From contig CP136063.1 of the NCBI GenBank assembly GCA_032622095.1, positions 145,097,950-145,161,949 of the forward strand: a stretch of 64,000 nt of DNA. Reading direction: 5' to 3'. Below the pieces are notes generated by a model. The model was not told the origin of the DNA. It made no database searches and worked only from the letters and a program-made list of their open reading frames with translations. The position numbers and the translations under genes are program-made. The DNA comes from Siphonodentalium dalli. Lineage: Eukaryota > Mollusca > Scaphopoda > Gadilida > Siphonodentaliidae. Positions 1 to 64,000 of the stretch are shown piece by piece; the stretch's first letter is position 1, and each line of letters opens with the position of its first letter.

Positions 1-2557
1 AAAATACGTTGTGTATGTTGACGTTTCTAAGGACGCTGTCACTAACAACGGAAACCAGCATGGTCCGTTCTAATGATGCTCCATAACGTTGTTACGACCC
101 AGTGACGTCACTCACGAACTGCTGGAGGTTAACTAGTCTTGATTGACAGCCGTCTTGTTCCAATAGACGTCTGATAACAGCTGCGGCCATCTTAATTTAA
201 GATTAAGCTCCGCCCTTCGACATCTACCGGCGCTTTGTTGGGATGACATTAACTAACACGAACACTGACTTCCGGGTTGATACACGTTTTTCGAAAACAA
301 TGGATCTAAATTAAAAATCAAGATTAAAGCTACTTGAAAACGAAATGACACAAGAATAAATCATAAAATTTAACATCATTGAGTAAAAGCACAAGAAAAG
401 AGAGTGCGCGCTCCGCATATCGAGATAAATCGATCGAATTGATGGATGCACGATATTGGGCAATAAATTATAAACTGAGTTACTGATTCACTAACTAACG
501 GATCACAAAATCTATGTTATTGTAGGGCCATTAATGCCCTATTGGCCTATTCTATATCTGATGACTGTTGGACATGAAGATTAGGCAAGTTTTTATCACT
601 TTATTTCACCAATCAACTTTCAATCAATACTTTCTCATATGTCCTGTCCATCAGGTCCATCTATTTGTTTACTTGTTTGTCTGTTTTATCTAAATTACTC
701 TACCTGTGAACTTGTGAAGGTGACTTGATTGTCAATAAACTTATCTTTACATATATGATAGGCCAATAGATATATATATATGTGTTGATTCGGTACGGTA
801 TTTAACGTACAAGTCATATTTATAGCTCTATTAGTTGGGTTGTACATGTATGCTAAATATGTTGATGTTCTTTGTTGGTTCTTTCGGTTGATGTTATTTC
901 ACGGTGTCTGTATCGTCCAGATGATGAATTTCATTATTGTCAACTCAGTCTTGAAAAAATGCATATTTCTATTGAGACTTATTTGCTATTATTGCACAAA
1001 TTATTAAATATTTAAAACAAATATACATTTGGTCAAAATTAATTATGAGCATTGAGCAGAGCCTGGTTGAAATGCTACGGTGTGGCGAATCATACTCGTC
1101 TGCGAGCGACGGTCAGAACTGATGCTATATATGCATGGTTCTATTAATGGTTTGTATTTTGATGAGGTAAACTGCTCGTAACCTCCATTGACAATTTCAC
1201 ACCAGGTTCTATTCATAAACAAATTAGAAATTTGGCATAAGGAACTGTAGTAAACAAATGTCTGTCCAAATGACTAGATCATTGACGACTCGGGCAGACA
1301 TATACGGGTAATCCAATGTTAATAATGTAATGAGGCAGCATGTTTAACACAACCTTTATTATTAAACATTTTAAAGTTAACATATTAAAGACATATTATG
1401 GACTTGATCGGGTACGTGAAACTGATAAGTTAGTATTCAGGCACCATGCCAACTTGAAATTGAAAACATCGCCTGAACTACGCTCAAATGTAAATATTTA
1501 TGTCTAGATTCGGGATGCAACTATCAACGATAAATTTACAAAAATGATTCCGCCAACGAAAGTCACTGCATTTCAATAATATATAAGAATGACGGTGTGT
1601 GTTGTGAATTTGGAAATAATATTTGTAAAATGTAACTAAGTACTTTGAGGAAGATTATTCACCATTTCTATTTGGTCACCCTAATGGAGTGTTTCACATC
1701 ACTTTAAAATTTAAAGAAATATGGTCGAAATGCAAATGAAAGAAATAATGTTGAATGAGGCCAGAAAATAAAGATGCTTTGTTTCCATGCATCGACCGAC
1801 CCTAAAAATAACCCGCCGACCCTAAAGTGTTTATTGATATTTGGAGAAAAAGTTTTCTAAAATTTTTATTTCTGTTTTTACGACTAATGCTCATAAATAT
1901 TGATGATTATAGTGTACAAAACACATGGCTTCTAATAACATATCCCTGTGAAAAGTGACGTGAAGTGTGTGATGGGTTGTGGATTGATGGGCATGAATTT
2001 TGCAATTTTAATTTTATGAGAGTGGATCCCATGCCTGGCTGCTTTACCTGTATGCCTTGTTTCGGACTTATGGAACATAATCTTGGGTTCCAAATAAACA
2101 TGCATGCATATTTGTTATTTTATTTGGAAATCTGCCCCTGCATAGTGGTTATTTGGCCAATTGGGTCTGCAAGTTTATTAATTTTGAGGCTATGCAAATT
2201 GAAAACAGCACAAACTCAAGATTTGTATATGATTCTGATACCAAATTGATGAGCTTATAACTTTATGCATGTACAAGTTCAAGTATATTGCATACATGTG
2301 AACATTTAAATATTGAATAAACACCACATGACACATATTTTGTTGATTACCATGTGTGATTGCTTGGCCTATATTGCATGTACTATACAAATAATTGTTT
2401 AACTATAGTTGATGTTTTGCTCAGTTTCCCCTGTGGTATTTTTTGGGTCTGCACTGTTATTAACTTGCAATGGAATCCCCCCCCTGCACTTTTATTTGGA
2501 GCCCGAGAGTACAGATACTGTAGGAACACTATCAACATTCATGGTGGTGTGTTACTG
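1..2557. other. No gene recognised
   Basis: AT-rich sequence with no frame I can support as coding; the open frames near 1.9-2.4 kb overlap on opposite strands and have no family features. A perfect TGACGTCA (CRE-like octamer) sits at 103-110 in the least AT-rich part, which could belong to a promoter of a gene outside the window, but no start or exon is visible. Confidence 0.6.
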
Positions 2558-2644
2558 TACAGTAATGCCCTAAGTAATTGACTCTTTATCTACAGCATAG
2601 TTATGGGTAACTTTTCAGGATTTAGTACTTAGGGCATTACTGTA
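2558..2644. repeat. 19-bp perfect inverted repeat
   Basis: TACAGTAATGCCCTAAGTA at 2558-2576 returns exactly as its reverse complement at 2626-2644, with a 49-nt loop. It could be a small fold-back element or a transcribed hairpin; nothing else supports either. Confidence 0.75.
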
Positions 2645-4514
2645 AGTATATATACATGTATAGAGTCACCACATATGTTAGGGGTACAGCTACTGTTTCC
2701 AAAAACCAGGCATGCTAGGTTGGGTGTACTGGCTACCTCCAGACAATAGGATGTAGTCGTCACAATACAAGTACAGTATTATAGTCGTGTCATGGGTAAA
2801 ATTATAAAAAAGTTAGTGACATCAATTTCGTACCAAGTTTATAGCCAACTTTAGGAAAATGTGGTATGTGAATATTAAATAAAAAACATACTTAAGCATG
2901 AAGTACCGGTAAGTTTGATCTTTCATCAATCATAATGTATATTTACACTGTGTTTATAATCAAGCAATACTTTTCCCACAACTCAAGTTGGCATTTTATG
3001 TCATTTCAGTCGAGGTGATTCAATATTTCTGCAGCTGGATAAAAAATATCAAAATAAAATAGAAACAAAAAATCCCTACCTACCTACAGCCCTCTTTATT
3101 CAGATTGTTTGGCTTCGGCAATACGCTATGGCAACAGTATGCAGTGGCCTAGTTTGCTTCAGCAAATTGCTTCGGCATTAAATGCTGATTGCCGTAGGCA
3201 ATTATGAAGGCTGTACCTACCCTAATTTTTTCGCTCCATTATCGGAAACATACTCTTTTTTTTTTGCCTGACAAATATATTTGTGTTTAAAGAATACAAA
3301 AAATGTCAATATAATTTAATATATAGATAATAAAATAAAATAATATATATTGAATTAATTAAAAATAAATTAACAATTTAACATGCTGACCAGTTAACAC
3401 AATTAGTGACAGTAATCATTATTTCATTATTTAGGATCCATTGAATGAGACTGGACTTGTCTTCAGCTGTTCAGTGATCAACAATCAGCAGAAAAATTTA
3501 ATCTTTAAAAAATAAGTTAAAATAGTAATTTTGGGTTCTTAAATACGTTCCACATAAAGCAGAAAAGAGATTTTTGTCACCTACATGGTGTTACTAAAAT
3601 AATCTTTAGGAACTGCATATTAAGGTTGATTTAATGAACTTTATGAAGCTATGGGGGGGGTGGTAAAATAATATAAATTGCAACAAAAATGGTAAATAAA
3701 ATAAATTTCATATGATTTGAGTGAATAGCATATACCACTCACACGCTGACTCAAGTAACCAAACATTCGTCACAATCAGAGATGGACATGTATGTCCTTT
3801 TCACCTTTTGTAGCCATAAACACATTTTCAACCGTTGAACTTGACCACCGGGGTTGCTGGGTGCACGGAAATCTTCCGAAATGGGTTGGCCAATAATGTT
3901 TTATAAGTGCAATCTAAGTCGTTCTAGCTGAAAATGTGTTTTAACATTTGTAAGTCATATCCATATTTAATTGACCGTCTTACTCTATAGTATTATTCAA
4001 TAAATTTGACAGTTTGTGCTATAATTCGTTAACAATTGCAACAACTTGCTCGTAAAAATTTAAAATGGTGAAGTTTGTTTACCACGTTGGATAGGTCAAG
4101 GGTCATTGGCGAAAGGTCGAGGTCACTAGCTGTTCCCTGACTCCTAAAGTGTATGCTTGGAGTCAGGTAAGCCTTGGTTAGAGGTTAACTGCTCCAAGTT
4201 CTTGTAACCTTTCTTCCTTGTATATTTTAAGTTTATCTGTCTAGTAGAGGATGCTTTATCTGTCTAGTAGACGGATAGAGGCGTGGTTTATCTGATGGGC
4301 TTTATCTGTATAGTAGACAGGGGTAGGAGGTGGATACATAGGGGTATTCCTTATTCCTTACATCATATAAATAGGGGTATTCCTTATTCCTTCCCCTTCT
4401 CTGTTTTGTTTGTTCCCATAGTGTTCCCATGGAATATACATTTTTTACTGCCATGATAATAATCCAGTTATACTTGCCTTACATATATCAATGTGATTAT
4501 AATTTATTATATAC
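2645..4514. other. No gene; minor short duplications
   Basis: No coding region seen. The 3082-3223 stretch has loosely inverted ends containing TACAGCC and GGCTGTA and may be an old MITE. Short direct repeats occur at 4232, 4255 and 4301 (TTTATCTGT plus TAGTAGA) and at 4338-4359 and 4371-4392 (GGGGTATTCCTTATTCCTT). Confidence 0.5.
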
Positions 4515-4599
4515 TCATAAAATTATTGAAGATTGTAATTGTCTTTTTTTGCTAACATTAAATTAAATAAATTAAGTAAAATACAGTGAAATTATTTTT

Positions 4600-5085
4600 T
4601 TAATTATTTTTTATTACATTTTTGCGCACGTTGGCATCTCTCTGAGTGCATTCTAGTTTATTATTGCAGTCAGTTCCACAGTTGCAGAGTGGTGTGCAGG
4701 GTGACTCTGATATTCTGCATGTACACCTTGCTGTTACACACCCCTTCTTGCACCCACATTTGATTATTTCGAGACATGATTTTGGAATGGGTTCTAGTGA
4801 CATCATGGTTGGATCTAATCGACCATTTTCTTCTTTCCATCCCATTGTCGAAGGATCCGGTAATGTTTGCACAGGAATGGTTGCTTGTTTCCAAACTAAA
4901 ACCTGGTTGTTTGTTCTCAAAAGGTGGTAATGAAATGAGTCACTAGTTGGTGGAAGATTTTCAGGAGATTTAGTCCGAGGGAACATCCTGAATCTTGCAT
5001 TGTTGAGTTTTGCATCGGAAACTCCATACAACTTGCATACAAAATGTTCAGTCAGCACTTTCAATTGTTTCAGTGGATATTGCAA
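4600..5085 (-). pseudogene. CXC-motif C-terminal part, minus copy
   Basis: An open frame of 161 codons whose last third is cysteine-rich, with CGCKKGC followed by CTC, CTPLCNCG and DCNN, resembling a tesmin/TSO1-type CXC zinc-binding motif. Before it lies a segment with VWKQA, LPDPSTMGW and KSCLEIIK. From memory, this arrangement is common in uncharacterised, repeat-associated invertebrate proteins. Compared with the plus copy, extra bases near 5055 shift the frame, so the reading frame starts late (the first codon is TTG, and an in-frame stop lies just upstream). The product, if any, would be a fragment. Its role is unknown; DNA or zinc binding is inference from the cysteines only. Confidence 0.6.
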
Positions 5086-5210
5086 TATTACCTATATCCG
5101 TTAAGAGTTCACAACATTCCAGGTAAATCTTCCATGCGGATCGTTTAGACACCCCATATATGAACGAAATTAATCACACCCCGTTACAGCATGAAACGCA
5201 AGAATATAGT

Positions 5211-5739
5211 TCAGAGCGTCGCTCGGTATTTGGGTGGCAACATATCCTTGATGGGTAAAAATTTAGGACTTTTGGAAGTTACAGCAATCATGAACACATC
5301 ACAATCTGCAGGGAATTTGTTTAGGTAACCAAGCAATAACACTAGAACATCGACGTCCCTACTTACCACAATAACATGTTTCAGATTGCACCCCATGCTG
5401 GCATCAAGTGAATGAAGGATAAGTCTAGTGTCAGCCTCTTCGTGATTAGACTCTAACCCTTTCAAGTCTGTTCCATCTACCGAACAATCTACTCTGCAAT
5501 CTTCGGGGAACCCCCCTACAACGACAACAGTAACACCTTCTGTTTTCGCTTTGGTAACAAGTTCTCGAGACAAGAAACCATTCAACAAGGGCTTGACCGT
5601 CAATGACAATACATGCACGGGGAGATGGTGTCATTTTTGTTAGGCATGATACTTTCTCGACCAGAGCGTCACTAAGCATTGCTTTGTTTCCAGTTCGAAG
5701 TGTTTTATTTGTCTCGCATAATGCAATTGGAACAGGCAT
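5211..5739 (-). pseudogene. HEEADTR-motif segment, minus copy
   Basis: Upstream part of the same decayed gene. It reads GLESNHEEADTRLILHSLDA, then a beta-strand-like VIVVSRDVDVLVLLLG, over roughly 5444-5330. The frame changes at about 5600, where a second frame carries the more N-terminal part, so it is broken. This motif pair belongs, as far as I recall, to a large uncharacterised invertebrate family often ending in a CXC motif, which fits the neighbouring fragment. I assign no enzymatic activity. Confidence 0.55.
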
Positions 5740-5744
5740 GAGTT

Positions 5745-6140
5745 CATGATGTAAAACAGATCGTAGTGTATTACATCGTCTTGTAGTTGCCCTTCATGCC
5801 GACAGGGCAGTCAACTTGCAAACACTGACACCATCTCCCAGGTATTGCCATTGACGGTCAGGCCCTTGTTGTGGCCATAGGTAAACCGGAAAAGATAAAT
5901 ATATTTGGCCGATGTATTCTCAGTGTACGTGTTGAAGAAGGGCGAATGCTATGTCTGGATTGATGTAGTGTTCGACAGATACTCGGATACATCAATCAAG
6001 ACTGCCACCAGATCGAGAAGAAGTCGCAATGTACCACTGATCCGAAGGACAATAACAAATCGTGATGTTCCCATCCCACAAAATTGCAAAAGTTTCATTT
6101 TGTTGTCTGACAACAAGTCCGATTAAAATGGTTTCTTGTC
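5745..6140. other. Centre of the inverted pair
   Basis: Spacer and degraded sequence between the two facing copies. Short segments still resemble the flanking gene, for example 'GTCAAT' plus 'GGCCCTTGTTG' near 5857 beside the minus copy. No separate gene is supported. Confidence 0.4.
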
Positions 6141-6560
6141 TCGAGAACTTGTAACCAAACCGAAAACAGAAGGTGTTGCTGTTGTTGTTGCAGGGGGGGG
6201 GGGTCCCAGAAGATTGCAGAGTAAATTGTTCGGTATATGGAACAGACTTGAAAGGGTTAGAGTCTAATCGCGAAGAGGCTGACACTAGTCTTATCCTTCA
6301 TTCACTTGATGCCAACATGGGGCGAAATCTGAAACATGTAATTGTGGTAAGTAGGGACGTCGATGTTCTAGTGTTATTGCTTGGTTAACTTGTAACCAAA
6401 CCGAAAACAGAAGGTGTTACTGTTGTTGTTGCAGGGGGGTTCTCAGAAGATTGCAGAGTAGATTGTTCGGTAGATGGAACTTGAAAGGGTTAGAGTCTAA
6501 TCACGAAGAGGCTGACACGTCTAGACTTATCCTTCATTCACTTGATACCAGCAAAGGGTG
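6140..6560 (+). pseudogene. HEEADTR-motif segment, plus copy, internally duplicated
   Basis: Counterpart of the minus copy: GLESNREEADTSLILHSLDA and VIVVSRDVDVLVLLLG are encoded near 6251-6388. About 165 bp (6146-6316) is then repeated at 6388-6555, again beginning AACTTGTAACCAAACCGAAA, so the frame is interrupted and cannot give a full protein. A run of nine G at 6191-6199 is a further indel site. The mutated motif (R for H, S for R) and stop codons mark it as non-functional. Confidence 0.6.
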
Positions 6561-6631
6561 CAATCTGAAACTACTATATTCTTGCGTTTCATGCTGTAAC
6601 GGGGTGTGATTCAACTTCGTTCATATATGGG

Positions 6632-7131
6632 GTGTCTAAACGATCTGCATGGAAGATTTACCTGGAATGTTGTGAACTCTTAACGGGTATAGGTAATATT
6701 GCAATATCCACTGAAACAATTGAAATTGCTGAACATTTTGTATGCAAGTTGTATGGAGTTTCCGATGCAAAACTCAACAATGCAAGATTCAGGATGTTCC
6801 CTCGGACTGAATCTCCCGAAAAACTTCCACCAACCAGTGACTCATTTCATTACCGGTACAACCTTTTGAGAACAAACTACCAGGTTTTAGTTTGGAAACA
6901 AGCAACCATTCATGTGCAAACATTACCGGATCCTTCGACAATGAGATGGAAAGAAGAAAATGGTCGATTAGATGCAACCATGATGTCACTAGAACCCATT
7001 CCAAAATCATGTCTCGAATAATCAAATGTGGGCACAAGAAGGGGTGTGTAACAACAAGGTGTACATGCAGAAAATCAGAGTTACCCTGCACACCACTCTG
7101 CAATTGTGGAATTGACTGCAATAATAAATAA
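6632..7131 (+). pseudogene. CXC-motif C-terminal part, plus copy, frameshifted
   Basis: The frame from 6632 encodes the segment that precedes the CXC motif (FVCKLYGVSDAKLNNARF, LPPTSDSFHY, VWKQA). It stops at 7019-7021, just after KSCLE. The cysteine-rich CXC part (KCGHKKGCV, CTC, CTPLCNCG, DCNN) continues in another frame to the stop at 7129-7131. Compared with the minus copy a single A appears to be missing at the junction, which explains the break. It lacks the final 20 or so residues present in the minus copy. Confidence 0.65.
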
Positions 7132-7135
7132 GGAT

Positions 7136-7796
7136 TTTTTGTGACAATATTTGGCAAATTGTGTCGCATTGGGTGTTGATGAACCTGTTTCATAATATTA
7201 CTGATGATTTTCGAATTTTAACTGATTATGATATCGGCCATTTTTAATTGTCATTTTAGGTCAGAAATAATTATTGGTCGAGTTGCCAACATTGTTTTTT
7301 TGGAATCAGATTACAAATTACACTTAGACACAACTGTCTCAACCATTTGAAGGATATATTTCCGGAATTCTTCACTTTCTGCCATTTAAGACGGCAATAA
7401 CTTATAAAATTCGCATTTTTTTGTCAATTTTGGGCATAAATTGGGTTAATTGTCAAACATGTTCACTTTAAATTACCACATATGTTCTCTGTATAGTGTC
7501 TCTTGTCACAATTCGTTCGAAAGTACGGAAATGCATAATATTCAAACGTTTTAGAACAACATATAATAGTAAACGAAAATCTAGACTTTGTTCTGATGGT
7601 GGCCATTTTGAATTGTCATTTTGGGTCAGAAATAATAATTTGTCGACTTGCCAACATTGGTTTTTGAAATCAGCATAAAAAATACCTTTAGAAACAATTC
7701 TCAAAAGCTTATGAAAGAAAAATGCCTGCACCTTTCACTTTTAGTCCATTTCGAACCTGACTACGAGGACATGTTGCAAAGTTTTATGATTTTTAG
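7136..7796. repeat. Diverged direct duplication
   Basis: Segments near 7240-7330 and 7595-7690 share GGCCATTTT, AATTGTCATTTT, GGTCAGAAATAAT, TTGCCAACATTG and ATCAG in the same order, giving a direct repeat of period about 365 bp. No gene is supported. Confidence 0.5.
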
Positions 7797-7866
7797 ATGG
7801 ACTAGTTACTGCACAAGAAAAATCCACAAGGATAGCACCGTGGTAGCAGTAGTTATGCCAACAGAA
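7797..7866 (+). repeat. Dispersed short repeat, copy 1
   Basis: Core 'CACAAG' + 'AATCCACAAGGATAGC' + 'CGTGG'. The same core recurs at 9926-9992 on this strand and, inverted, three times at 12872-13240. The element is under 100 bp and I could not place it in a named SINE or MITE family; no clear tRNA-type A and B boxes are seen. Confidence 0.65.
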
Positions 7867-8716
7867 GATGCGCGTATATGACTATAGTTACGTGCGCTCG
7901 CGCAACAGTATGGCGATCAGTCAGATTCGTAGGTACCTACGTTGGTGTCACCCTACCGATTTCACTCCATGACGTCACCCTTACGCAGTACATGCCGGCG
8001 ACGTTACGGAGTAGATTATAGAGTTGACGCCCTTGGCACTGACTTCCGTTACTAGCTCGTTGCTATATAAACAAACCAGAGATGTGGCTTTTGTCGAAAA
8101 TTGACAGTCAGTACATTCGCCCTGTATACATCATGAATTCCACGAAAAAGCAGCCATGGATACCGATAATGGGTATTTGCATCATAAGCATGTCATCGGG
8201 GAATGTTAATTGTTGCTTCTTCTGTATTTCATTATTACTATCCAATGAATATATTTTGGAATGGTCATTGTCCTCACTACACAATCTCTTAAACACCAGA
8301 TATTGTGTGACTGGGGATCAATTATGCGCGCATGCACAGTCAACGCATATTATCATATTTTGCCAAATAAGGTCAAATGAACCCAAATATCATTTTCAAG
8401 CAGCTCAAGGGTCATTCTAGGTTAATAGTGAGGCATGTGTGGAAATGTTATTTTTGTCACATTTCCCATATCACAATCTGCCTCAATTACCATAGTATCC
8501 CCTTTTTGCACATATATTTTAGTAAAATGACGGCTTCCTACCAACAACCCGTTTCTAAGGTAAAAACAGTCGGATAGCAACCGTTGCCATGGAAAGTATT
8601 TTCGTGATTGCCCCCATATCTGAAAATAATACGTGGGACCTAATATACACATGTGCCAAGTTTTATGACAATGTCCGCACTTGTTACACAAAAAACTATA
8701 CCTAAAAAATCGCACG
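7867..8716. other. No gene recognised
   Basis: A higher-GC patch at 7880-8060 holds a TGACGTCA octamer at 7970-7977. Long frames on both strands at 8082-8760 overlap each other and have no recognisable domain. I do not call a gene. Confidence 0.45.
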
Positions 8717-8717
8717 G

Positions 8718-9117
8718 TGATTCCGTCACGAACATCTTGTGATTCCGTCACGCTCACCATCTGGTAAATATCTACACTGCATTGTACATTTATACAATAA
8801 AAATATGTTGTTTGTGAAGGGAAATCTTAACCCGTTTTGTGAAGAGCCAATTCAAGTATGTTATGTGTAACAATTCACAGAGTTATCTTGATAATGAAGG
8901 GTTCCCTCGACACAAGGGAACGTTTCGTGTGATTCCGTCACGTCCGAACTTTTGTTTATACCGATGCATTCTTTAAATGAGTATCAACTTCCGTTATGTA
9001 TTTCGTAATTATATCACTTTGCTCCATCATTCTAAAAAATAGTAGGCGAAATAACATTGGTATGAATCACATATACGGTCGGGTACAAGTTGAAAAAAAG
9101 CGATTGATTCCGTCACG
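8718..9117 (+). repeat. Four exact copies of a 13-bp motif
   Basis: TGATTCCGTCACG occurs exactly at 8718-8730, 8740-8752, 8930-8942 and 9105-9117. In the first three, the preceding G makes GTGA-N5-TCAC, an interrupted dyad. The flanks differ, so it is not a simple tandem array. It might be a protein-binding site cluster or the core of a decayed repeat. Confidence 0.8.
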
Positions 9118-9594
9118 CTGGAATTTATCACATGTACTTTCAGAAAATACAAAACACCACAACGTTATACCCCACCAATGTCACTGTCTCGATATCATTT
9201 GACCAAATTTCTTGACATGAAACCGCGACAGACACGGCGTGAAATACATCGTTTGAGTAAACAATTTCCCATTGTTTCAATTCAACTTCAAGATCGCGGT
9301 AAAATCAAAAGCGCAATTTGTAAGTGGTAAACATCTGAAAAAGACATCAGGTACATGCAGAAACTAATTGTTGTGCATATTTATTTCTATTTGAGGTGGC
9401 AATTTTTCATGTTTATCAGTATTTTTAACGATAAGAGCGATGGTAATTGGGGGACTATATTTTATCTAGCGCATTAAATTTAAAATAAAAAGTCGTGAAT
9501 TGGCTGAGTGTATTCTATGGCCGCACATTTCGTTGATAATTACGAGCCATTTGTTTGTCTAAATAACATTTTTAAGTTCGAAGAGCATTAGAAT
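9118..9594. other. Intergenic; relic of the hairpin element
   Basis: 9130-9175 resembles one arm of the hairpin at 9595-9762 (CATGTAC, then a short AT-rich stretch, ACAAAACACCACA, GTTATACCCC), in the right-arm orientation. Otherwise nothing is recognised. Confidence 0.5.
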
Positions 9595-9762
9595 GGGGAT
9601 AACAGTGTGGTGTTTTGTGATTTCGGAAAGGTACATGGCGAATATACTGTGGCAAATACCCGTTAATGAGCTCCGGCTCCGCCGTCGCCCATTAACTAAA
9701 TTTGCCACAGTATATTCGCCATGTACCTTTCCGAAATCACAAAACACCACACTGTTATCCCC
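9595..9762. mobile_element. Perfect 63-bp-arm hairpin (fold-back/MITE-like)
   Basis: 9595-9657 and 9700-9762 are exact reverse complements by eye, beginning GGGGATAACAGTGTGG and ending CCACACTGTTATCCCC, with a 42-nt GC-rich loop. Within the loop GTTAATG (9662-9668) and CATTAAC (9690-9696) can also pair. A diverged arm at 9130-9175 shows that the sequence is repetitive. No clear target duplication was found, so the type is unresolved. Confidence 0.8.
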
Positions 9763-9764
9763 TA

Positions 9765-9918
9765 AATAAAATTATTGAAGATTGTAATTGTCTTTTTTTG
9801 CTAACATTAAATTAAATTAAATTAAATAAATTAAGTAAAATACAGTGAAATTATTTTTTAAATTATTTTTTATTACATTTTTGCGCACGTTGGCATCTCT
9901 CTGAGTGCATTCTAGTTT
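9765..9918 (-). repeat. 3' flank fragment of the CXC repeat
   Basis: Nearly identical to 4515-4656, including the start of the CXC-gene C-terminus (codons for LECTQRDANVRKN on the minus strand). The match stops at 9918, where copy 2 of the short dispersed repeat begins, suggesting insertion or truncation there. Confidence 0.7.
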
Positions 9919-9925
9919 GGTAATT

Positions 9926-9992
9926 GTAGATGAACTAGTGGCGGCACAAGAAGAATCCACAAGGAGAGCCTCGCGGCTGCTGTGGTTTTGCC
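9926..9992 (+). repeat. Dispersed short repeat, copy 2
   Basis: Carries GGCACAAGAAGAATCCACAA followed by GGAGAGCCTCGCGGCTGCTG, matching copy 1 at 7797 and the inverted copies near 13 kb. It directly abuts the CXC-repeat fragment. Confidence 0.65.
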
Positions 9993-10104
9993 AAAAAGTA
10001 CGATTTAGCAACGAACACTTGCATTTTTAAGTACTGTTTTGACCCCCCCCCCCCCCCCATGGCAAGGGCCACAATGAAAACGCAAAATGAGGAACGTAAA
10101 TCTG

Positions 10105-11742
10105 GTAAGTCATGAGTTGTCTTATTCGTGTTATTTTCGAGCGTGTTGCCGTGAACATAAGAGCACTGCTGGCTTATTTCATATCTAAATAGTCCCACGT
10201 AGGGCTGTTTTAATAAGCAGAGTATAGGCCCATATATGAGTGTATTTGAGAATCAAATAATGCCAATATCAGCTTATTTCGCCCAATGTGCTATGTGCGT
10301 ATAAAACGCGGCGTTCAAAATAAGAACGGTATGTGCTTATTTCGATACGAAAATAAGCCCATACTGACACTATTTAATCTACTTGTTTTCCTCGACTCAA
10401 TTGACCGAATCATTATGAGTCGATAATGTGACTAAAACGCTCCCATTTTCAGTTATTATCGACTCAAAATGAGGTAATTCTAGGCAGATTATCTGACTAA
10501 GATCAATTATATAAGCAGATAAAATGTGCGGATTTTCGGCAGAACGGGCTGCACTTTTTCCATCTAAAAATCCAATCCTCGTGCCAATAGGTTCAAGTTG
10601 GGCCTATCTATTCACATAGGTTGACATTGGACTTATTTGTTATGAAATAAGCCTATATTAAACTTATATCCATTAAATGGGGCGGGTCGCACTGAAAATA
10701 CATTATATGAAGAGCGTGAAAAAGTCGTATCGATTAAAAAGTAGATTAAATAGCGCCAATATGGGCCCACTTCGTATTGAAATAAGCATATATAGATAGG
10801 ATATAGAGCCTATTTTTTTCCCCGAATTTTTTTTTCGGGGGGCTATTAAAATAGCCGGTGTCGTCCGTGCGTGTGTCCATCCGTCCGTCCGGAAATGGTT
10901 TCCGGATGATAACTTTAGTTTCGGTTATTAGATCAAAAGCAAATTTCATAGGTGAGTTTATCAGACCAAAATACAGGTCAAGTTCGAATATGGGTTTGCT
11001 CCGTCCATTTTTGCGAGAGTTATGGCCCTTTTTTTTTACTTAGAATCTTGTAATTTTCTGGTTTCCGGATGATAACTTCAGTTTTTGTGATCATATCTGA
11101 ACCAAATTTGGTATGATAGTTTATCAGCCAAAAATACAGGACAGGTTCGAATGTGGGTTTGCTCTGCCCAATTTTGATAGAGTTATGGCCCTTTTACGAC
11201 TTAGAATCATGTCAATTTTTGGTTTCCGGATGATAACTTTAGTTTGTGACAGTGTGATCATATCTGAATCAAATTTGGTATATGAGTTTATCAGCTCGAA
11301 ATACAGATCAAGTTCGAATATGGGTACGATCCACCCATTTTTGTCTGGTTGCTTGGGATTTAGGGTCCTTGTTATTTTTTTCAGAGAAGCTGATGTCCCC
11401 AATGAAGCCACTTTTTCGGGAGACACTGTGGCCGGACAACTATATACGCTCTATATGGGCCTAAATGCAACATTAAAAAATAAGCTCATATTGTGCATCT
11501 TTTCACGGGAGCAGGCTGTTTTTGCAAAAAAATGAGCACAATACGGACTTATTTTATAATTGCAGCAATTTTAGCTCATATTTGCATTATTTGTAAGATG
11601 AAATACGCTCTATATGGGCCTAATTACCTAATTATTAAAACAGCCGTATATTGGACTATTTCGATATGAAATAAGTCCGTAGTGTGCTTGTTTTCACGAG
11701 AACACGTTGGAAAATAACACGATAAGCCAACTCACGACTTAC
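10105..11742. mobile_element. 1.6-kb non-autonomous element with long TIRs
   Basis: The left end (10105-about 10285) and right end (about 11565-11742) are inverted repeats of some 180 bp. They start GTAAGTCATGAGTTG on the left and GTAAGTCGTGAGTTGG on the complement of the right end, and both contain CGTGTTATTTTC, a cluster around ATTTCATATC, and GCTGTTTTAAT. No transposase frame lies inside, so it would be non-autonomous. The interior holds a three-unit direct repeat and several copies of an 'AAATAAGCCCATA'-like motif. I could not define a target-site duplication. Confidence 0.7.
10897..11365 (+). repeat. Three-unit direct repeat, about 162 bp each
   Basis: Units begin GGTTTCCGGATGATAACTT at 10897, 11060 and 11221 and share an 'AAATACAGRNCARGTTCGAA' segment and 'GAGTTATGGCCC' (units 1 and 2). 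They are preceded by a GTCCGTCC-rich leader at 10861-10891. Similar repeats are, from memory, abundant in mollusc genomes. Here they lie inside the long-TIR element. Confidence 0.75.
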
Positions 11743-12871
11743 TGGCCGGATCGGCATCCCCGGTTTAAACCTCAGAGTTTAAACCTTGTTTAAAACTACA
11801 TTGACGGTCCAGCCAAACGGGGTCTAAGGGGGCGTTTTTTGTCGTTCAGTTGCCAGCTAATTGACAACTCGATTCGGTGATATGATTATACAATCAAATA
11901 CCCACTTACCAATCGGACCAAGGCATAAATTATCGTGACCGCGTGCACGCTCAATGGCTTTATTCATTGAAAAACACTTATCGCTCATTGACTATTAATC
12001 CGAGCTCATTCTGTGTTTAAATCAATTACACAAAGGGCATGCCTCTCAACGCGAGTTTCACACTCTGTTCATCACTTGTGTGTGATAGATTTCTGCAAGA
12101 TGCTTCACCCGCAAAGACCAAATTTGGTGTATTTACATGTATATCTGTATATATTAAAGGGAATAGGAGCTGTCTATCTATATGTCAATTTGTCTGTTCG
12201 CAACTCTTCTCCAATACCCCTGGACGGATTTCAATTAAATTAGGTGTGGTGATTCGTGTGGTTTAACGGCGTTAGGTTTAAAAATATTTGATATAAAAAT
12301 AAGAAAAATATAATTTAAAAAATTGTGTTAAATTGAGTAAGGAGTTGAATCTAAAAAGAAACAAAATTAAAAATTTAAATTAACATTTGTTTGTTTTAAA
12401 TTTAATTAATAATTTTTTTTAAATTAAAATGTTCAAATGATCAAAATGTGCGCAAAGCCCGTCTGACGTTGAATTAAATCTCCATAATCGAGTCAATCCT
12501 GGACCAAGAGGCCAGTCTTGAAAAGCCACAAGTTGAATATTTTGCCAAATTTTGACATATTTATTTCGAAAAATTTATCAATTTGGCCTTCTTTTTTTTT
12601 TATTCATTTTTTATTTTTATTATGTTGTTTGTGTGTGCTGTTTATTGACATTCAAGCACCCAGCGACTTGATGATACCGAGCAGTACAAGGAGAACATTC
12701 AATTTGGGACATGGAAGCACCATCAGCTTTTGACACCACATGTTCTGGTGTCATGAAAGGGGTGAAGTACCCACAACTACGATTGATATACCTGTGCCAT
12801 CTGACTTAATTACAGCGGTGGCTCGGCGTGCAGGAAACAATAATCGTTACTAAATTCCCTATGTATGGATA
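11743..12871. other. No gene; possible old repeat at 12.1-12.27 kb
   Basis: AT-rich sequence. 12120-12270 carries a 'GTCTGTTCGCAACTCTTCTC' stretch followed by GGACGGATTTCAATTAAATT, resembling the dispersed repeats of many invertebrates, but I see only one copy in the window. Confidence 0.4.
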
Positions 12872-13240
12872 ACCACAGCAGCCACGGGGCTATCCTTGTG
12901 GAATCTTCTTGTGCCACCACTATACCATCGAGAAATCACAAACTAAGTCACATACGCCCGTCTACCTGTTCAAAAATTGGGCGTAAGTCGTGCCAGTGGT
13001 CAAAATAATGAAAAAAAATCATTTTTTCGTTGCTAAATCGCCTGCGTATATAGGCATAACATAGCAGCCACGAGGCTATCCTTGTGGATTCGTTTTGTGC
13101 CGCCACTTGTCCATCTAAAAATAACAAACTAGCTGTTCAAAAATATTTGACGTAAGTCGTTCGTGGGGTAAAATATGTAATTTTTCGTTGCTAAACCAGA
13201 GCAGCCACGGGGTTATCCTTGTGGATTCTTCTTCTCAACC
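12872..13240 (-). repeat. Three tandem units containing the dispersed short repeat
   Basis: The GCAGCCACGGGGCTATCC core, followed by TTGTGGA and a TTCTT-rich stretch, occurs at 12872, about 13063 and 13201. Between cores lies a shared segment with GTAAGTCGT and TTTTTCGTTGCTAAA. The period is roughly 140-190 bp. The array lies about 100 bp beyond the polyadenylation signal of the deacetylase gene. Confidence 0.65.
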
Positions 13241-13340
13241 AAAGTATACCAAGTGTCTTCCGTGCAACCTACATGTACATTGCAAAAACAACCCTACTGT
13301 GGGTAAATTATAACTAAGAAACATTCACAACAACCAACAG

Positions 13341-13346
13341 TTTATT
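13341..13346 (-). promoter_or_regulatory. Polyadenylation signal AATAAA of the deacetylase gene
   Basis: The complement reads AATAAA 65 bases beyond the stop codon at 13412-13414. A plausible 3' end therefore lies near 13320. Confidence 0.65.
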
Positions 13347-13411
13347 ACAATACAATAAATACATGACACTGAAACCGGGACAGGACGGCGTGGTGCGGGC
13401 ATTGCCGTTCC

Positions 13412-15766
13412 TTAGCAACCATTCGTGTGGTGACGATCACGTAATAAGTCTGCCGATGTGGGGTTTCTGATCCAGTCAATCAGGTATGTCATTGGGACAA
13501 TGTGCACATCATTAAGGCTGATTAAATAAACCAAGAATCTCCTCAGACCTTCTAAATTGGGTCTATAAACGGCGTGCGAAAACCACACGTTTCTAAAATT
13601 TAAAATGAACGGTACTCTCGTTCCATCATAATATTTGATAAAGTTCGCTTTGAGAAACTGAAATGTTTCTTCCGCTGTCTTTGGCTCCAACATGCAACCG
13701 TCCACGTAGGTGCATTCATATTTCTGTCGGAAATCTAGAACAGGTCTGACAGGGATTTCCCAGAGTGAAGGATATGCCATATTCTGACACCGAGAAGTTG
13801 AGCATCCATCGTCCAAGCCAAAGTCCAGCGTATATGGCCAAGATGGTTGATGGCTTCGGCTTGGAATCGCTTCAGTTACTGTTGAATCATATAGTATTTT
13901 TTTGTTCATAAGCACGTCATATTGCTTCCGCCCGTGTGATCTTAGATACGGGCTTCTCCAACCACGTGCTCGTTTGAATCCTAGTTTTTCGAATTCCCTG
14001 ATTTGACGACTTATATCCTTATCAAGGTTGATCGAATTTCCGTACAGTTTCGAATGAAAACCTCTCATCGCCAACTCTGACCCACCAAAATTCAATTTTT
14101 TGAGATATGCCACATCCGATGAGAACTGGGTTATAAAATATGTAGCCTTGGCGTTGCATCCATTGGGATTCGTCAAGCCTTTAATAAGTTTTTCTGCCTC
14201 CCTATAAACTATACGATTGACAGTCCCATCGAATGCTAAGACGACAAATTGCGGTACATCTTCGATTGCACTGTTTCCCGGCGGTTTCGACGTTCTGCAG
14301 AAACAATCTGGAAGGAAACAATTCGAATTTTGAACGCAGCTACCCCTGTTCACGGATATTCTTGTATCTTGTATATGATCACGAAAACTGGACGCGGTGA
14401 ACCCCCACTTACTATCCACTCTGTGTGTTTTCGACGTGGTCTCAAAACGATCGTAGACGGGGGTAACTGTGGGTATGTCCCATACGGGAGTTGTCTTGTA
14501 TCCACTGGGTGGCAATGTCTTCTCGGTGTAGGACCACCACCATGGAACGTCTTTCGGTGCAGAAGAACTCTCAGGGTTAGATGTATAATAATTCCTCGTA
14601 ATAATATCCTTGGAATACACGAAGGGTGGCTTTTCTGTAATATAGTCACTGAGCTTCGGTGTATTTACCGGTCGCTCAGTTTTGCTACTCGCCAACGCAT
14701 TCGGCCAGTTGTCCGAGTCATCTTCGTTAGAATACACGACTCTGGTGCGTTTCTTATATCTTGGTGTTTCACGAACCATTTTCACACCCCAGAGCGAGGG
14801 ATTTTGCAAATATGGATTTCGGACCCTTCCTCGATGTCGCGGAACATATCTTCTATCCGTATCCTCACCACGGTTCCCAGTCTTTTTCTTTTGTGAAGTT
14901 TTCTTCATTCCAGCCATCTTAGAAACCCGCTCTTTTATAGTTGTGGTTCTTGAAGTCCACTCTACGGGAGCGGTGAATTTGTTCAACCAATTAACATTTG
15001 AAAGTGATTTTGTTTTCATAGTCCTCGGGCTTTCATAAGACCTGGCAGGTTTCAACTCATCAGTTGGTATTGTTCGCGCTGCTACGTCTGCCTTATTTTT
15101 ATTTCCACATTGCCACGATTTAAAATGTCTTATCTTACTTAAAGGAGTTGGGGTTTTAACCCAGTCCAACATTTGTTTGGTGGTGACTATGTAGACATCA
15201 CCCATGTCCAGCAAGTCGAGGATAAACTGATTGGTTGCTTTGAGATTGCTTCGAGTATAAAACCAAGCAGCATGCATGTGCAAACCGAACGGTGTTCTAG
15301 TTCCGCGATAGTAGCTGTTAAAGTTCTCCCACAAATAGGAATACGCCTCTTCTGACGATGATGGGCGATTTATACACCCATCAACATACGAACATGGATA
15401 ACTCAATTTGTGATCTAATAACGATATGACGGGAATCTCCCAGAAACCTGTAACTGGTTTACTAGGACAAGGATATACGTGACACGAATACGGCCACCCA
15501 CCGTGATCTAACGTTAGAGGCCAAGGTGTGGGGTCAGAGAGGCCCGTTCTCGTGTATGTTAGAGAGACATCATAATCGAATCCGAGATCTTGGAGTACGC
15601 TGGGTTGGTCGTCGCCGGCCGTAATGAGGAATGGGCTGCGCCACCCGACTATCTCTTCAGCGGGCACCCCAGCAAGCGCTACTAAATTCTTTATCTGGTC
15701 AGCTGCTTCCTTCTCAAGGTGTTCGGCAGTCCTTATTTTACCGTGGGTGACACTGTGTACACCGAT
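13412..15766 (-). CDS. Chitin deacetylase-like protein, exon 2 (last exon)
   Basis: Encodes residues 116-899 of a predicted secreted polysaccharide (chitin) deacetylase-like protein. The exon opens after a clear acceptor (TTTTCATTTTAG) with IGVHSVTH, the zinc-binding HxxxH motif (His119, His123), then GWRSPFL (Arg158) and LHMHAAWF (His280), all expected of an active family-4 carbohydrate esterase. Residues about 334-590 form a basic, Ser/Thr-rich linker with no known domain and several KKR/RHRGR clusters. A second deacetylase domain follows: a CFLPDCFC linker, then LAFDGT (Asp628, but Gly629 in place of the second Asp), GFHSKLY (His686, but Tyr690 in place of the second His), an intact GWRSPYL, and Arg840 where domain 1 has the catalytic His280. 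Domain 2 is therefore probably inactive, perhaps chitin-binding or structural. No peritrophin-type chitin-binding or LDLa domain is seen. A long frame on the opposite strand (14249-14896) is a shadow. Confidence 0.92.
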   Translation of the reverse strand: MGVHSVTHGKIRTAEHLEKEAADQIKNLVALAGVPAEEIVGWRSPFLITAGDDQPSVLQDLGFDYDVSLTYTRTGLSDPTPWPLTLDHGGWPYSCHVYPCPSKPVTGFWEIPVISLLDHKLSYPCSYVDGCINRPSSSEEAYSYLWENFNSYYRGTRTPFGLHMHAAWFYTRSNLKATNQFILDLLDMGDVYIVTTKQMLDWVKTPTPLSKIRHFKSWQCGNKNKADVAARTIPTDELKPARSYESPRTMKTKSLSNVNWLNKFTAPVEWTSRTTTIKERVSKMAGMKKTSQKKKTGNRGEDTDRRYVPRHRGRVRNPYLQNPSLWGVKMVRETPRYKKRTRVVYSNEDDSDNWPNALASSKTERPVNTPKLSDYITEKPPFVYSKDIITRNYYTSNPESSSAPKDVPWWWSYTEKTLPPSGYKTTPVWDIPTVTPVYDRFETTSKTHRVDSKWGFTASSFRDHIQDTRISVNRGSCVQNSNCFLPDCFCRTSKPPGNSAIEDVPQFVVLAFDGTVNRIVYREAEKLIKGLTNPNGCNAKATYFITQFSSDVAYLKKLNFGGSELAMRGFHSKLYGNSINLDKDISRQIREFEKLGFKRARGWRSPYLRSHGRKQYDVLMNKKILYDSTVTEAIPSRSHQPSWPYTLDFGLDDGCSTSRCQNMAYPSLWEIPVRPVLDFRQKYECTYVDGCMLEPKTAEETFQFLKANFIKYYDGTRVPFILNFRNVWFSHAVYRPNLEGLRRFLVYLISLNDVHIVPMTYLIDWIRNPTSADLLRDRHHTNGC

Positions 15767-15779
15767 CTAAAATGAAAAG

Positions 15780-18107
15780 ATAATGTTATCGGCACGCCTG
15801 GTAAAGGTTAAAATAACCTATGATAAATTGTGAATATTAGGGTGTAATCAAACCAGCCAGAGACAAGATGGGCAAATATTTAAGGGGGAAAGACTTACAT
15901 AATTTGCTAAAAACAAATATACACATGCCTTATATATAGAGTAAATGACACTCTACCCGTGATATAAATCGGAAGTGTGTGATACTTTTTTCCAAATAAA
16001 ATCTGGCTTTGGTTGCACATACAGGGTTTGTTGTTAAGAAATGTTCATGAATAAATGTAAATCTTGATCCGTTAGTTCTCAATCAAAATGCTTTGTTGGG
16101 AAATCCATACATTATACACTATACTTTATTATCATGTTTATGAAGTGCCATGAATCGACCTGGCATAACATATATATATATATATATATATGGATACACA
16201 CATTCGATATTGTATCGAACGCTCTGCGTTAAATTTAAGTTTCACTTTATTTTTAGGGAAGAGGAGCGTTTGCCAAGTTAAAATAACTTAAAATACCCCG
16301 AACCCCATTGTACACCCATTGTATTAATGTGTTTACACTTGTGCTGTTGGTGTCATGGAACAGAATAGACTATAATTTCTTTTTTGCAATACACCGATAT
16401 ATGGCAGTTTCAGAGTTAATATCAACATATATATAGTTATATATCATCTAATATAATAAATACATGTTATAAAGTGAATTGCTTAACCCTTTGAACCCTG
16501 ATGCCCCACCGAGATTGACACCCTGACCCGGGGCTCCTCGTGGTATTTTCCCTTAAATTTGATAGTGTTTAAATTGTGACACAGGTCTGAACCTTTACAG
16601 GTTTGTCCCCCATGGGTCACTGATCATCATAAGAGCGAGATACTTTGCCACGCGGCAACTCCTTTCTAGGCAACTACCCTGAATTGACTGGAAAACGAAA
16701 TTATAGCTTATAGCGTCGCAATCGTAGTCCAGTGATTGCGTTTGCGATGCAGGTAATACCCTAATATGAAATTTGAGATTTAGCCAACCAGAATAATGAA
16801 CCAAAATGTCTTATTTAAGGGTAGCAACGGTTGCTAAGAAAATACCACAAATGATCGAATGACACCATTGCACTAACCATCCAGTGGTATTTATTTTTAC
16901 CTTAAAACGCATGTTTTTGTGAATTATATAGCCTATGCTATTTATGCTATGGGTAAATATTCCTACCCGATCAGGGGTGGTCTGGACAAAATTTGCAGAC
17001 ACGAGGCCCAAAAACAAAATTCCGACCACAAAGTACCCACCACCCTACTTGCAAAAAACATTTTTTTCCTCGGAAAAATCTGGGACCCACCCCCTATCCC
17101 ATACTTGACACTTTTTAATGGTTTTTAGCTTAATTTTTATTGGGATACAATCCCAAATGTATTCCTTGTTAACTCTTGTTTGCAATCCTGTTCCACTATC
17201 TATTTTACAAGTCACTAAAATTGACTAAATATATGTGCCATCCTACCATTTAGTCTTCACCATTATTATTGACTATTATTAAAAATAAATGGAGTGAAAC
17301 AATTATATCCCAATCTGCTTCAATTATATTAATATAGATACTTTATTCTGTGAAGCAAACTATGCATAAACCAAATCTAACCCCAACATGACTTTGAGCG
17401 TTTCATTGTTGTGCAGTCTAGTGTTAAAACTAGGTGAATTCCAGGTAAATTTCTTGTGTGTGAAGTGGTATTGTATTTGTGTATTGTGTTGCAATGTGGT
17501 GATTGAATCGGAGGTCAAGAGTCAGTCAGTATGCTAAAAACTGTGGTCTGCTGTCTGGAAGGGTGGGGTGGCACTACATGGGTTTAGCCCTGTGTTTACA
17601 TTTTGCATTATTGTTTGTGTAATACGCATGTCGCTCACGTACGGCTGATCGTGATACGGGGCTAAAGTCATATTATACCAATGACGTTCCATGAACATGA
17701 TAAATGAGTCAGGCCATGCCTTTATTATTAATATAAAACAACAAATTATATCGCCACTTAAAATATAACAGAATATATTAGGAAACCTTATTAAACCTAT
17801 ATCTATTATACAGGGATCACTTCGAATCATGCATCTGTCGCTGCTAAATATAACTTACTCAATAAAACCTTTGCTCATACTTACTCATATTTGAATTTTC
17901 AATCTGCCAGACAATATTCGCATGAATGCTGACCACGATATTGAGTTTTAATGAGGTAAATTGTCCAATTAAATTGTTTAACCCTGAAACAGGTTTGACA
18001 CGTTTTCATGAGCACCATGTATATAAAGATTCATGTCTCGCTGTAATCTTATTATTATAAGTGGGATATAAAATATAATTTTATTTGTAATCATGGAGTC
18101 CAACGAC
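15780..18107. other. Intronic, no gene; (TA)n tract
   Basis: Includes a (TA)n run near 16168-16192. At 16484 a TTAACCCTTTGAACCC string resembles one end of a TTAA-targeting element, but no matching inverted end was found. Nothing else is recognised. Confidence 0.5.
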
Positions 18108-18247
18108 TGATACCAACCCTACCTAGACACGATAATGATACCAAATTTATCTAGACACGATAATAACAACCCTACATAGACACGATAATGATACCAACCC
18201 TAGCTAGACACGATAATGATACCAACCCTACCTAGACACGATAATGC
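18108..18247 (+). repeat. 28-bp minisatellite, about 5 copies
   Basis: Units built from TACCAACCCTACCTAGACAC plus GATAATGA, with small changes (TAGC for TACC, a shortened second unit). The array is about 140 bp. Confidence 0.85.
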
Positions 18248-19139
18248 CGACATATTGTTGAGTTGGTGCCATATAACGATTATCCTGTGTTGAAGTAGGC
18301 CCTACACTAACGAAATAACGGAAATGTCGTTTTTTTTTTTGGAGTTTTGTATTCAGTTTTTTTAGGCAAACATACTTTATCAAACACCAATTTGGCTACA
18401 AGTTTTGTCTACCAGAATGCCTGCATTTGCACCGGTATTGGAACCTCAAAAAAAATATATACCACCCCCCCCTCATGGAGCTAAATGTGTTCTAACTGAT
18501 ATATTTATGTAGATAAGAGTTTATATAAGGTTAATAGTGGACAAAGATGAGTAAATTTCAGTGTAGGAAAACGTTTGCATTACTCATTTGTCCAGCCCCA
18601 AGATACCCACCCACCCCCGCTTTGTGTCTGGGGAAAATCGACCCCCCCCCCGACCCGATACTAGCGGCGGGCAACCATTAATTCCATGTATACACACTGG
18701 CCACCGCCTAATTATACCCTCTCTTTACTTGGAAACACCATTCTTTGCAGCTTATGGTAGCCGTAATCTATTACATCATATTGCATCACAATACTTACTG
18801 ACGGAGCCATCACCGAATCATACTTGTATACATATTAATATTTTTTTTAAATAAACAAATTTTCAACACACATATTTTAATTTCACTTTGCCCACTATTC
18901 TGATTGCATCTGGAAGCGGTATGAAAGATAACGTAAGTCAATTTAGCTTTCACTTGAAATGTCAGTTCCTGTATATCGTATGTAAATAAGTTCTTTTCAA
19001 CTTTATTTTGGGCTCAGTTGTGCTATTGAGTTATCAATACGTATTCTATAAATAGGCAGCTAAGCATATACGAGTCGTTAATATGTCACTGCATGTTTTG
19101 GATGGCCCTGGCATCGAACAAATTTCCCAACTTAGTGCA
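18248..19139. other. Intronic, nothing recognised
   Basis: AT-rich with homopolymer runs. The frame at 18588-18854 is proline-rich from poly-C runs and has no family features. Confidence 0.5.
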
Positions 19140-19645
19140 GTAGATTAACTCCAATTTTCAAGGCAATTGTTCAATTTGTGACTAAAGCATGAAACTTTGC
19201 ACATATGTACATATCCACATACTAATTGATATTAGATATGGAGCCACGCTGAAATTTCACTTTAACCCCTCTTTTATGGGGTTTTGCGAATTTAAAGAGA
19301 GTTTCGTGATTATAAAATGTAGCCATAAGTGGAAAATTTGACATTTTTTCACAAATATCTTCTAGATCAGTTTCTGCTGTATGGAACTGGTTCAGAATTG
19401 TGACTTTATTTTTGTGCATTTTTATGTTGAGTGTTACTGACATTACCATAATTATTGGAATTTTCTATCACAAACTTGACATCAAAATTGGCAAAACTTT
19501 ACTTTTCGGGTTTGGGCCATTTATTCAAGTAAATGGAACTATCTTTGATATCAAAGATGTTTATTGTTTTGATCTATCTTAAATGCGTCACATGGATGTG
19601 TTTTTAGACAAAATTACTCAAGATGGTTTCCAAAATGGCAACCAA
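19140..19645 (+). repeat. Dispersed repeat family R1, copy 1
   Basis: Contains AAAGCATGAAACTTTGCACA, ATTAGATATGGAGCCACGCT, TTTCACTTTAACCCCTCTTT and, further on, TTCTGCTGTATGGAACTGG. The same blocks recur inverted at 26330-27260 and direct at 61500-62050. No coding capacity is recognised; probably a non-autonomous element. Confidence 0.75.
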
Positions 19646-19834
19646 TTTGGTAAAAAAAAAGGTGGATTCTTTTTACATGAACATTATTCTCTGTTATTAT
19701 AACCAAATTGGTTATTGCATTGTTATGCTTAATTAATCCAATGATTACTACATGTTTCATTATCGTTGTCCCTGTACCTTCTGAGGCATGACAAATTCCT
19801 TTTAAATGATGTACTCATAGTCCTCCAATAGCAT

Positions 19835-22002
19835 TTATCGATGGTGAAATGAAGATAACACATAAAAAGCAAATAGCGGAACGATTCAATGAATACTTCT
19901 CAAAAATTGGAAACTTGACTAGTGTAAATGTCGACGAAGTCAGCACACATTACACTGATTATTTGATCAATAGAGAATCGGATGATTTAGAAATAATTCA
20001 AACAACAGAACAGGAAATAATACTCACATGCTACTCATTTAAAGTCAAAGCAAGTAAAGATGTACATGGTCTATCAAATCAATTGATGAAATAATCTATT
20101 TATGAAACAGCCAAAGCTCTTAAACATATATTTAATCAATCGTTCAAAGAAGGAGTTTTTACGAAGAAAGTGAAAATATCAAGAGTAATACCGATTTTCA
20201 AGGGTGGGCAAAAAGAAAACATTTCAAACTATCGACCTATCAGCATATTACCATGTTTTTCAAAAATACTCGAAAAAATTATGCAAAAGCGAATTGTAGA
20301 TTTCTTTGATGAACATGCACGTTTCTATAAACATCAATATGGATTAAGGAAGGGGCACTCCACCATACATCCGTTAATGCATCTTTTAAACCATGTTGTT
20401 GAACAGAATGACAAAAAACCCAAAGATTCAACCTTAGCAATATTCATTGACCTTTCAAAAGCATTCGACACAATAAGTCATGAAATCCTACTAAATAAGA
20501 TGGAACACTATGGTATTAGGGGGACTGCTAATAATTGGTATAGAGACTACCTATATGAGAGGCGAAAATATACAGATTATAGTGGAAACATTTCCAGTCT
20601 ATCCAAAGTTTCATGTGGTGTCCCTCAAGGATGAATACTCGGACCAACAATGTTTTTAATTTATGTCAACGATATGTCAGTATCCACATCCTTAAATTTA
20701 TTATCATTCGCGGATGATACAACCCTATATACATCAGGCTGTGACAAAAGCGTTGTCGAAGATAGGGTAAACTTAGAACTAAAAAATATTCACGACTGGT
20801 GTTGTTGTAATAAGCTCTCCATAAACAAAAATAAATGTAACTATATGCTAATTCATCCAGAAAATAATGATCAAAAATGGAAAGATTTGAAATTATATAT
20901 AAATACAGCTGAACTAAACAGAGTTGGGAATATATATGAAGAAACATCCTTGAAATTTGTGGGCATTAATATTGACGAGAATCTCACGTTTAAAAAGCAT
21001 ATTTCAACTGTATGCTCTAAGATGGCTCGAGCTATTTATTGTATCAACAAAGTTAAAAAGTTCTTTCCGGGTGACGCACGGCGAACTCTATATTACGCAC
21101 TTATCGACAGTCATATGGTATACGGCATTCAGGTATGGGGTCATGTGGCGACCACTAACAAGATATTTTTATTGCAAAAAAGGGCGATTAGAACAATAAC
21201 CAATGCTAGATACAACAGTCACACAGAACCAATTTTCACATTAGACCAAAAGCAACACCAAGAACAAAATTTTCAGAAAATCTCCCAGAACATTCATATT
21301 CGAATATATGGAACTCAGTTAATAAAAAACAAAAAACTAATAGGAATCGAGATAACTATAAAAACTGATGAGTGTAGAATTGATCAACCAGTATTCCAAC
21401 GAAATTGAATGCAAAAATAAATTTTTGCCATGATTGTACACACAAATGATAAAAATTATAAAAATGTTCCGAATATATTTAGTCTATTGGCTACTTACCC
21501 TAAATGCGAAAATTGTCTCACATTAAATTACCAGAGTACTACGACTTGTATCCTGCAAAATCTCGTCCAACGCATGGCTATATATACTAAGGAAATTTAA
21601 CTGTAACAGTTATAAACACAGTGTGTGAGCAAATCTTTATAAATTCCCTTAGTAAATACAGCCAAACAAACTCCAAATAGTTTAGAACGTTTGACCGTTG
21701 CATATTCATTCATATCCATTTATATCCAAACAACTAAAAATATCTGTTTATTCACTGGTATCAATATCTATAATTAAATTCAATATAAATATTAATATAA
21801 TCAGGAAACTATAGTGAAATACTTCAAGTCTTTATATAGCCATTACTGCTTGTATTCTGTCAGTCAGGGGTGCCGGGTAGACGGCCATCATTGGCCACGG
21901 CACTCCACACAATACATATACAAATTGACATGTATTATAATGTATTAATGTATAATGTATTGTATTGTGTAATAAAATATTATCCTATCCTATCCTATCC
22001 TG
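19835..22002 (+). mobile_element. 5'-truncated LINE with (TATCC)n tail
   Basis: Spans the reverse transcriptase coding region, a 3' untranslated region and the terminal TATCC repeat at 21981-22002, directly after an AATAAA. The 5' portion, including any endonuclease, is absent. Sequence style suggests the CR1/Jockey group, but clade assignment needs a tree. Confidence 0.85.
19849..21408 (+). pseudogene. LINE reverse transcriptase, two in-frame stops
   Basis: One reading frame runs from 19849 to 21408 with stops at 20092-20094 (TAA) and 20632-20634 (TGA, right after GVPQG). Motifs in order: YFSKIG; KISRVIPIFKGG; NYRPISILPCFSKILEK; FRKGHST-like LRKGHST; FIDLSKAFDTISH; SCGVPQG; the catalytic LSFADDT with FADD at 20707-20718; then FVGINID and VWGH, LLQKRAIRTI. 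The C-terminus degenerates after HTEPIF. It would reverse-transcribe its own RNA if intact, but the stops make it a pseudogene. Confidence 0.9.
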
Positions 22003-22139
22003 TAGTACGGAATATTTTGCCAAAAATGTCTTCTGGGACTCTGGCCATATTTCTGAACGGAAATGGGCAGAACGTCTAAACGGAACTGAGTGAAACCATA
22101 TTATGTGGCTACTCTCGACAATTAGCATGCAAATCAACT

Positions 22140-23770
22140 TAATATATGGTGTATGTCCAAATGGCATCCAGGGAGTGAATGTGCGGTCATAGATAAGGTG
22201 AACAGTTCTACAGGGAGTTATTGTATGGTCACGAATGTCGAAGGAGTGGCTATATGGTGATGGGTGGTGTGCCTTTGGTGATATGTATAGGTATGACTGT
22301 ATGGTCATGTGGAAGGTGAATATGTATACAAGGATTGTTTGTATGGTTAATGAAGTGGTTTATGGGTGTAATTATAGTAGCTGTATGTTCATATGTGTGT
22401 TGTTTATGTATATACAGTGACTGTGTGGCCTTGTGTGGGATATACATGTGTACATTGGGTGACTATTGTCATGGATGGGTGTATATGTATACATAGGTTG
22501 GCTGTTTGATCATGTGAGGGACTGTGTGTGTATAAATATATAGGGAGTTGTTGTATGCTTATGTGTAATATATATAGTTGTACATGGAATGACTGTACGC
22601 TCGTGATTGTTGAAGTGTATATGCATACCTGGAGTATAGCTGGATGGTCGTTGGCGGTCTGTGGGTATATATGAAGTGTCCTTGTGGTCATGGTTGTATA
22701 TGTGATATATATGCATCTCTGGCGTGGCTGTATTGTCATTGGTGGGTGTATATGGATACAGAGCGTAGCTCTATGGTCATGCGTGTGAGTATACATCGAG
22801 TGGCTGAACTCTCATGGGCGAGGTGTATATGCAAATCTGGAGTGTACGAATTGTCGTGCGGGGAATTGGTATATCCATTGGTGAGGTGTATATGGGGTAC
22901 CTGGATTGCCTCTATGGTAATGAGTGGGGTGTATATATGTATATCATGAGTGGGTATATGGTCATGGGTGTGAAGAAAGGGTATACGGGGAGTGGCTGTA
23001 TGGCCAATGATGAGGTGATGCGCGTTGTATTGTTATATCTAGAAGGTATGTATGGTCAATGATGAGGTGTCGATGTATACCTGGAGTGATTCTATAACCG
23101 GCATTGGTGGGGTGTGTATGTGCATTGTATATGTGTATTGGCTATATGGCCGTGGGTGTGGCCGATATGCATACAGGGAGTGATTGGATGCCAATGGTGA
23201 GGTGAATTGTTAAACAAGGAGTGACTGTATGACCACGAATGTTGTGGCTGAATTGTCTTGAGTGAGGAGTATATTCAAACCTGGAGTGTGTGAATGACTG
23301 GCTTTATGTGCGGGCACTGGTATATATATAAAATGGTTGTATGGCCATTGGTCAGGAGTATTTGCATACACGGAGTTACTCTACGGTTATGGTTGCAGTG
23401 TATATGTATATCTTGAGTGGATATATGTCCATAAATGTGGCAAATAATATACAGGAAGTGAGTGTGTGGCCAATGGTGAGGTGAATAGGTATACAAGATG
23501 TTACTGTACGATCACGAATGTGGTGAATATGTATACAGGAAGTAACTATATGGTCATGGGTGAAATGCAGGGGTATACATGGTGTACCTGAATGGTGACT
23601 CATGGCTGTCTAGTCATGTGTGTGGTTTATGGGTAAACCCAATTGTGGTTGTATGGTCATGGGTGAGGTGTATGTGTATAAAGGGAATGGCTACATAGTC
23701 ATTTGTGTGGTGTTTATGTATAAATAACATGATTGCATTGTCATGGGTGAGTTGTACAGTTGGACCTTTG
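22140..23770. repeat. Degenerate 42-bp minisatellite, about 1.6 kb
   Basis: Repeats on a theme of GTATACAGGGAGTG, ACTGTATGGTCATGGGTG and AGGTGTATATG, period near 42 bp, roughly 35-40 units, all diverged. Because 42 is a multiple of three, the complement reads as long His/Thr/Ile-rich frames (for example 22404-22796 and 23376-23603); I take these as by-products. It starts just after the LINE tail. Confidence 0.8.
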
Positions 23771-24349
23771 GTGGCTATCACTTTCCATAATAGCGAGTTT
23801 GCTATTTCAAACCGGTACGGGTACGCGTACGGGTAGCTTACCGTGCCGGTACACGTTTTGTAATCGCAAACTGTTTTACGGGTAGAATTCATCACATCGA
23901 CTGGTAATGTATGGTTAGCCAACTGCAACAAAAAAGCTATTATGATATAGATAGATTGCTATTCGCTTTATTTACTTAGCGTTATGGAATGCTGGAAATT
24001 TGTATTTAGATTAGATGGGATAATCAGTTGCTTTCATGAAGAACGAGGCAGCAGTTGGAAGGTGGTTGTGCTTTTCTTTCACTTATCTTGGTAACATTTA
24101 AAACAATTGGATTCTACAAGTCATAGACCGATCGAGTGTTGACTATAAATCGGTTGGAATTTTTAGACTTAGAAAATAGATTATGATAGCACAAATATAC
24201 AATTACGTTATAGTTAAATTTTCTAATCAATATTCGGTGTAAATTTTATTATTTTAGACCCAGGGTCTAACAATGTACTACGCGTACTTTCAGTCAGATA
24301 TAAGACCGAATTTGTCCCTTATTTTAGTTGGGGAATATTAAGTCATATT
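23771..24349. other. Intronic; short ACGGGTA-rich block
   Basis: 23800-23900 has GGTACGGGTACGCGTACGGG and related strings; a similar block with inverted parts is at 25965-26055. No gene seen. Confidence 0.45.
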
Positions 24350-24800
24350 AAAGATGCATAATCCGAATTAACGCTCCCAAGTTACAATTTCTTTGGCTTC
24401 GGGGGGGGGGGGGGTAAAAATATTTGATTCGAGTCGATGAACCCACCCAACAAAGCTCAGAGTGATCAGATATCGATTTTTGAAGTTTGTTATTTCTTGA
24501 AATGTGTAATTATTTGTGGCCCAGAAAAGAGTCATCAAACCGACGGTCTCGGACAAATTTGACGAAGATGGATAACTCTAAAATCAAGTGGTAATACGGC
24601 CAAATTTCGTGATAATATGGCCATATTTCGTTGAACAATATGTTGATAAATAACACGTTTTGGGAAATTTTATACCACAGTTGCTTCATTTTAGCATTAT
24701 TTTTTTGTAATTAATGGATTCTGATAACAAAATCGTATTTTGAAGAAATGTTGTTGCTGTAACTTGATGATATGGGGACCGTCTGGTCGGATTGAGTACT
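24350..24800 (+). mobile_element. TIR element family R2, copy 1
   Basis: Aligns through its length with 50607-51066: CTTTGGCTTCGGGG, ATATTTGATTCGAGTCGA, AAAGCTCAGAGTGATCAGAT, CTCTAAAATCAAGTGGTAAT, ending GTCTGGTCGGATTGAGTAC. The left end here is diverged (ATAATCCGAATTAACGCT), like the copy at 63897. No coding capacity, so a MITE-like non-autonomous element. Confidence 0.75.
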
Positions 24801-26329
24801 TGTAAGTAACATTGGTTTGGAATCTTTAAACAGATCGAAGGGTTGAGACAGGGACGTGACGACAGAGATGTCTCACCCCCCCCCAACTTTGGTCAAATGT
24901 TCAACATTGGAAATGTGATATACCTGACACAACATTTGTTGTAAATTTCACACGAACAATAGGTTGAAATTGTTCTCGTAGTTTGATTTTTCAACAATTT
25001 ATTAATGGATATTTTGTAGTTTTTAGACCAACATTTGCATATTTTCCTCTTTTTTTGGTACACAATTTGGACTGAAATGGCTATCAGAAACTTTTGGAAA
25101 TGTTCCAACCTTTGGGGGGGGTCACGTCTCAAAATTTCCAACAATTGGAAAGCTTGATGCCAGTCTGGATGCTAGGGTTTAACAAATTCCATGATCAAAT
25201 TTCAAAAATTTCTCACACCGTGCCGAACCATGGTCGATCGGGTGTGTCCCGGTCCCTCCCCAGTCAGAAACTGATAATTCATTTAAGAAACAAAAATCGG
25301 TGGTGAATTTTGCATGGCGTTAGACCACTAGATAATAAGATATTAGGATTTTTCAGGCTCAGGTCTACATATTTTTTGTACTGCATGGTCGGCCCAGTGG
25401 ATTATATATATGTCCACCCCGGCCAGTGACAAAAAACTACTGATTCATTTAGAATATGCTACCATCCAAGCGGTTGTGAGGAACCAGTTGGGAAAAAAAT
25501 CAAAGCCCAGCGGGGGGAGGGGGTCTGCAAATGGATTTACGCGCAAACATGTGAATTTGATATGGTTCAAGGGGTGTAGTTAGAAATTCGAAGGTGGGCA
25601 CCCTTCCTAACGCGGAGACAATTTATAGCTACGTCCCTGCAATGGTTTGAAACTGCGTCTATAGCACCATCTACTCACTCTATTAACACAGCTTGTCATT
25701 AATGCAGTGAACAAAGTTATTAGTGAAAAGATCGGCCTTCCGTATTTATCTAAGTGCTAGAAGCCGCCTCGAGATTTTGAACATAAAACCTGGGTTTAAA
25801 TGACAACTTTAACCATGATATTTGCCCATGAAATCTTCAATAAATAGGTTAACGCATAGCTGACTGGAATTTCATTGAATTCATGAATCTTTGAGTGAGA
25901 AAATCGTGGTGAAAGGTTACCGGTCAATGTGAAACATCTACCCGTTCCAAATCGCTATCGCTTTATGCGCTCCATTGAAGGTACCCAAGTTACCGTGACG
26001 ATGTTCACCGATTTACCCGTTCCCGTCGGACGGGTATCGCAAACTCGCTAATAACTAATATATTAATCGATTGGGAGGTAATGTAAGAGAGTTCTTCATC
26101 TTGGTGGAATTTTATATGCACAATAGAGCCTGGGGAATCAGTTTTCATGACATTAGTCAATCAACATTGATGCCAATAATGGCCCAGAATTATATGTTAT
26201 TAAGCAGTTTTTCACTAATCTCCTTGTTTGACTATCTAAAATGCTTACATAAGAGCAGAGAATACTGTCCCGGATATATTTTAAAACAGAAACTTTTCTA
26301 CCAAATTTTGTGGACATTTTGCAAGCCAG
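24801..26329. other. Intronic, no gene recognised
   Basis: Contains poly-G/C runs and short palindromic stretches; no coding frame with features. Confidence 0.45.
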
Positions 26330-27260
26330 CTTGAGTATATTTTTTCTAAAAACAATCAATGTGACGCATTTAAGACGGATAAAAACAATAAACACCAAAG
26401 ATAGTTCCACTTTACTTGAACAAATGGTGCAAACTTGAAAAATGAATTTTTACCGATTGTGAGAGAAAATTCCAATAATTTTGGTAATGTAATAGCAACA
26501 CTTATCTAAAATGCATCATAGATGTTAGTATTGAATGTATATATGACAGAACCGCCAATTTTATTCCTCACCCACGACTTTTAATCGATTGCATGGCACT
26601 CAGGGACAATATTTACCATTTTCCGTATGTTGGCCGCCATTTTTAGTCAGAGTGACAATTTTGGCTGCATTGAGTTGATATACTCATGAGCAATGGTATG
26701 CCTCAATTACTTCGCACAGTTCTGCTCAATTCTGGTTGAAATATGACTGGAATCCAAATGGTGATTTTTTGGGTGAAATTTCATACAGCGTTCTGTAAAA
26801 TCGAATTATTGAGGGATCGGAAGGGGCTGGGATCTCATGAATGGCATATTTCATTGCTCCAGTGATCAGTTAACATGAAAAATACAAAATAAATAGAGAA
26901 GAAACTGGTCTAGAAGATATTAGTGAATAAACGTCAAATTTTCCACTTACGACTGTCATTTTGACGGTCACCTTGAACGGGGAGATCCAATTTCGCCCTA
27001 AAAGTGTGCCATTATATCTCACAGAGAAATACTTACAGTATATGCCTAATTTTAAATCGCATATTCCATGGTAAGATTCATTGTGATATTTAATAAATTA
27101 TATAATCACGAAACGCTCTTTAAATTCGGAAAAACCCATTAAAAGAGGGGTTAAAGTGAAATTTCAGCGTGGCTCCATATCTAATATCAATTGGTATGTG
27201 AATATGTACATATGTGCAAAATTTCATGCTTTAGTCACGAAGTGAACAATTCTTTTACTA
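26330..27260 (-). repeat. Dispersed repeat family R1, copy 2 (inverted, longest)
   Basis: The complement shows the same order of blocks as 61500-62050: AGCCACGCTGAAATTTCAC, a GAGATATAATGGCACACTTT-like block, a TGACAGTCGTAAGTGGAAAA-type block, and CCGATCCCTCAATAATTCGA. Its left part also matches 19450-19640. It spans about 0.9 kb. Confidence 0.7.
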
Positions 27261-27899
27261 ATCTACTCCACTAACTGGAACTTTCAACAACGGACCGGTA
27301 TCAGTATATATGGATTTCCATTTTCATGAGTATAATCCGGTACTCGATGTGACTTTGGATATTGTATCGCTGTCAATCGAAGTGAAGCTAATCTAACTAA
27401 TCTCCAGTTACTGGATATATATATATATATACCCTTATTTCTTAATATACATGTTAGATTATCTAAATGACATACGCTACATGTCATATTCAGATTTAAA
27501 ACGATTGACACACAAAACTATGTTCAAAGTGCAGAAATCATTCGAATAAATTTCATGCATAGAACTGTAACAGCAGTGATTGGCTTGGAATAGACCCGTA
27601 ACACACATACATTTTGATTGTGAGGCTAATGCTCCAAATTATTAAACACAATCGGTATATTTTCTCAGCTGTTTTACAGAAGAATAGCATGCGCACAGTT
27701 TCTCAGTGTTTCGTTATCGGAATGCGTTTTTAACTAGATGTGCCACAAAAAAACACAGTAATTTTGTTTACATGGCTTTATCTTCAGTGATTTCATGTTG
27801 ATAATTACGCTCTATTTCTGAGTTAATTGTAATCGAGAGGTCAGTTTTCGACAAAGCGACACTATCTTGGCACTAGTAGGTTTTTCCCAAAAAAAAAAA
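27261..27899. other. Intronic, nothing recognised
   Basis: Contains a short (TA)n at about 27415-27430. No gene or repeat family identified. Confidence 0.45.
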
Positions 27900-27914
27900 G
27901 GACAGATTTGTTAA

Positions 27915-28190
27915 AGATGAAGTTGCAGTCTCTGTTGATTCAGGAAAGTTTAATGCGTTTAAGAATGATCTAGAAGATGTTCAATATGAAGCTGCTAGAA
28001 TGGTCAGCGGCTGCACCAGATCGGTGCAAATATTAAGACTTCTGACCGAATTAGGCTGGGAGACGTTAGAAACTCGAAGACATTTCAAACAGGTTTTAAC
28101 ATTCCACAATATCGTAAATGGAAAATAAAAAAAATATATTTGACAGAACTTATACCATCTAAATTCAGCGACTGTGGTAACGAACATGAC
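27915..28190 (+). pseudogene. LINE reverse transcriptase C-terminal fragment
   Basis: The reading frame encodes DVQYEAARMVSGCTRSVQ, then LLTELGWETLETRR and LTFHNIVNGK; after a frameshift in an A-run, LTELIPSKFSD follows. This matches the conserved C-terminal tail of many LINE polyproteins (AARMVTG..., GWETL..RR, FYK..NG, YL..LIP). Only the tail is left, with no catalytic domain. Confidence 0.75.
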
Positions 28191-28239
28191 ATTTGGAACT
28201 TATTCCATATTCATTATTCCCTATTCTCAAAAATTTCTC

Positions 28240-29110
28240 TTTCGGCCGATATGACGGTATGGTGGGTGGTCCGCCCCAAATACCCCCTAGAAACACCCCG
28301 ACCCCCATCATCACCCCCGGGGGTACCATCCCGATGAGGTGAACATGGGGTATGGACTATTTTCGAGAACGGTAAGGATTTCGGCCGATTTTACGGCATG
28401 GGTGGATAGGCCGCCCAAATACCCCCCCCCCCCCCCACTAGAAATACCCCGACCCCACACCCATCACCCCGGGGGTACCACCCCGAGGGTGTGAAAATGG
28501 GGTATGGACCATTTTCAAGAACGGTAAGGATTTCGGCCGATTTACGGCATGGGTGGGTGGCCCGCCCAAATACCCCCTAGAAACACGCGACCCCACACCC
28601 ATCACCCCGGGGTTCCACCCCGAGCGGGTGAAAATGGGGTATAGATCATTTTCGAGAACGGTAAGGATTTCGGCCGATTTGACGGCATGGGTGAGTGGCC
28701 CGCCCCAAATAACCCCTAGAAACACCCCGACCACCAACTGTCACCCCGGGGGGTACCACCCCAAGGTGGTGAACATGGGTTGTGGACCATTTCCGAGAAC
28801 GGTAAGGATTTCGGCCGATTTGACTGCATGGGTGGGTGGCCAGCACCAAGTGCCCCCTAGAAACACAATGACCCCACCCATCACCCCGGGGGTACCACAC
28901 CGAGGGGGTGAAAATGGGATATGGACCATTTTCGAGAACGGTAAGGATTTCTGCCGATTTGACGGCATGGGTGTGGTGTGTGGCCCGCCCCATATATCCT
29001 AGAAACACCAGAGCCCCCACCCATCACCGGGGGGGGGGGTACCACCCGAGTGGTGAAAATGGGGTATGGACCTTTTTTATAGAACGGTAAGGATTTCGGC
29101 CCATTTGACA
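28240..29110 (+). repeat. GC-rich satellite, about 140-bp units, 6 copies
   Basis: Each unit carries GAACGGTAAGGATTTCGGCC, GACGGCATGGGTGGGTGGCC, CCCCTAGAAACACCCCGACC, CACCCCGGGGGTACCACCCC and a GGGTATGGACCATTTT block. Unit starts lie near 28240, 28380, 28530, 28670, 28810, 28950 and 29090. Much more GC-rich than its surroundings. Open frames on both strands (for example 28553-29002) follow from the repeat and are not genes. Confidence 0.9.
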
Positions 29111-29114
29111 TGTG

Positions 29115-30190
29115 TGGGTGACCCCAACCCATCACCAAAGGGGCCTCCAATTGCATAGGTCTACCACAATCAGGAATTTTGCAACAGTTTAGAGTCAGTT
29201 TGTACTCCAGACAGACTATACTTAAGTCCAATTTCAATCTTTGGCCGGTTATAATGGGTTACTTCGGTACCATTTTGACAAATTCACACCAATCGGGGCC
29301 ACAAATATGATAGATCTCCCACATTCGGAAATTTAGTAATATTTTTGGGTCCGTTTTGACGCTAGACTTGTTTTGACAGGAATTTGCGCCTAAGGCGGCT
29401 ATGGACGAATTCACGAAGCAATAGCCTAGGGCTCTTACAATCGGGAGTTTAGCAACATTTTAGGTTCCCGTTTGCATATATACAGACTCTACAGACCAAT
29501 TTGTGGCCGGATATAATGGGCTGGCCGGATACGTTTTTGATTGTGATTTGACCCTATGGAGGTTATGGGCGAATTAACACCAAAAGGGGCCACCAATAGC
29601 ATACATGTAGATCTCTCACAATCGGGGAATTTAGCGATATTTTAGGGTTCGTTTGGATTCCAGACTCTACTTACGCCCAATGTGTGACCGGATCAAATGG
29701 GCTATACCCGGGTATTTTCAAAGGTGATTCGCCCCTCAATTGGCTATGTATGAATTCACACCAAAAGGGGCCTCCAATTGCATAGGTCTACACAATCAGG
29801 AATTTGGAACAGTTTAGAGTCAGTTTTTTTACGCCAGACAGACTATACTTACGCCCAATTTGTGGCCGGTTATAATGGTTACTTTGGTATTTTATTGACA
29901 GCGATTTGCCCCTATGGTGGCTATGGACGAATTCACACCAATAGGGGCCACAAATATGATAGCTCTCCCACAATCGGAATTTAGCAACATTTTTTGGGTC
30001 CGGTCCGTTTTGACGCCAGACTTAACTTACACCCAACTTGTGGCCGGGCATAATAGGCTAGTGAGGACATTTTTTTTATTGTGATTTGCCCCTATAGGGT
30101 TACTATCGACGAATTCTCCAAAAAGGAGCCATCTATAACATAGGTCTCCCACAATCAGGAATATATAGCAACATTTTAGGGCAGAGAATA
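29115..30190 (+). repeat. Second satellite, about 160-180-bp units
   Basis: Units carry GGGGCC, a TAGGTCTCCCACAATC-like block, TTTAGCAACATTTT, TTTGTGGCCGG followed by TAATGGGCT, and GCCCCTAT followed by GGCTATGGACGAATTCAC. About six diverged units. Unit 1 (29135) is most like unit 5 (29760) and unit 2 (29290) most like unit 6 (29935), indicating a four-unit higher-order repeat of about 630 bp. It joins the 140-bp satellite directly. Confidence 0.85.
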
Positions 30191-31959
30191 TAGAAACCAA
30201 CAACTACATGTGAGTAGAGTCTCCCTTTCATAGATACTGAAATCAGCTAAAATTTCTATAATACACATGTTACGTACATACACATGTTTTGAATTAATTA
30301 TGCTACAGTGTTGTTTACATTATTCATGTGATGCATTATTGGGTATTACATGCTTATTTGTGTATTTATTTATTTATTATTTGTGTTATTTATCTCGCTT
30401 GTTGAATATCTATTTATAATATATTGCGTAACATAAATATGTATTGAGAAATAGCGTCATACGTAATGACATGAAATCTTATGGAAACCCGCGAACAAAA
30501 TTTTTTGTTATTGTTTAATGTTTTAAGATATTTCCTTCATAAAAAGAGTCTTCGGGATAAAGAACCCCCTCAGTACTTTAGAGTACAGAATTAACCTTTA
30601 AAATAACAAAAACCTCCGGAATAGCGAAACTTCGGAATAGCGAACCTTCGGAATAGAGACATGCCCCCAACTCAAACGTGTTGTGTTTCTTTCCAAATAT
30701 ACATTATAGATTATTAGTGGCTCACACCCGTTCTTCAAACCCGTTGCCAAATGTTCTATATGCATATATTTTGTCCTGATGTCACGGTTCCAGTGCACCA
30801 AATAATAAAAACATATATTTCCTGAACCACTACGAAACCGCCAATAGAATTACCTCCGATGTAACAGTTCATACACATTGCGAATAGTAGCTTTGCGTCA
30901 AATCATCGTCGTTAGATAAGTTATAAACTTGTTTTTATCATTTATTCGTATTATTGGTACAATTTTCAATTAATACAATGGTGTATTACAAACATACATA
31001 CATACAGAAAGTACTAATAATAGACACGTGCTTTTTTATATATAAGACAGTACATGTATATGTATATATAAATTTGTCGCCATGTCCCTCAAATGTGCCT
31101 TTTGCACGTATGATGATTCTGGTCATATACGTTGTGAAAATGTAGAGGAACTATGTTGTAGAAAAGTTGAAAGTTATGTAGCAGTGCCCTGCTTTTATGC
31201 AGTGCTTTGTATAATATGGTTTTGGGATTTAGTAGATAGTCTTTTAAACATGAATGGGAACAAATATCAACTATATGATGATTGGGATTAATAGATGGTG
31301 TTGGGAAAATTAGCAATGGTCGAGTGAAGAGAACATATCTAGGACACTGTGCCATTTTTCCAAAATGCATTTCTAATTGAGACATTCCATTTACATGCTT
31401 GTTTTTCGGTGTTATACTCTTGGTTAAAGAAAATACAATTGCTTCAATAATTGTTTTTGTCGCATTTTGTTACGTATATATACCGCATTGTCAACAGAAT
31501 TATGCTATTTATTGCAAGTACATTTGTTCCCAAAGAGTATCTTCTTTTTTTGAAGGAAGCTGTAAATTACATTTTGAATCCAACAGTACCGATAGTTAGT
31601 TCCATATCTGTTTTACCTTTCGACAGGCAACAAGTAAACATTTTATTCTTTCTCTTTCCGTCTTACAAAAAACTGCATAAATTTGATGTTGTAATTGTAC
31701 ATTATTTTACGAATACATTTGCCACCAAAGTGTTAGGATTTTTAGTGTTATGATTTATTTGGAATTGGAAGGCTTGAATTTTGTGTCTTTTGTAACTTGA
31801 AAACTCTTGCATAAATAGATTGCCAATCAACTTATGACACCACCCAACTTGCGCACACGGTTTGTGTGGGGCTAGCGAGTTTTTGAATTTCCAATATAGA
31901 TAATTATTCAACTTGTCTTCTTGCATGATTTGTTCAACAAGTTCACATTTTTAAATATC
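30191..31959. other. Intronic; small repeats and an uncertain small frame
   Basis: 30610-30660 contains TTCGGAATAGCGAA-like units three times. A frame of 69 codons at 31082-31291 starts with an ATG in good context (GCCATGT) and encodes a Cys-rich start (CAFC, C, CC), but matches no family I know and is overlapped by an antisense frame. I do not call it a gene. Confidence 0.4.
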
Positions 31960-32186
31960 CTCCAATTTATTTTTTCGAAGCTTTTATTATTTTTTCCAAA
32001 TTGAAGGGATGAGGTGTATAAGTCCTCGGAGAGTTAGATAGTTCACTTTCAACCAGTATTTGCTCGACAGTTCTTCTGTATCCACGAATATACCTTCCTC
32101 TCGCAAACTATCATTAACATATAAAACATGTTTGTCTCTCCAGAAGGGATTCAGTTATTTTGATATTCTCAACAAACTGGGCTTAT

Positions 32187-32564
32187 TTAAATTAAGCATT
32201 TAAATTTTAAATAACCATTGTATTGGTAGATTTTGTTAAGTAAGAGTAATTTCCATTGAGAAAAGTTTAAGGGGTCACGTAGTTTCTCCAGCCATGTGAC
32301 CTTAAATGATGATTTTGTGAATTGTTTAATGTCTTGAATTTTAAGGCCTCCGTTTTCTGTCTTTTGGATGAGAGTATCTCGTTTAATCTTATCACGCTTT
32401 CCTTTCCACCCCCCCCCCCCCCCCCACAAGAGCAATCCCTGCATTTCCTTTAATACATTGGGATGCGGATCTAGTAATACCGACATAGTTTTGATAATGA
32501 TAGAGAGTAACCCATTTTTATTACAGTGGCCTTCCCAATATGGGGCAGTGTCATTAAAGCCCAA
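32187..32564 (-). pseudogene. C-terminal reverse transcriptase segment of the Tx1/L1-like LINE
   Basis: Encodes GKRDKIKRDTLIQKTENGGL and FKVTWLEKLRDP, matching the conserved 'KR..I.R..L...Y.NGGL' region after the RT palm and thumb. A poly-G run (32408-32424 on the plus strand, poly-C) has inserted glycines, a sign of drift. Confidence 0.75.
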
Positions 32565-33484
32565 TGCTTTAATATGTTCTCTATTTTATATGTTTTCCTC
32601 CCAATTTTCTGACACTAAAAGGGTGTCTTCCAACTTCGATGTTTGCTCTTAACCCAGATACTTTTTCAAAGGATTTTATTAGATGTATAGTCCCATTAAG
32701 CGATGATTGACTACCGTCAAGTCAAAGTGTTGAGTCATCTGCATACTGGCTAATTTTGTATTCTCTATCATTTATTCTCACACATTTAATATCGTTATCA
32801 TATTTAAAAGTTTGCTGCGAATGTTTCAATACACAGTATGAAAAGGTAAGGTGACAATTTCAGTCCTTGTTGGCCACCTTTTTTCAATATTAATAGATTG
32901 TGATAAGTATCCATTGTTGATGAATGCGCTGTTTGCTCCTTCGTATAACGTTGCTACCAATTTACATACCGAATCGCCAAAACCAAAAATAATCCAATGT
33001 TTTCTGGGTGAAGTCCCATTTTGAAAAGTCAAATGTTTTTTCTATAATCGAGAAGAAGCATTAAACCAGGGATGTTAAATGTATGTTCCTCACATTCTAA
33101 CATCAGATCATATATTAGACGTGTACATTCTCCAATGGAGCGACCCTTTATGAATCCTTTCTATCTATTGCTCACCATTGAGCACAATCGAGTTTCAAGT
33201 TTTTTATATACGATTTATCCCTTCCGGATTTAGGTAAAAGGATAATTTTTCATTTATCATGATAAAGTAATCATGATAAAGTAATCATGCCATGACGTTG
33301 TGTCAATGACATATCTCCTTCTTTATAGGCCGTATTTATAAAATTTAGTAAATAATCTGATATGTCATTCCAGAAAACTTTATAGAACTGGGCTGTACAC
33401 CCATCGACACCTGACGACTTATTATTTTTCATATACTTCAATGTTGTAAGCAGTTCGTTGTTTACAACAGACCCCTCACCACTT

Positions 33485-33859
33485 TTAGTTTCTAAACAAA
33501 ATTTTGGTATCTAGAAATTGGTCGCATTGTATTGCTTCAGAGTTTGTTTCGGTATCTGCTTTATATAGTGATTTATAAAATTGTCTTTGTTCTTCCAAAA
33601 TTTCAACAATATCAGATGTTGGTGTGCCATCTTCTCGAATTACTTTTGGGATTAGCTTCTCGGTAAAGTGGCTTTTCTCTAAATAAGCAATAAATAAGGC
33701 CCATTCACTAGTTTTAGCTGATAGCTTAAAGTGTTCATCTTTAGTTTCATCAAATTGTTTCTGATTATATAGTAACTTTAGTTCAAACTCATTATGTTTC
33801 TTAATTTGATATTTCTTTTTGTTTGCGCAGTAAATCATTTCCCACAATTGATCATCCAC
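33485..33859 (-). pseudogene. Open segment of the Tx1/L1-like LINE
   Basis: Longest intact piece of the decayed LINE, 124 codons between endonuclease and reverse transcriptase. It is charged and helix-rich and includes KVIREDGTPTSDIVEILEEQ and FYKSLYKADTE, the usual pre-RT region of such elements. It has no independent function. Confidence 0.75.
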
Positions 33860-34695
33860 TGAATATTTGTTTTTTTTGCTTTTTCAATGGTACATTGGTC
33901 CATAATTGTTACGATTGTTTCTTTTATTTGTTTAATATATATGTGATCAGAACTAATGGAGTTATTGAATTTTGATGTTCCATTTCCTCTTTTCTGAGAG
34001 TTGAAATCCAGTTCAAGATTAACCGGTGAATGATCTGATTTCTATTTTGGGCCTATATGTCCACTGATAACACATAAGATTCCAAGTCTTTAAATATTAG
34101 GAAATAGTCCAGTCTACTACATTTTTTTACTGGGCCCATATCATGTATTGCGATTTGGGTTTCTTTGTCTCCATATGTCTATCAGGTCAAATTCTTTCAT
34201 AATACTTTTAACTTTCTCTTGTTTTTTTTTTATTGTTATGTCTGTTATATTTGTGTGTGTCTAAATCGTAGTTTTTGACAACATTCAAATCACCAACCCA
34301 GAGTGTCGATAGGTTGCCAAGTTCTATAACTTTTTCTTTTATTACCTCCAAGACTGTTGTGTCCTCTTTATTCGGGCCATATACTGCGATTATCGATAAC
34401 CTTTGATTTTGTATTTTGATATCAAAAATAATAAAATTACCTTTTTGGTCTAAATATTCTTCGTTAATTTTGAAATCGAAGGAGCTCTTGAATCATATTG
34501 CTATCCCATTACTGTTACTATTTAGAGATGCAAATTTGATTTTATACCCCCATTCGGCTTTCCAACTACGTTCACATTATGGTGTGGAATGGATATCATG
34601 TTTTTGTCGACACATTTTAAAGAAATCTCTTCTTTTTACATTATACGAGCCCAGTCTCTGCAGTTCACTGCGCCTATCTTAACCGACATCTAGCT

Positions 34696-35300
34696 TTTCC
34701 AAATATAAATTGGCATTATGACATAAATTACAAATTGTGATTCCATTTGTTCTAGCCCCTCCCCCCCCCAACTAATGCATAATACAAATAATAATCTAAA
34801 TTAAATGTATGTTTCTCACACACGATACTCCATTCCGTCCAGTGTTGGCATACGAGCTCAAAGATGATATTTTTGAAACTCTAGTATATAAATTATGATT
34901 TGCACTCCTTGAAATTAAACAACAAAATTACGCGACCCAATTCCCAGGCTGTCCCCAGATATATACTAAAGACGCACACACCCAGGACTACCTGGGAATC
35001 AGGTCACGGAATGCTGTGATTACCCCAACCCCACCAGCACCATTTGATGTACCTATATATGGTTTATAATATAGTTGCCTAGTGTGACAAGACTTTTTGA
35101 GCACTGGGTTTATATACTACTGTGTGTGTTTCTCCATTATTTCCTTCCCTTTTTCTATCGAACACTTGTGACATGTATAAAATTATTAAAGTAGACATTT
35201 CGAGATAAAAACAGCTTCTTCCTATTGCAAATGTCACCTGTGTGCGTCAAATCAAGCTAGATATCTTCATGTATGTATTAGAGTCAGTGGAGTCTGTGGG
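34696..35300. other. Intronic; imperfect inverted repeat at 34.93-35.01 kb
   Basis: CAATTCCCAGGCTGTCC near 34939 pairs imperfectly with GGACTACCTGGGAATCAGG near 34983. No gene seen. Confidence 0.4.
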
Positions 35301-35302
35301 AG

Positions 35303-35440
35303 ATTTTTAACTGGTAGTAATGTTGTAACACTGGTGATGAGTGTATTTTTAACTGGTAGTAATGTTGTAACGCTGGTAATGAGTGTATTTGTAACTGGTA
35401 GTAATGTTGTAACACTGGTAATGAGTGTATTTTTTACATT
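35303..35440 (+). repeat. 42-bp tandem repeat, three copies
   Basis: Units of TTTTTAACTGGTAGTAATG, TTGTAACACTGGTGATG and AGTGTAT begin near 35303, 35345 and 35387. Unrelated in sequence to the 42-bp minisatellite at 22-23.8 kb. Confidence 0.85.
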
Positions 35441-35673
35441 TATGACTACTTTCTTGTTGGGGTACATAGTTTAACCCTTTAGTGTGACATACATTTTAGC
35501 CTGCCGGTGAAGTAGGGGGAATACTCATGTATACATAGTGTTACCTATTTAACACCAAACGCTTGCATTGGAATAAACAAAAAACATTATTTCTATCCTT
35601 TGCTCAGAGTCATATTTGAAACACAGAAGAAACACAAAAAAGTCTCTGAGATCAGTGATGGGATTGAAAATAC

Positions 35674-35901
35674 TCAGTGTTCTACTTCCGTTGCAGTGAT
35701 AGCAACGGTTCCCTTTTCGAATAAACCAGCTTCGTCTTTTTCTTTTGGACACAAGTCTTTTCTGTCCTTCAAAAGTTTACCGCTAAGTTTGGGTAAACTT
35801 GCTGGCTGGAATATTTTTTCATTTTCTGAACGGAGCTCGTAAAACCACAACGATTTCACATGGGTTTCATACCGGAAGTTATAAACTTCACATAAATGCA
35901 C
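35674..35901 (-). CDS. Unidentified coding-like segment (75 codons)
   Basis: I do not recognise this frame. On the minus strand it encodes a charged, lysine- and glutamate-rich peptide (for example LWFYELRSENEKIFQ, KLLKDRKDLCPKEKDEAGLF) ending in EVEH and a TGA stop. The codon pattern is rich in purine-first codons, as in real genes, unlike the opposite-strand frame at 35600-35842. It might be the last exon of a gene nested in the deacetylase intron or part of a mobile element. No convincing acceptor or downstream AATAAA was found, so confidence is low. Confidence 0.25.
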   Translation of the reverse strand: MHLCEVYNFRYETHVKSLWFYELRSENEKIFQPASLPKLSGKLLKDRKDLCPKEKDEAGLFEKGTVAITATEVEH

Positions 35902-36720
35902 ATATTAGGGTTAGCCAGGCCCAGCCATTTCTCTTGTCTGTCGCAGCCTGGTTCTCGTGGAATAACCAACGTCGGACTCAAAAATATGCAAATTTCGTGA
36001 TTTACTTTTTAAAATTGTCCCGTCTGATTTGTTTGTCAACATACATCTGTATATTACGTTTTCTATATTATAAAATTATAAAATTGATCTTATGAGCCCA
36101 TTAAAGGAATTAAGTTTCGATGGTTTGATATCGTTGGCAGTTTGGTGAGGTTCAATTTTTATTTTGTTATTAAAAATATCGCCCATCATAAAAAGCGTTT
36201 GTGTTGTTCTTGTCCGCCAACGATCAATATTGCAGAGCGTTCATAAATGTGAATGCATGCATTGAGACAAGCAATTAAAAAGATCCCTGTTGTTATGTTA
36301 TTGAGACCTATGTAAGATACTATTCATGTTGAATCCGAAATAATTTATTTATTGCTTCCACGTTCATATCATATACATCTTATCTTATCACATAGTTACT
36401 AAAGTCACAATAATATGTTAACCTTGAGAGTCGACACTGAGCTGGTGTCAAATCGAAATTTGCTAATAATACACTTCCTATCTGGATATTAACCCACCAT
36501 GTTAAATAAGTTTGAACTAAAATGTGAAAAGTATTATGTGTATAGGTCTCACTAAATTATCACACAACGTTCACTTTTCAGCTTCAAGTCTATGTGATAG
36601 TATGACTGACATTGTTGTTCAGACTGCCCAGTATAGTAGTTAATTCACATTCATTGGTCTTAATATATACATTTTAGAAATTGACCCATTAGCTCCCGCC
36701 GGTAACCATTTTTTCAAACT
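35902..36720. other. Intronic, nothing recognised
   Basis: AT-rich sequence upstream of the second LINE; may include its 5' untranslated region. Confidence 0.4.
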
Positions 36721-36726
36721 TCAGAA

Positions 36727-38184
36727 ATGCCATCTGATAATAACACAATGCTTCAAGCAGCAGAAAGGATAACTTACGCAGTGTGGAATGTACAAGGTCT
36801 TAAATTGAAAAACTAAGACTTCATACAATACATTATTAATCATGATTTCATTACTCTAGTTGAAACCTGGCACAACAATTCATCAGAATTAACCATTCCA
36901 GGTTATGAGTGCATTGATTTCCCAAGAGGAAATGGCGATAGAGGCGGAATAGCTTTTTATTTTAAAGCACAATATAAAACATTTCTGTCAACGGTGAAAA
37001 GACTAGGTGATTGTGCATTAAGTGTTGAATTTCGAGGTAAAATGTTAGACCTGTCAAACAAAATTGTCTTCATATCAACTTATATTCCACCGCACAACTC
37101 TAGCTACTGGGAAACGAAAGGGGGTAATAAAGCTAACATATTCTTTGACATAAGAAACCAATTACGGCATTATCACCCATCAGATTTAATCATTTGTGGG
37201 GGTGACATCAATGCTAGGACCAGTGACAGGGCGGATCACGTTGCAGCAGATAGTGATAAATATATTCCTCTTCCTTCAGATACCAACAAACCCAGACTCA
37301 ATATGGATACTAAGGTCAACTCATTTTGTACGCAATTATTAACTTTATGCAAAGAGTCTGCAATGCGAATTCTCAATGGACGTACGCTTGGCGACAAACT
37401 AGGACACTTCACAAGCTATCAATATGGCGGAGCAAGTGCAGTTGATTATGTAATAATCTCAGAAATGTATCGGCACGACGTAGAATATTTTTTTGTTAAA
37501 TTACCAACCGAACACTCTGATCACTGTCAATTGGTTATGCATTTAACCTATCAACAACAAAAATTTAGAGGTAGCTTGAAACACACATATTATGTTAATA
37601 ACGATAAACTGAAATGGATCACAGACAGCAAAGCCAAGGCAATCAGTATACTCAGTAATTCAGAAGTTCAAAATAGTATCAACAAATTTAGAATGACCAA
37701 TTACACTAACGACCATGAAGGGACGTCCTCCGCTATGACTGATTTCATGAAAACATTAAATTTCATAAATAACCATGCATGCACTAAGACTACAGCACGA
37801 CGGAAAAGGCAGAGAAAGCGTAAATGGTTTGATGAGCGATGCAAAACACTTAAAAAAGACATGGAATCTGCCATTCGTACAATGAGGACAAATCCCTTCA
37901 ACGACAGCTTAAGAATTAAATATTTCTCAATAAAGAAGGCATACAAAAAAGAAATAAAAATTAAAAAACGAACATTTTTCCAAACACTTTATTCAACACT
38001 CGAGAAGATGGAAACTACAGACCCAAAATCATATTGGGAAATTATTAACAAATTACAACAGAAAACTAAACAACCAAATGATCTTGATGCCGACAAAGCG
38101 GTTGAATTATTTACGGAACTATACACAAATAAAACTGAAGTATTAACACCAGAACTTGCTGAACAAAGATCCTCCCCGCCGTGA
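36727..38184 (+). pseudogene. LINE endonuclease (EEP/APE-like) region
   Basis: The frame starts at the ATG at 36727 and has one early stop (TAA, 36814-36816), then stays open to 38184. Motifs of exonuclease-endonuclease-phosphatase nucleases are in order: YAVWNVQGL, LVETW, ISTYIPPH, IICGGDINAR, SAVDYVIIS and TEHSDHCQLVM. This domain nicks target DNA to prime reverse transcription. The segment after about 37600 is a basic linker (RRKRQRKRKWFDERCK). The frame ends where a frameshift separates it from the reverse transcriptase. Confidence 0.88.
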
Positions 38185-39136
38185 AAATAGATATTGACAA
38201 TACGCAGATACGGGCAACAGAAATTATATCTGCACTGCGCGTACTGAAACTAGGGAAGGCATCTGAACGAGTTATTAAAAGCCGTTGGACCTCTCATGGT
38301 CGACGAATTTGTCAAGTTATTCAATCAAGTTTTCTTGACCAACCAGTATCCTAAGAATTGGAGTAAATCTATTTTAAGTTTAATCTATAAAAAGGGAGAT
38401 CGAAACGATCCAAATAACTACATAGCAATTGCAGTGAGTTCAGCATTAGGGAAATTATTTAATAAAGTCATAAACCATAGGCTTACAAGTTTTCTAGAGG
38501 AGAATAATATCATTGGGAACAACCAATTCGGATTTAGAAAGGGAAGAAGTACAATTGACAGCGCTTTTATTTTTAAAAACGGTAATTGACAAATACAAGA
38601 AATTGAAAAAACCGATATACGTCGCATTCATTGATTTTAAGAAAGCTTTTGATACAGTTAACAGACCACGTTTGATGAAAAAACTGGAACAAATAGGTCT
38701 CTCTGGAAATATATACAACATAATTAAATCTTTGTACGAGTCAAGTGTCTACTTAACTAAAACAAACCAGGGACTGGGCCCTCCAAATGTGTCCTCGATT
38801 GGAGTAAGGCAGGGGTACACACTCTCACCAAATCTTTTTAATATTTACATTGAAGACATAAAAAACATTTTCAATGATTCATGTGACCATATTCTGGTTC
38901 ATGACCACATACTTAATCATCTCTTATTTGCAGACGACCTGGCGATAATTTCGAACAGTCAAGTCGGCCTACAAAACTGCCTGAACAGTTTGAACACTTA
39001 CACAAAGTCAAATGGGCTAACCCTTAATATTGGAAATCGAAATCTCTCGTTTTCGGGAGCCATCTGTTACAATACAAACCGACGTTTAACTTCAATGGTG
39101 TTCAACTTGAAAATGTCAACGACTATACGTACTTAG
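38185..39136 (+). pseudogene. LINE reverse transcriptase core, frameshifted
   Basis: The first part, at 38296-38589, reads PKNWSKSILSLIYKKGDRND and NQFGFRKGRST. A frameshift near 38520-38590 moves into the frame ending at 39136, with PIYVAFIDFKKAFDTVNR, VRQGYTLSPNLFNIYIED and the catalytic LLFADDLAI (FADD at 38927-38938). This copies the element RNA into DNA at the nick. The frame is lost again at 39136, just before a TYLGINFS segment. Confidence 0.88.
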
Positions 39137-40183
39137 GGATAAATTTTTCGCACGAAGGGAAATTTGAAAATGCACAGAAACAACTTTGTGGGAAAGGTCA
39201 AAAGGCAATGTATGCTTTATTTAGTGCTTTCAAAGAAACGGTCTTTCCACCAATAAAAACGTTGATAAAGTTATTTGATAAACTTATTCTCCCAATAATA
39301 TTATACGACTGTGAAATATGGGGTACAGAAATAACGCCGAGCAGAATATACCAAATACAATGTGAACTAGTTCATACAAAATATTGCAAACGAATTTTGA
39401 ATGTCGGAAAATTTACAACAAATCATGCTGTCAGAGCGGAACTCGGTCGCTTCCCATGTTACATAGATGTGATTTACAGAATGGCAAATTATGCGATTAA
39501 AGCATCGACTGTGTAAAAAAACTTTCTTCTGACTAAAGCGGTTTATGAAAAAAAAAATGCGCAAGGTCAAATCACTTTCAATCTTTAAATCTCTCAAAAA
39601 TATCAGACAAAATATCGGACTAAACATTCAAACAGGTGTGAAGCTTTATCACTCAAATATTGTAGACAAACTTAAAGCTTCCTTGAAATGTAAACATGAG
39701 AAAGAATTCAAACGTTCGATATTCGACGATGCTCGGAAAAACGGTGATAATAAACTAAGAACATATCGACTATTTAAATATGAATATGTCATAGAACCAT
39801 ACCTTTATGGTACTCATAACGCGGAAGACAGAATGCGTTTCACAAAACTTAGAATTAGTGACCACCAACTGTCCATTGAGAAAGGCCGCCACCATCAACC
39901 GAAAATAGATGTAAATGATAGGAAATGCATATATTGCCCTCCACTCCCAATAAAGGTTGAACATGAACTACATGTAATTATGGAATGTCCATTATACTCA
40001 GATTTGAGGGATAAATTATTTTTGCTAATGAAACAATATTGTGACAACTTCGATTCATTGGATGAAAACGGTAAATTCATTAAAATTATGACAAACGAGA
40101 ACGGAAACTGTGGAAAGATCTGCAACGTGATCCGTCAATACTTCGACAAGCGAACAATATTTTTACAAAATAAAAGTTCGTAA
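39137..40183 (+). pseudogene. LINE C-terminal region with zinc-knuckle-like motif
   Basis: Two frames (39208-39516 and 39545-40183) hold LILPIILYDCEIWG, HTKYCKRILNV and, near the end, a possible zinc-binding set: CIYCPP, then HELHVIMECPLY, spaced C-x2-C ... H-x4-C approximately. This is the typical tail of such LINEs. A stop and frameshift at about 39516-39545 separate the two pieces. Confidence 0.8.
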
Positions 40184-40309
40184 TAATTCATATTTACATT
40201 TCAGGTTTTATACTCCTTTTGTTATATATCATATAATCATTGTATGCATACTGCCTATGTTACGGGTGTTTCATGCATTAAAATTATCTTATCTTATCTT
40301 ATCTTATCT

Positions 40310-42097
40310 AAAATATGCATTTCTGTTCATTATTATGCATGGCACTATATTTGATGTTATTTGTTACACAAGGATTGCATTTTATGTTGTATATGCCTGG
40401 TAGTAAGCGGTAAGCTGGCTCAGAACATTTAATTTTGACTAATTTGATGTCTTATCGCAATCGCCTGGCACAGAACAAGAACTTTTTGCGAATAATATAT
40501 TGTTCACCCATGCTTGCGCAACTTTCTCCCCGTATGTTTTATAGAAGGCACAAACATATATGGGAACACCGCAGGACCAACCGATTCAGTTTATTGATTT
40601 TTGTTTTATATGTTTACCTTTGTTCAGTCTAAAAAGAGTCAAATGTTCATTCACGATAAAGTTCGTTTATGTTTCGTTGTCTATTAACAGTTAATATTAA
40701 ATATAGTATACAGATGAATTACGTTTTGATGAGCCTGTGTACTATACTATACCTCCAATATTTATGAGTTTGCTGATGGTTTGTGATTCAGTGAATTCGA
40801 CATTCAAAATGCACAACCAAAAAGATTATTATATTTGTATTATAAGAAGGACGCATTTTTATCCGAAAGAATCCCCTCTAAAAATACTGTAAATAGACCC
40901 AAAATAAAAACGTTTCATAGGCTATATATATCTGCTTCGGTGACGTCACCATTTTTTTTATAAGAAACAAATTAGGAGACCACTTTTGTCGCACAGTAGA
41001 ACGGTGAACGGAGGCTCAACGCATTAATAATTAGTCTGTTTCTTTCTTTGTAGCCTTGTATTCGGTTTTATTAAAAAAAAATATTATGACATATTATAAA
41101 AGATTACAAAAGATTGGTAAAGCAAGTAGGCCTATCATGAATATCTAACGGTCTCCGTGCTGCATCAAATTAACGGACCCTCTCCGTCGGAGGCGGAAGT
41201 TTTGGATAACACTCGGAAACTTGTCAGTTGAATTATGTATCTGGAAAGTTTTAATTTTCACGACAAAAGGGTTATGTCCCAAATATAATTATGGGCGTTT
41301 GACATCAACTAAAACTTGACCGACATGTTTACTATAGCCCATACAATCACAGATTTGATTGAACGTTGTTTCTGGGCAGGTGATATATGCCTCACCTGCA
41401 CGTGACTACTCTGCGAATCGAAAACACATATATTTATATGGAATAAATTATTATCATAAGACTTTCGTTGAACTCGACATGATGACATCTTTATGGATGA
41501 GGTGAACATCGTGCAATAGACACACTTCTCCATCTGGTATAGCAAACGGCGACCTCCCCAGCGTCAAGTAATGTAATGGTTAATTTCAGTAAAACGCTCT
41601 CTGTTCTCTTCTCGACAATATAGAACTATCTTAACTTTTGTGAACTTTGATGTTGGTAGTTTATATTCTATAATATAAAGATATTAAACAATGTTGTGTA
41701 CAGTATGTGGGTTTTTTTTCTTGGACGAGTCGATTTGTGGCGAAAAGTCACATTGGACGAGACACGCAGACATCTGTATGTTTATCAAAACAAATAGTTT
41801 TTTCCACTCATGGTTTTGTGACCCCCCCCCCCCCCTTTCCAGTCAAATTTGAGATATTTTTGGGAAAATTGAATGTTATTTCAGGGGGAAATTGTGGCAA
41901 ATTAAAGTATTTTCAAATTTCTGCCTGAATTATACATATTTAAGTTTAATTTGAATATATGTTGTTATATTTGTGTGGATATGCAAGGTATATTCTACAA
42001 AAAACAGTGTTACAACCATGAATATATCATGCAAAACTAATCGGAAAAAAGTCTCAAGCCCCCAAAAAATATTCATTCGCTCGTATGGCTAGATTCT
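40310..42097. other. Intronic, no gene recognised
   Basis: TGACGTCA at 40941-40948 and a poly-C run at 41823-41835. Short frames without features. Confidence 0.45.
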
Positions 42098-43537
42098 ATG
42101 GAGGGTTATTAGGGTCACAATCCTAACTTCACATTTTAATTCTAACTTAACATTTTAATTCTTATATTTTAATTCTAACTTAACATTTTAATTCTAACTT
42201 AACATTTTGATTCTTATATTTTAATTCTATTTACATTCAATTTACATTCTATTTACATTCTATTTACATTCTAAAAACATTCTAGAAATATTCTAGAAAC
42301 ATTCTATTAACTCTAACTTAATCTTTTAATTCTTACTTAACCTCTTCGCTGCTAAATGATGTTATGACGTCGTGTGCTGGGCTGTTGACGTTATTGGCAT
42401 TTTCCAATGGGAAAATATAGCGGGAATGTCAAAAGAACCATAAAGTGACTCAGCTGAAAGTCTATTATTGTTCACAATCGTGGAACATCATACACTGTTT
42501 GAAACGTCGAGATACAGTTATTACGATGCACTAATCTCTGAGTTCCAGTTATGTATAATGGCCTACTTCTAGTGTGCTGAAGTAGGTCCGTAGTACCTAC
42601 GGACCATATAGCACACGGCGTGCACTTTTACGTCCGTAATAGATACGGACGTCATAGCAGCGAAGAGGTTAATATTTTAATTCTAACTTAACATTTTAAT
42701 TCTTATATTTTAATTCTAACTTAACATTTTAATTCTAACTTGATATTTTATATTTTAATTCCAACATTAGACCTTTTTGTAGTAGATTTAAAATATTAAA
42801 ATAAAACTATTAAGTAAGAATTGAAATATAAAGTTAGAGTTACAATTAAAATATAAGAATTAAAATATTAAGTAAGAATTAAAATATGAAGTTATAATTA
42901 AAATATCAAGTTAGAATTAAAATATAAGAATTAAAATGTTAAGTTATAATTAAAATTTTAAGTATGAATTAAAAGATTAAGTTAGAGCTAATAGAATGTT
43001 TCTAGAATGATTCTAGAATGCTTCTAGAGTGTTTCTAGAATGTAAATAGAATGTAAATAGAATGTAAATAGAATGTAAATAGAATGTAAATAGAATTAAA
43101 ATATAAGAATTAAAATGTTAAGTTAGAATTAAAATGTCAAGTTAGAATTAAACTATAAGAATTATAATGTTAAGTTAGAATTAAAATGTCAAGTTAGAAT
43201 TAAAATGTCAAGTTAGAATTAAACTATAAGAATTAAAATGTTAAGTTAGAATTAAAATGTCAAGTTAGAATTAAAAGATTAAGTTAGAGCTGATAGAATG
43301 TTTCTAGAATGATTCTAGAATGTTTCTAGAGTGTTTCTAGAATGTAAATAGAATGTTTTTAGAATGTAAATAGAATGTAATTAGAATGTAAATATAATGT
43401 AAATAGAATTAAAATATAAGAATAAAAATGTTAAGTTATAATTAAAATGTTAAGTTAGAATTAAACTATATAAGAATTAAAATGTTAAGTTAGAATTAAA
43501 ATGTGAAGTTAGGATTGTGACCCTAAGAACCCTCCAT
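42098..43537. mobile_element. 1.44-kb palindromic element of TTCTAACTTAACATTTTAA repeats
   Basis: The ends ATGGAGGGTTATTAGGGTCA at 42098 and its near complement ending CCCTCCAT at 43537 are inverted. The left arm is filled with TTCTAACTTAACATTTTAAT-like units and TTTACATTCTA units; the right arm carries the complements. The arms turn over near 42775-42800, so the element can fold end to end. There is no coding capacity. A second, unrelated element is nested inside the left arm. Confidence 0.8.
42341..42668. mobile_element. Nested 328-bp TTAA-flanked MITE
   Basis: Flanked by TTAA at 42337-42340 and 42669-42672. Terminal inverted repeats are CCTCTTCGCTGCTA, with TGACGTC in the subterminal region. 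Inside are small palindromes (GGTCCGTAGTACCTACGGACC-type, and CGTCCGTA with TACGGACG). TTAA target duplication is the hallmark of piggyBac-type and Kolobok-type elements by established knowledge; which one is uncertain. Confidence 0.8.
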
Positions 43538-43818
43538 AAGATTCGTCGTCGTTTTGTAAGCACGCCTATGACAAATATGACATGTCGGTGCCGTTATGCC
43601 ATTTGCTTACAAACTGAAGTGTGACTGAATTAACTTATCGATGACCACAAATGTAGGCATTCTGCTCCAAGTTGTTAATACCCCCATAATACTGAAATAT
43701 AGCACATCGATGTCTACTGATGGATAACTTCCGATTGGCATACCGTTAATGGCCAGAGCTGCATGGAACACAAGATAATTATCTTTCTTATATACACACG
43801 CATGTGCCTTTACTATTT

Positions 43819-44040
43819 ATGATGATAGCTCTGATACTTGTAGTTGGGGCATCTGGTTTTGACTTAATTGATTGCTGGAACTATAGCGCCAATGTAGCAA
43901 AACCACTGCAACACTGCCAGAAACATGTTTATAGATTAGAGAACAGGCATGTTCTACATTTATTTTACACATTATTTCAGTTTCATATCAGACTTGGAGA
44001 GTTGAATTTCAGTTTGATACCACAGATAGTGGTAAATTGA
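43819..44040 (+). CDS. Possible small secreted peptide (uncertain)
   Basis: From the ATG at 43819 the frame gives 73 codons beginning with a hydrophobic run, MMIALILVVGASG, that resembles a signal peptide, followed by DCWNYS and a CQKH segment. I do not recognise a family. A TATATA lies at 43791-43796, about 25 bases upstream. The later part looks less protein-like, and no clear splice donor was found, so it may be chance. Confidence 0.2.
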   Translation: MMIALILVVGASGFDLIDCWNYSANVAKPLQHCQKHVYRLENRHVLHLFYTLFQFHIRLGELNFSLIPQIVVN

Positions 44041-45270
44041 TATTTTATTTTACTTACTGAATTATATGTGGTTTATTTGTCTTTAGAGTGCATTATAATA
44101 TATTTACATACCAAGTGGTTATCCAACCCAGGTGGGCCAGCGCAGTTAAAAATTTCACGAAAGTTTACTTAGTATTAGAAGGAACTATATAGTAAAAAAA
44201 AATTCTGAGGCCAACCTGACCACAAGGAGCTGTACCTATTATCTTGTGTATACACTACAGGTGTTATTAAGATCATAACACATCAAAACAGTCATTATAT
44301 AGGCTAAACAGTTTGTAATTAGGTCAAAAAAGGGCAAAAGGAAAAAAATTGCAAGCACCAGTAAATACCGGAAAAACGTGTTTTCAGGAGCTGCGACCCC
44401 CCCCCCCCCCCCCCACCCCCCCCGGCCTTGTGTCGGATTTTTTTTGCGTGAGCCGCCCCCCCCCCTGATTCATTTGGCAAATAGTGTTACTTCGTGACGT
44501 CACGGAGTCCCGTTAAAAAAAAGTCATATGGAACTCCAATATGAATTTCGAGAGTCCAATATGACTTTCTCCCGGATTATCATGTGACGGCTTTTTCCCA
44601 ATCAGAAATATTGTTAGTTAAGGGATGGATAATAATAGTATGTACAAAACGAACCGATTCTTATATATATATATATATATATGTTTTATTGGGAGTTTAA
44701 AACGATGAGGTAGTGAATTAGTTTGTTTACATTATGAATCTTGGATATCTCAGATACGTGATGTACCCTATAAGTTATACACGAAATTGCAATTAGGGTC
44801 CATTCTTTCGACGAATCCTTGTGCGCGGAGTGTAATTAAAAGTGAACGCCCCAACAAATAAGGCTTATAGATGTGAATCTTATTTTGTTGACAATCAATC
44901 AATTGATAAGAATTATTTTTTTAAAGCCACAGATACCTTAATTCGAGTGGTTTAGCTTTGGTTCGTAAGTTTGCGCTAGCGTATATGGTCGTATTAGTGA
45001 CTACTAGTTTCAGTATACTGACCTGACTAATTTTCAAAAATTTTCACGACCGATATCATGAACATTGTTTATACATAATACAATCAAGAACAACGCGGGT
45101 TCGAGTCAGCCTTTAAATATGCCCCAACCTATTTGGCACCAAATTAGTCCAAATTTCAGGCGAATAAAACAGGGTAATTAATAATAGTCGTCGATTTTGT
45201 AACACAGTCACCACAACATTAGGATGAGAATAAAAATAAGCTGATTTTTAAGAAACGCGATTGAATATAA
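44041..45270. other. Intronic; homopolymer, (TA)n, no gene
   Basis: Poly-C tracts at 44396-44425 and 44455-44465, a TGACGTCA at 44495-44502 and a (TA)n run near 44662-44682. No gene seen. Confidence 0.45.
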
Positions 45271-46775
45271 ACAAACGTCGCACTACCGACGACTCGAATT
45301 CAATTCGAATTAGACTCGAGTTTAATTCTAAATTCGTCTGTTGAAACAAACGTCGCATTTAATTCAAGACGAATCTAAATGATTTCTTAAAATGGCACAA
45401 AGCGTTCATGAGGGTTTTTGTCAAAACGACTAAAATACGAAGTTATATATCAATTCTAAAACGTAAAATTTAGTGCGAAAATGTGGCTTTTGACTTCCAA
45501 GCGACGAAATTAATATTAATATTCTGAGGAGTGGAAATTATTGGTTTTAAATCGCTATTTCGTAGGTATTTGAGGTCGGACATGATTCTATAGGTGGTAT
45601 TTTGCTCTGAACTTGTCTGAAAGAAATCAGGTCCAGTTTATTTTGTATACGAAAACGTTGTGCCTTTTTAACAATAGATATAGCAAGTTGACGTCAACGC
45701 GGGATAACTCTATATTGCGTCAGTATGCCTATCTAAAACCACGTGGTAAAATAAACATGGCGAGCAGGGACGTATAGCTAGAGGGTTTCCGTTGTGGGTG
45801 GGGGCTAATATATTTGCGTAATTCAATTTGCACCCGCTTGCATGGCTGTTCCTTCACATTCCTGGATGATAGCCTATTCTGAATGGATCAGTATACTTGT
45901 GGTCACGCCAGTAGAAGAAACATTAGAGATCTGAACCTGAAAATCCGATCATAGTTTGGCACGGTGGGAGAAAAGTTTTTGAAATCTGAACATGAAAATC
46001 GCAAAAACTTATAGTACCTAGCCTGGCCTCAAGCTTTCCAAGTGTTGAAAATGTCCAACCTGACACCCCCACGAATTCGAAGGTTAGAAAATTTCCAACT
46101 AATGACCATTTAAGTTCACAATTATGAACAAAAGCATAGGAAAATAATTAGTAGTCATGAGGGACCAGGACACAAGCTTCCCGACTGATGGCCATTTCAG
46201 TCAAAATTTTGGACCAAAAGTAGGAAAATATGCAAATGTTGGTCTAAAAACAACAAATTCCCCAACAGTTCATTGTTTGAAAATAAAATTACAAGAAAAA
46301 TTTCAACATATCGTTGATGTGAAATTTGCACACGTCCATGCATATATGCACTATAGTAGCGGGTATATCCAAACGGAATAAAAATTTATTTAGAGCGTCT
46401 ACCAGCTGCGTCTACTCGCATTTAATTTGAATCAAACGTCGCACTTTCGACTCGAATTCAAATACCACCAAATTACGTCATCCTCGTTGGTGTTTTCCAG
46501 TTCCAATTGGAATTCCCTCATTAGCATATCATTATACAGCTCGCTTGCATTTCTCCGATATAAATTCGAGTCGACGGTGATGCGAACACGGATCTCAGAC
46601 GCATCGGCAATTAGATTCGTGTTGCATACACGCATTCTTCGTCGGTAGTGCGTCTACTCGCATTTATTTGAAACAAACGTCGCACTTTTGTCGACTAGAA
46701 TTCGAATAATTGAATTCGAGTCGTCGGTTACCCTTGGAACAAACGTCGCACTACCGACGACTCGAATTCAATTAG
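45271..46775 (+). mobile_element. TIR-family repeat R3, copy 1
   Basis: 45308-46730 aligns closely with 49101-50507 in the same direction (for example GACGAATCTAAAT, CAAAGCGTTCATGAGGGTTT, GAAATCAGGTCCAGTTTATT). The ends carry AACAAACGTCGCACTACCGA and its complements in several orientations (45271, 45345, 46675, 46737). Both copies hold the same short frame (46157-46381 and 49954-50187), with no known domain. Probably a non-autonomous DNA element with rearranged ends. Confidence 0.7.
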
Positions 46776-47369
46776 AACTAGAGGTCAGATTCCATGGAAT
46801 CAGATATACTTCCATGGTATCCCATTCCATGTGGGTGTTATGTGTATAGGTGTGTTCCTCCTCATGCGAATGAATATCGGTGCTTTGTGATCTGATGGTG
46901 GACATGCATTGACATTTCTAAATAAGATATATATTCCAAAGGTTTATGTCATTTGGTTCGACCTACCGTGGATGATTAATGACAGTCTATTGCATGATGG
47001 TTGTGACCAACTGAGCCACCATTCACCCCAGCCAATCAGTTCATTTTTAATCGGTAGGGATACATTTTAGAGCTAAGTATAACCTCTCCCCAGGACGCCC
47101 ATATCATATTCAACGATCACGAAATTTGGCGTGTCTGATTATATCGTAATCGACATGCAGACCAAAAGGGTGTAAAGCATATTAATGTACCATAACTATG
47201 TTATTTCGCATTTATTGGATAGTTCTTTCAGTTTCGGATTCAGTATATTTTAGTTTTAATGGCGGAGGAAAGACCGCTTGGTTAATTAATTAATTAGTAT
47301 TTCAGTGCGTCATGTATACACTATAGTCATTAACGTCTTTGTAATAGAGTTAACTGTAATCGAGAGATA
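46776..47369. other. Intronic, nothing recognised
   Basis: Begins with ATTCCATGGAATCAGATATA, a short CCATGG-rich stretch; otherwise featureless. Confidence 0.4.
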
Positions 47370-48395
47370 ACTATATCACAATCGATAATGCTAGCTGAGT
47401 GAATACCCGTCCACTCTGAAATAATGTTGTCCTTATATACTACCAAACACATGCAGTGTTCAAAATTTAAAACACTTGATTCGCGATTTGACATTTTTTC
47501 CCGTTTACGAGTTTCGGTGGAATTTGCCAAAAGCATCGACCCTCCCCGGGGCGTACGCCACCTCTCTGTTGGACAGGTTACTTTTATAGTAGAGCAGACA
47601 TACCTATAGTATATCGGTGAACATATTCATGCATTTGCCTTGCTCCTTGATAAGTCCGTTTGAATTTGCGTCATAAAGAGTGGGTTTGAATTTGAGTAAT
47701 ATATATCACCCGTTAACAACGTTACACGCTACCAGGGTTAAACCGTCCACTCTGAAACTTTGAAAAGCGTACTAATATTGAGTGTAGATACTACTAATCA
47801 CATCCACTCGTCGAAAAGTTTTTATCTCAATGTCTGATTTCGGATTAATTTTCCCAATTTGATTTTCGGTGGAATTTGCCAAATCTGAACCCACCCCGAC
47901 ACAAACACTCCGTTGAGCAGGTTGCGTTTATAGTAGAGAGGTTAAATTTTGGAGGCGTACCTACAGTAAACCGGCTTACATGCCACTGTATTAAACTCGC
48001 TCCTTCATTAGCCCGTTTGGATTTGGGGCTAAAAATAGGTTAGTGATAGACTACTTAAGTATACACATTTATGTCATATAGCGTTGTCACGAGTAAACCG
48101 TTCCATCTGGAAATTAGAAAATCGTACTGTAGATGCGCCTGAACACTAACCATCAGATGTACTCGTCAAAATTTTTTTATCTCGATGTTTGAATTCCCCT
48201 CCCCCTTTGCAATTTTCGTGGAATTTTCCTAAAGTCTCAACCCACCCCGACTCCCATTCTCCGTTGGACAGGTTACGTTTAAAGTATAGCGGTCAAACTT
48301 TTGGGACGTACAAACAGTATGTCAACGTACCTGCTACGGCATTATCTTGCCTTTTAATTAGCCGGTTTGGATTTGGCGGGAAAAATAGGTGCAAT
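47370..48395 (+). repeat. Diverged tandem triplication, about 330-bp units
   Basis: Three units (about 47370-47730, 47735-48040, 48085-48395) share, in order: ACCGTCCACTCTGAAA-like, a TACTCGTC-AAA-TTTTTATCT block, TTTCGGTGGAATTTGCCAAA, ACCCACCCCGAC, TCCGTTGGACAGGTTAC and AGCCCGTTTGGATTTGG. Divergence is high. No coding capacity is seen. Confidence 0.75.
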
Positions 48396-48539
48396 ATTTC
48401 CGTACCCCGTAATGCGGAAAGTCCATGGAAAAAAAAATTTTAGGCGATATATTCGGGTCCGGATCACTCGTCCAATTCGGAATATGCAATAACAAATTTA
48501 GAGCGCTGGACTTATAAAAAAACAAAACCTCGGTTTATA

Positions 48540-48850
48540 CATCCTGGTGTATGGTGTATGCCTATCTATGGGCGGTAACTCCACATGGAAAGCGCGGACA
48601 CCAGTTTTGATGCCCGTGGGCAGTAGTGCTTATCGAAGTGTCCATATGGTCCAAATTTGGATGCCCTGCTCCTCATAATTTCCGAGATAGTAAAATTAAT
48701 TTTTTTCTGAAAAAGGGAGATAACTCCGCGAGGAAAGCGCGGACAATATTCGTTATGCGACTAAGGCATACAACTCATTTGCCCCAACATACTTACCAAC
48801 TTTTAGTTTTCTACTGCTCATACTTTCCGAAATATAGTGATTATAAAAGT
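48540..48850 (+). repeat. Two-unit direct repeat, about 190 bp
   Basis: GGGCGGTAACTCCACATGG with GAAAGCGCGGACA (near 48568) and GGGAGATAACTCCGCGAGG with the same GAAAGCGCGGACA (near 48714). Each is followed by a CATACT/CTCCTCAT-TTTCCGA block. Such GGGAGATAACTCC repeats are, from memory, common in molluscs. Confidence 0.65.
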
Positions 48851-48860
48851 GTGGAGTATT

Positions 48861-48861
<1 letters not shown>

Positions 48862-48893
<32 letters not shown>
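48862..48893 (+). repeat. (AAT)n microsatellite
   Basis: About ten AAT/TAA triplets in a row. Confidence 0.9.
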
Positions 48894-49100
48894 GTGAAAA
48901 ATATTTTTTTTTTAAATTTCACTCCGTGGTGAAGCATTGGGCCGAACTCATGATATCTTCATTTTCTGTATCCCTTAGATGCCTACATTCCCTAGAGATT
49001 TCACGGCCCTCCTCCCATTAGTTTCTGAGTATTTTCAATTAAACAGAAAACGGCCCCAATAGAAAAACAATATACTTCCTTGGTTACACCATGGAACTAT

Positions 49101-50540
49101 AATTAGACTCGAGTTTAATTCATAATTCGTCTGTTGAAACAAACGTCGCATTTAATTCAAGACGAATCTAAATAATTTCTTAAAATGGCATAAAGCGTTC
49201 ATGAGGGTTTTGGTCAAAACGGCTAAAATATGAAGTTATATATAAATTCTAAAACGTAAAATTTAGTGAGAAAATATGGCTTTTGACTTCCAAGCGACGA
49301 AATTAATGTTAATATTCCGAGGAGTGGAAATTATTGGATTTATATCGCTATTTCGTAGGTATTTGACACCTATTTTAGGTTGGACATGATTCTTTAGGTG
49401 GTATTTTGCTCTGAACTTGTCTGAAAGAAATCAGGTCCAGTTTATTTGTATACGAAAACGTTGTACCTTTGTAAGAATTTAATAGCAAGTTGAGGTCAAC
49501 GCGGTATAACACGATATTGCGTCAGTATGCCTATCTAACACCACGTGGTAAAATAAACATGGCGGGCAGGGACGTATAGCTAGAGGATCTACGTTGGCTA
49601 ATAAATTTGCGTAATTCAATTTGCACCCCACTTGGCTGTTCCTTCACATGCCTGGATGATAGCCTATTCTGAATGGATCAGTAGACTTGTGATCATGCAT
49701 TGGGCGGACCATGGTTCTGCCAGTAGAAGAAAAATTAGAGATCTGAACCTGAAAATCCGATCATAGTTGGGCACGGTGGGAGAAAAGTCTGAACATGAAA
49801 ACCGCAAAAACCTATAGCATTAGACTGGCCTCATGCTTTCCAAGTGTTCGAAATTTCCAACCTGACACCCCACGAAGGTTGGAAAATTTCCAACTGATGA
49901 CCATTTAAGTTCATAATTTTGAACAAAAGCTAGGAAAAATAATTAGCAGTTTTTTGGCTGGCCACGGGGGTCATGAGGGACCAGGACAAGGCTTCCCGAC
50001 TGATGGCCATTTCAGTCAAAATGTTGGACAAAAAGTAGGAAAATATGCAAATGTTAGTCTAAAAGCAACAAATTCACCAATAATTCATTGTTGGAAAATC
50101 AAATTACAAGAACAATTTCAACCCATCGTTGATGTGAAATTTGCACACGTCCATGCATATAGTAGCGGGTATATCCAAACGGAATAAATATTTATTTAGT
50201 GCGTCTACTCGCATTTAATTTGAAACAAACGTCGCACTTTCGTCGACTCGAAATCAAATACCACCAAATTACGTCATGCTCGTTGGTTCATTAGCATATC
50301 ATTATGCAGCTCGTTTGCATTTCTCCGATATAAATTCGAGTCGACGGTGATGCGACGTTTGTTTCAAACACAGATCTCAGACGCATCAGCAATTAAATTC
50401 GTGTTGACCACACGCATTCTTCGTCGGTAGTGCGTCTACTCACATTTATTTGAAATAAACGTCGACTTTTGTCGACTCCAATTCAAATAATTGAATTCGA
50501 GTCGTCGGTAGTGCGACGTTTGTTCCAAGGGTTAGCCACT
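49101..50540 (+). mobile_element. TIR-family repeat R3, copy 2
   Basis: Second copy of the 1.4-kb repeat at 45.3-46.7 kb, with small indels. Its right end (50491-50524) reads TTGAATTCGAGTCGTCGGTA then GTGCGACGTTTGTT, the exact complement of the left end of copy 1 at 45271-45305. The two copies thus lie inside an outer inverted-repeat pair. Confidence 0.7.
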
Positions 50541-50606
50541 TAATTTAAAGCATTGTTGCACATTTGAAGCCTGAAATTACAATGTCATACAAGAACAATT
50601 AAAGGA

Positions 50607-51066
50607 ACTCAATCCGATCAGACGCTCCCAAATTACTATTTCTTTGGCTTCGGGGGTAAACAAATATTTGATTCGAGTCGAGGAACCCACACATCAAAGC
50701 TCAGAGTGATCAGATATCGATTTTTGAAGTTTGTTATTTCTCGATATGTATAATAATATGTGACCTAGAAACACGTGGTCAAACGGAGGGTCTCGGACTA
50801 AATTGCGATGAAAATGGATAACTCTAAAATCAAGTGGTAATACGGTCAAATTACGTGATACTTTAGTGATAATACGTCCATATTTTGTTGAACAAAATGT
50901 TGATAAATAACAAGTTTTGGGAAATTTGATACCATATATAGTTGACAATGGTTAGCATTATTTTGTTGCAGTAAATCGATTCTGATAATAAAGCTTATTT
51001 TGAAGAAATGTTGTTGTTGTTGTTGTTGTATCTTGGTGGTATGGGGGCCGTCTGATCGGATTGAGT
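50607..51066 (+). mobile_element. TIR element family R2, copy 2, intact ends
   Basis: 460 bp with perfect 18-bp terminal inverted repeats, ACTCAATCCGATCAGACG (50607-50624) and its complement (51049-51066). The interior matches 24350-24800. It contains a TTG microsatellite at about 51010-51029. Non-autonomous; superfamily undetermined. Confidence 0.8.
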
Positions 51067-52552
51067 ACCTTTAAGACTCTTTCCCAAATTGTATTTGTTT
51101 TAAACATATATAAACATGCGTCTGATACGATAAACAAGTACACGAGCTGCGGAAATTCAGCATGCACATTCAGAAATCAGTTTATCGCCGACAGACAACG
51201 ATTTACTGCCCCGAACACACAGCGCGATTTAGTTGCACTAACAAAATGTTGAAAGATCTAACACACTTGAACTTTTCTTTACAAGAAATTTTATTCGATG
51301 AAAATTATTGCAAATCATAGTTGTGCCAGCCAATGTATACGCGGGCCTGTTTTAGTATGGTGGGGCTGGTGACATGTTTTTGTAGTTGCAATATATCACA
51401 ATTGTAGTTGAACGGTCTTGAACACCGAGACAGTCTATTGGTATGATTTACTATGACAATTAATCTATAGCCAGTTGTTACCAGACTTGTTTGGGGTGGT
51501 GATTGTTGGTAATTTATAGCCATTTCATGACAAATCCCTTTACATTTGTTTTATTTATATTTAACGTATGACTGGATCAACCCTATATATTACGGACATG
51601 GATCGTTTAAATATCCACGTGATATCCAGTGATAAGGGATCAGATATGTCGTTATATACACCACGTATCGATCTACCTGCTACGTGAATTTTTCAGTTGT
51701 TTAAATTTCTTTCGGACATATAAGTGAAACAAACGTTCTTTGTTTTTACCATATCAGGAATCGACTAACAATGAATGCAAGTCTCTATATGTGGTATATG
51801 AAGTCTCTATGTTGTATATGAAGTCTCTGTGTGGTATATGAACTCTCTATGTGGTATATGAAGTCTTTGCAAGAGTATCTAACATATTTATCGACATATT
51901 CTAACGTATGTCAGACGTCAAACAGCCACGTGGTGGTTTCAGATGAAGTCTTCATGCTCGCTTTTGTCACAACCCGAGTTGGTTCTGGTGACCACAATTA
52001 GGCCTATAGATTCGTTATCTACTTTTATACGGAGTTTATAAGCCACGTAAAGTTAAGACTTATTCAACTCAGAGAATTCATCAGAAGTTGGGTCCGGACT
52101 TTTCTCTAGCATGAAATACAAAAACACTAATATGCTAACAGCCGTTGTCTAACTTTTGTACTAAAAATTAAAAACAGCTGAGAATGTTTTATCATTTGAG
52201 TTCTTGTTGATATATATATTTATGATGTAGATCGGTATTTCGTAGATTTATCTTATCCATCCTTGAAGGTTGGAATGAGCCATGTCCGTTGAAGCAACGA
52301 ATTACAGAAGAACCGAACTTAGGACTTAATATATCGATCTATTCTCATAACTATTGCTATAACTTCATTATTTCAGTTGTCTTGGTATCAAATTAAAACA
52401 CTTATAATGGCACATATTTTCGACCAGAAGGGTGTTAGTTCAAATCTGAACAACATAGAAGTCATAATTTAAAAAAAACGGGGGGTCAACAGAAATTAGA
52501 TTTTTCATGCCACCGGATCACAATCTCCTGGTCTTGTGTACGGACATTCTCG
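51067..52552. other. Intronic, no gene; 21-bp tandem repeat
   Basis: 51778-51866 holds about four units of AAGTCTCTATGTGGTATATG. Otherwise no feature is recognised. This is the 5'-most part of the deacetylase intron. Confidence 0.5.
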
Positions 52553-52615
52553 TTATAGACCCCCCCCCCCCTTTTTTTTTAAATACGTGTTTGAGAATTT
52601 GACTACTAATCTTAC

Positions 52616-52960
52616 CTCGAATCCCATTCTGTGCAATTCCCGGACATCGTCATAGTCTGTGTAATCATGGGATATATACAGTGATGCCAGGATGGGGCAT
52701 CCATTTGGATTCCTTCGAGAAGAATCGAATAGTTGACGGTAGTACTCTGCAACTTGTTTCGTAACAGCGTCATCGAACGCGAAATAAACGATCTGCGGCA
52801 TATCGTCCCTGTGCATGGGTGCGTTGCTTGTTGGGCAAAAGCATTGGGGAAGCTTACAGTTCACTTCTTGCTTGCAGTGAGAGCTCATCGCGGATATGTT
52901 ATCCGCCATCAATAAGCATGCTGCAATGATCCATATTAAAATATCCACCGATTTCTCCAT
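52616..52960 (-). CDS. Chitin deacetylase-like protein, exon 1 (start)
   Basis: Encodes residues 1-115. The ATG at 52958-52960 is chosen because it has A at -3 and G at +4 and is followed at once by a signal peptide-like run (MEKSVDILIWIIAACLLMA). A longer frame to 53017 would need TTG. After the signal come four cysteines spaced C-x5-C-x4-C-x-C ending KLPQCFCPTS, the linker usual in front of chitin deacetylase domains. The domain starts PQIVYFAFDDAV with the metal/catalytic pair Asp63-Asp64, then RRNPNGC and a strand with LYISHDYT. The exon ends at GAG|GTAAGA. A poly-G/poly-A tract lies 40 bases into the intron. The protein should be secreted and act on chitin, removing acetyl groups. Domain 1 motifs are complete only when joined to exon 2. 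Confidence 0.9.
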
Positions 52961-53183
52961 TTGTTCAACCGACACACCGTGAAACAAATACAATTGTAAT
53001 TTGAAGAACAACAGCAACCAAACACCTTCGATGCTGTCTTGTGAGATATATTACTGGAGATGTTCTTCGAAATGAAATGCCAGAAGATCACTTACAACGT
53101 CTTGTGCTTTGAATTAACATATTTTGGGCCAGTCGGGTAGAATCACCGCGCCACGATTAGTCAGTCTGTGAAATGAATTCGCT
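52961..53183 (-). promoter_or_regulatory. Presumed 5' UTR and upstream region of the deacetylase gene
   Basis: The minus strand carries a good donor-like ACGTT|GTAAGT at 53095, so an additional noncoding upstream exon is possible. No TATA box at a usual distance is obvious. The transcription start is not determined. Confidence 0.3.
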
Positions 53184-53702
53184 CTACGTCGAGCAGAGCT
53201 TGGTCTGTCGTATATGGTGAGTGAACATCGACCACTGGCGGAACCAGACGGGATCCTCCTTTTGAAACGATTTGAGGCATTTCGTTTGTGGACAGAGAAA
53301 ACACGTCGCATTTCCTTCGCGCACACAAAGTCCGATGAAGTACAAATCGGTTTGTTTATCAATTTCATGTTTGCGGAAGAAAGCGTTAAGGCCATATGTG
53401 ATCGATGGCGGTATAGCTCCTGGCCACGACAGGTCGAGGATTGGGATGAAGTCTATACTATGCCGTTGATATACTAATGGGGCACCTGGCACAAGGCGAT
53501 ACATAATTATTTTTACTCTGTAGTTTAAGGCACACTGATCAATGGGTTTCAACCGACATTTAAGATGTAAAGGTTTCAATTTAAAATTTGGCGTAACTGT
53601 AACACCATTCTTGGGAAACGGAACAACCTGATGTAAAACACAACGCATCCACAATGTTAAAAACTTCAAACTAGACTTATCCAATGCGCCATATAACAGC
53701 AA
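53184..53702 (-). CDS. Unidentified open frame upstream of deacetylase exon 1
   Basis: A frame of 172 codons (first codon TTG; the first methionine codon is about 18 codons later) in a stretch less AT-biased than its surroundings. It includes PGAIPPSITYGLNAFFRKHE, ATCFLCPQTKC and a Trp-rich WFRQWSMF. I recognise no family. The opposite strand is also open (53214-53477), so one of the two is a shadow and possibly both are. It lies 220 bp upstream of exon 1 on the same strand and could be an exon, a repeat fragment or chance. Confidence 0.25.
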   Translation of the reverse strand: MLLYGALDKSSLKFLTLWMRCVLHQVVPFPKNGVTVTPNFKLKPLHLKCRLKPIDQCALNYRVKIIMYRLVPGAPLVYQRHSIDFIPILDLSWPGAIPPSITYGLNAFFRKHEIDKQTDLYFIGLCVREGNATCFLCPQTKCLKSFQKEDPVWFRQWSMFTHHIRQTKLCST

Positions 53703-54479
53703 TATACATTTAACTCAAAGAAAATAGCATATCAATTTGCCAATATGATCGCAGTCGTTAACCGATCGATATATACGACATATTTCTTTTTGTTGGGGTG
53801 ATATTTTGCTAATCAATATAAATTCTATTGATTATATTATTATTTTACTATTATATTGAATTCCTGTCACATATTTTTATATAACAATTATCCAGTTCTA
53901 TTACCTACATGTACATTCGTTGACCTTGTATGGGAGCAAATTCATATATGAGTACGTATATGTTTAGCATTCCAGAAATTTATTTAACAAATCAAGTTAA
54001 AATTGTGCGGGGGAAATTTCATATAAGAGTATATGTTTAGATTTCCAGAAATTTATTCAAGAAATCAAGTTAAAATGAACTCTAAATTCGTGTCCTGTAT
54101 TCCAAAGTAACACGAATTTGAAATCATAATTTCAGAATGAAATATGTCCGTAAATGTTTATACAGACGGCATTTAATTTTAGAATTGATGCACCAATTCA
54201 ACCGATGATCGCAAATACAACATTTCCGAATGTGACACCAAATATTTCAAGAAGAGTTATTGCTAACACCCACGAGATCAAATGTTTGGTACAGATCTTT
54301 ATTCTAGGATTTGTTGGCAACTCCCCACTCGAAGTATCAGCTATCGACTAAGAGATAAGCTTGGCAAACAAAAGGTCCACGATTCCCTAGTTGCTTCTGA
54401 ATGTAACACCTGTCATATAAATCCACGTAATACAGTGTATCGCAATTGGGGAGCAAGGACATTCCGACCGTATTCAGTG
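53703..54479. other. No gene; 70-bp direct duplication
   Basis: 53940-54007 and about 54018-54077 share ATATGTTTAG, TTCCAGAAATTTATT and AAATCAAGTTAAAAT. The frame at 54154-54351 has no recognisable features. Confidence 0.45.
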
Positions 54480-57224
54480 CAATCTACTCAGGGTACAAGT
54501 TAGGATGAATAAATCTACTCGGGGTATTAGTCGAGCTGAATCAATGTATTCTGGCTATCAGTCGAGCTGAATCATTCTACTCGAGGTATCAGTCGAGCTG
54601 AATCAATCTACTCGAGGTATCATTCGAGCTGAATCAATCTAATCGGGGTATCAGCCGAGCTGAATCATTCTACTCGAGGTATCAGTCGAGCGGAATCAAT
54701 CTAATCGGGCTATCAGTCGAGCGGAATCAATCTAATCGGGGTATCAGCCGAGCTGAATCATTCTACTCGAGGTATCAGTCGAGCTGAATCATTCTACTCG
54801 AGGTATCAGTCGAGCTGAATCAATCTACTCGAGGTATCATTCGAGCTGAATCAATCTAATCAGGGTATCAGTCGAGCTGAATCAATCTAATCAGGGTATC
54901 AGTCGAGACTTATCAATCTACTCTGGGTATCAGTCGAGCTGAGTCAATCTACTCGGGGTATCAGTCGAGCTGAATCAATCTACTCGGGGTATCAGTCGAG
55001 CTGCATCAATCTACTCTGGGTATCAGTCGAGCTGCATCAATCTACTCTGGGTATCAGTCGAGCTGCATCAATCTACTCTGGGTATCAGTCGATATGTACC
55101 AATCTACTCGGGGTATCAGTCGAGCTGAATCAATCTACTCGGGTATCAGTCGAGCTGCATCAATCTACTCTGGGTATCAGTCGAGCTGCATCAATCTACT
55201 CTGGGTATCAGTCGAGCTGCATCAATCTACTCTGGGTATCAGTCGATATGTACCAATCTACTCGGGGTATCAGTCGAGCTGAATCAATCTACTCGGTGTA
55301 TCAGTCGAGTAGAATCAATCTACTCGGGGTATCAGTCGAGCTGCATTAATCTACTCGGGGTATCAGTCGAGCTGCATTAATATATTCGGGGTATCGTTTG
55401 AGCTGAATCAATCTACTAGGGGTATCATTCGAGCTGAATCAATCTACTCGGGGTATCAGTCGAGCTGAATCAATCTACTCGGGGTATCAGTCGAGCTGAA
55501 TCAATCTACCGGGGTATCAGTCGATATGAACCAATCTACTCGGTGTATCAGTCGAGTTGAATCAATCTACTCTGGGTATCAGTCGAGCTGAATCAAACTG
55601 CTCTGGGTATCAGTCGAGCTGAATCAATATACTAGGGGTATCAGTCGAGTTGAATCAATCTACTCGGGGTATCAGTCGAGCTGAATCAATCTACTCGGGG
55701 TATCAGTCGAGCTGAATCAATCTACTCGGGGTATCAGTCGACCTGCATCAATCTACTCTGGGTATCAGTCGAGCTGCATCAATCTACTCTGGGTATCAGT
55801 CGAGCTGCATCAATCTACTCTGGGTATCAGTCGATATGGACCAATCTACTCGGGGTATCAGTCGAGCTGAATCAATCTACTCGGTGTATCAGTCGAGTTG
55901 AATCAATCTACTCGGGGTATCAGTCGAGCTGCATTAATCTACTCGGGGTATCAGTCGAGCTGCATTAATATATTCGGGGTATCGTTTGAGCTGAATCAAT
56001 CTACTAGGGGTATCATTCGAGCTGAATCAATCTACTCGGGGTATCAGTCGAGCTGAATCAATCTACTCGGGGTATCAGTCGAGCTGAATCAATCTACCGG
56101 GGTATCAGTCGATATGAACCAATCTACTCGGTGTATCAGTCGAGTTGAATCAATCTACTCTGGGTATCAGTCGAGCTGAATCAAACTGCTCTGGGTATCA
56201 GTCGAGCTGAATCAATATACTAGGGGTATCAGTCGAGTTGAATCAATCTACTCGGGGTATCAGTCGAGCTGAATCAATCTACTCGGGGTATCAGTCGAGC
56301 TGAATCAATCTACCGGGGTATCAGTCGATATGAACCAATCTACTCGGCGTATCAGTCGAGTTGAATCAATCTACTCTGGGTATCAGTCGAGCTGAATCAA
56401 ACTGCTCTGGGTATCAGTCGAGCTGATTCAATATACTAGGGGTATCAGTCGAGTTGAATCAATCTACTCGGTGTATCAGTCGAGTTGAATCAATCTACTC
56501 GGGGTATCAGTCGAGCTGCATTAATCTACTCGGGGTATCAGTCGAGCTGCATTAATATATTCGGGGTATCGTTTGAGCTGAATCAATCTACTAGGGGTAT
56601 CATTCGAGCTGAATCAATCTACTCGGGGTATCAGTCGAGCTGAATCAATCTACTCGGGGTATCAGTCGAGCTGAATCAATCTACCGGGGTATCAGTCGAT
56701 ATGAACCAATCTACTCGGTGTATCAGTCGAGTTGAATCAATCTACTCTGGGTATCAGTCGAGCTGAATCAAACTGCTCTGGGTATCAGTCGAGCTGAATC
56801 AATATACTAGGGGTATCAGTCGAGTTGAATCAATCTACTCGGGGTATCAGTCGAGCTGAATCAATCTACTCGGGGTATCAGTCGAGCTGAATCAATCTAC
56901 CGGGGTATCAGTCGATATGAACCAATCTACTCGGCGTATCAGTCGAGTTGAATCAATCTACTCTGGGTATCAGTCGAGCTGAATCAAACTGCTCTGGGTA
57001 TCAGTCGAGCTGATTCAATATACTAGGGGTATCATTCGAGTTGAATCAATCTACTCGGGGTATCAGTCGAGCTGAATCAATCTACTCGGTGTATCAGTCG
57101 AGTTGAATCAAACTACTCTGGGTATCAGTCGAGCTGAATCACACTACTCGGGCTATCAGTCGAGATGAATCAATTTAATCAGGGCACCAGTTGCACTGAA
57201 TCAATCTACACGGAGTATCAGTCG
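54480..57224 (+). repeat. 31-bp satellite, about 88 copies, with higher-order structure
   Basis: The unit consists of GGTATCAGTCGAGCTGAATC followed by AATCTACTCGG. Variants (CTGCATC, GATATGAACC, AAACTGCTCTG, ATATACTAGG, CTACCGG) recur in fixed order. A marker TATATTCGGGGTATCGTTTG lies at 55381, 55969 and 56556, giving a higher-order period of 587-588 bp, close to nineteen units. The period of 31 is not a multiple of three, so the array cannot keep one protein repeat. It begins and ends in unrelated sequence. Confidence 0.95.
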
Positions 57225-57509
57225 TGATAACTGGACGGGGCTAAACCACGATAGGCCTACGATTCATCCATATACATAGCAAGTACACGTGTTCTATCGA
57301 GAGATATTCATGATCTTCCAAAGTCATACATAGCTTGTGTATTTGACTATGACTATGACGTTTTATTAATAACTCAGTCATAGATTATACTCAATTATAG
57401 AACACAATTTAATGTTATAAAACAATGTGATATCGATGGCAGCATAACCAAGAGGATTGTCTAAATGCCGTCCCCCGTTGAAAAGTAACCTAACTATATA
57501 TAGTAACTA
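57225..57509. other. Nothing recognised
   Basis: Unique AT-rich sequence following the satellite. Confidence 0.4.
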
Positions 57510-58255
57510 GCAGGTTAGCCCGCCACTGGCGTGGTTCTTCTGAAACATGACATTTTTAAATTATTTTATTTTAATTAATTAATTATTTTAAATTTATTTT
57601 TAAATTATTTTAAATTTGTCAATGAGTTATGAGTTAATTCTGCCTTTTTAATTAATTAATTATTTTAATTTAATTTTTTTTCAATGAGTTAATTCTGCCT
57701 TTTTAATTTTTTAATTTAATTTTTTATGGTTCCCGTCCCTAAAAGAGGTATGATTTACCCGATGAAAATCTCCCCCATTCCTAGGAACGACAGACATAAG
57801 ATGTTGGCAGTCTGACTTCCAATAAATATCTCCGCATAATATAACGTAAACAAAAGCCGTAATGCATGCAATATGCGAAAGCGGAAGGGAATAAAGAGCG
57901 TTAACCGGTTAACGAACCCAAATATGGAAGATCTTTATCAACAACACTGCGGATAGGAACGCTCTTTAACTATCAACGCGATTAACCACCGCAGTGCCGT
58001 TTTTTGTGACTGAGAGTGAAGAACGGGTGGTCGGATCTTCTCAAAGACGCCGCGACGACCATTCCCGTGTGTTTTTACCCTTAGATAGGAAGTTTGAGCT
58101 CAATCTGTCTGCCGTTTTGGAGTGTATAGCGACTATTCCCGTGTGTTATTACCCTTAGATAGGAAGTTTTAGCTCAATCTGTCCAACCGTTTTGGAGTGT
58201 ATAGCGACTATATTTACATATATATATATACGTAGTTCTCAAAATATATAGGAGA
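57510..58255. repeat. Probable old element with 80-90-bp internal duplication
   Basis: Starts with TAGCAGGTTAGCCCGCCACT, then AT-rich tandem blocks (ATTATTTTAAATTTATTTTT-like). It ends with two copies of ATTCCCGTGTGTT plus TTACCCTTAGATAGGAAGTT plus CCGTTTTGGAGTGTATAGCG (58060-58127 and 58133-58208). Sequences of the CCGTTTTGGAG type commonly sit near the 3' end of invertebrate retroelements or SINEs; the class is not certain. Confidence 0.5.
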
Positions 58256-58265
58256 TAATTTAATT

Positions 58266-58268
<3 letters not shown>

Positions 58269-58354
<86 letters not shown>
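58269..58354 (+). repeat. (TC)n microsatellite, about 43 repeats
   Basis: 86 bp of uninterrupted TC. It produces Arg-Glu repeats in minus-strand frames, which are not meaningful. Confidence 0.98.
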
Positions 58355-58356
<2 letters not shown>

Positions 58357-58423
58357 AACGCGTAAGTTTTTCTTGTTTCGCTTTCGGAAACCATAAATGT
58401 AATATGGTACGTTGAATATTTAC

Positions 58424-58660
58424 CAAATAAAAATAAACATTTGCTTCTTTCATTGGTGCGTTGGGAACTATGCCACCGTGAGACTTCGTCATATATTTCC
58501 ATTTTCCACTATGTTGGTCCAGAAACAACTACCTGTATTTGATCACCCGATCTGGATGTTCGGCAAACATGTGGTCATAAATTTCCCTCAGGTGGTCGCA
58601 CTTACTCTGGCAGTTATAGCATTTCCGGCGCTTCTGTTCGCACTGAAAAATACAGATAAT
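58424..58660 (-). pseudogene. C2H2 zinc-finger coding remnant
   Basis: Reading the complement from 58642, the frame encodes a cysteine- and histidine-rich segment with exact classical zinc-finger spacing C-x2-C-x12-H-x4-H (cysteines in CYNC, histidines in YDH and AEH), preceded by KRRK and followed by PDRVIKYR. An in-frame TAG at 58531-58529 interrupts it. The same frame then continues with LDQHSGKWKYMTKSHGGIVP and NAPMKEANVYFYL to a possible donor at TTG|GTAAAT near 58424. A TTTTTCAG acceptor-like site precedes the first cysteine. Likely a fragment of a repeat-borne or decayed zinc-finger gene, or an exon with an internal stop. A 126-codon frame on the plus strand (58412-58792) covers the same DNA and I regard it as the shadow. 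Confidence 0.5.
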
Positions 58661-60031
58661 TTAACAGCTTGTCTAAAAATCACCTTGTCAAATGTTTCTA
58701 GCTGGGTTGCAAGGAAATTTAGAAAGTGCATATTTGAACAAAGCCGTAACTTATCGAAAAAATTTGAATCTGTATTGTCACAATTCATTTAAAAGCTAAA
58801 CTGCGTGGCAGTTAATTTGCTTAGTTGTAATCTCTGTTGATTCCAGAATGGCTCTTCATCTATGAGACCAAAGACATCTGAATATCAACCCTAAATTTAG
58901 TAAAATATAATGAATTAATCTACGCACATGTTATCCAGCAACTACGAACAATTGAGCACAAACGTTTATCATTCCATGCGCACATGTTACCCAAGAGTGC
59001 GCACTTGTCACCCTTTTTTGATGACATATGGCAATGGAAATTGGATTTCTTCGGCATTACCCTATCATGCGGCTTGGGTTGTTGTAAATGGTGAGTAATA
59101 GAGTAATTATCACACGTGTAATGACAGGTTTGTGCCCTTGTGAGTTTTAACGTCAAAAAGTGCCACCAAAGAGGAGAAAGTTACTTCGAAAACAGAAACT
59201 GTCGCATTGATATGGTAATAAATTCAAAAAATCTAAAGATATGATACTAAAAATAACTGCCTATGGACGCCAGGGCATATACTCCGAAAGGTATTACCGG
59301 ACTTCTGTTTTTTCGTTGGAGAAAAAATTAATTAATAGACAGAAATATTACCTGTTTATCGCCGCTCATTGTGTGGCTCCGTGCACGCACGACGTCCGCG
59401 AACAACATTGGAATGCATTGGAATCATGTTTTCGAAGTTGATTCCATACGACTGTGTACATTATGCTAACTTTAAAAGTAAGGTTGTGATACCGTAAGCC
59501 TTTATTGAGTATGAGTTTCAACGATCTGACCGAGTGTATATAGAGATGATAATCCACCAGTTCAAATCATGGGAACTTGTTCATGTTCTGACAGGGAAGT
59601 TTATAACATTGACAAAAACATTGCAGCTATAATATTTTTCTTGGATAATACTTTTTCCTTAGTTAATAATTATGTACTGGTCCCAATGTAGGTCCCAGCT
59701 CGCGATTGCTTGCATGAAATATAATAGGTCAATTTGTTGAACCAAGTCTATATAATTATACACTCGTGGAATTTCTTCCCGGTAATCAATTCAATGTTTA
59801 TTGTGATATCGATCCACAAACAATCACACAATCTGGCGTTGGTACCTTGGCCCCTACTGTGAAATAGATTTTAAGGAACAAGTACTAACAAAGAAATATA
59901 TTGCCCGCTTTGTGTGTTGAATGCTATAAAATTTTCCGTCAGAACATCAAAGCGTTCCCATATTTAAAACATCTACGTGCGTAACCAGAGTAGAAATTCA
60001 TGACATGATATAATACTTGTGGACCCATTCC
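58661..60031. other. No gene recognised
   Basis: Frames at 58920-59557 on both strands are short and featureless. Confidence 0.45.
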
Positions 60032-61047
60032 TGAATATGTGCGAATCTTACTATAATTGTTTGTTATTATATATTAGTTGAACAGTGAATACTAATAACT
60101 TAAAATAGAACATTAATTTTGCATCGGTCAACATTGATTATGAATCTATATCTATTAAAACGGAACTGTCTCTTATTGAATCCAAGAACGATTATTGGTT
60201 TGGAAATGGAGTCTATTGGTTTGAAATAGATTGCCATTGATTAAGAAAATATGGCTATTGAAACGGAACTGTCTCTTATTGAATCCAAGAACGACCATTG
60301 GTTTAAAAATATAGACTATTGTTTTCACAAACCACCATTAACTATTAACTATATTAGAGAAATTTATTCTGCATATGCTTTGATAGATGCAATAACCATC
60401 AATTTATTGTCAACAGGGACCATTGTTCTCACAGGGACAAATAAGATCCAACAGAAACGCCTCATCGCGCATCGACAAACATTGCGACGCCGGGAAAGCT
60501 TGCGGGGACAAATACGTCAAAAACATGGCGGAATCGAGATCGGCATAAAGTGGGTGGTTCGGGGGGCTAGCCCGGGATTGTCGAAAGGGCCGAAAGGCGC
60601 CTCTCCTTAATCCCTTAATCGAGATCGGCAACTCGATCGGCAACTCACCTATTGGTGTAGTCTATATCCTTTTACTGAAAAAAATGTAACGATATCATAT
60701 GGGCGGCCATTCGGTCGGAAATTACATGAAATAAAAGTTAATGGTGGTTTGTGAAAACAATAGTCTATATTTTTAAACCAATGGTCGTTCTTGGATTCAA
60801 TAAGAGACAGTTCCGTTTCAATAGCCATATTTTCTTAATCAATGGCAATCTATTTCAAACCAATAGACTCCATTTCCAAACCAATAATCGTTCTTGGATT
60901 CAATAAGAGACAGTTCCGTTTTAATAGATATAGATTCATAATCAATGTTGACCGATGCAAAATTAATGTTCTATTTTAAGTTATTAGTATTCACTGTTCA
61001 ACTAATATATAATAACAAACAATTATAGTAAGATTCGCACATATTCA
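60032..61047. repeat. Perfect 312-bp-arm inverted repeat with 392-bp spacer
   Basis: 60032-60343 and 60736-61047 are exact reverse complements by eye over the full 312 bases. The outer ends read TGAATATGTGCGAATC and the inner ends CCACCATTAACT. Each arm contains two copies of an ACGGAACTGTCTCTTATTGA block followed by ATCCAAGAACGA. The spacer (60344-60735) is GC-richer and has GATCGGCA repeats and GGGCTAGCCCGGG. A frame at 60251-60610 overlaps arm and spacer but has no domain. Confidence 0.92.
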
Positions 61048-61330
61048 ATAAACGTACATTCCGTTTCAATAGCCATATTTTTTAATCAATAAACATATTT
61101 CAAACCAATAGACGATTTCCCACGAGCAATGATTATCGTTATCAAACTAATAGACCTTATTGTCATTCTTATATTTAAAAGATATAAATTATCACCAATG
61201 CAAAATTAATGACGTTCTTTCAATTCAATAGGTTTCGTATTCCAACCAATATCTAATTGCGCAATCTACTATTTCCAGTCAAACCAATGATTAGGAATTC
61301 GAAATCAATGATTAAGACGTGAACTAACGC
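61048..61330 (+). repeat. Degenerate continuation of the arm repeat, CCAAT-rich
   Basis: Starts with TTCCGTTTCAATAGCCATAT as in the arm, followed by repeated AACCAAT / ATCAATG motifs at spacings near 25 bp (AAACCAATAGAC, AAACTAATAGAC, TCCAACCAATATC, AAACCAATGATT). A short decayed array related to the right arm. Confidence 0.55.
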
Positions 61331-61499
61331 TAGGGTTCTCTGATGGCGATTATTGAAGAAACTTTATTCATGTGACGTCAGATATATATAAAATAAACAT
61401 GGGAATTCCCAATGTCATGTTGGTGTGACGATTTGCAGTAGTTCACTCGGTGCAAATCAAACGACGATAAATATTCACCATGGTCCACTATAACACAGT

Positions 61500-62050
61500 G
61501 GAGTAGATTAAATAAAAATTTCAAGACAATTATTAAAATTGTCTGATTAAAGCATGAAACTTTGCACATATGTACATACGTATTTGTATTAGATATGGAG
61601 CCACGCTGGAATTTCACTTTAACCCTCTTTTAAGGGGTTTTCCAAATTTAAAGAGTGTTAGAGTTATATAATTTACTAAATGTCGCAAGTAATCTTACCA
61701 TGAAATATCCGATTTAAAATTACGCATATTCAGTACGTATGACTCTGAGAGATATAATGCCACATTTTTAGGGTAAAATTGGAACTCCCCGCCCAAGATG
61801 GTCGTCAAAATGACAGCTGAAAGAGGGAATTTGACGTTTTTTCGCTAATATCTTCTAGATCAGGTTCTGCTGTATGGAACTGGTTCGGAAATGTGACTTC
61901 ATTTTGTATTGCTCATGTTAAGAGATAATTGGAGCAATGAATATATGTCATTCGTATGATCCAAGTCCCTCCCGATCCCTCAATAATTCGATTATACATA
62001 ACTCGGTATGAAATTTAACCAAATATCACCGTTATGAATCTAGTCATATT
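61500..62050 (+). repeat. Dispersed repeat family R1, copy 3
   Basis: Same block order as the inverted copy at 26.3-27.3 kb: AAAGCATGAAACTTTGCACA, ATTAGATATGGAGCCACGCT, GAGATATAATGCCACATTTT, TAATATCTTCTAGATCAGG, TTCTGCTGTATGGAACTGG, CCGATCCCTCAATAATTCGA. This copy is outside the deacetylase gene. Confidence 0.75.
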
Positions 62051-62104
62051 TTAACAAGAATTTGACATAACTTTGCAAATTATGACATACAATTACTTAT
62101 GAAT

Positions 62105-62167
62105 TTTTGCGCTTAAGTGCAAATAATTTACGTTTAATCACAAATCGTTTGCGCTTAAGTGCAAATA
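62105..62167. repeat. TTTGCGCTTAAG palindrome cluster, left
   Basis: Two TTTGCGCTTAAGTGCAAAT copies with a degenerate one (TTTACGTTTAATCACAAAT) between them. Related to the larger cluster at 63158-63325. Confidence 0.8.
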
Positions 62168-62231
62168 GAAATTAATGCATTGATATCCCTGAATTAATTT
62201 TAAATGGCATATGCCTAACACATCACTCAAG

Positions 62232-62676
62232 CAAGCCTGCAAATAGCGTGTCTGTCATTTGCAGAATGAGGTCCCCAGAGGAAGAATTTAGTGATGCTAC
62301 CCTGCATAGCGGGTAGCATAACTAAATTCACCCTCTGGTGACCTCATTCTGCTTAGGCCTCATCTTCTGGGAAGTAACTATGGTATCAAATTAACATTGT
62401 TTTTAGTTACGTTTTCCCATCTGGGAAGTTTCTATATCCCCTAATTTGCAGAAGATAAAATCCATAATCGAGGCTCCAAATGGGTGAACATCACCAACTT
62501 CAACTGGGAAACTTCAATCTGATCCTAGGTCTTCCATAGCAGTTGAGGGCCTAAGCTGAATGAGGTCCACAGAGGGTGAATTTAATGATGCTAGCCCACT
62601 ATGCGGGGTAGCGTCACTAAATTCACCCTCTGGGGACCTCATTCTGCAAATGACAGACACGCTATTTGCAGGCTTG
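62232..62676. repeat. Nested palindromes: two hairpins inside a larger inverted repeat
   Basis: 62232-about 62363 and about 62545-62676 are near-perfect reverse complements (outer ends CAAGCCTGCAAATAGCGTG and complement). Each arm contains its own imperfect hairpin of about 90 bp, 62261-62352 and 62554-62647, made of GCAGAATGAGGTCCCCAGAG, GAATTTAGTGATGCTACCC and their complements. All four quarter-units are therefore related. The spacer 62364-62544 is unique. Confidence 0.88.
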
Positions 62677-62689
62677 CACTCAAGTCTAT

Positions 62690-63075
62690 ATAGGCCCACC
62701 ATATGAGGGAAGCAATCCCCAGTGGTCCCTAGATACCTTTTATGACCATGGAAATGGTATAGATCTGTGCAGGATATGTCTCTTTTATAAAATGTACTAG
62801 ATCTCTGGGATGGAGACACAAATTCTTAGGGACAGGGATGCTGATAATATGAAAATATGTTTTTCCCCTATTTCAATTCAATAAGTACACCACGAGGGAA
62901 GCAAGCCCCCAGTAACCCCTAATTCCCCTTCTATGACCATGGAAATGGCATATATTTTTGCAGGAGATGTCCCTTTAATAAAATATACCAGACCTCTGGG
63001 AGTGAGGCACCAATTTTTGGGACACAAGAGACAGAGATGCTTTTGAATTTTCAACTTTCGAGTCTGTATGGGCTA
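62690..63075 (+). repeat. Two-unit direct repeat, about 195 bp
   Basis: Units near 62698 and 62890 share GAGGGAAGCAA, CCCCAGT, TATGACCATGGAAATGG, TGCAGGA-ATGTC, TATAAAATRTAC-AGA-CTCTGGGA and GGGACA. No coding capacity seen. Confidence 0.75.
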
Positions 63076-63157
63076 CTACTATGGCCCCATAATAATATAC
63101 TATGAGATGGACTCCATCATTCACAATCAGAGGGAAGTAAGGGAGTGTTTAATAGGT

Positions 63158-63325
63158 ATTTGCGCTTAAGCGCAAATCAATTACACTTAAGAGCAAATGA
63201 TTAAGCGCAAATAAATTGATAGACACATATTTGTGCTTAAGCGCAAAGGACATTCGCTTAAGCCCAAATGATTTATGCTTAAGCGCAAATATTTGCGCTT
63301 AATATTTGTGCTTGAGCGCAAATAA
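63158..63325. repeat. Cluster of the palindrome ATTTGCGCTTAAGCGCAAAT
   Basis: A perfect 20-bp palindrome at 63158-63177, then about six further full or half copies (CACTTAAGAGCAAAT, ATTAAGCGCAAAT, TTTGTGCTTAAGCGCAAA, TTCGCTTAAGCCCAAAT, TTATGCTTAAGCGCAAAT, ATTTGCGCTTAA, TTTGTGCTTGAGCGCAAAT). Confidence 0.9.
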
Positions 63326-63896
63326 ATAATAAATGTGAAAAGGGCCTCCATAGTAAGAGGGGACATCTAAATTTCTTGAACATTGAAATTCCCTTTGTTT
63401 GAGAATTTGTACATGTTTATATTGAATATTCTCAGTAAATAATTATTCTGTGTGTTTCAAAAGAAATCAGAATAAATTGTTATTGTTTTTAAATATTGGT
63501 TATAGATAACAGTTAATTAGATTGACTCCCCTCTTCCCAGATGCATCCTTATTGTGGAAGACCAATCGCCCGGCGATTCACCCAGGTCTGTTGGATGGCT
63601 CAAACGACTTTTCCTACTATGGTCAGTTTGTACCCTTGATTTGAATGACACATTTAATTATTTCGTACCATGTTTTTGGTCATTTCACACCATATATTGG
63701 TATGTTTCGTCGATTCCCAAAAATGATGATTGGTCATATGTGAAAAATTATTTTAATTGTGTTAACTTAATGAAAGCGAACATGTTCATGATTTAACGTT
63801 CGTGATGATGACAACCCGACATTTACATGTTAACATATTTCTTTCTTTTTTTTTGCGAAACAAAATGAACAAATTGATATTGTCGCGACAAAGTTA
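63326..63896. other. Possible exon start near 63541, otherwise nothing
   Basis: A pyrimidine-rich acceptor-like CTCCCCTCTTCCCAG ends at 63540. It is followed in one frame by about 34 codons (DASLLWKTNRPAIHPG, then DGSNDFSYYGQF) before a stop, and in another frame by a longer open stretch to 63796. Neither matches a family I know. Confidence 0.25.
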
Positions 63897-64000
63897 AAGA
63901 TGCATAATCCGAATTAACGCTTGAATATTACTATTTCCTTGGCTTCGGGGTAAAACATATTTGATTTGAGTTGAGGAACCCACCCATCAAAGCTGAGAGT
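63897..64000 (+). mobile_element. TIR element family R2, copy 3 (cut by window end)
   Basis: AAAGATGCATAATCCGAATT, CTTGGCTTCGGGG, ATATTTGATTTGAG and CATCAAAGCTGAGAGT match the start of the copy at 24350. The rest lies beyond the window. Confidence 0.75.

Follow-up and report, generated by a model that had tools for sequence, protein, structure and literature searches.

A two-exon gene on the minus strand of the 64 kb window (the whole stretch of DNA that was analysed) encodes a protein of 899 residues that reads as a secreted two-domain chitin deacetylase, in which domain 1 would be active and domain 2 would be a pseudoenzyme that grips chitin or matrix as a putative binding module. We give this combined reading an even chance of being right. 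At the level of sequence, domain 1 carries a full CE4 active site, whereas domain 2, a diverged copy, lacks most of the zinc-binding and catalytic residues. The gene joins exon 1 (52960-52616) to exon 2 (15766-13412), and the chain runs from a signal-like start through domain 1 (residues 26-338) and a basic linker (339-590) to domain 2 (591-899).

52616..52960, minus strand: coding part of exon 1, residues 1-115, with the signal-like start (1-25), the Cys-rich motif C29-C42 and motif 1, AFDD
15767..52615, minus strand: intron of 36,849 bases, GTAAGA...TTTTAG, phase 0, holding two sets of reverse transcriptase open reading frames on the plus strand
15098..15766, minus strand: exon 2, rest of domain 1, residues 116-338, with HSVTH, GWRSPFL and HMHAAWF
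14342..15097, minus strand: exon 2, linker, residues 339-590, no Cys, pI 10.0
13415..14341, minus strand: exon 2, domain 2, degenerate CE4/NodB, residues 591-899; Asp628 and Arg719 kept; Gly629, Arg840 and motif 2 (683-690) altered
13412..13414, minus strand: stop codon TAA at the end of exon 2
13341..13346, minus strand: AATAAA, likely polyadenylation signal, read by eye

The 338 residues of domain 1, including the signal, were searched against the sequences of solved chains at E values up to 0.01. Two distinct sequences were matched, both over nearly the full length of the domain: the silkworm enzymes BmCDA8 (5z34, E 2.2e-59) and BmCDA1 (5zns, E 7.8e-52). These Bombyx mori proteins (CDA8, 5z34; CDA1, 5zns and 5znt) belong by sequence to the same CE4 family (PMC6463723) and share the N-terminal Cys motif and the catalytic motifs. 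In silkworm CDA1 the matched text of that source names Asp205 as the base, Asp206, His261 and His265 as the zinc ligands and Arg306 as the residue that steadies the base (PMC6463723). A four-sequence alignment of both domains with the two insect enzymes places all six corresponding residues in domain 1, i.e. the base Asp, the zinc Asp-His-His set, the Arg and the motif 5 His. They are Asp63 and Asp64 in AFDD, His119 and His123 in HSVTH, Arg158 in GWRSPFL and His280 in HMHAAWF, exactly the positions that the sequence-only reading had given. Counted from the ATG, the two motif 1 codons lie at 52774-52772 (Asp63) and 52771-52769 (Asp64). The first 25 residues resemble a signal peptide, the hydropathy profile reaching 2.95 over 13 residues. 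Against Pfam PF01522 (Polysacc_deac_1) domain 1 scores 22.1 bits, just under the cut-off of 23.1, whereas the silkworm stretches used as controls pass it with 31.8 and 34.2 bits; domain 1 is therefore a diverged member of the family. It is probably an active, secreted, zinc-dependent CE4 chitin deacetylase, as its residues and start suggest.

Domain 2 was not matched by any Pfam family at E values up to 10, and it was thus recognised here only through comparison with its closest relatives. A search with its 309 residues against the sequences of solved chains (E up to 1) found the same two distinct sequences, again nearly full length, with E 1e-38 for silkworm CDA8 and 2.7e-37 for CDA1. Between the two domains, identity is 35% by BLAST (109/308, E 9e-60) and 34.6% in the four-sequence alignment. 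The four-point sums (124.7 vs 132.0 and 136.3) group domains 1 and 2 together among these four sequences, a weak hint that the duplication took place outside the insect lineage. Much of the framework has been kept: domain 2 retains 46 of the 70 columns common to domain 1 and both insect enzymes, and every one of the nine cysteines common to the other three sequences. The signatures Cys-x5-Cys-x4-Cys-x-Cys, GWRSPYL, WEIPV and YVDGC, which had been reported for this domain, are all present in the translation. The cysteine motif had been described as a linker, and in this respect the description has to be changed, as the motif opens each domain; 5z34 carries a near-identical version, C-x4-C-x4-C-x-C. 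AlphaFold2 modelled domain 2 with low confidence, the pLDDT being 43.8 (together with the window's domain 1 pieces) and 35.3 (alone). Foldseek with the better of these low-confidence models put the three insect chains on top, 5z34 first (E 1e-6 to 4.5e-6, TM 0.42-0.43, rmsd 10-11). The model is too weak for placing side chains or for fixing the register of motif 2.

At the active site of domain 2 the base Asp628 and Arg719 are retained, while Gly629 stands at the position of the zinc Asp and Arg840 at that of the motif 5 His, as had been claimed. Which residues stand at the two zinc His positions of motif 2 depends on the alignment. They are His686 and Tyr690 according to BLAST, hhalign and pairwise MAFFT, Arg683 and Ser687 when MAFFT includes both insect enzymes or phmmer is run against 5z34, and Arg683 and His686 in phmmer against 5zns. 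The claimed replacement of the second His by Tyr accordingly holds in the first register, and the other two put Ser687 or His686 there. Over about 30 residues the gapped alignment scores 45 before gap costs and the ungapped one 19; two three-residue gaps at 11+1 (28 in all) bring the gapped score to 17, level with the ungapped one. When only the five motif residues are scored against the three other sequences, HSKLY reaches 10.0 and RGFHS -3.0. In all three registers at least one zinc His is lost and at most one of the three zinc ligands is left, and the active-site residues kept number two of six in the four-sequence alignment and three of six in the other two registers. Domain 2 therefore falls short of the full zinc triad and catalytic residues of an active CE4 enzyme. 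In the passages available from a review of the family, the inactive CE4 proteins classed as 'unknown' are said to lack the zinc His residues (PMC5855634), and on this ground domain 2 is probably inactive, i.e. a probable pseudoenzyme. The enzyme and pseudoenzyme on one chain that the sequence-only reading had proposed fit these counts (six of six against two or three of six active-site residues), the inactivity of the second member being a prediction.

The linker between the domains, described earlier as basic and some 250 residues long, has 252 residues, a pI of 10.0 and no Cys. The slightly longer stretch 335-590 (256 residues) has a net charge of +21, the linker lies on the disordered side of the charge-hydropathy line, and no Pfam family was found in it above the cut-off. 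Many insect deacetylases carry a separate chitin-binding domain. In the reading that we favour, domain 1 would deacetylate extracellular chitin, and domain 2, itself non-catalytic, would still grip chitin, chitosan or some other component of the matrix and so serve as an inbuilt binding module, standing in for such a separate domain. Among the roles open to an inactive copy that still folds, binding to chitin or matrix would come most naturally. With its pI and charge, the linker would be flexible and might attach to acidic matrix; domain 1 might in that case reach chains around its point of anchorage, or the linker itself might hold on to the matrix. A 'chitin-anchored' enzyme, as had been suggested, is a reasonable putative description. 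The 'processive' enzyme of the same suggestion was set aside, as nothing in the analysis spoke for or against it. In favour of our reading, the frame of domain 2 is open and lies in the same exon as most of domain 1.

The shared exon could also be the only thing that preserves domain 2, if it is under relaxed constraint, has lost its function and is decaying beside an active partner. Consistent with decay, domain 2 is further from the two insect enzymes (28.8 and 31.3% identity in the four-sequence alignment) than domain 1 is (36.7 and 34.9%). Its losses are also not concentrated at catalytic sites: 2 of 6 active-site columns are kept vs 44 of the 64 other shared columns (Fisher p 0.17), so that a preferential loss of active-site residues is unsupported and there is room for general drift. 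The losses include a run before motif 2, where domain 1 has S97, H98, Y100, T101, Y103, V106 and E108. Against decay stand the frame, open over the full length of the domain without a stop, the complete set of shared cysteines (9/9) and the retained two thirds of the shared columns (46/70). We regard decay as unlikely, though still credible.

Alternatively, the protein may be a precursor that is cleaved within the basic linker to yield two products, an active deacetylase and a structural protein of the matrix. The linker contains KK, KKK, RR and KKR sites and lies on the disordered side by charge-hydropathy, and domain 2 alone is basic (pI 9.0). However, dibasic pairs are expected in a linker so rich in Lys and Arg, and the furin motif R-x-[KR]-R was not found anywhere in the protein; we consider cleavage of this kind improbable. 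The chance is slimmer still that domain 2 catalyses something through moved or substitute residues. For this speak the retained base Asp628 and Arg719 and the one His left in two of the three registers. The same review notes that MurNAc deacetylases do without the metal Asp (PMC5855634, from the matched passages), so the loss of that Asp alone would not decide for inactivity. Against residual catalysis stand the zinc ligands, no more than one of three being left in any register, and the Arg in place of the motif 5 His.

The solved silkworm catalytic regions have one intact NodB domain, whereas the protein described here has two, one of them degenerate, and a long basic linker. A comparable arrangement is listed for the abalone Haliotis laevigata, whose shell protein idb_6290, 'similar to chitin deacetylase', is given a signal peptide and NodB (2x) and is assigned to both nacre and prism (PMC6003135, Table 2). 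The likeness is one of annotation, and the tandem architecture can in that sense be called already known (PMC6003135). Chitin or polysaccharide deacetylases are also listed in the matched parts of shell studies of a limpet, a land snail, a grove snail and a freshwater mussel, and a pearl mussel transcriptome lists two. Because of the abalone protein in nacre and prism (PMC6003135) and the deacetylases in other gastropod and freshwater mussel shells, a shell function of the two-domain protein is plausible by analogy. We would extend this only tentatively, and with more doubt than confidence, to the idea that across shell-building animals a deacetylase has retained a second, catalytically dead version of its domain, which serves as a module for binding the chitin or mineral matrix, such that one chain both modifies and holds shell chitin.

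There are precedents for CE4 proteins without activity. The microsporidian ECU11_0510 is reported to be inactive (PMC5855634), and two bacterial CE4 proteins, BA0330 and BA0331, are described as stabilising the cell wall without deacetylase activity (PMC4505593). ECU11_0510 and BA0150 are reported or presumed inactive and are listed without metal in the passages matched (PMC5855634, PMC10967932), as is predicted for domain 2, whereas BA0330 is listed with zinc (PMC5855634) and is therefore an imperfect precedent. All of these come from a microsporidian and a bacterium, unlike the animal domain 2, and the matched passages mention no active partner domain on the same chain as ECU11_0510, BA0150 or BA0330/BA0331. 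Among the literature matches listed (titles and abstract openings, with few subscription journals), no degenerate second deacetylase domain was described. Searches for relatives in viral contigs gave 1 stretch that matched the pattern with domain 2 as the query and 29 with the four-sequence alignment, and two alignments gave 47 and 46 in prokaryote genome contigs; none of these was confirmed. As these collections hold viruses, bacteria and archaea, absence from them says little about animals. If domain 2 is inactive but conserved, chitin modification would have a clear case of enzyme and pseudoenzyme paired on a single chain. The gene would then also help to show how deacetylases might stay on chitin when they lack a separate chitin-binding domain, and would offer a concrete protein for testing the role of chitin deacetylation in shell or cuticle. 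It appears to be a modest, testable example of an enzyme that carries a retired copy of itself.

A GT-AG intron of 36.8 kb separates the two exons, which join in phase 0. The start ATG is at 52960, with an in-frame stop upstream of it; the donor reads GAG/GTAAGA after 52616 and the acceptor TTTTCATTTTAG/ATC before 15766. The junction reads E-I-G-V-H-S and matches, without gaps, E-I-A-[LV]-H-S of the insect enzymes. It is very improbable that the gene model is wrong, with exons from different genes or misjoined by the assembly: the join is read from genomic sequence alone and spans a 36.8 kb intron that contains transposon open reading frames, but the splice sites are consensus and match in phase, the junction restores a conserved stretch ungapped, and tblastn over the window, with the linker and each domain as queries, turned up no other part of a deacetylase (matches outside the gene had E >=0.64). 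The window has no N runs, and an assembly misjoin was rejected on these grounds. The exon 2 frame is open for 784 codons without a stop; the number expected by chance is about 2e-17, by a simple estimate from the window's frequency of stop triplets, and a chance open reading frame is ruled out for this run. On the opposite strand, a 218-codon open frame (14240-14896, plus strand) overlaps the linker and the first part of domain 2 in antisense and is probably a by-product of the coding strand. The intron interrupts domain 1 just 5' of motif 2, and the equivalent site in domain 2 is unbroken within exon 2. Either the intron was lost in the copy, or the copy arose by a processed route, or it is older than the gain of the intron in domain 1.

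Two retrotransposon-like elements lie within the intron on the plus strand, antisense to the gene (20095-21408 and 36817-40183). Both encode reverse transcriptase in broken frames, the second also an endonuclease-like domain that scores below the Pfam cut-off, and we infer that both are LINEs. The intron also holds AT-rich nested tandem repeats at 42783-43516, whose units include ones of 19, 52, 71 and 302 bases. Over the whole window ARAGORN gave no matches, and neither did Rfam at gathering scores. Two open reading frames at 4600-5091 (minus strand) and 6569-7021 (plus strand) encode peptides that are near-identical by eye over about 95 residues; they had no Pfam match at E 0.01 and probably belong to a mobile element that is present twice. 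A tandem repeat at 54480-57224, some 1.5 kb upstream of the gene's ATG, consists of about 89 copies of a 31-base unit with 88% matches. A 152-codon open frame (54891-55349) runs through this repeat and is probably not a gene.
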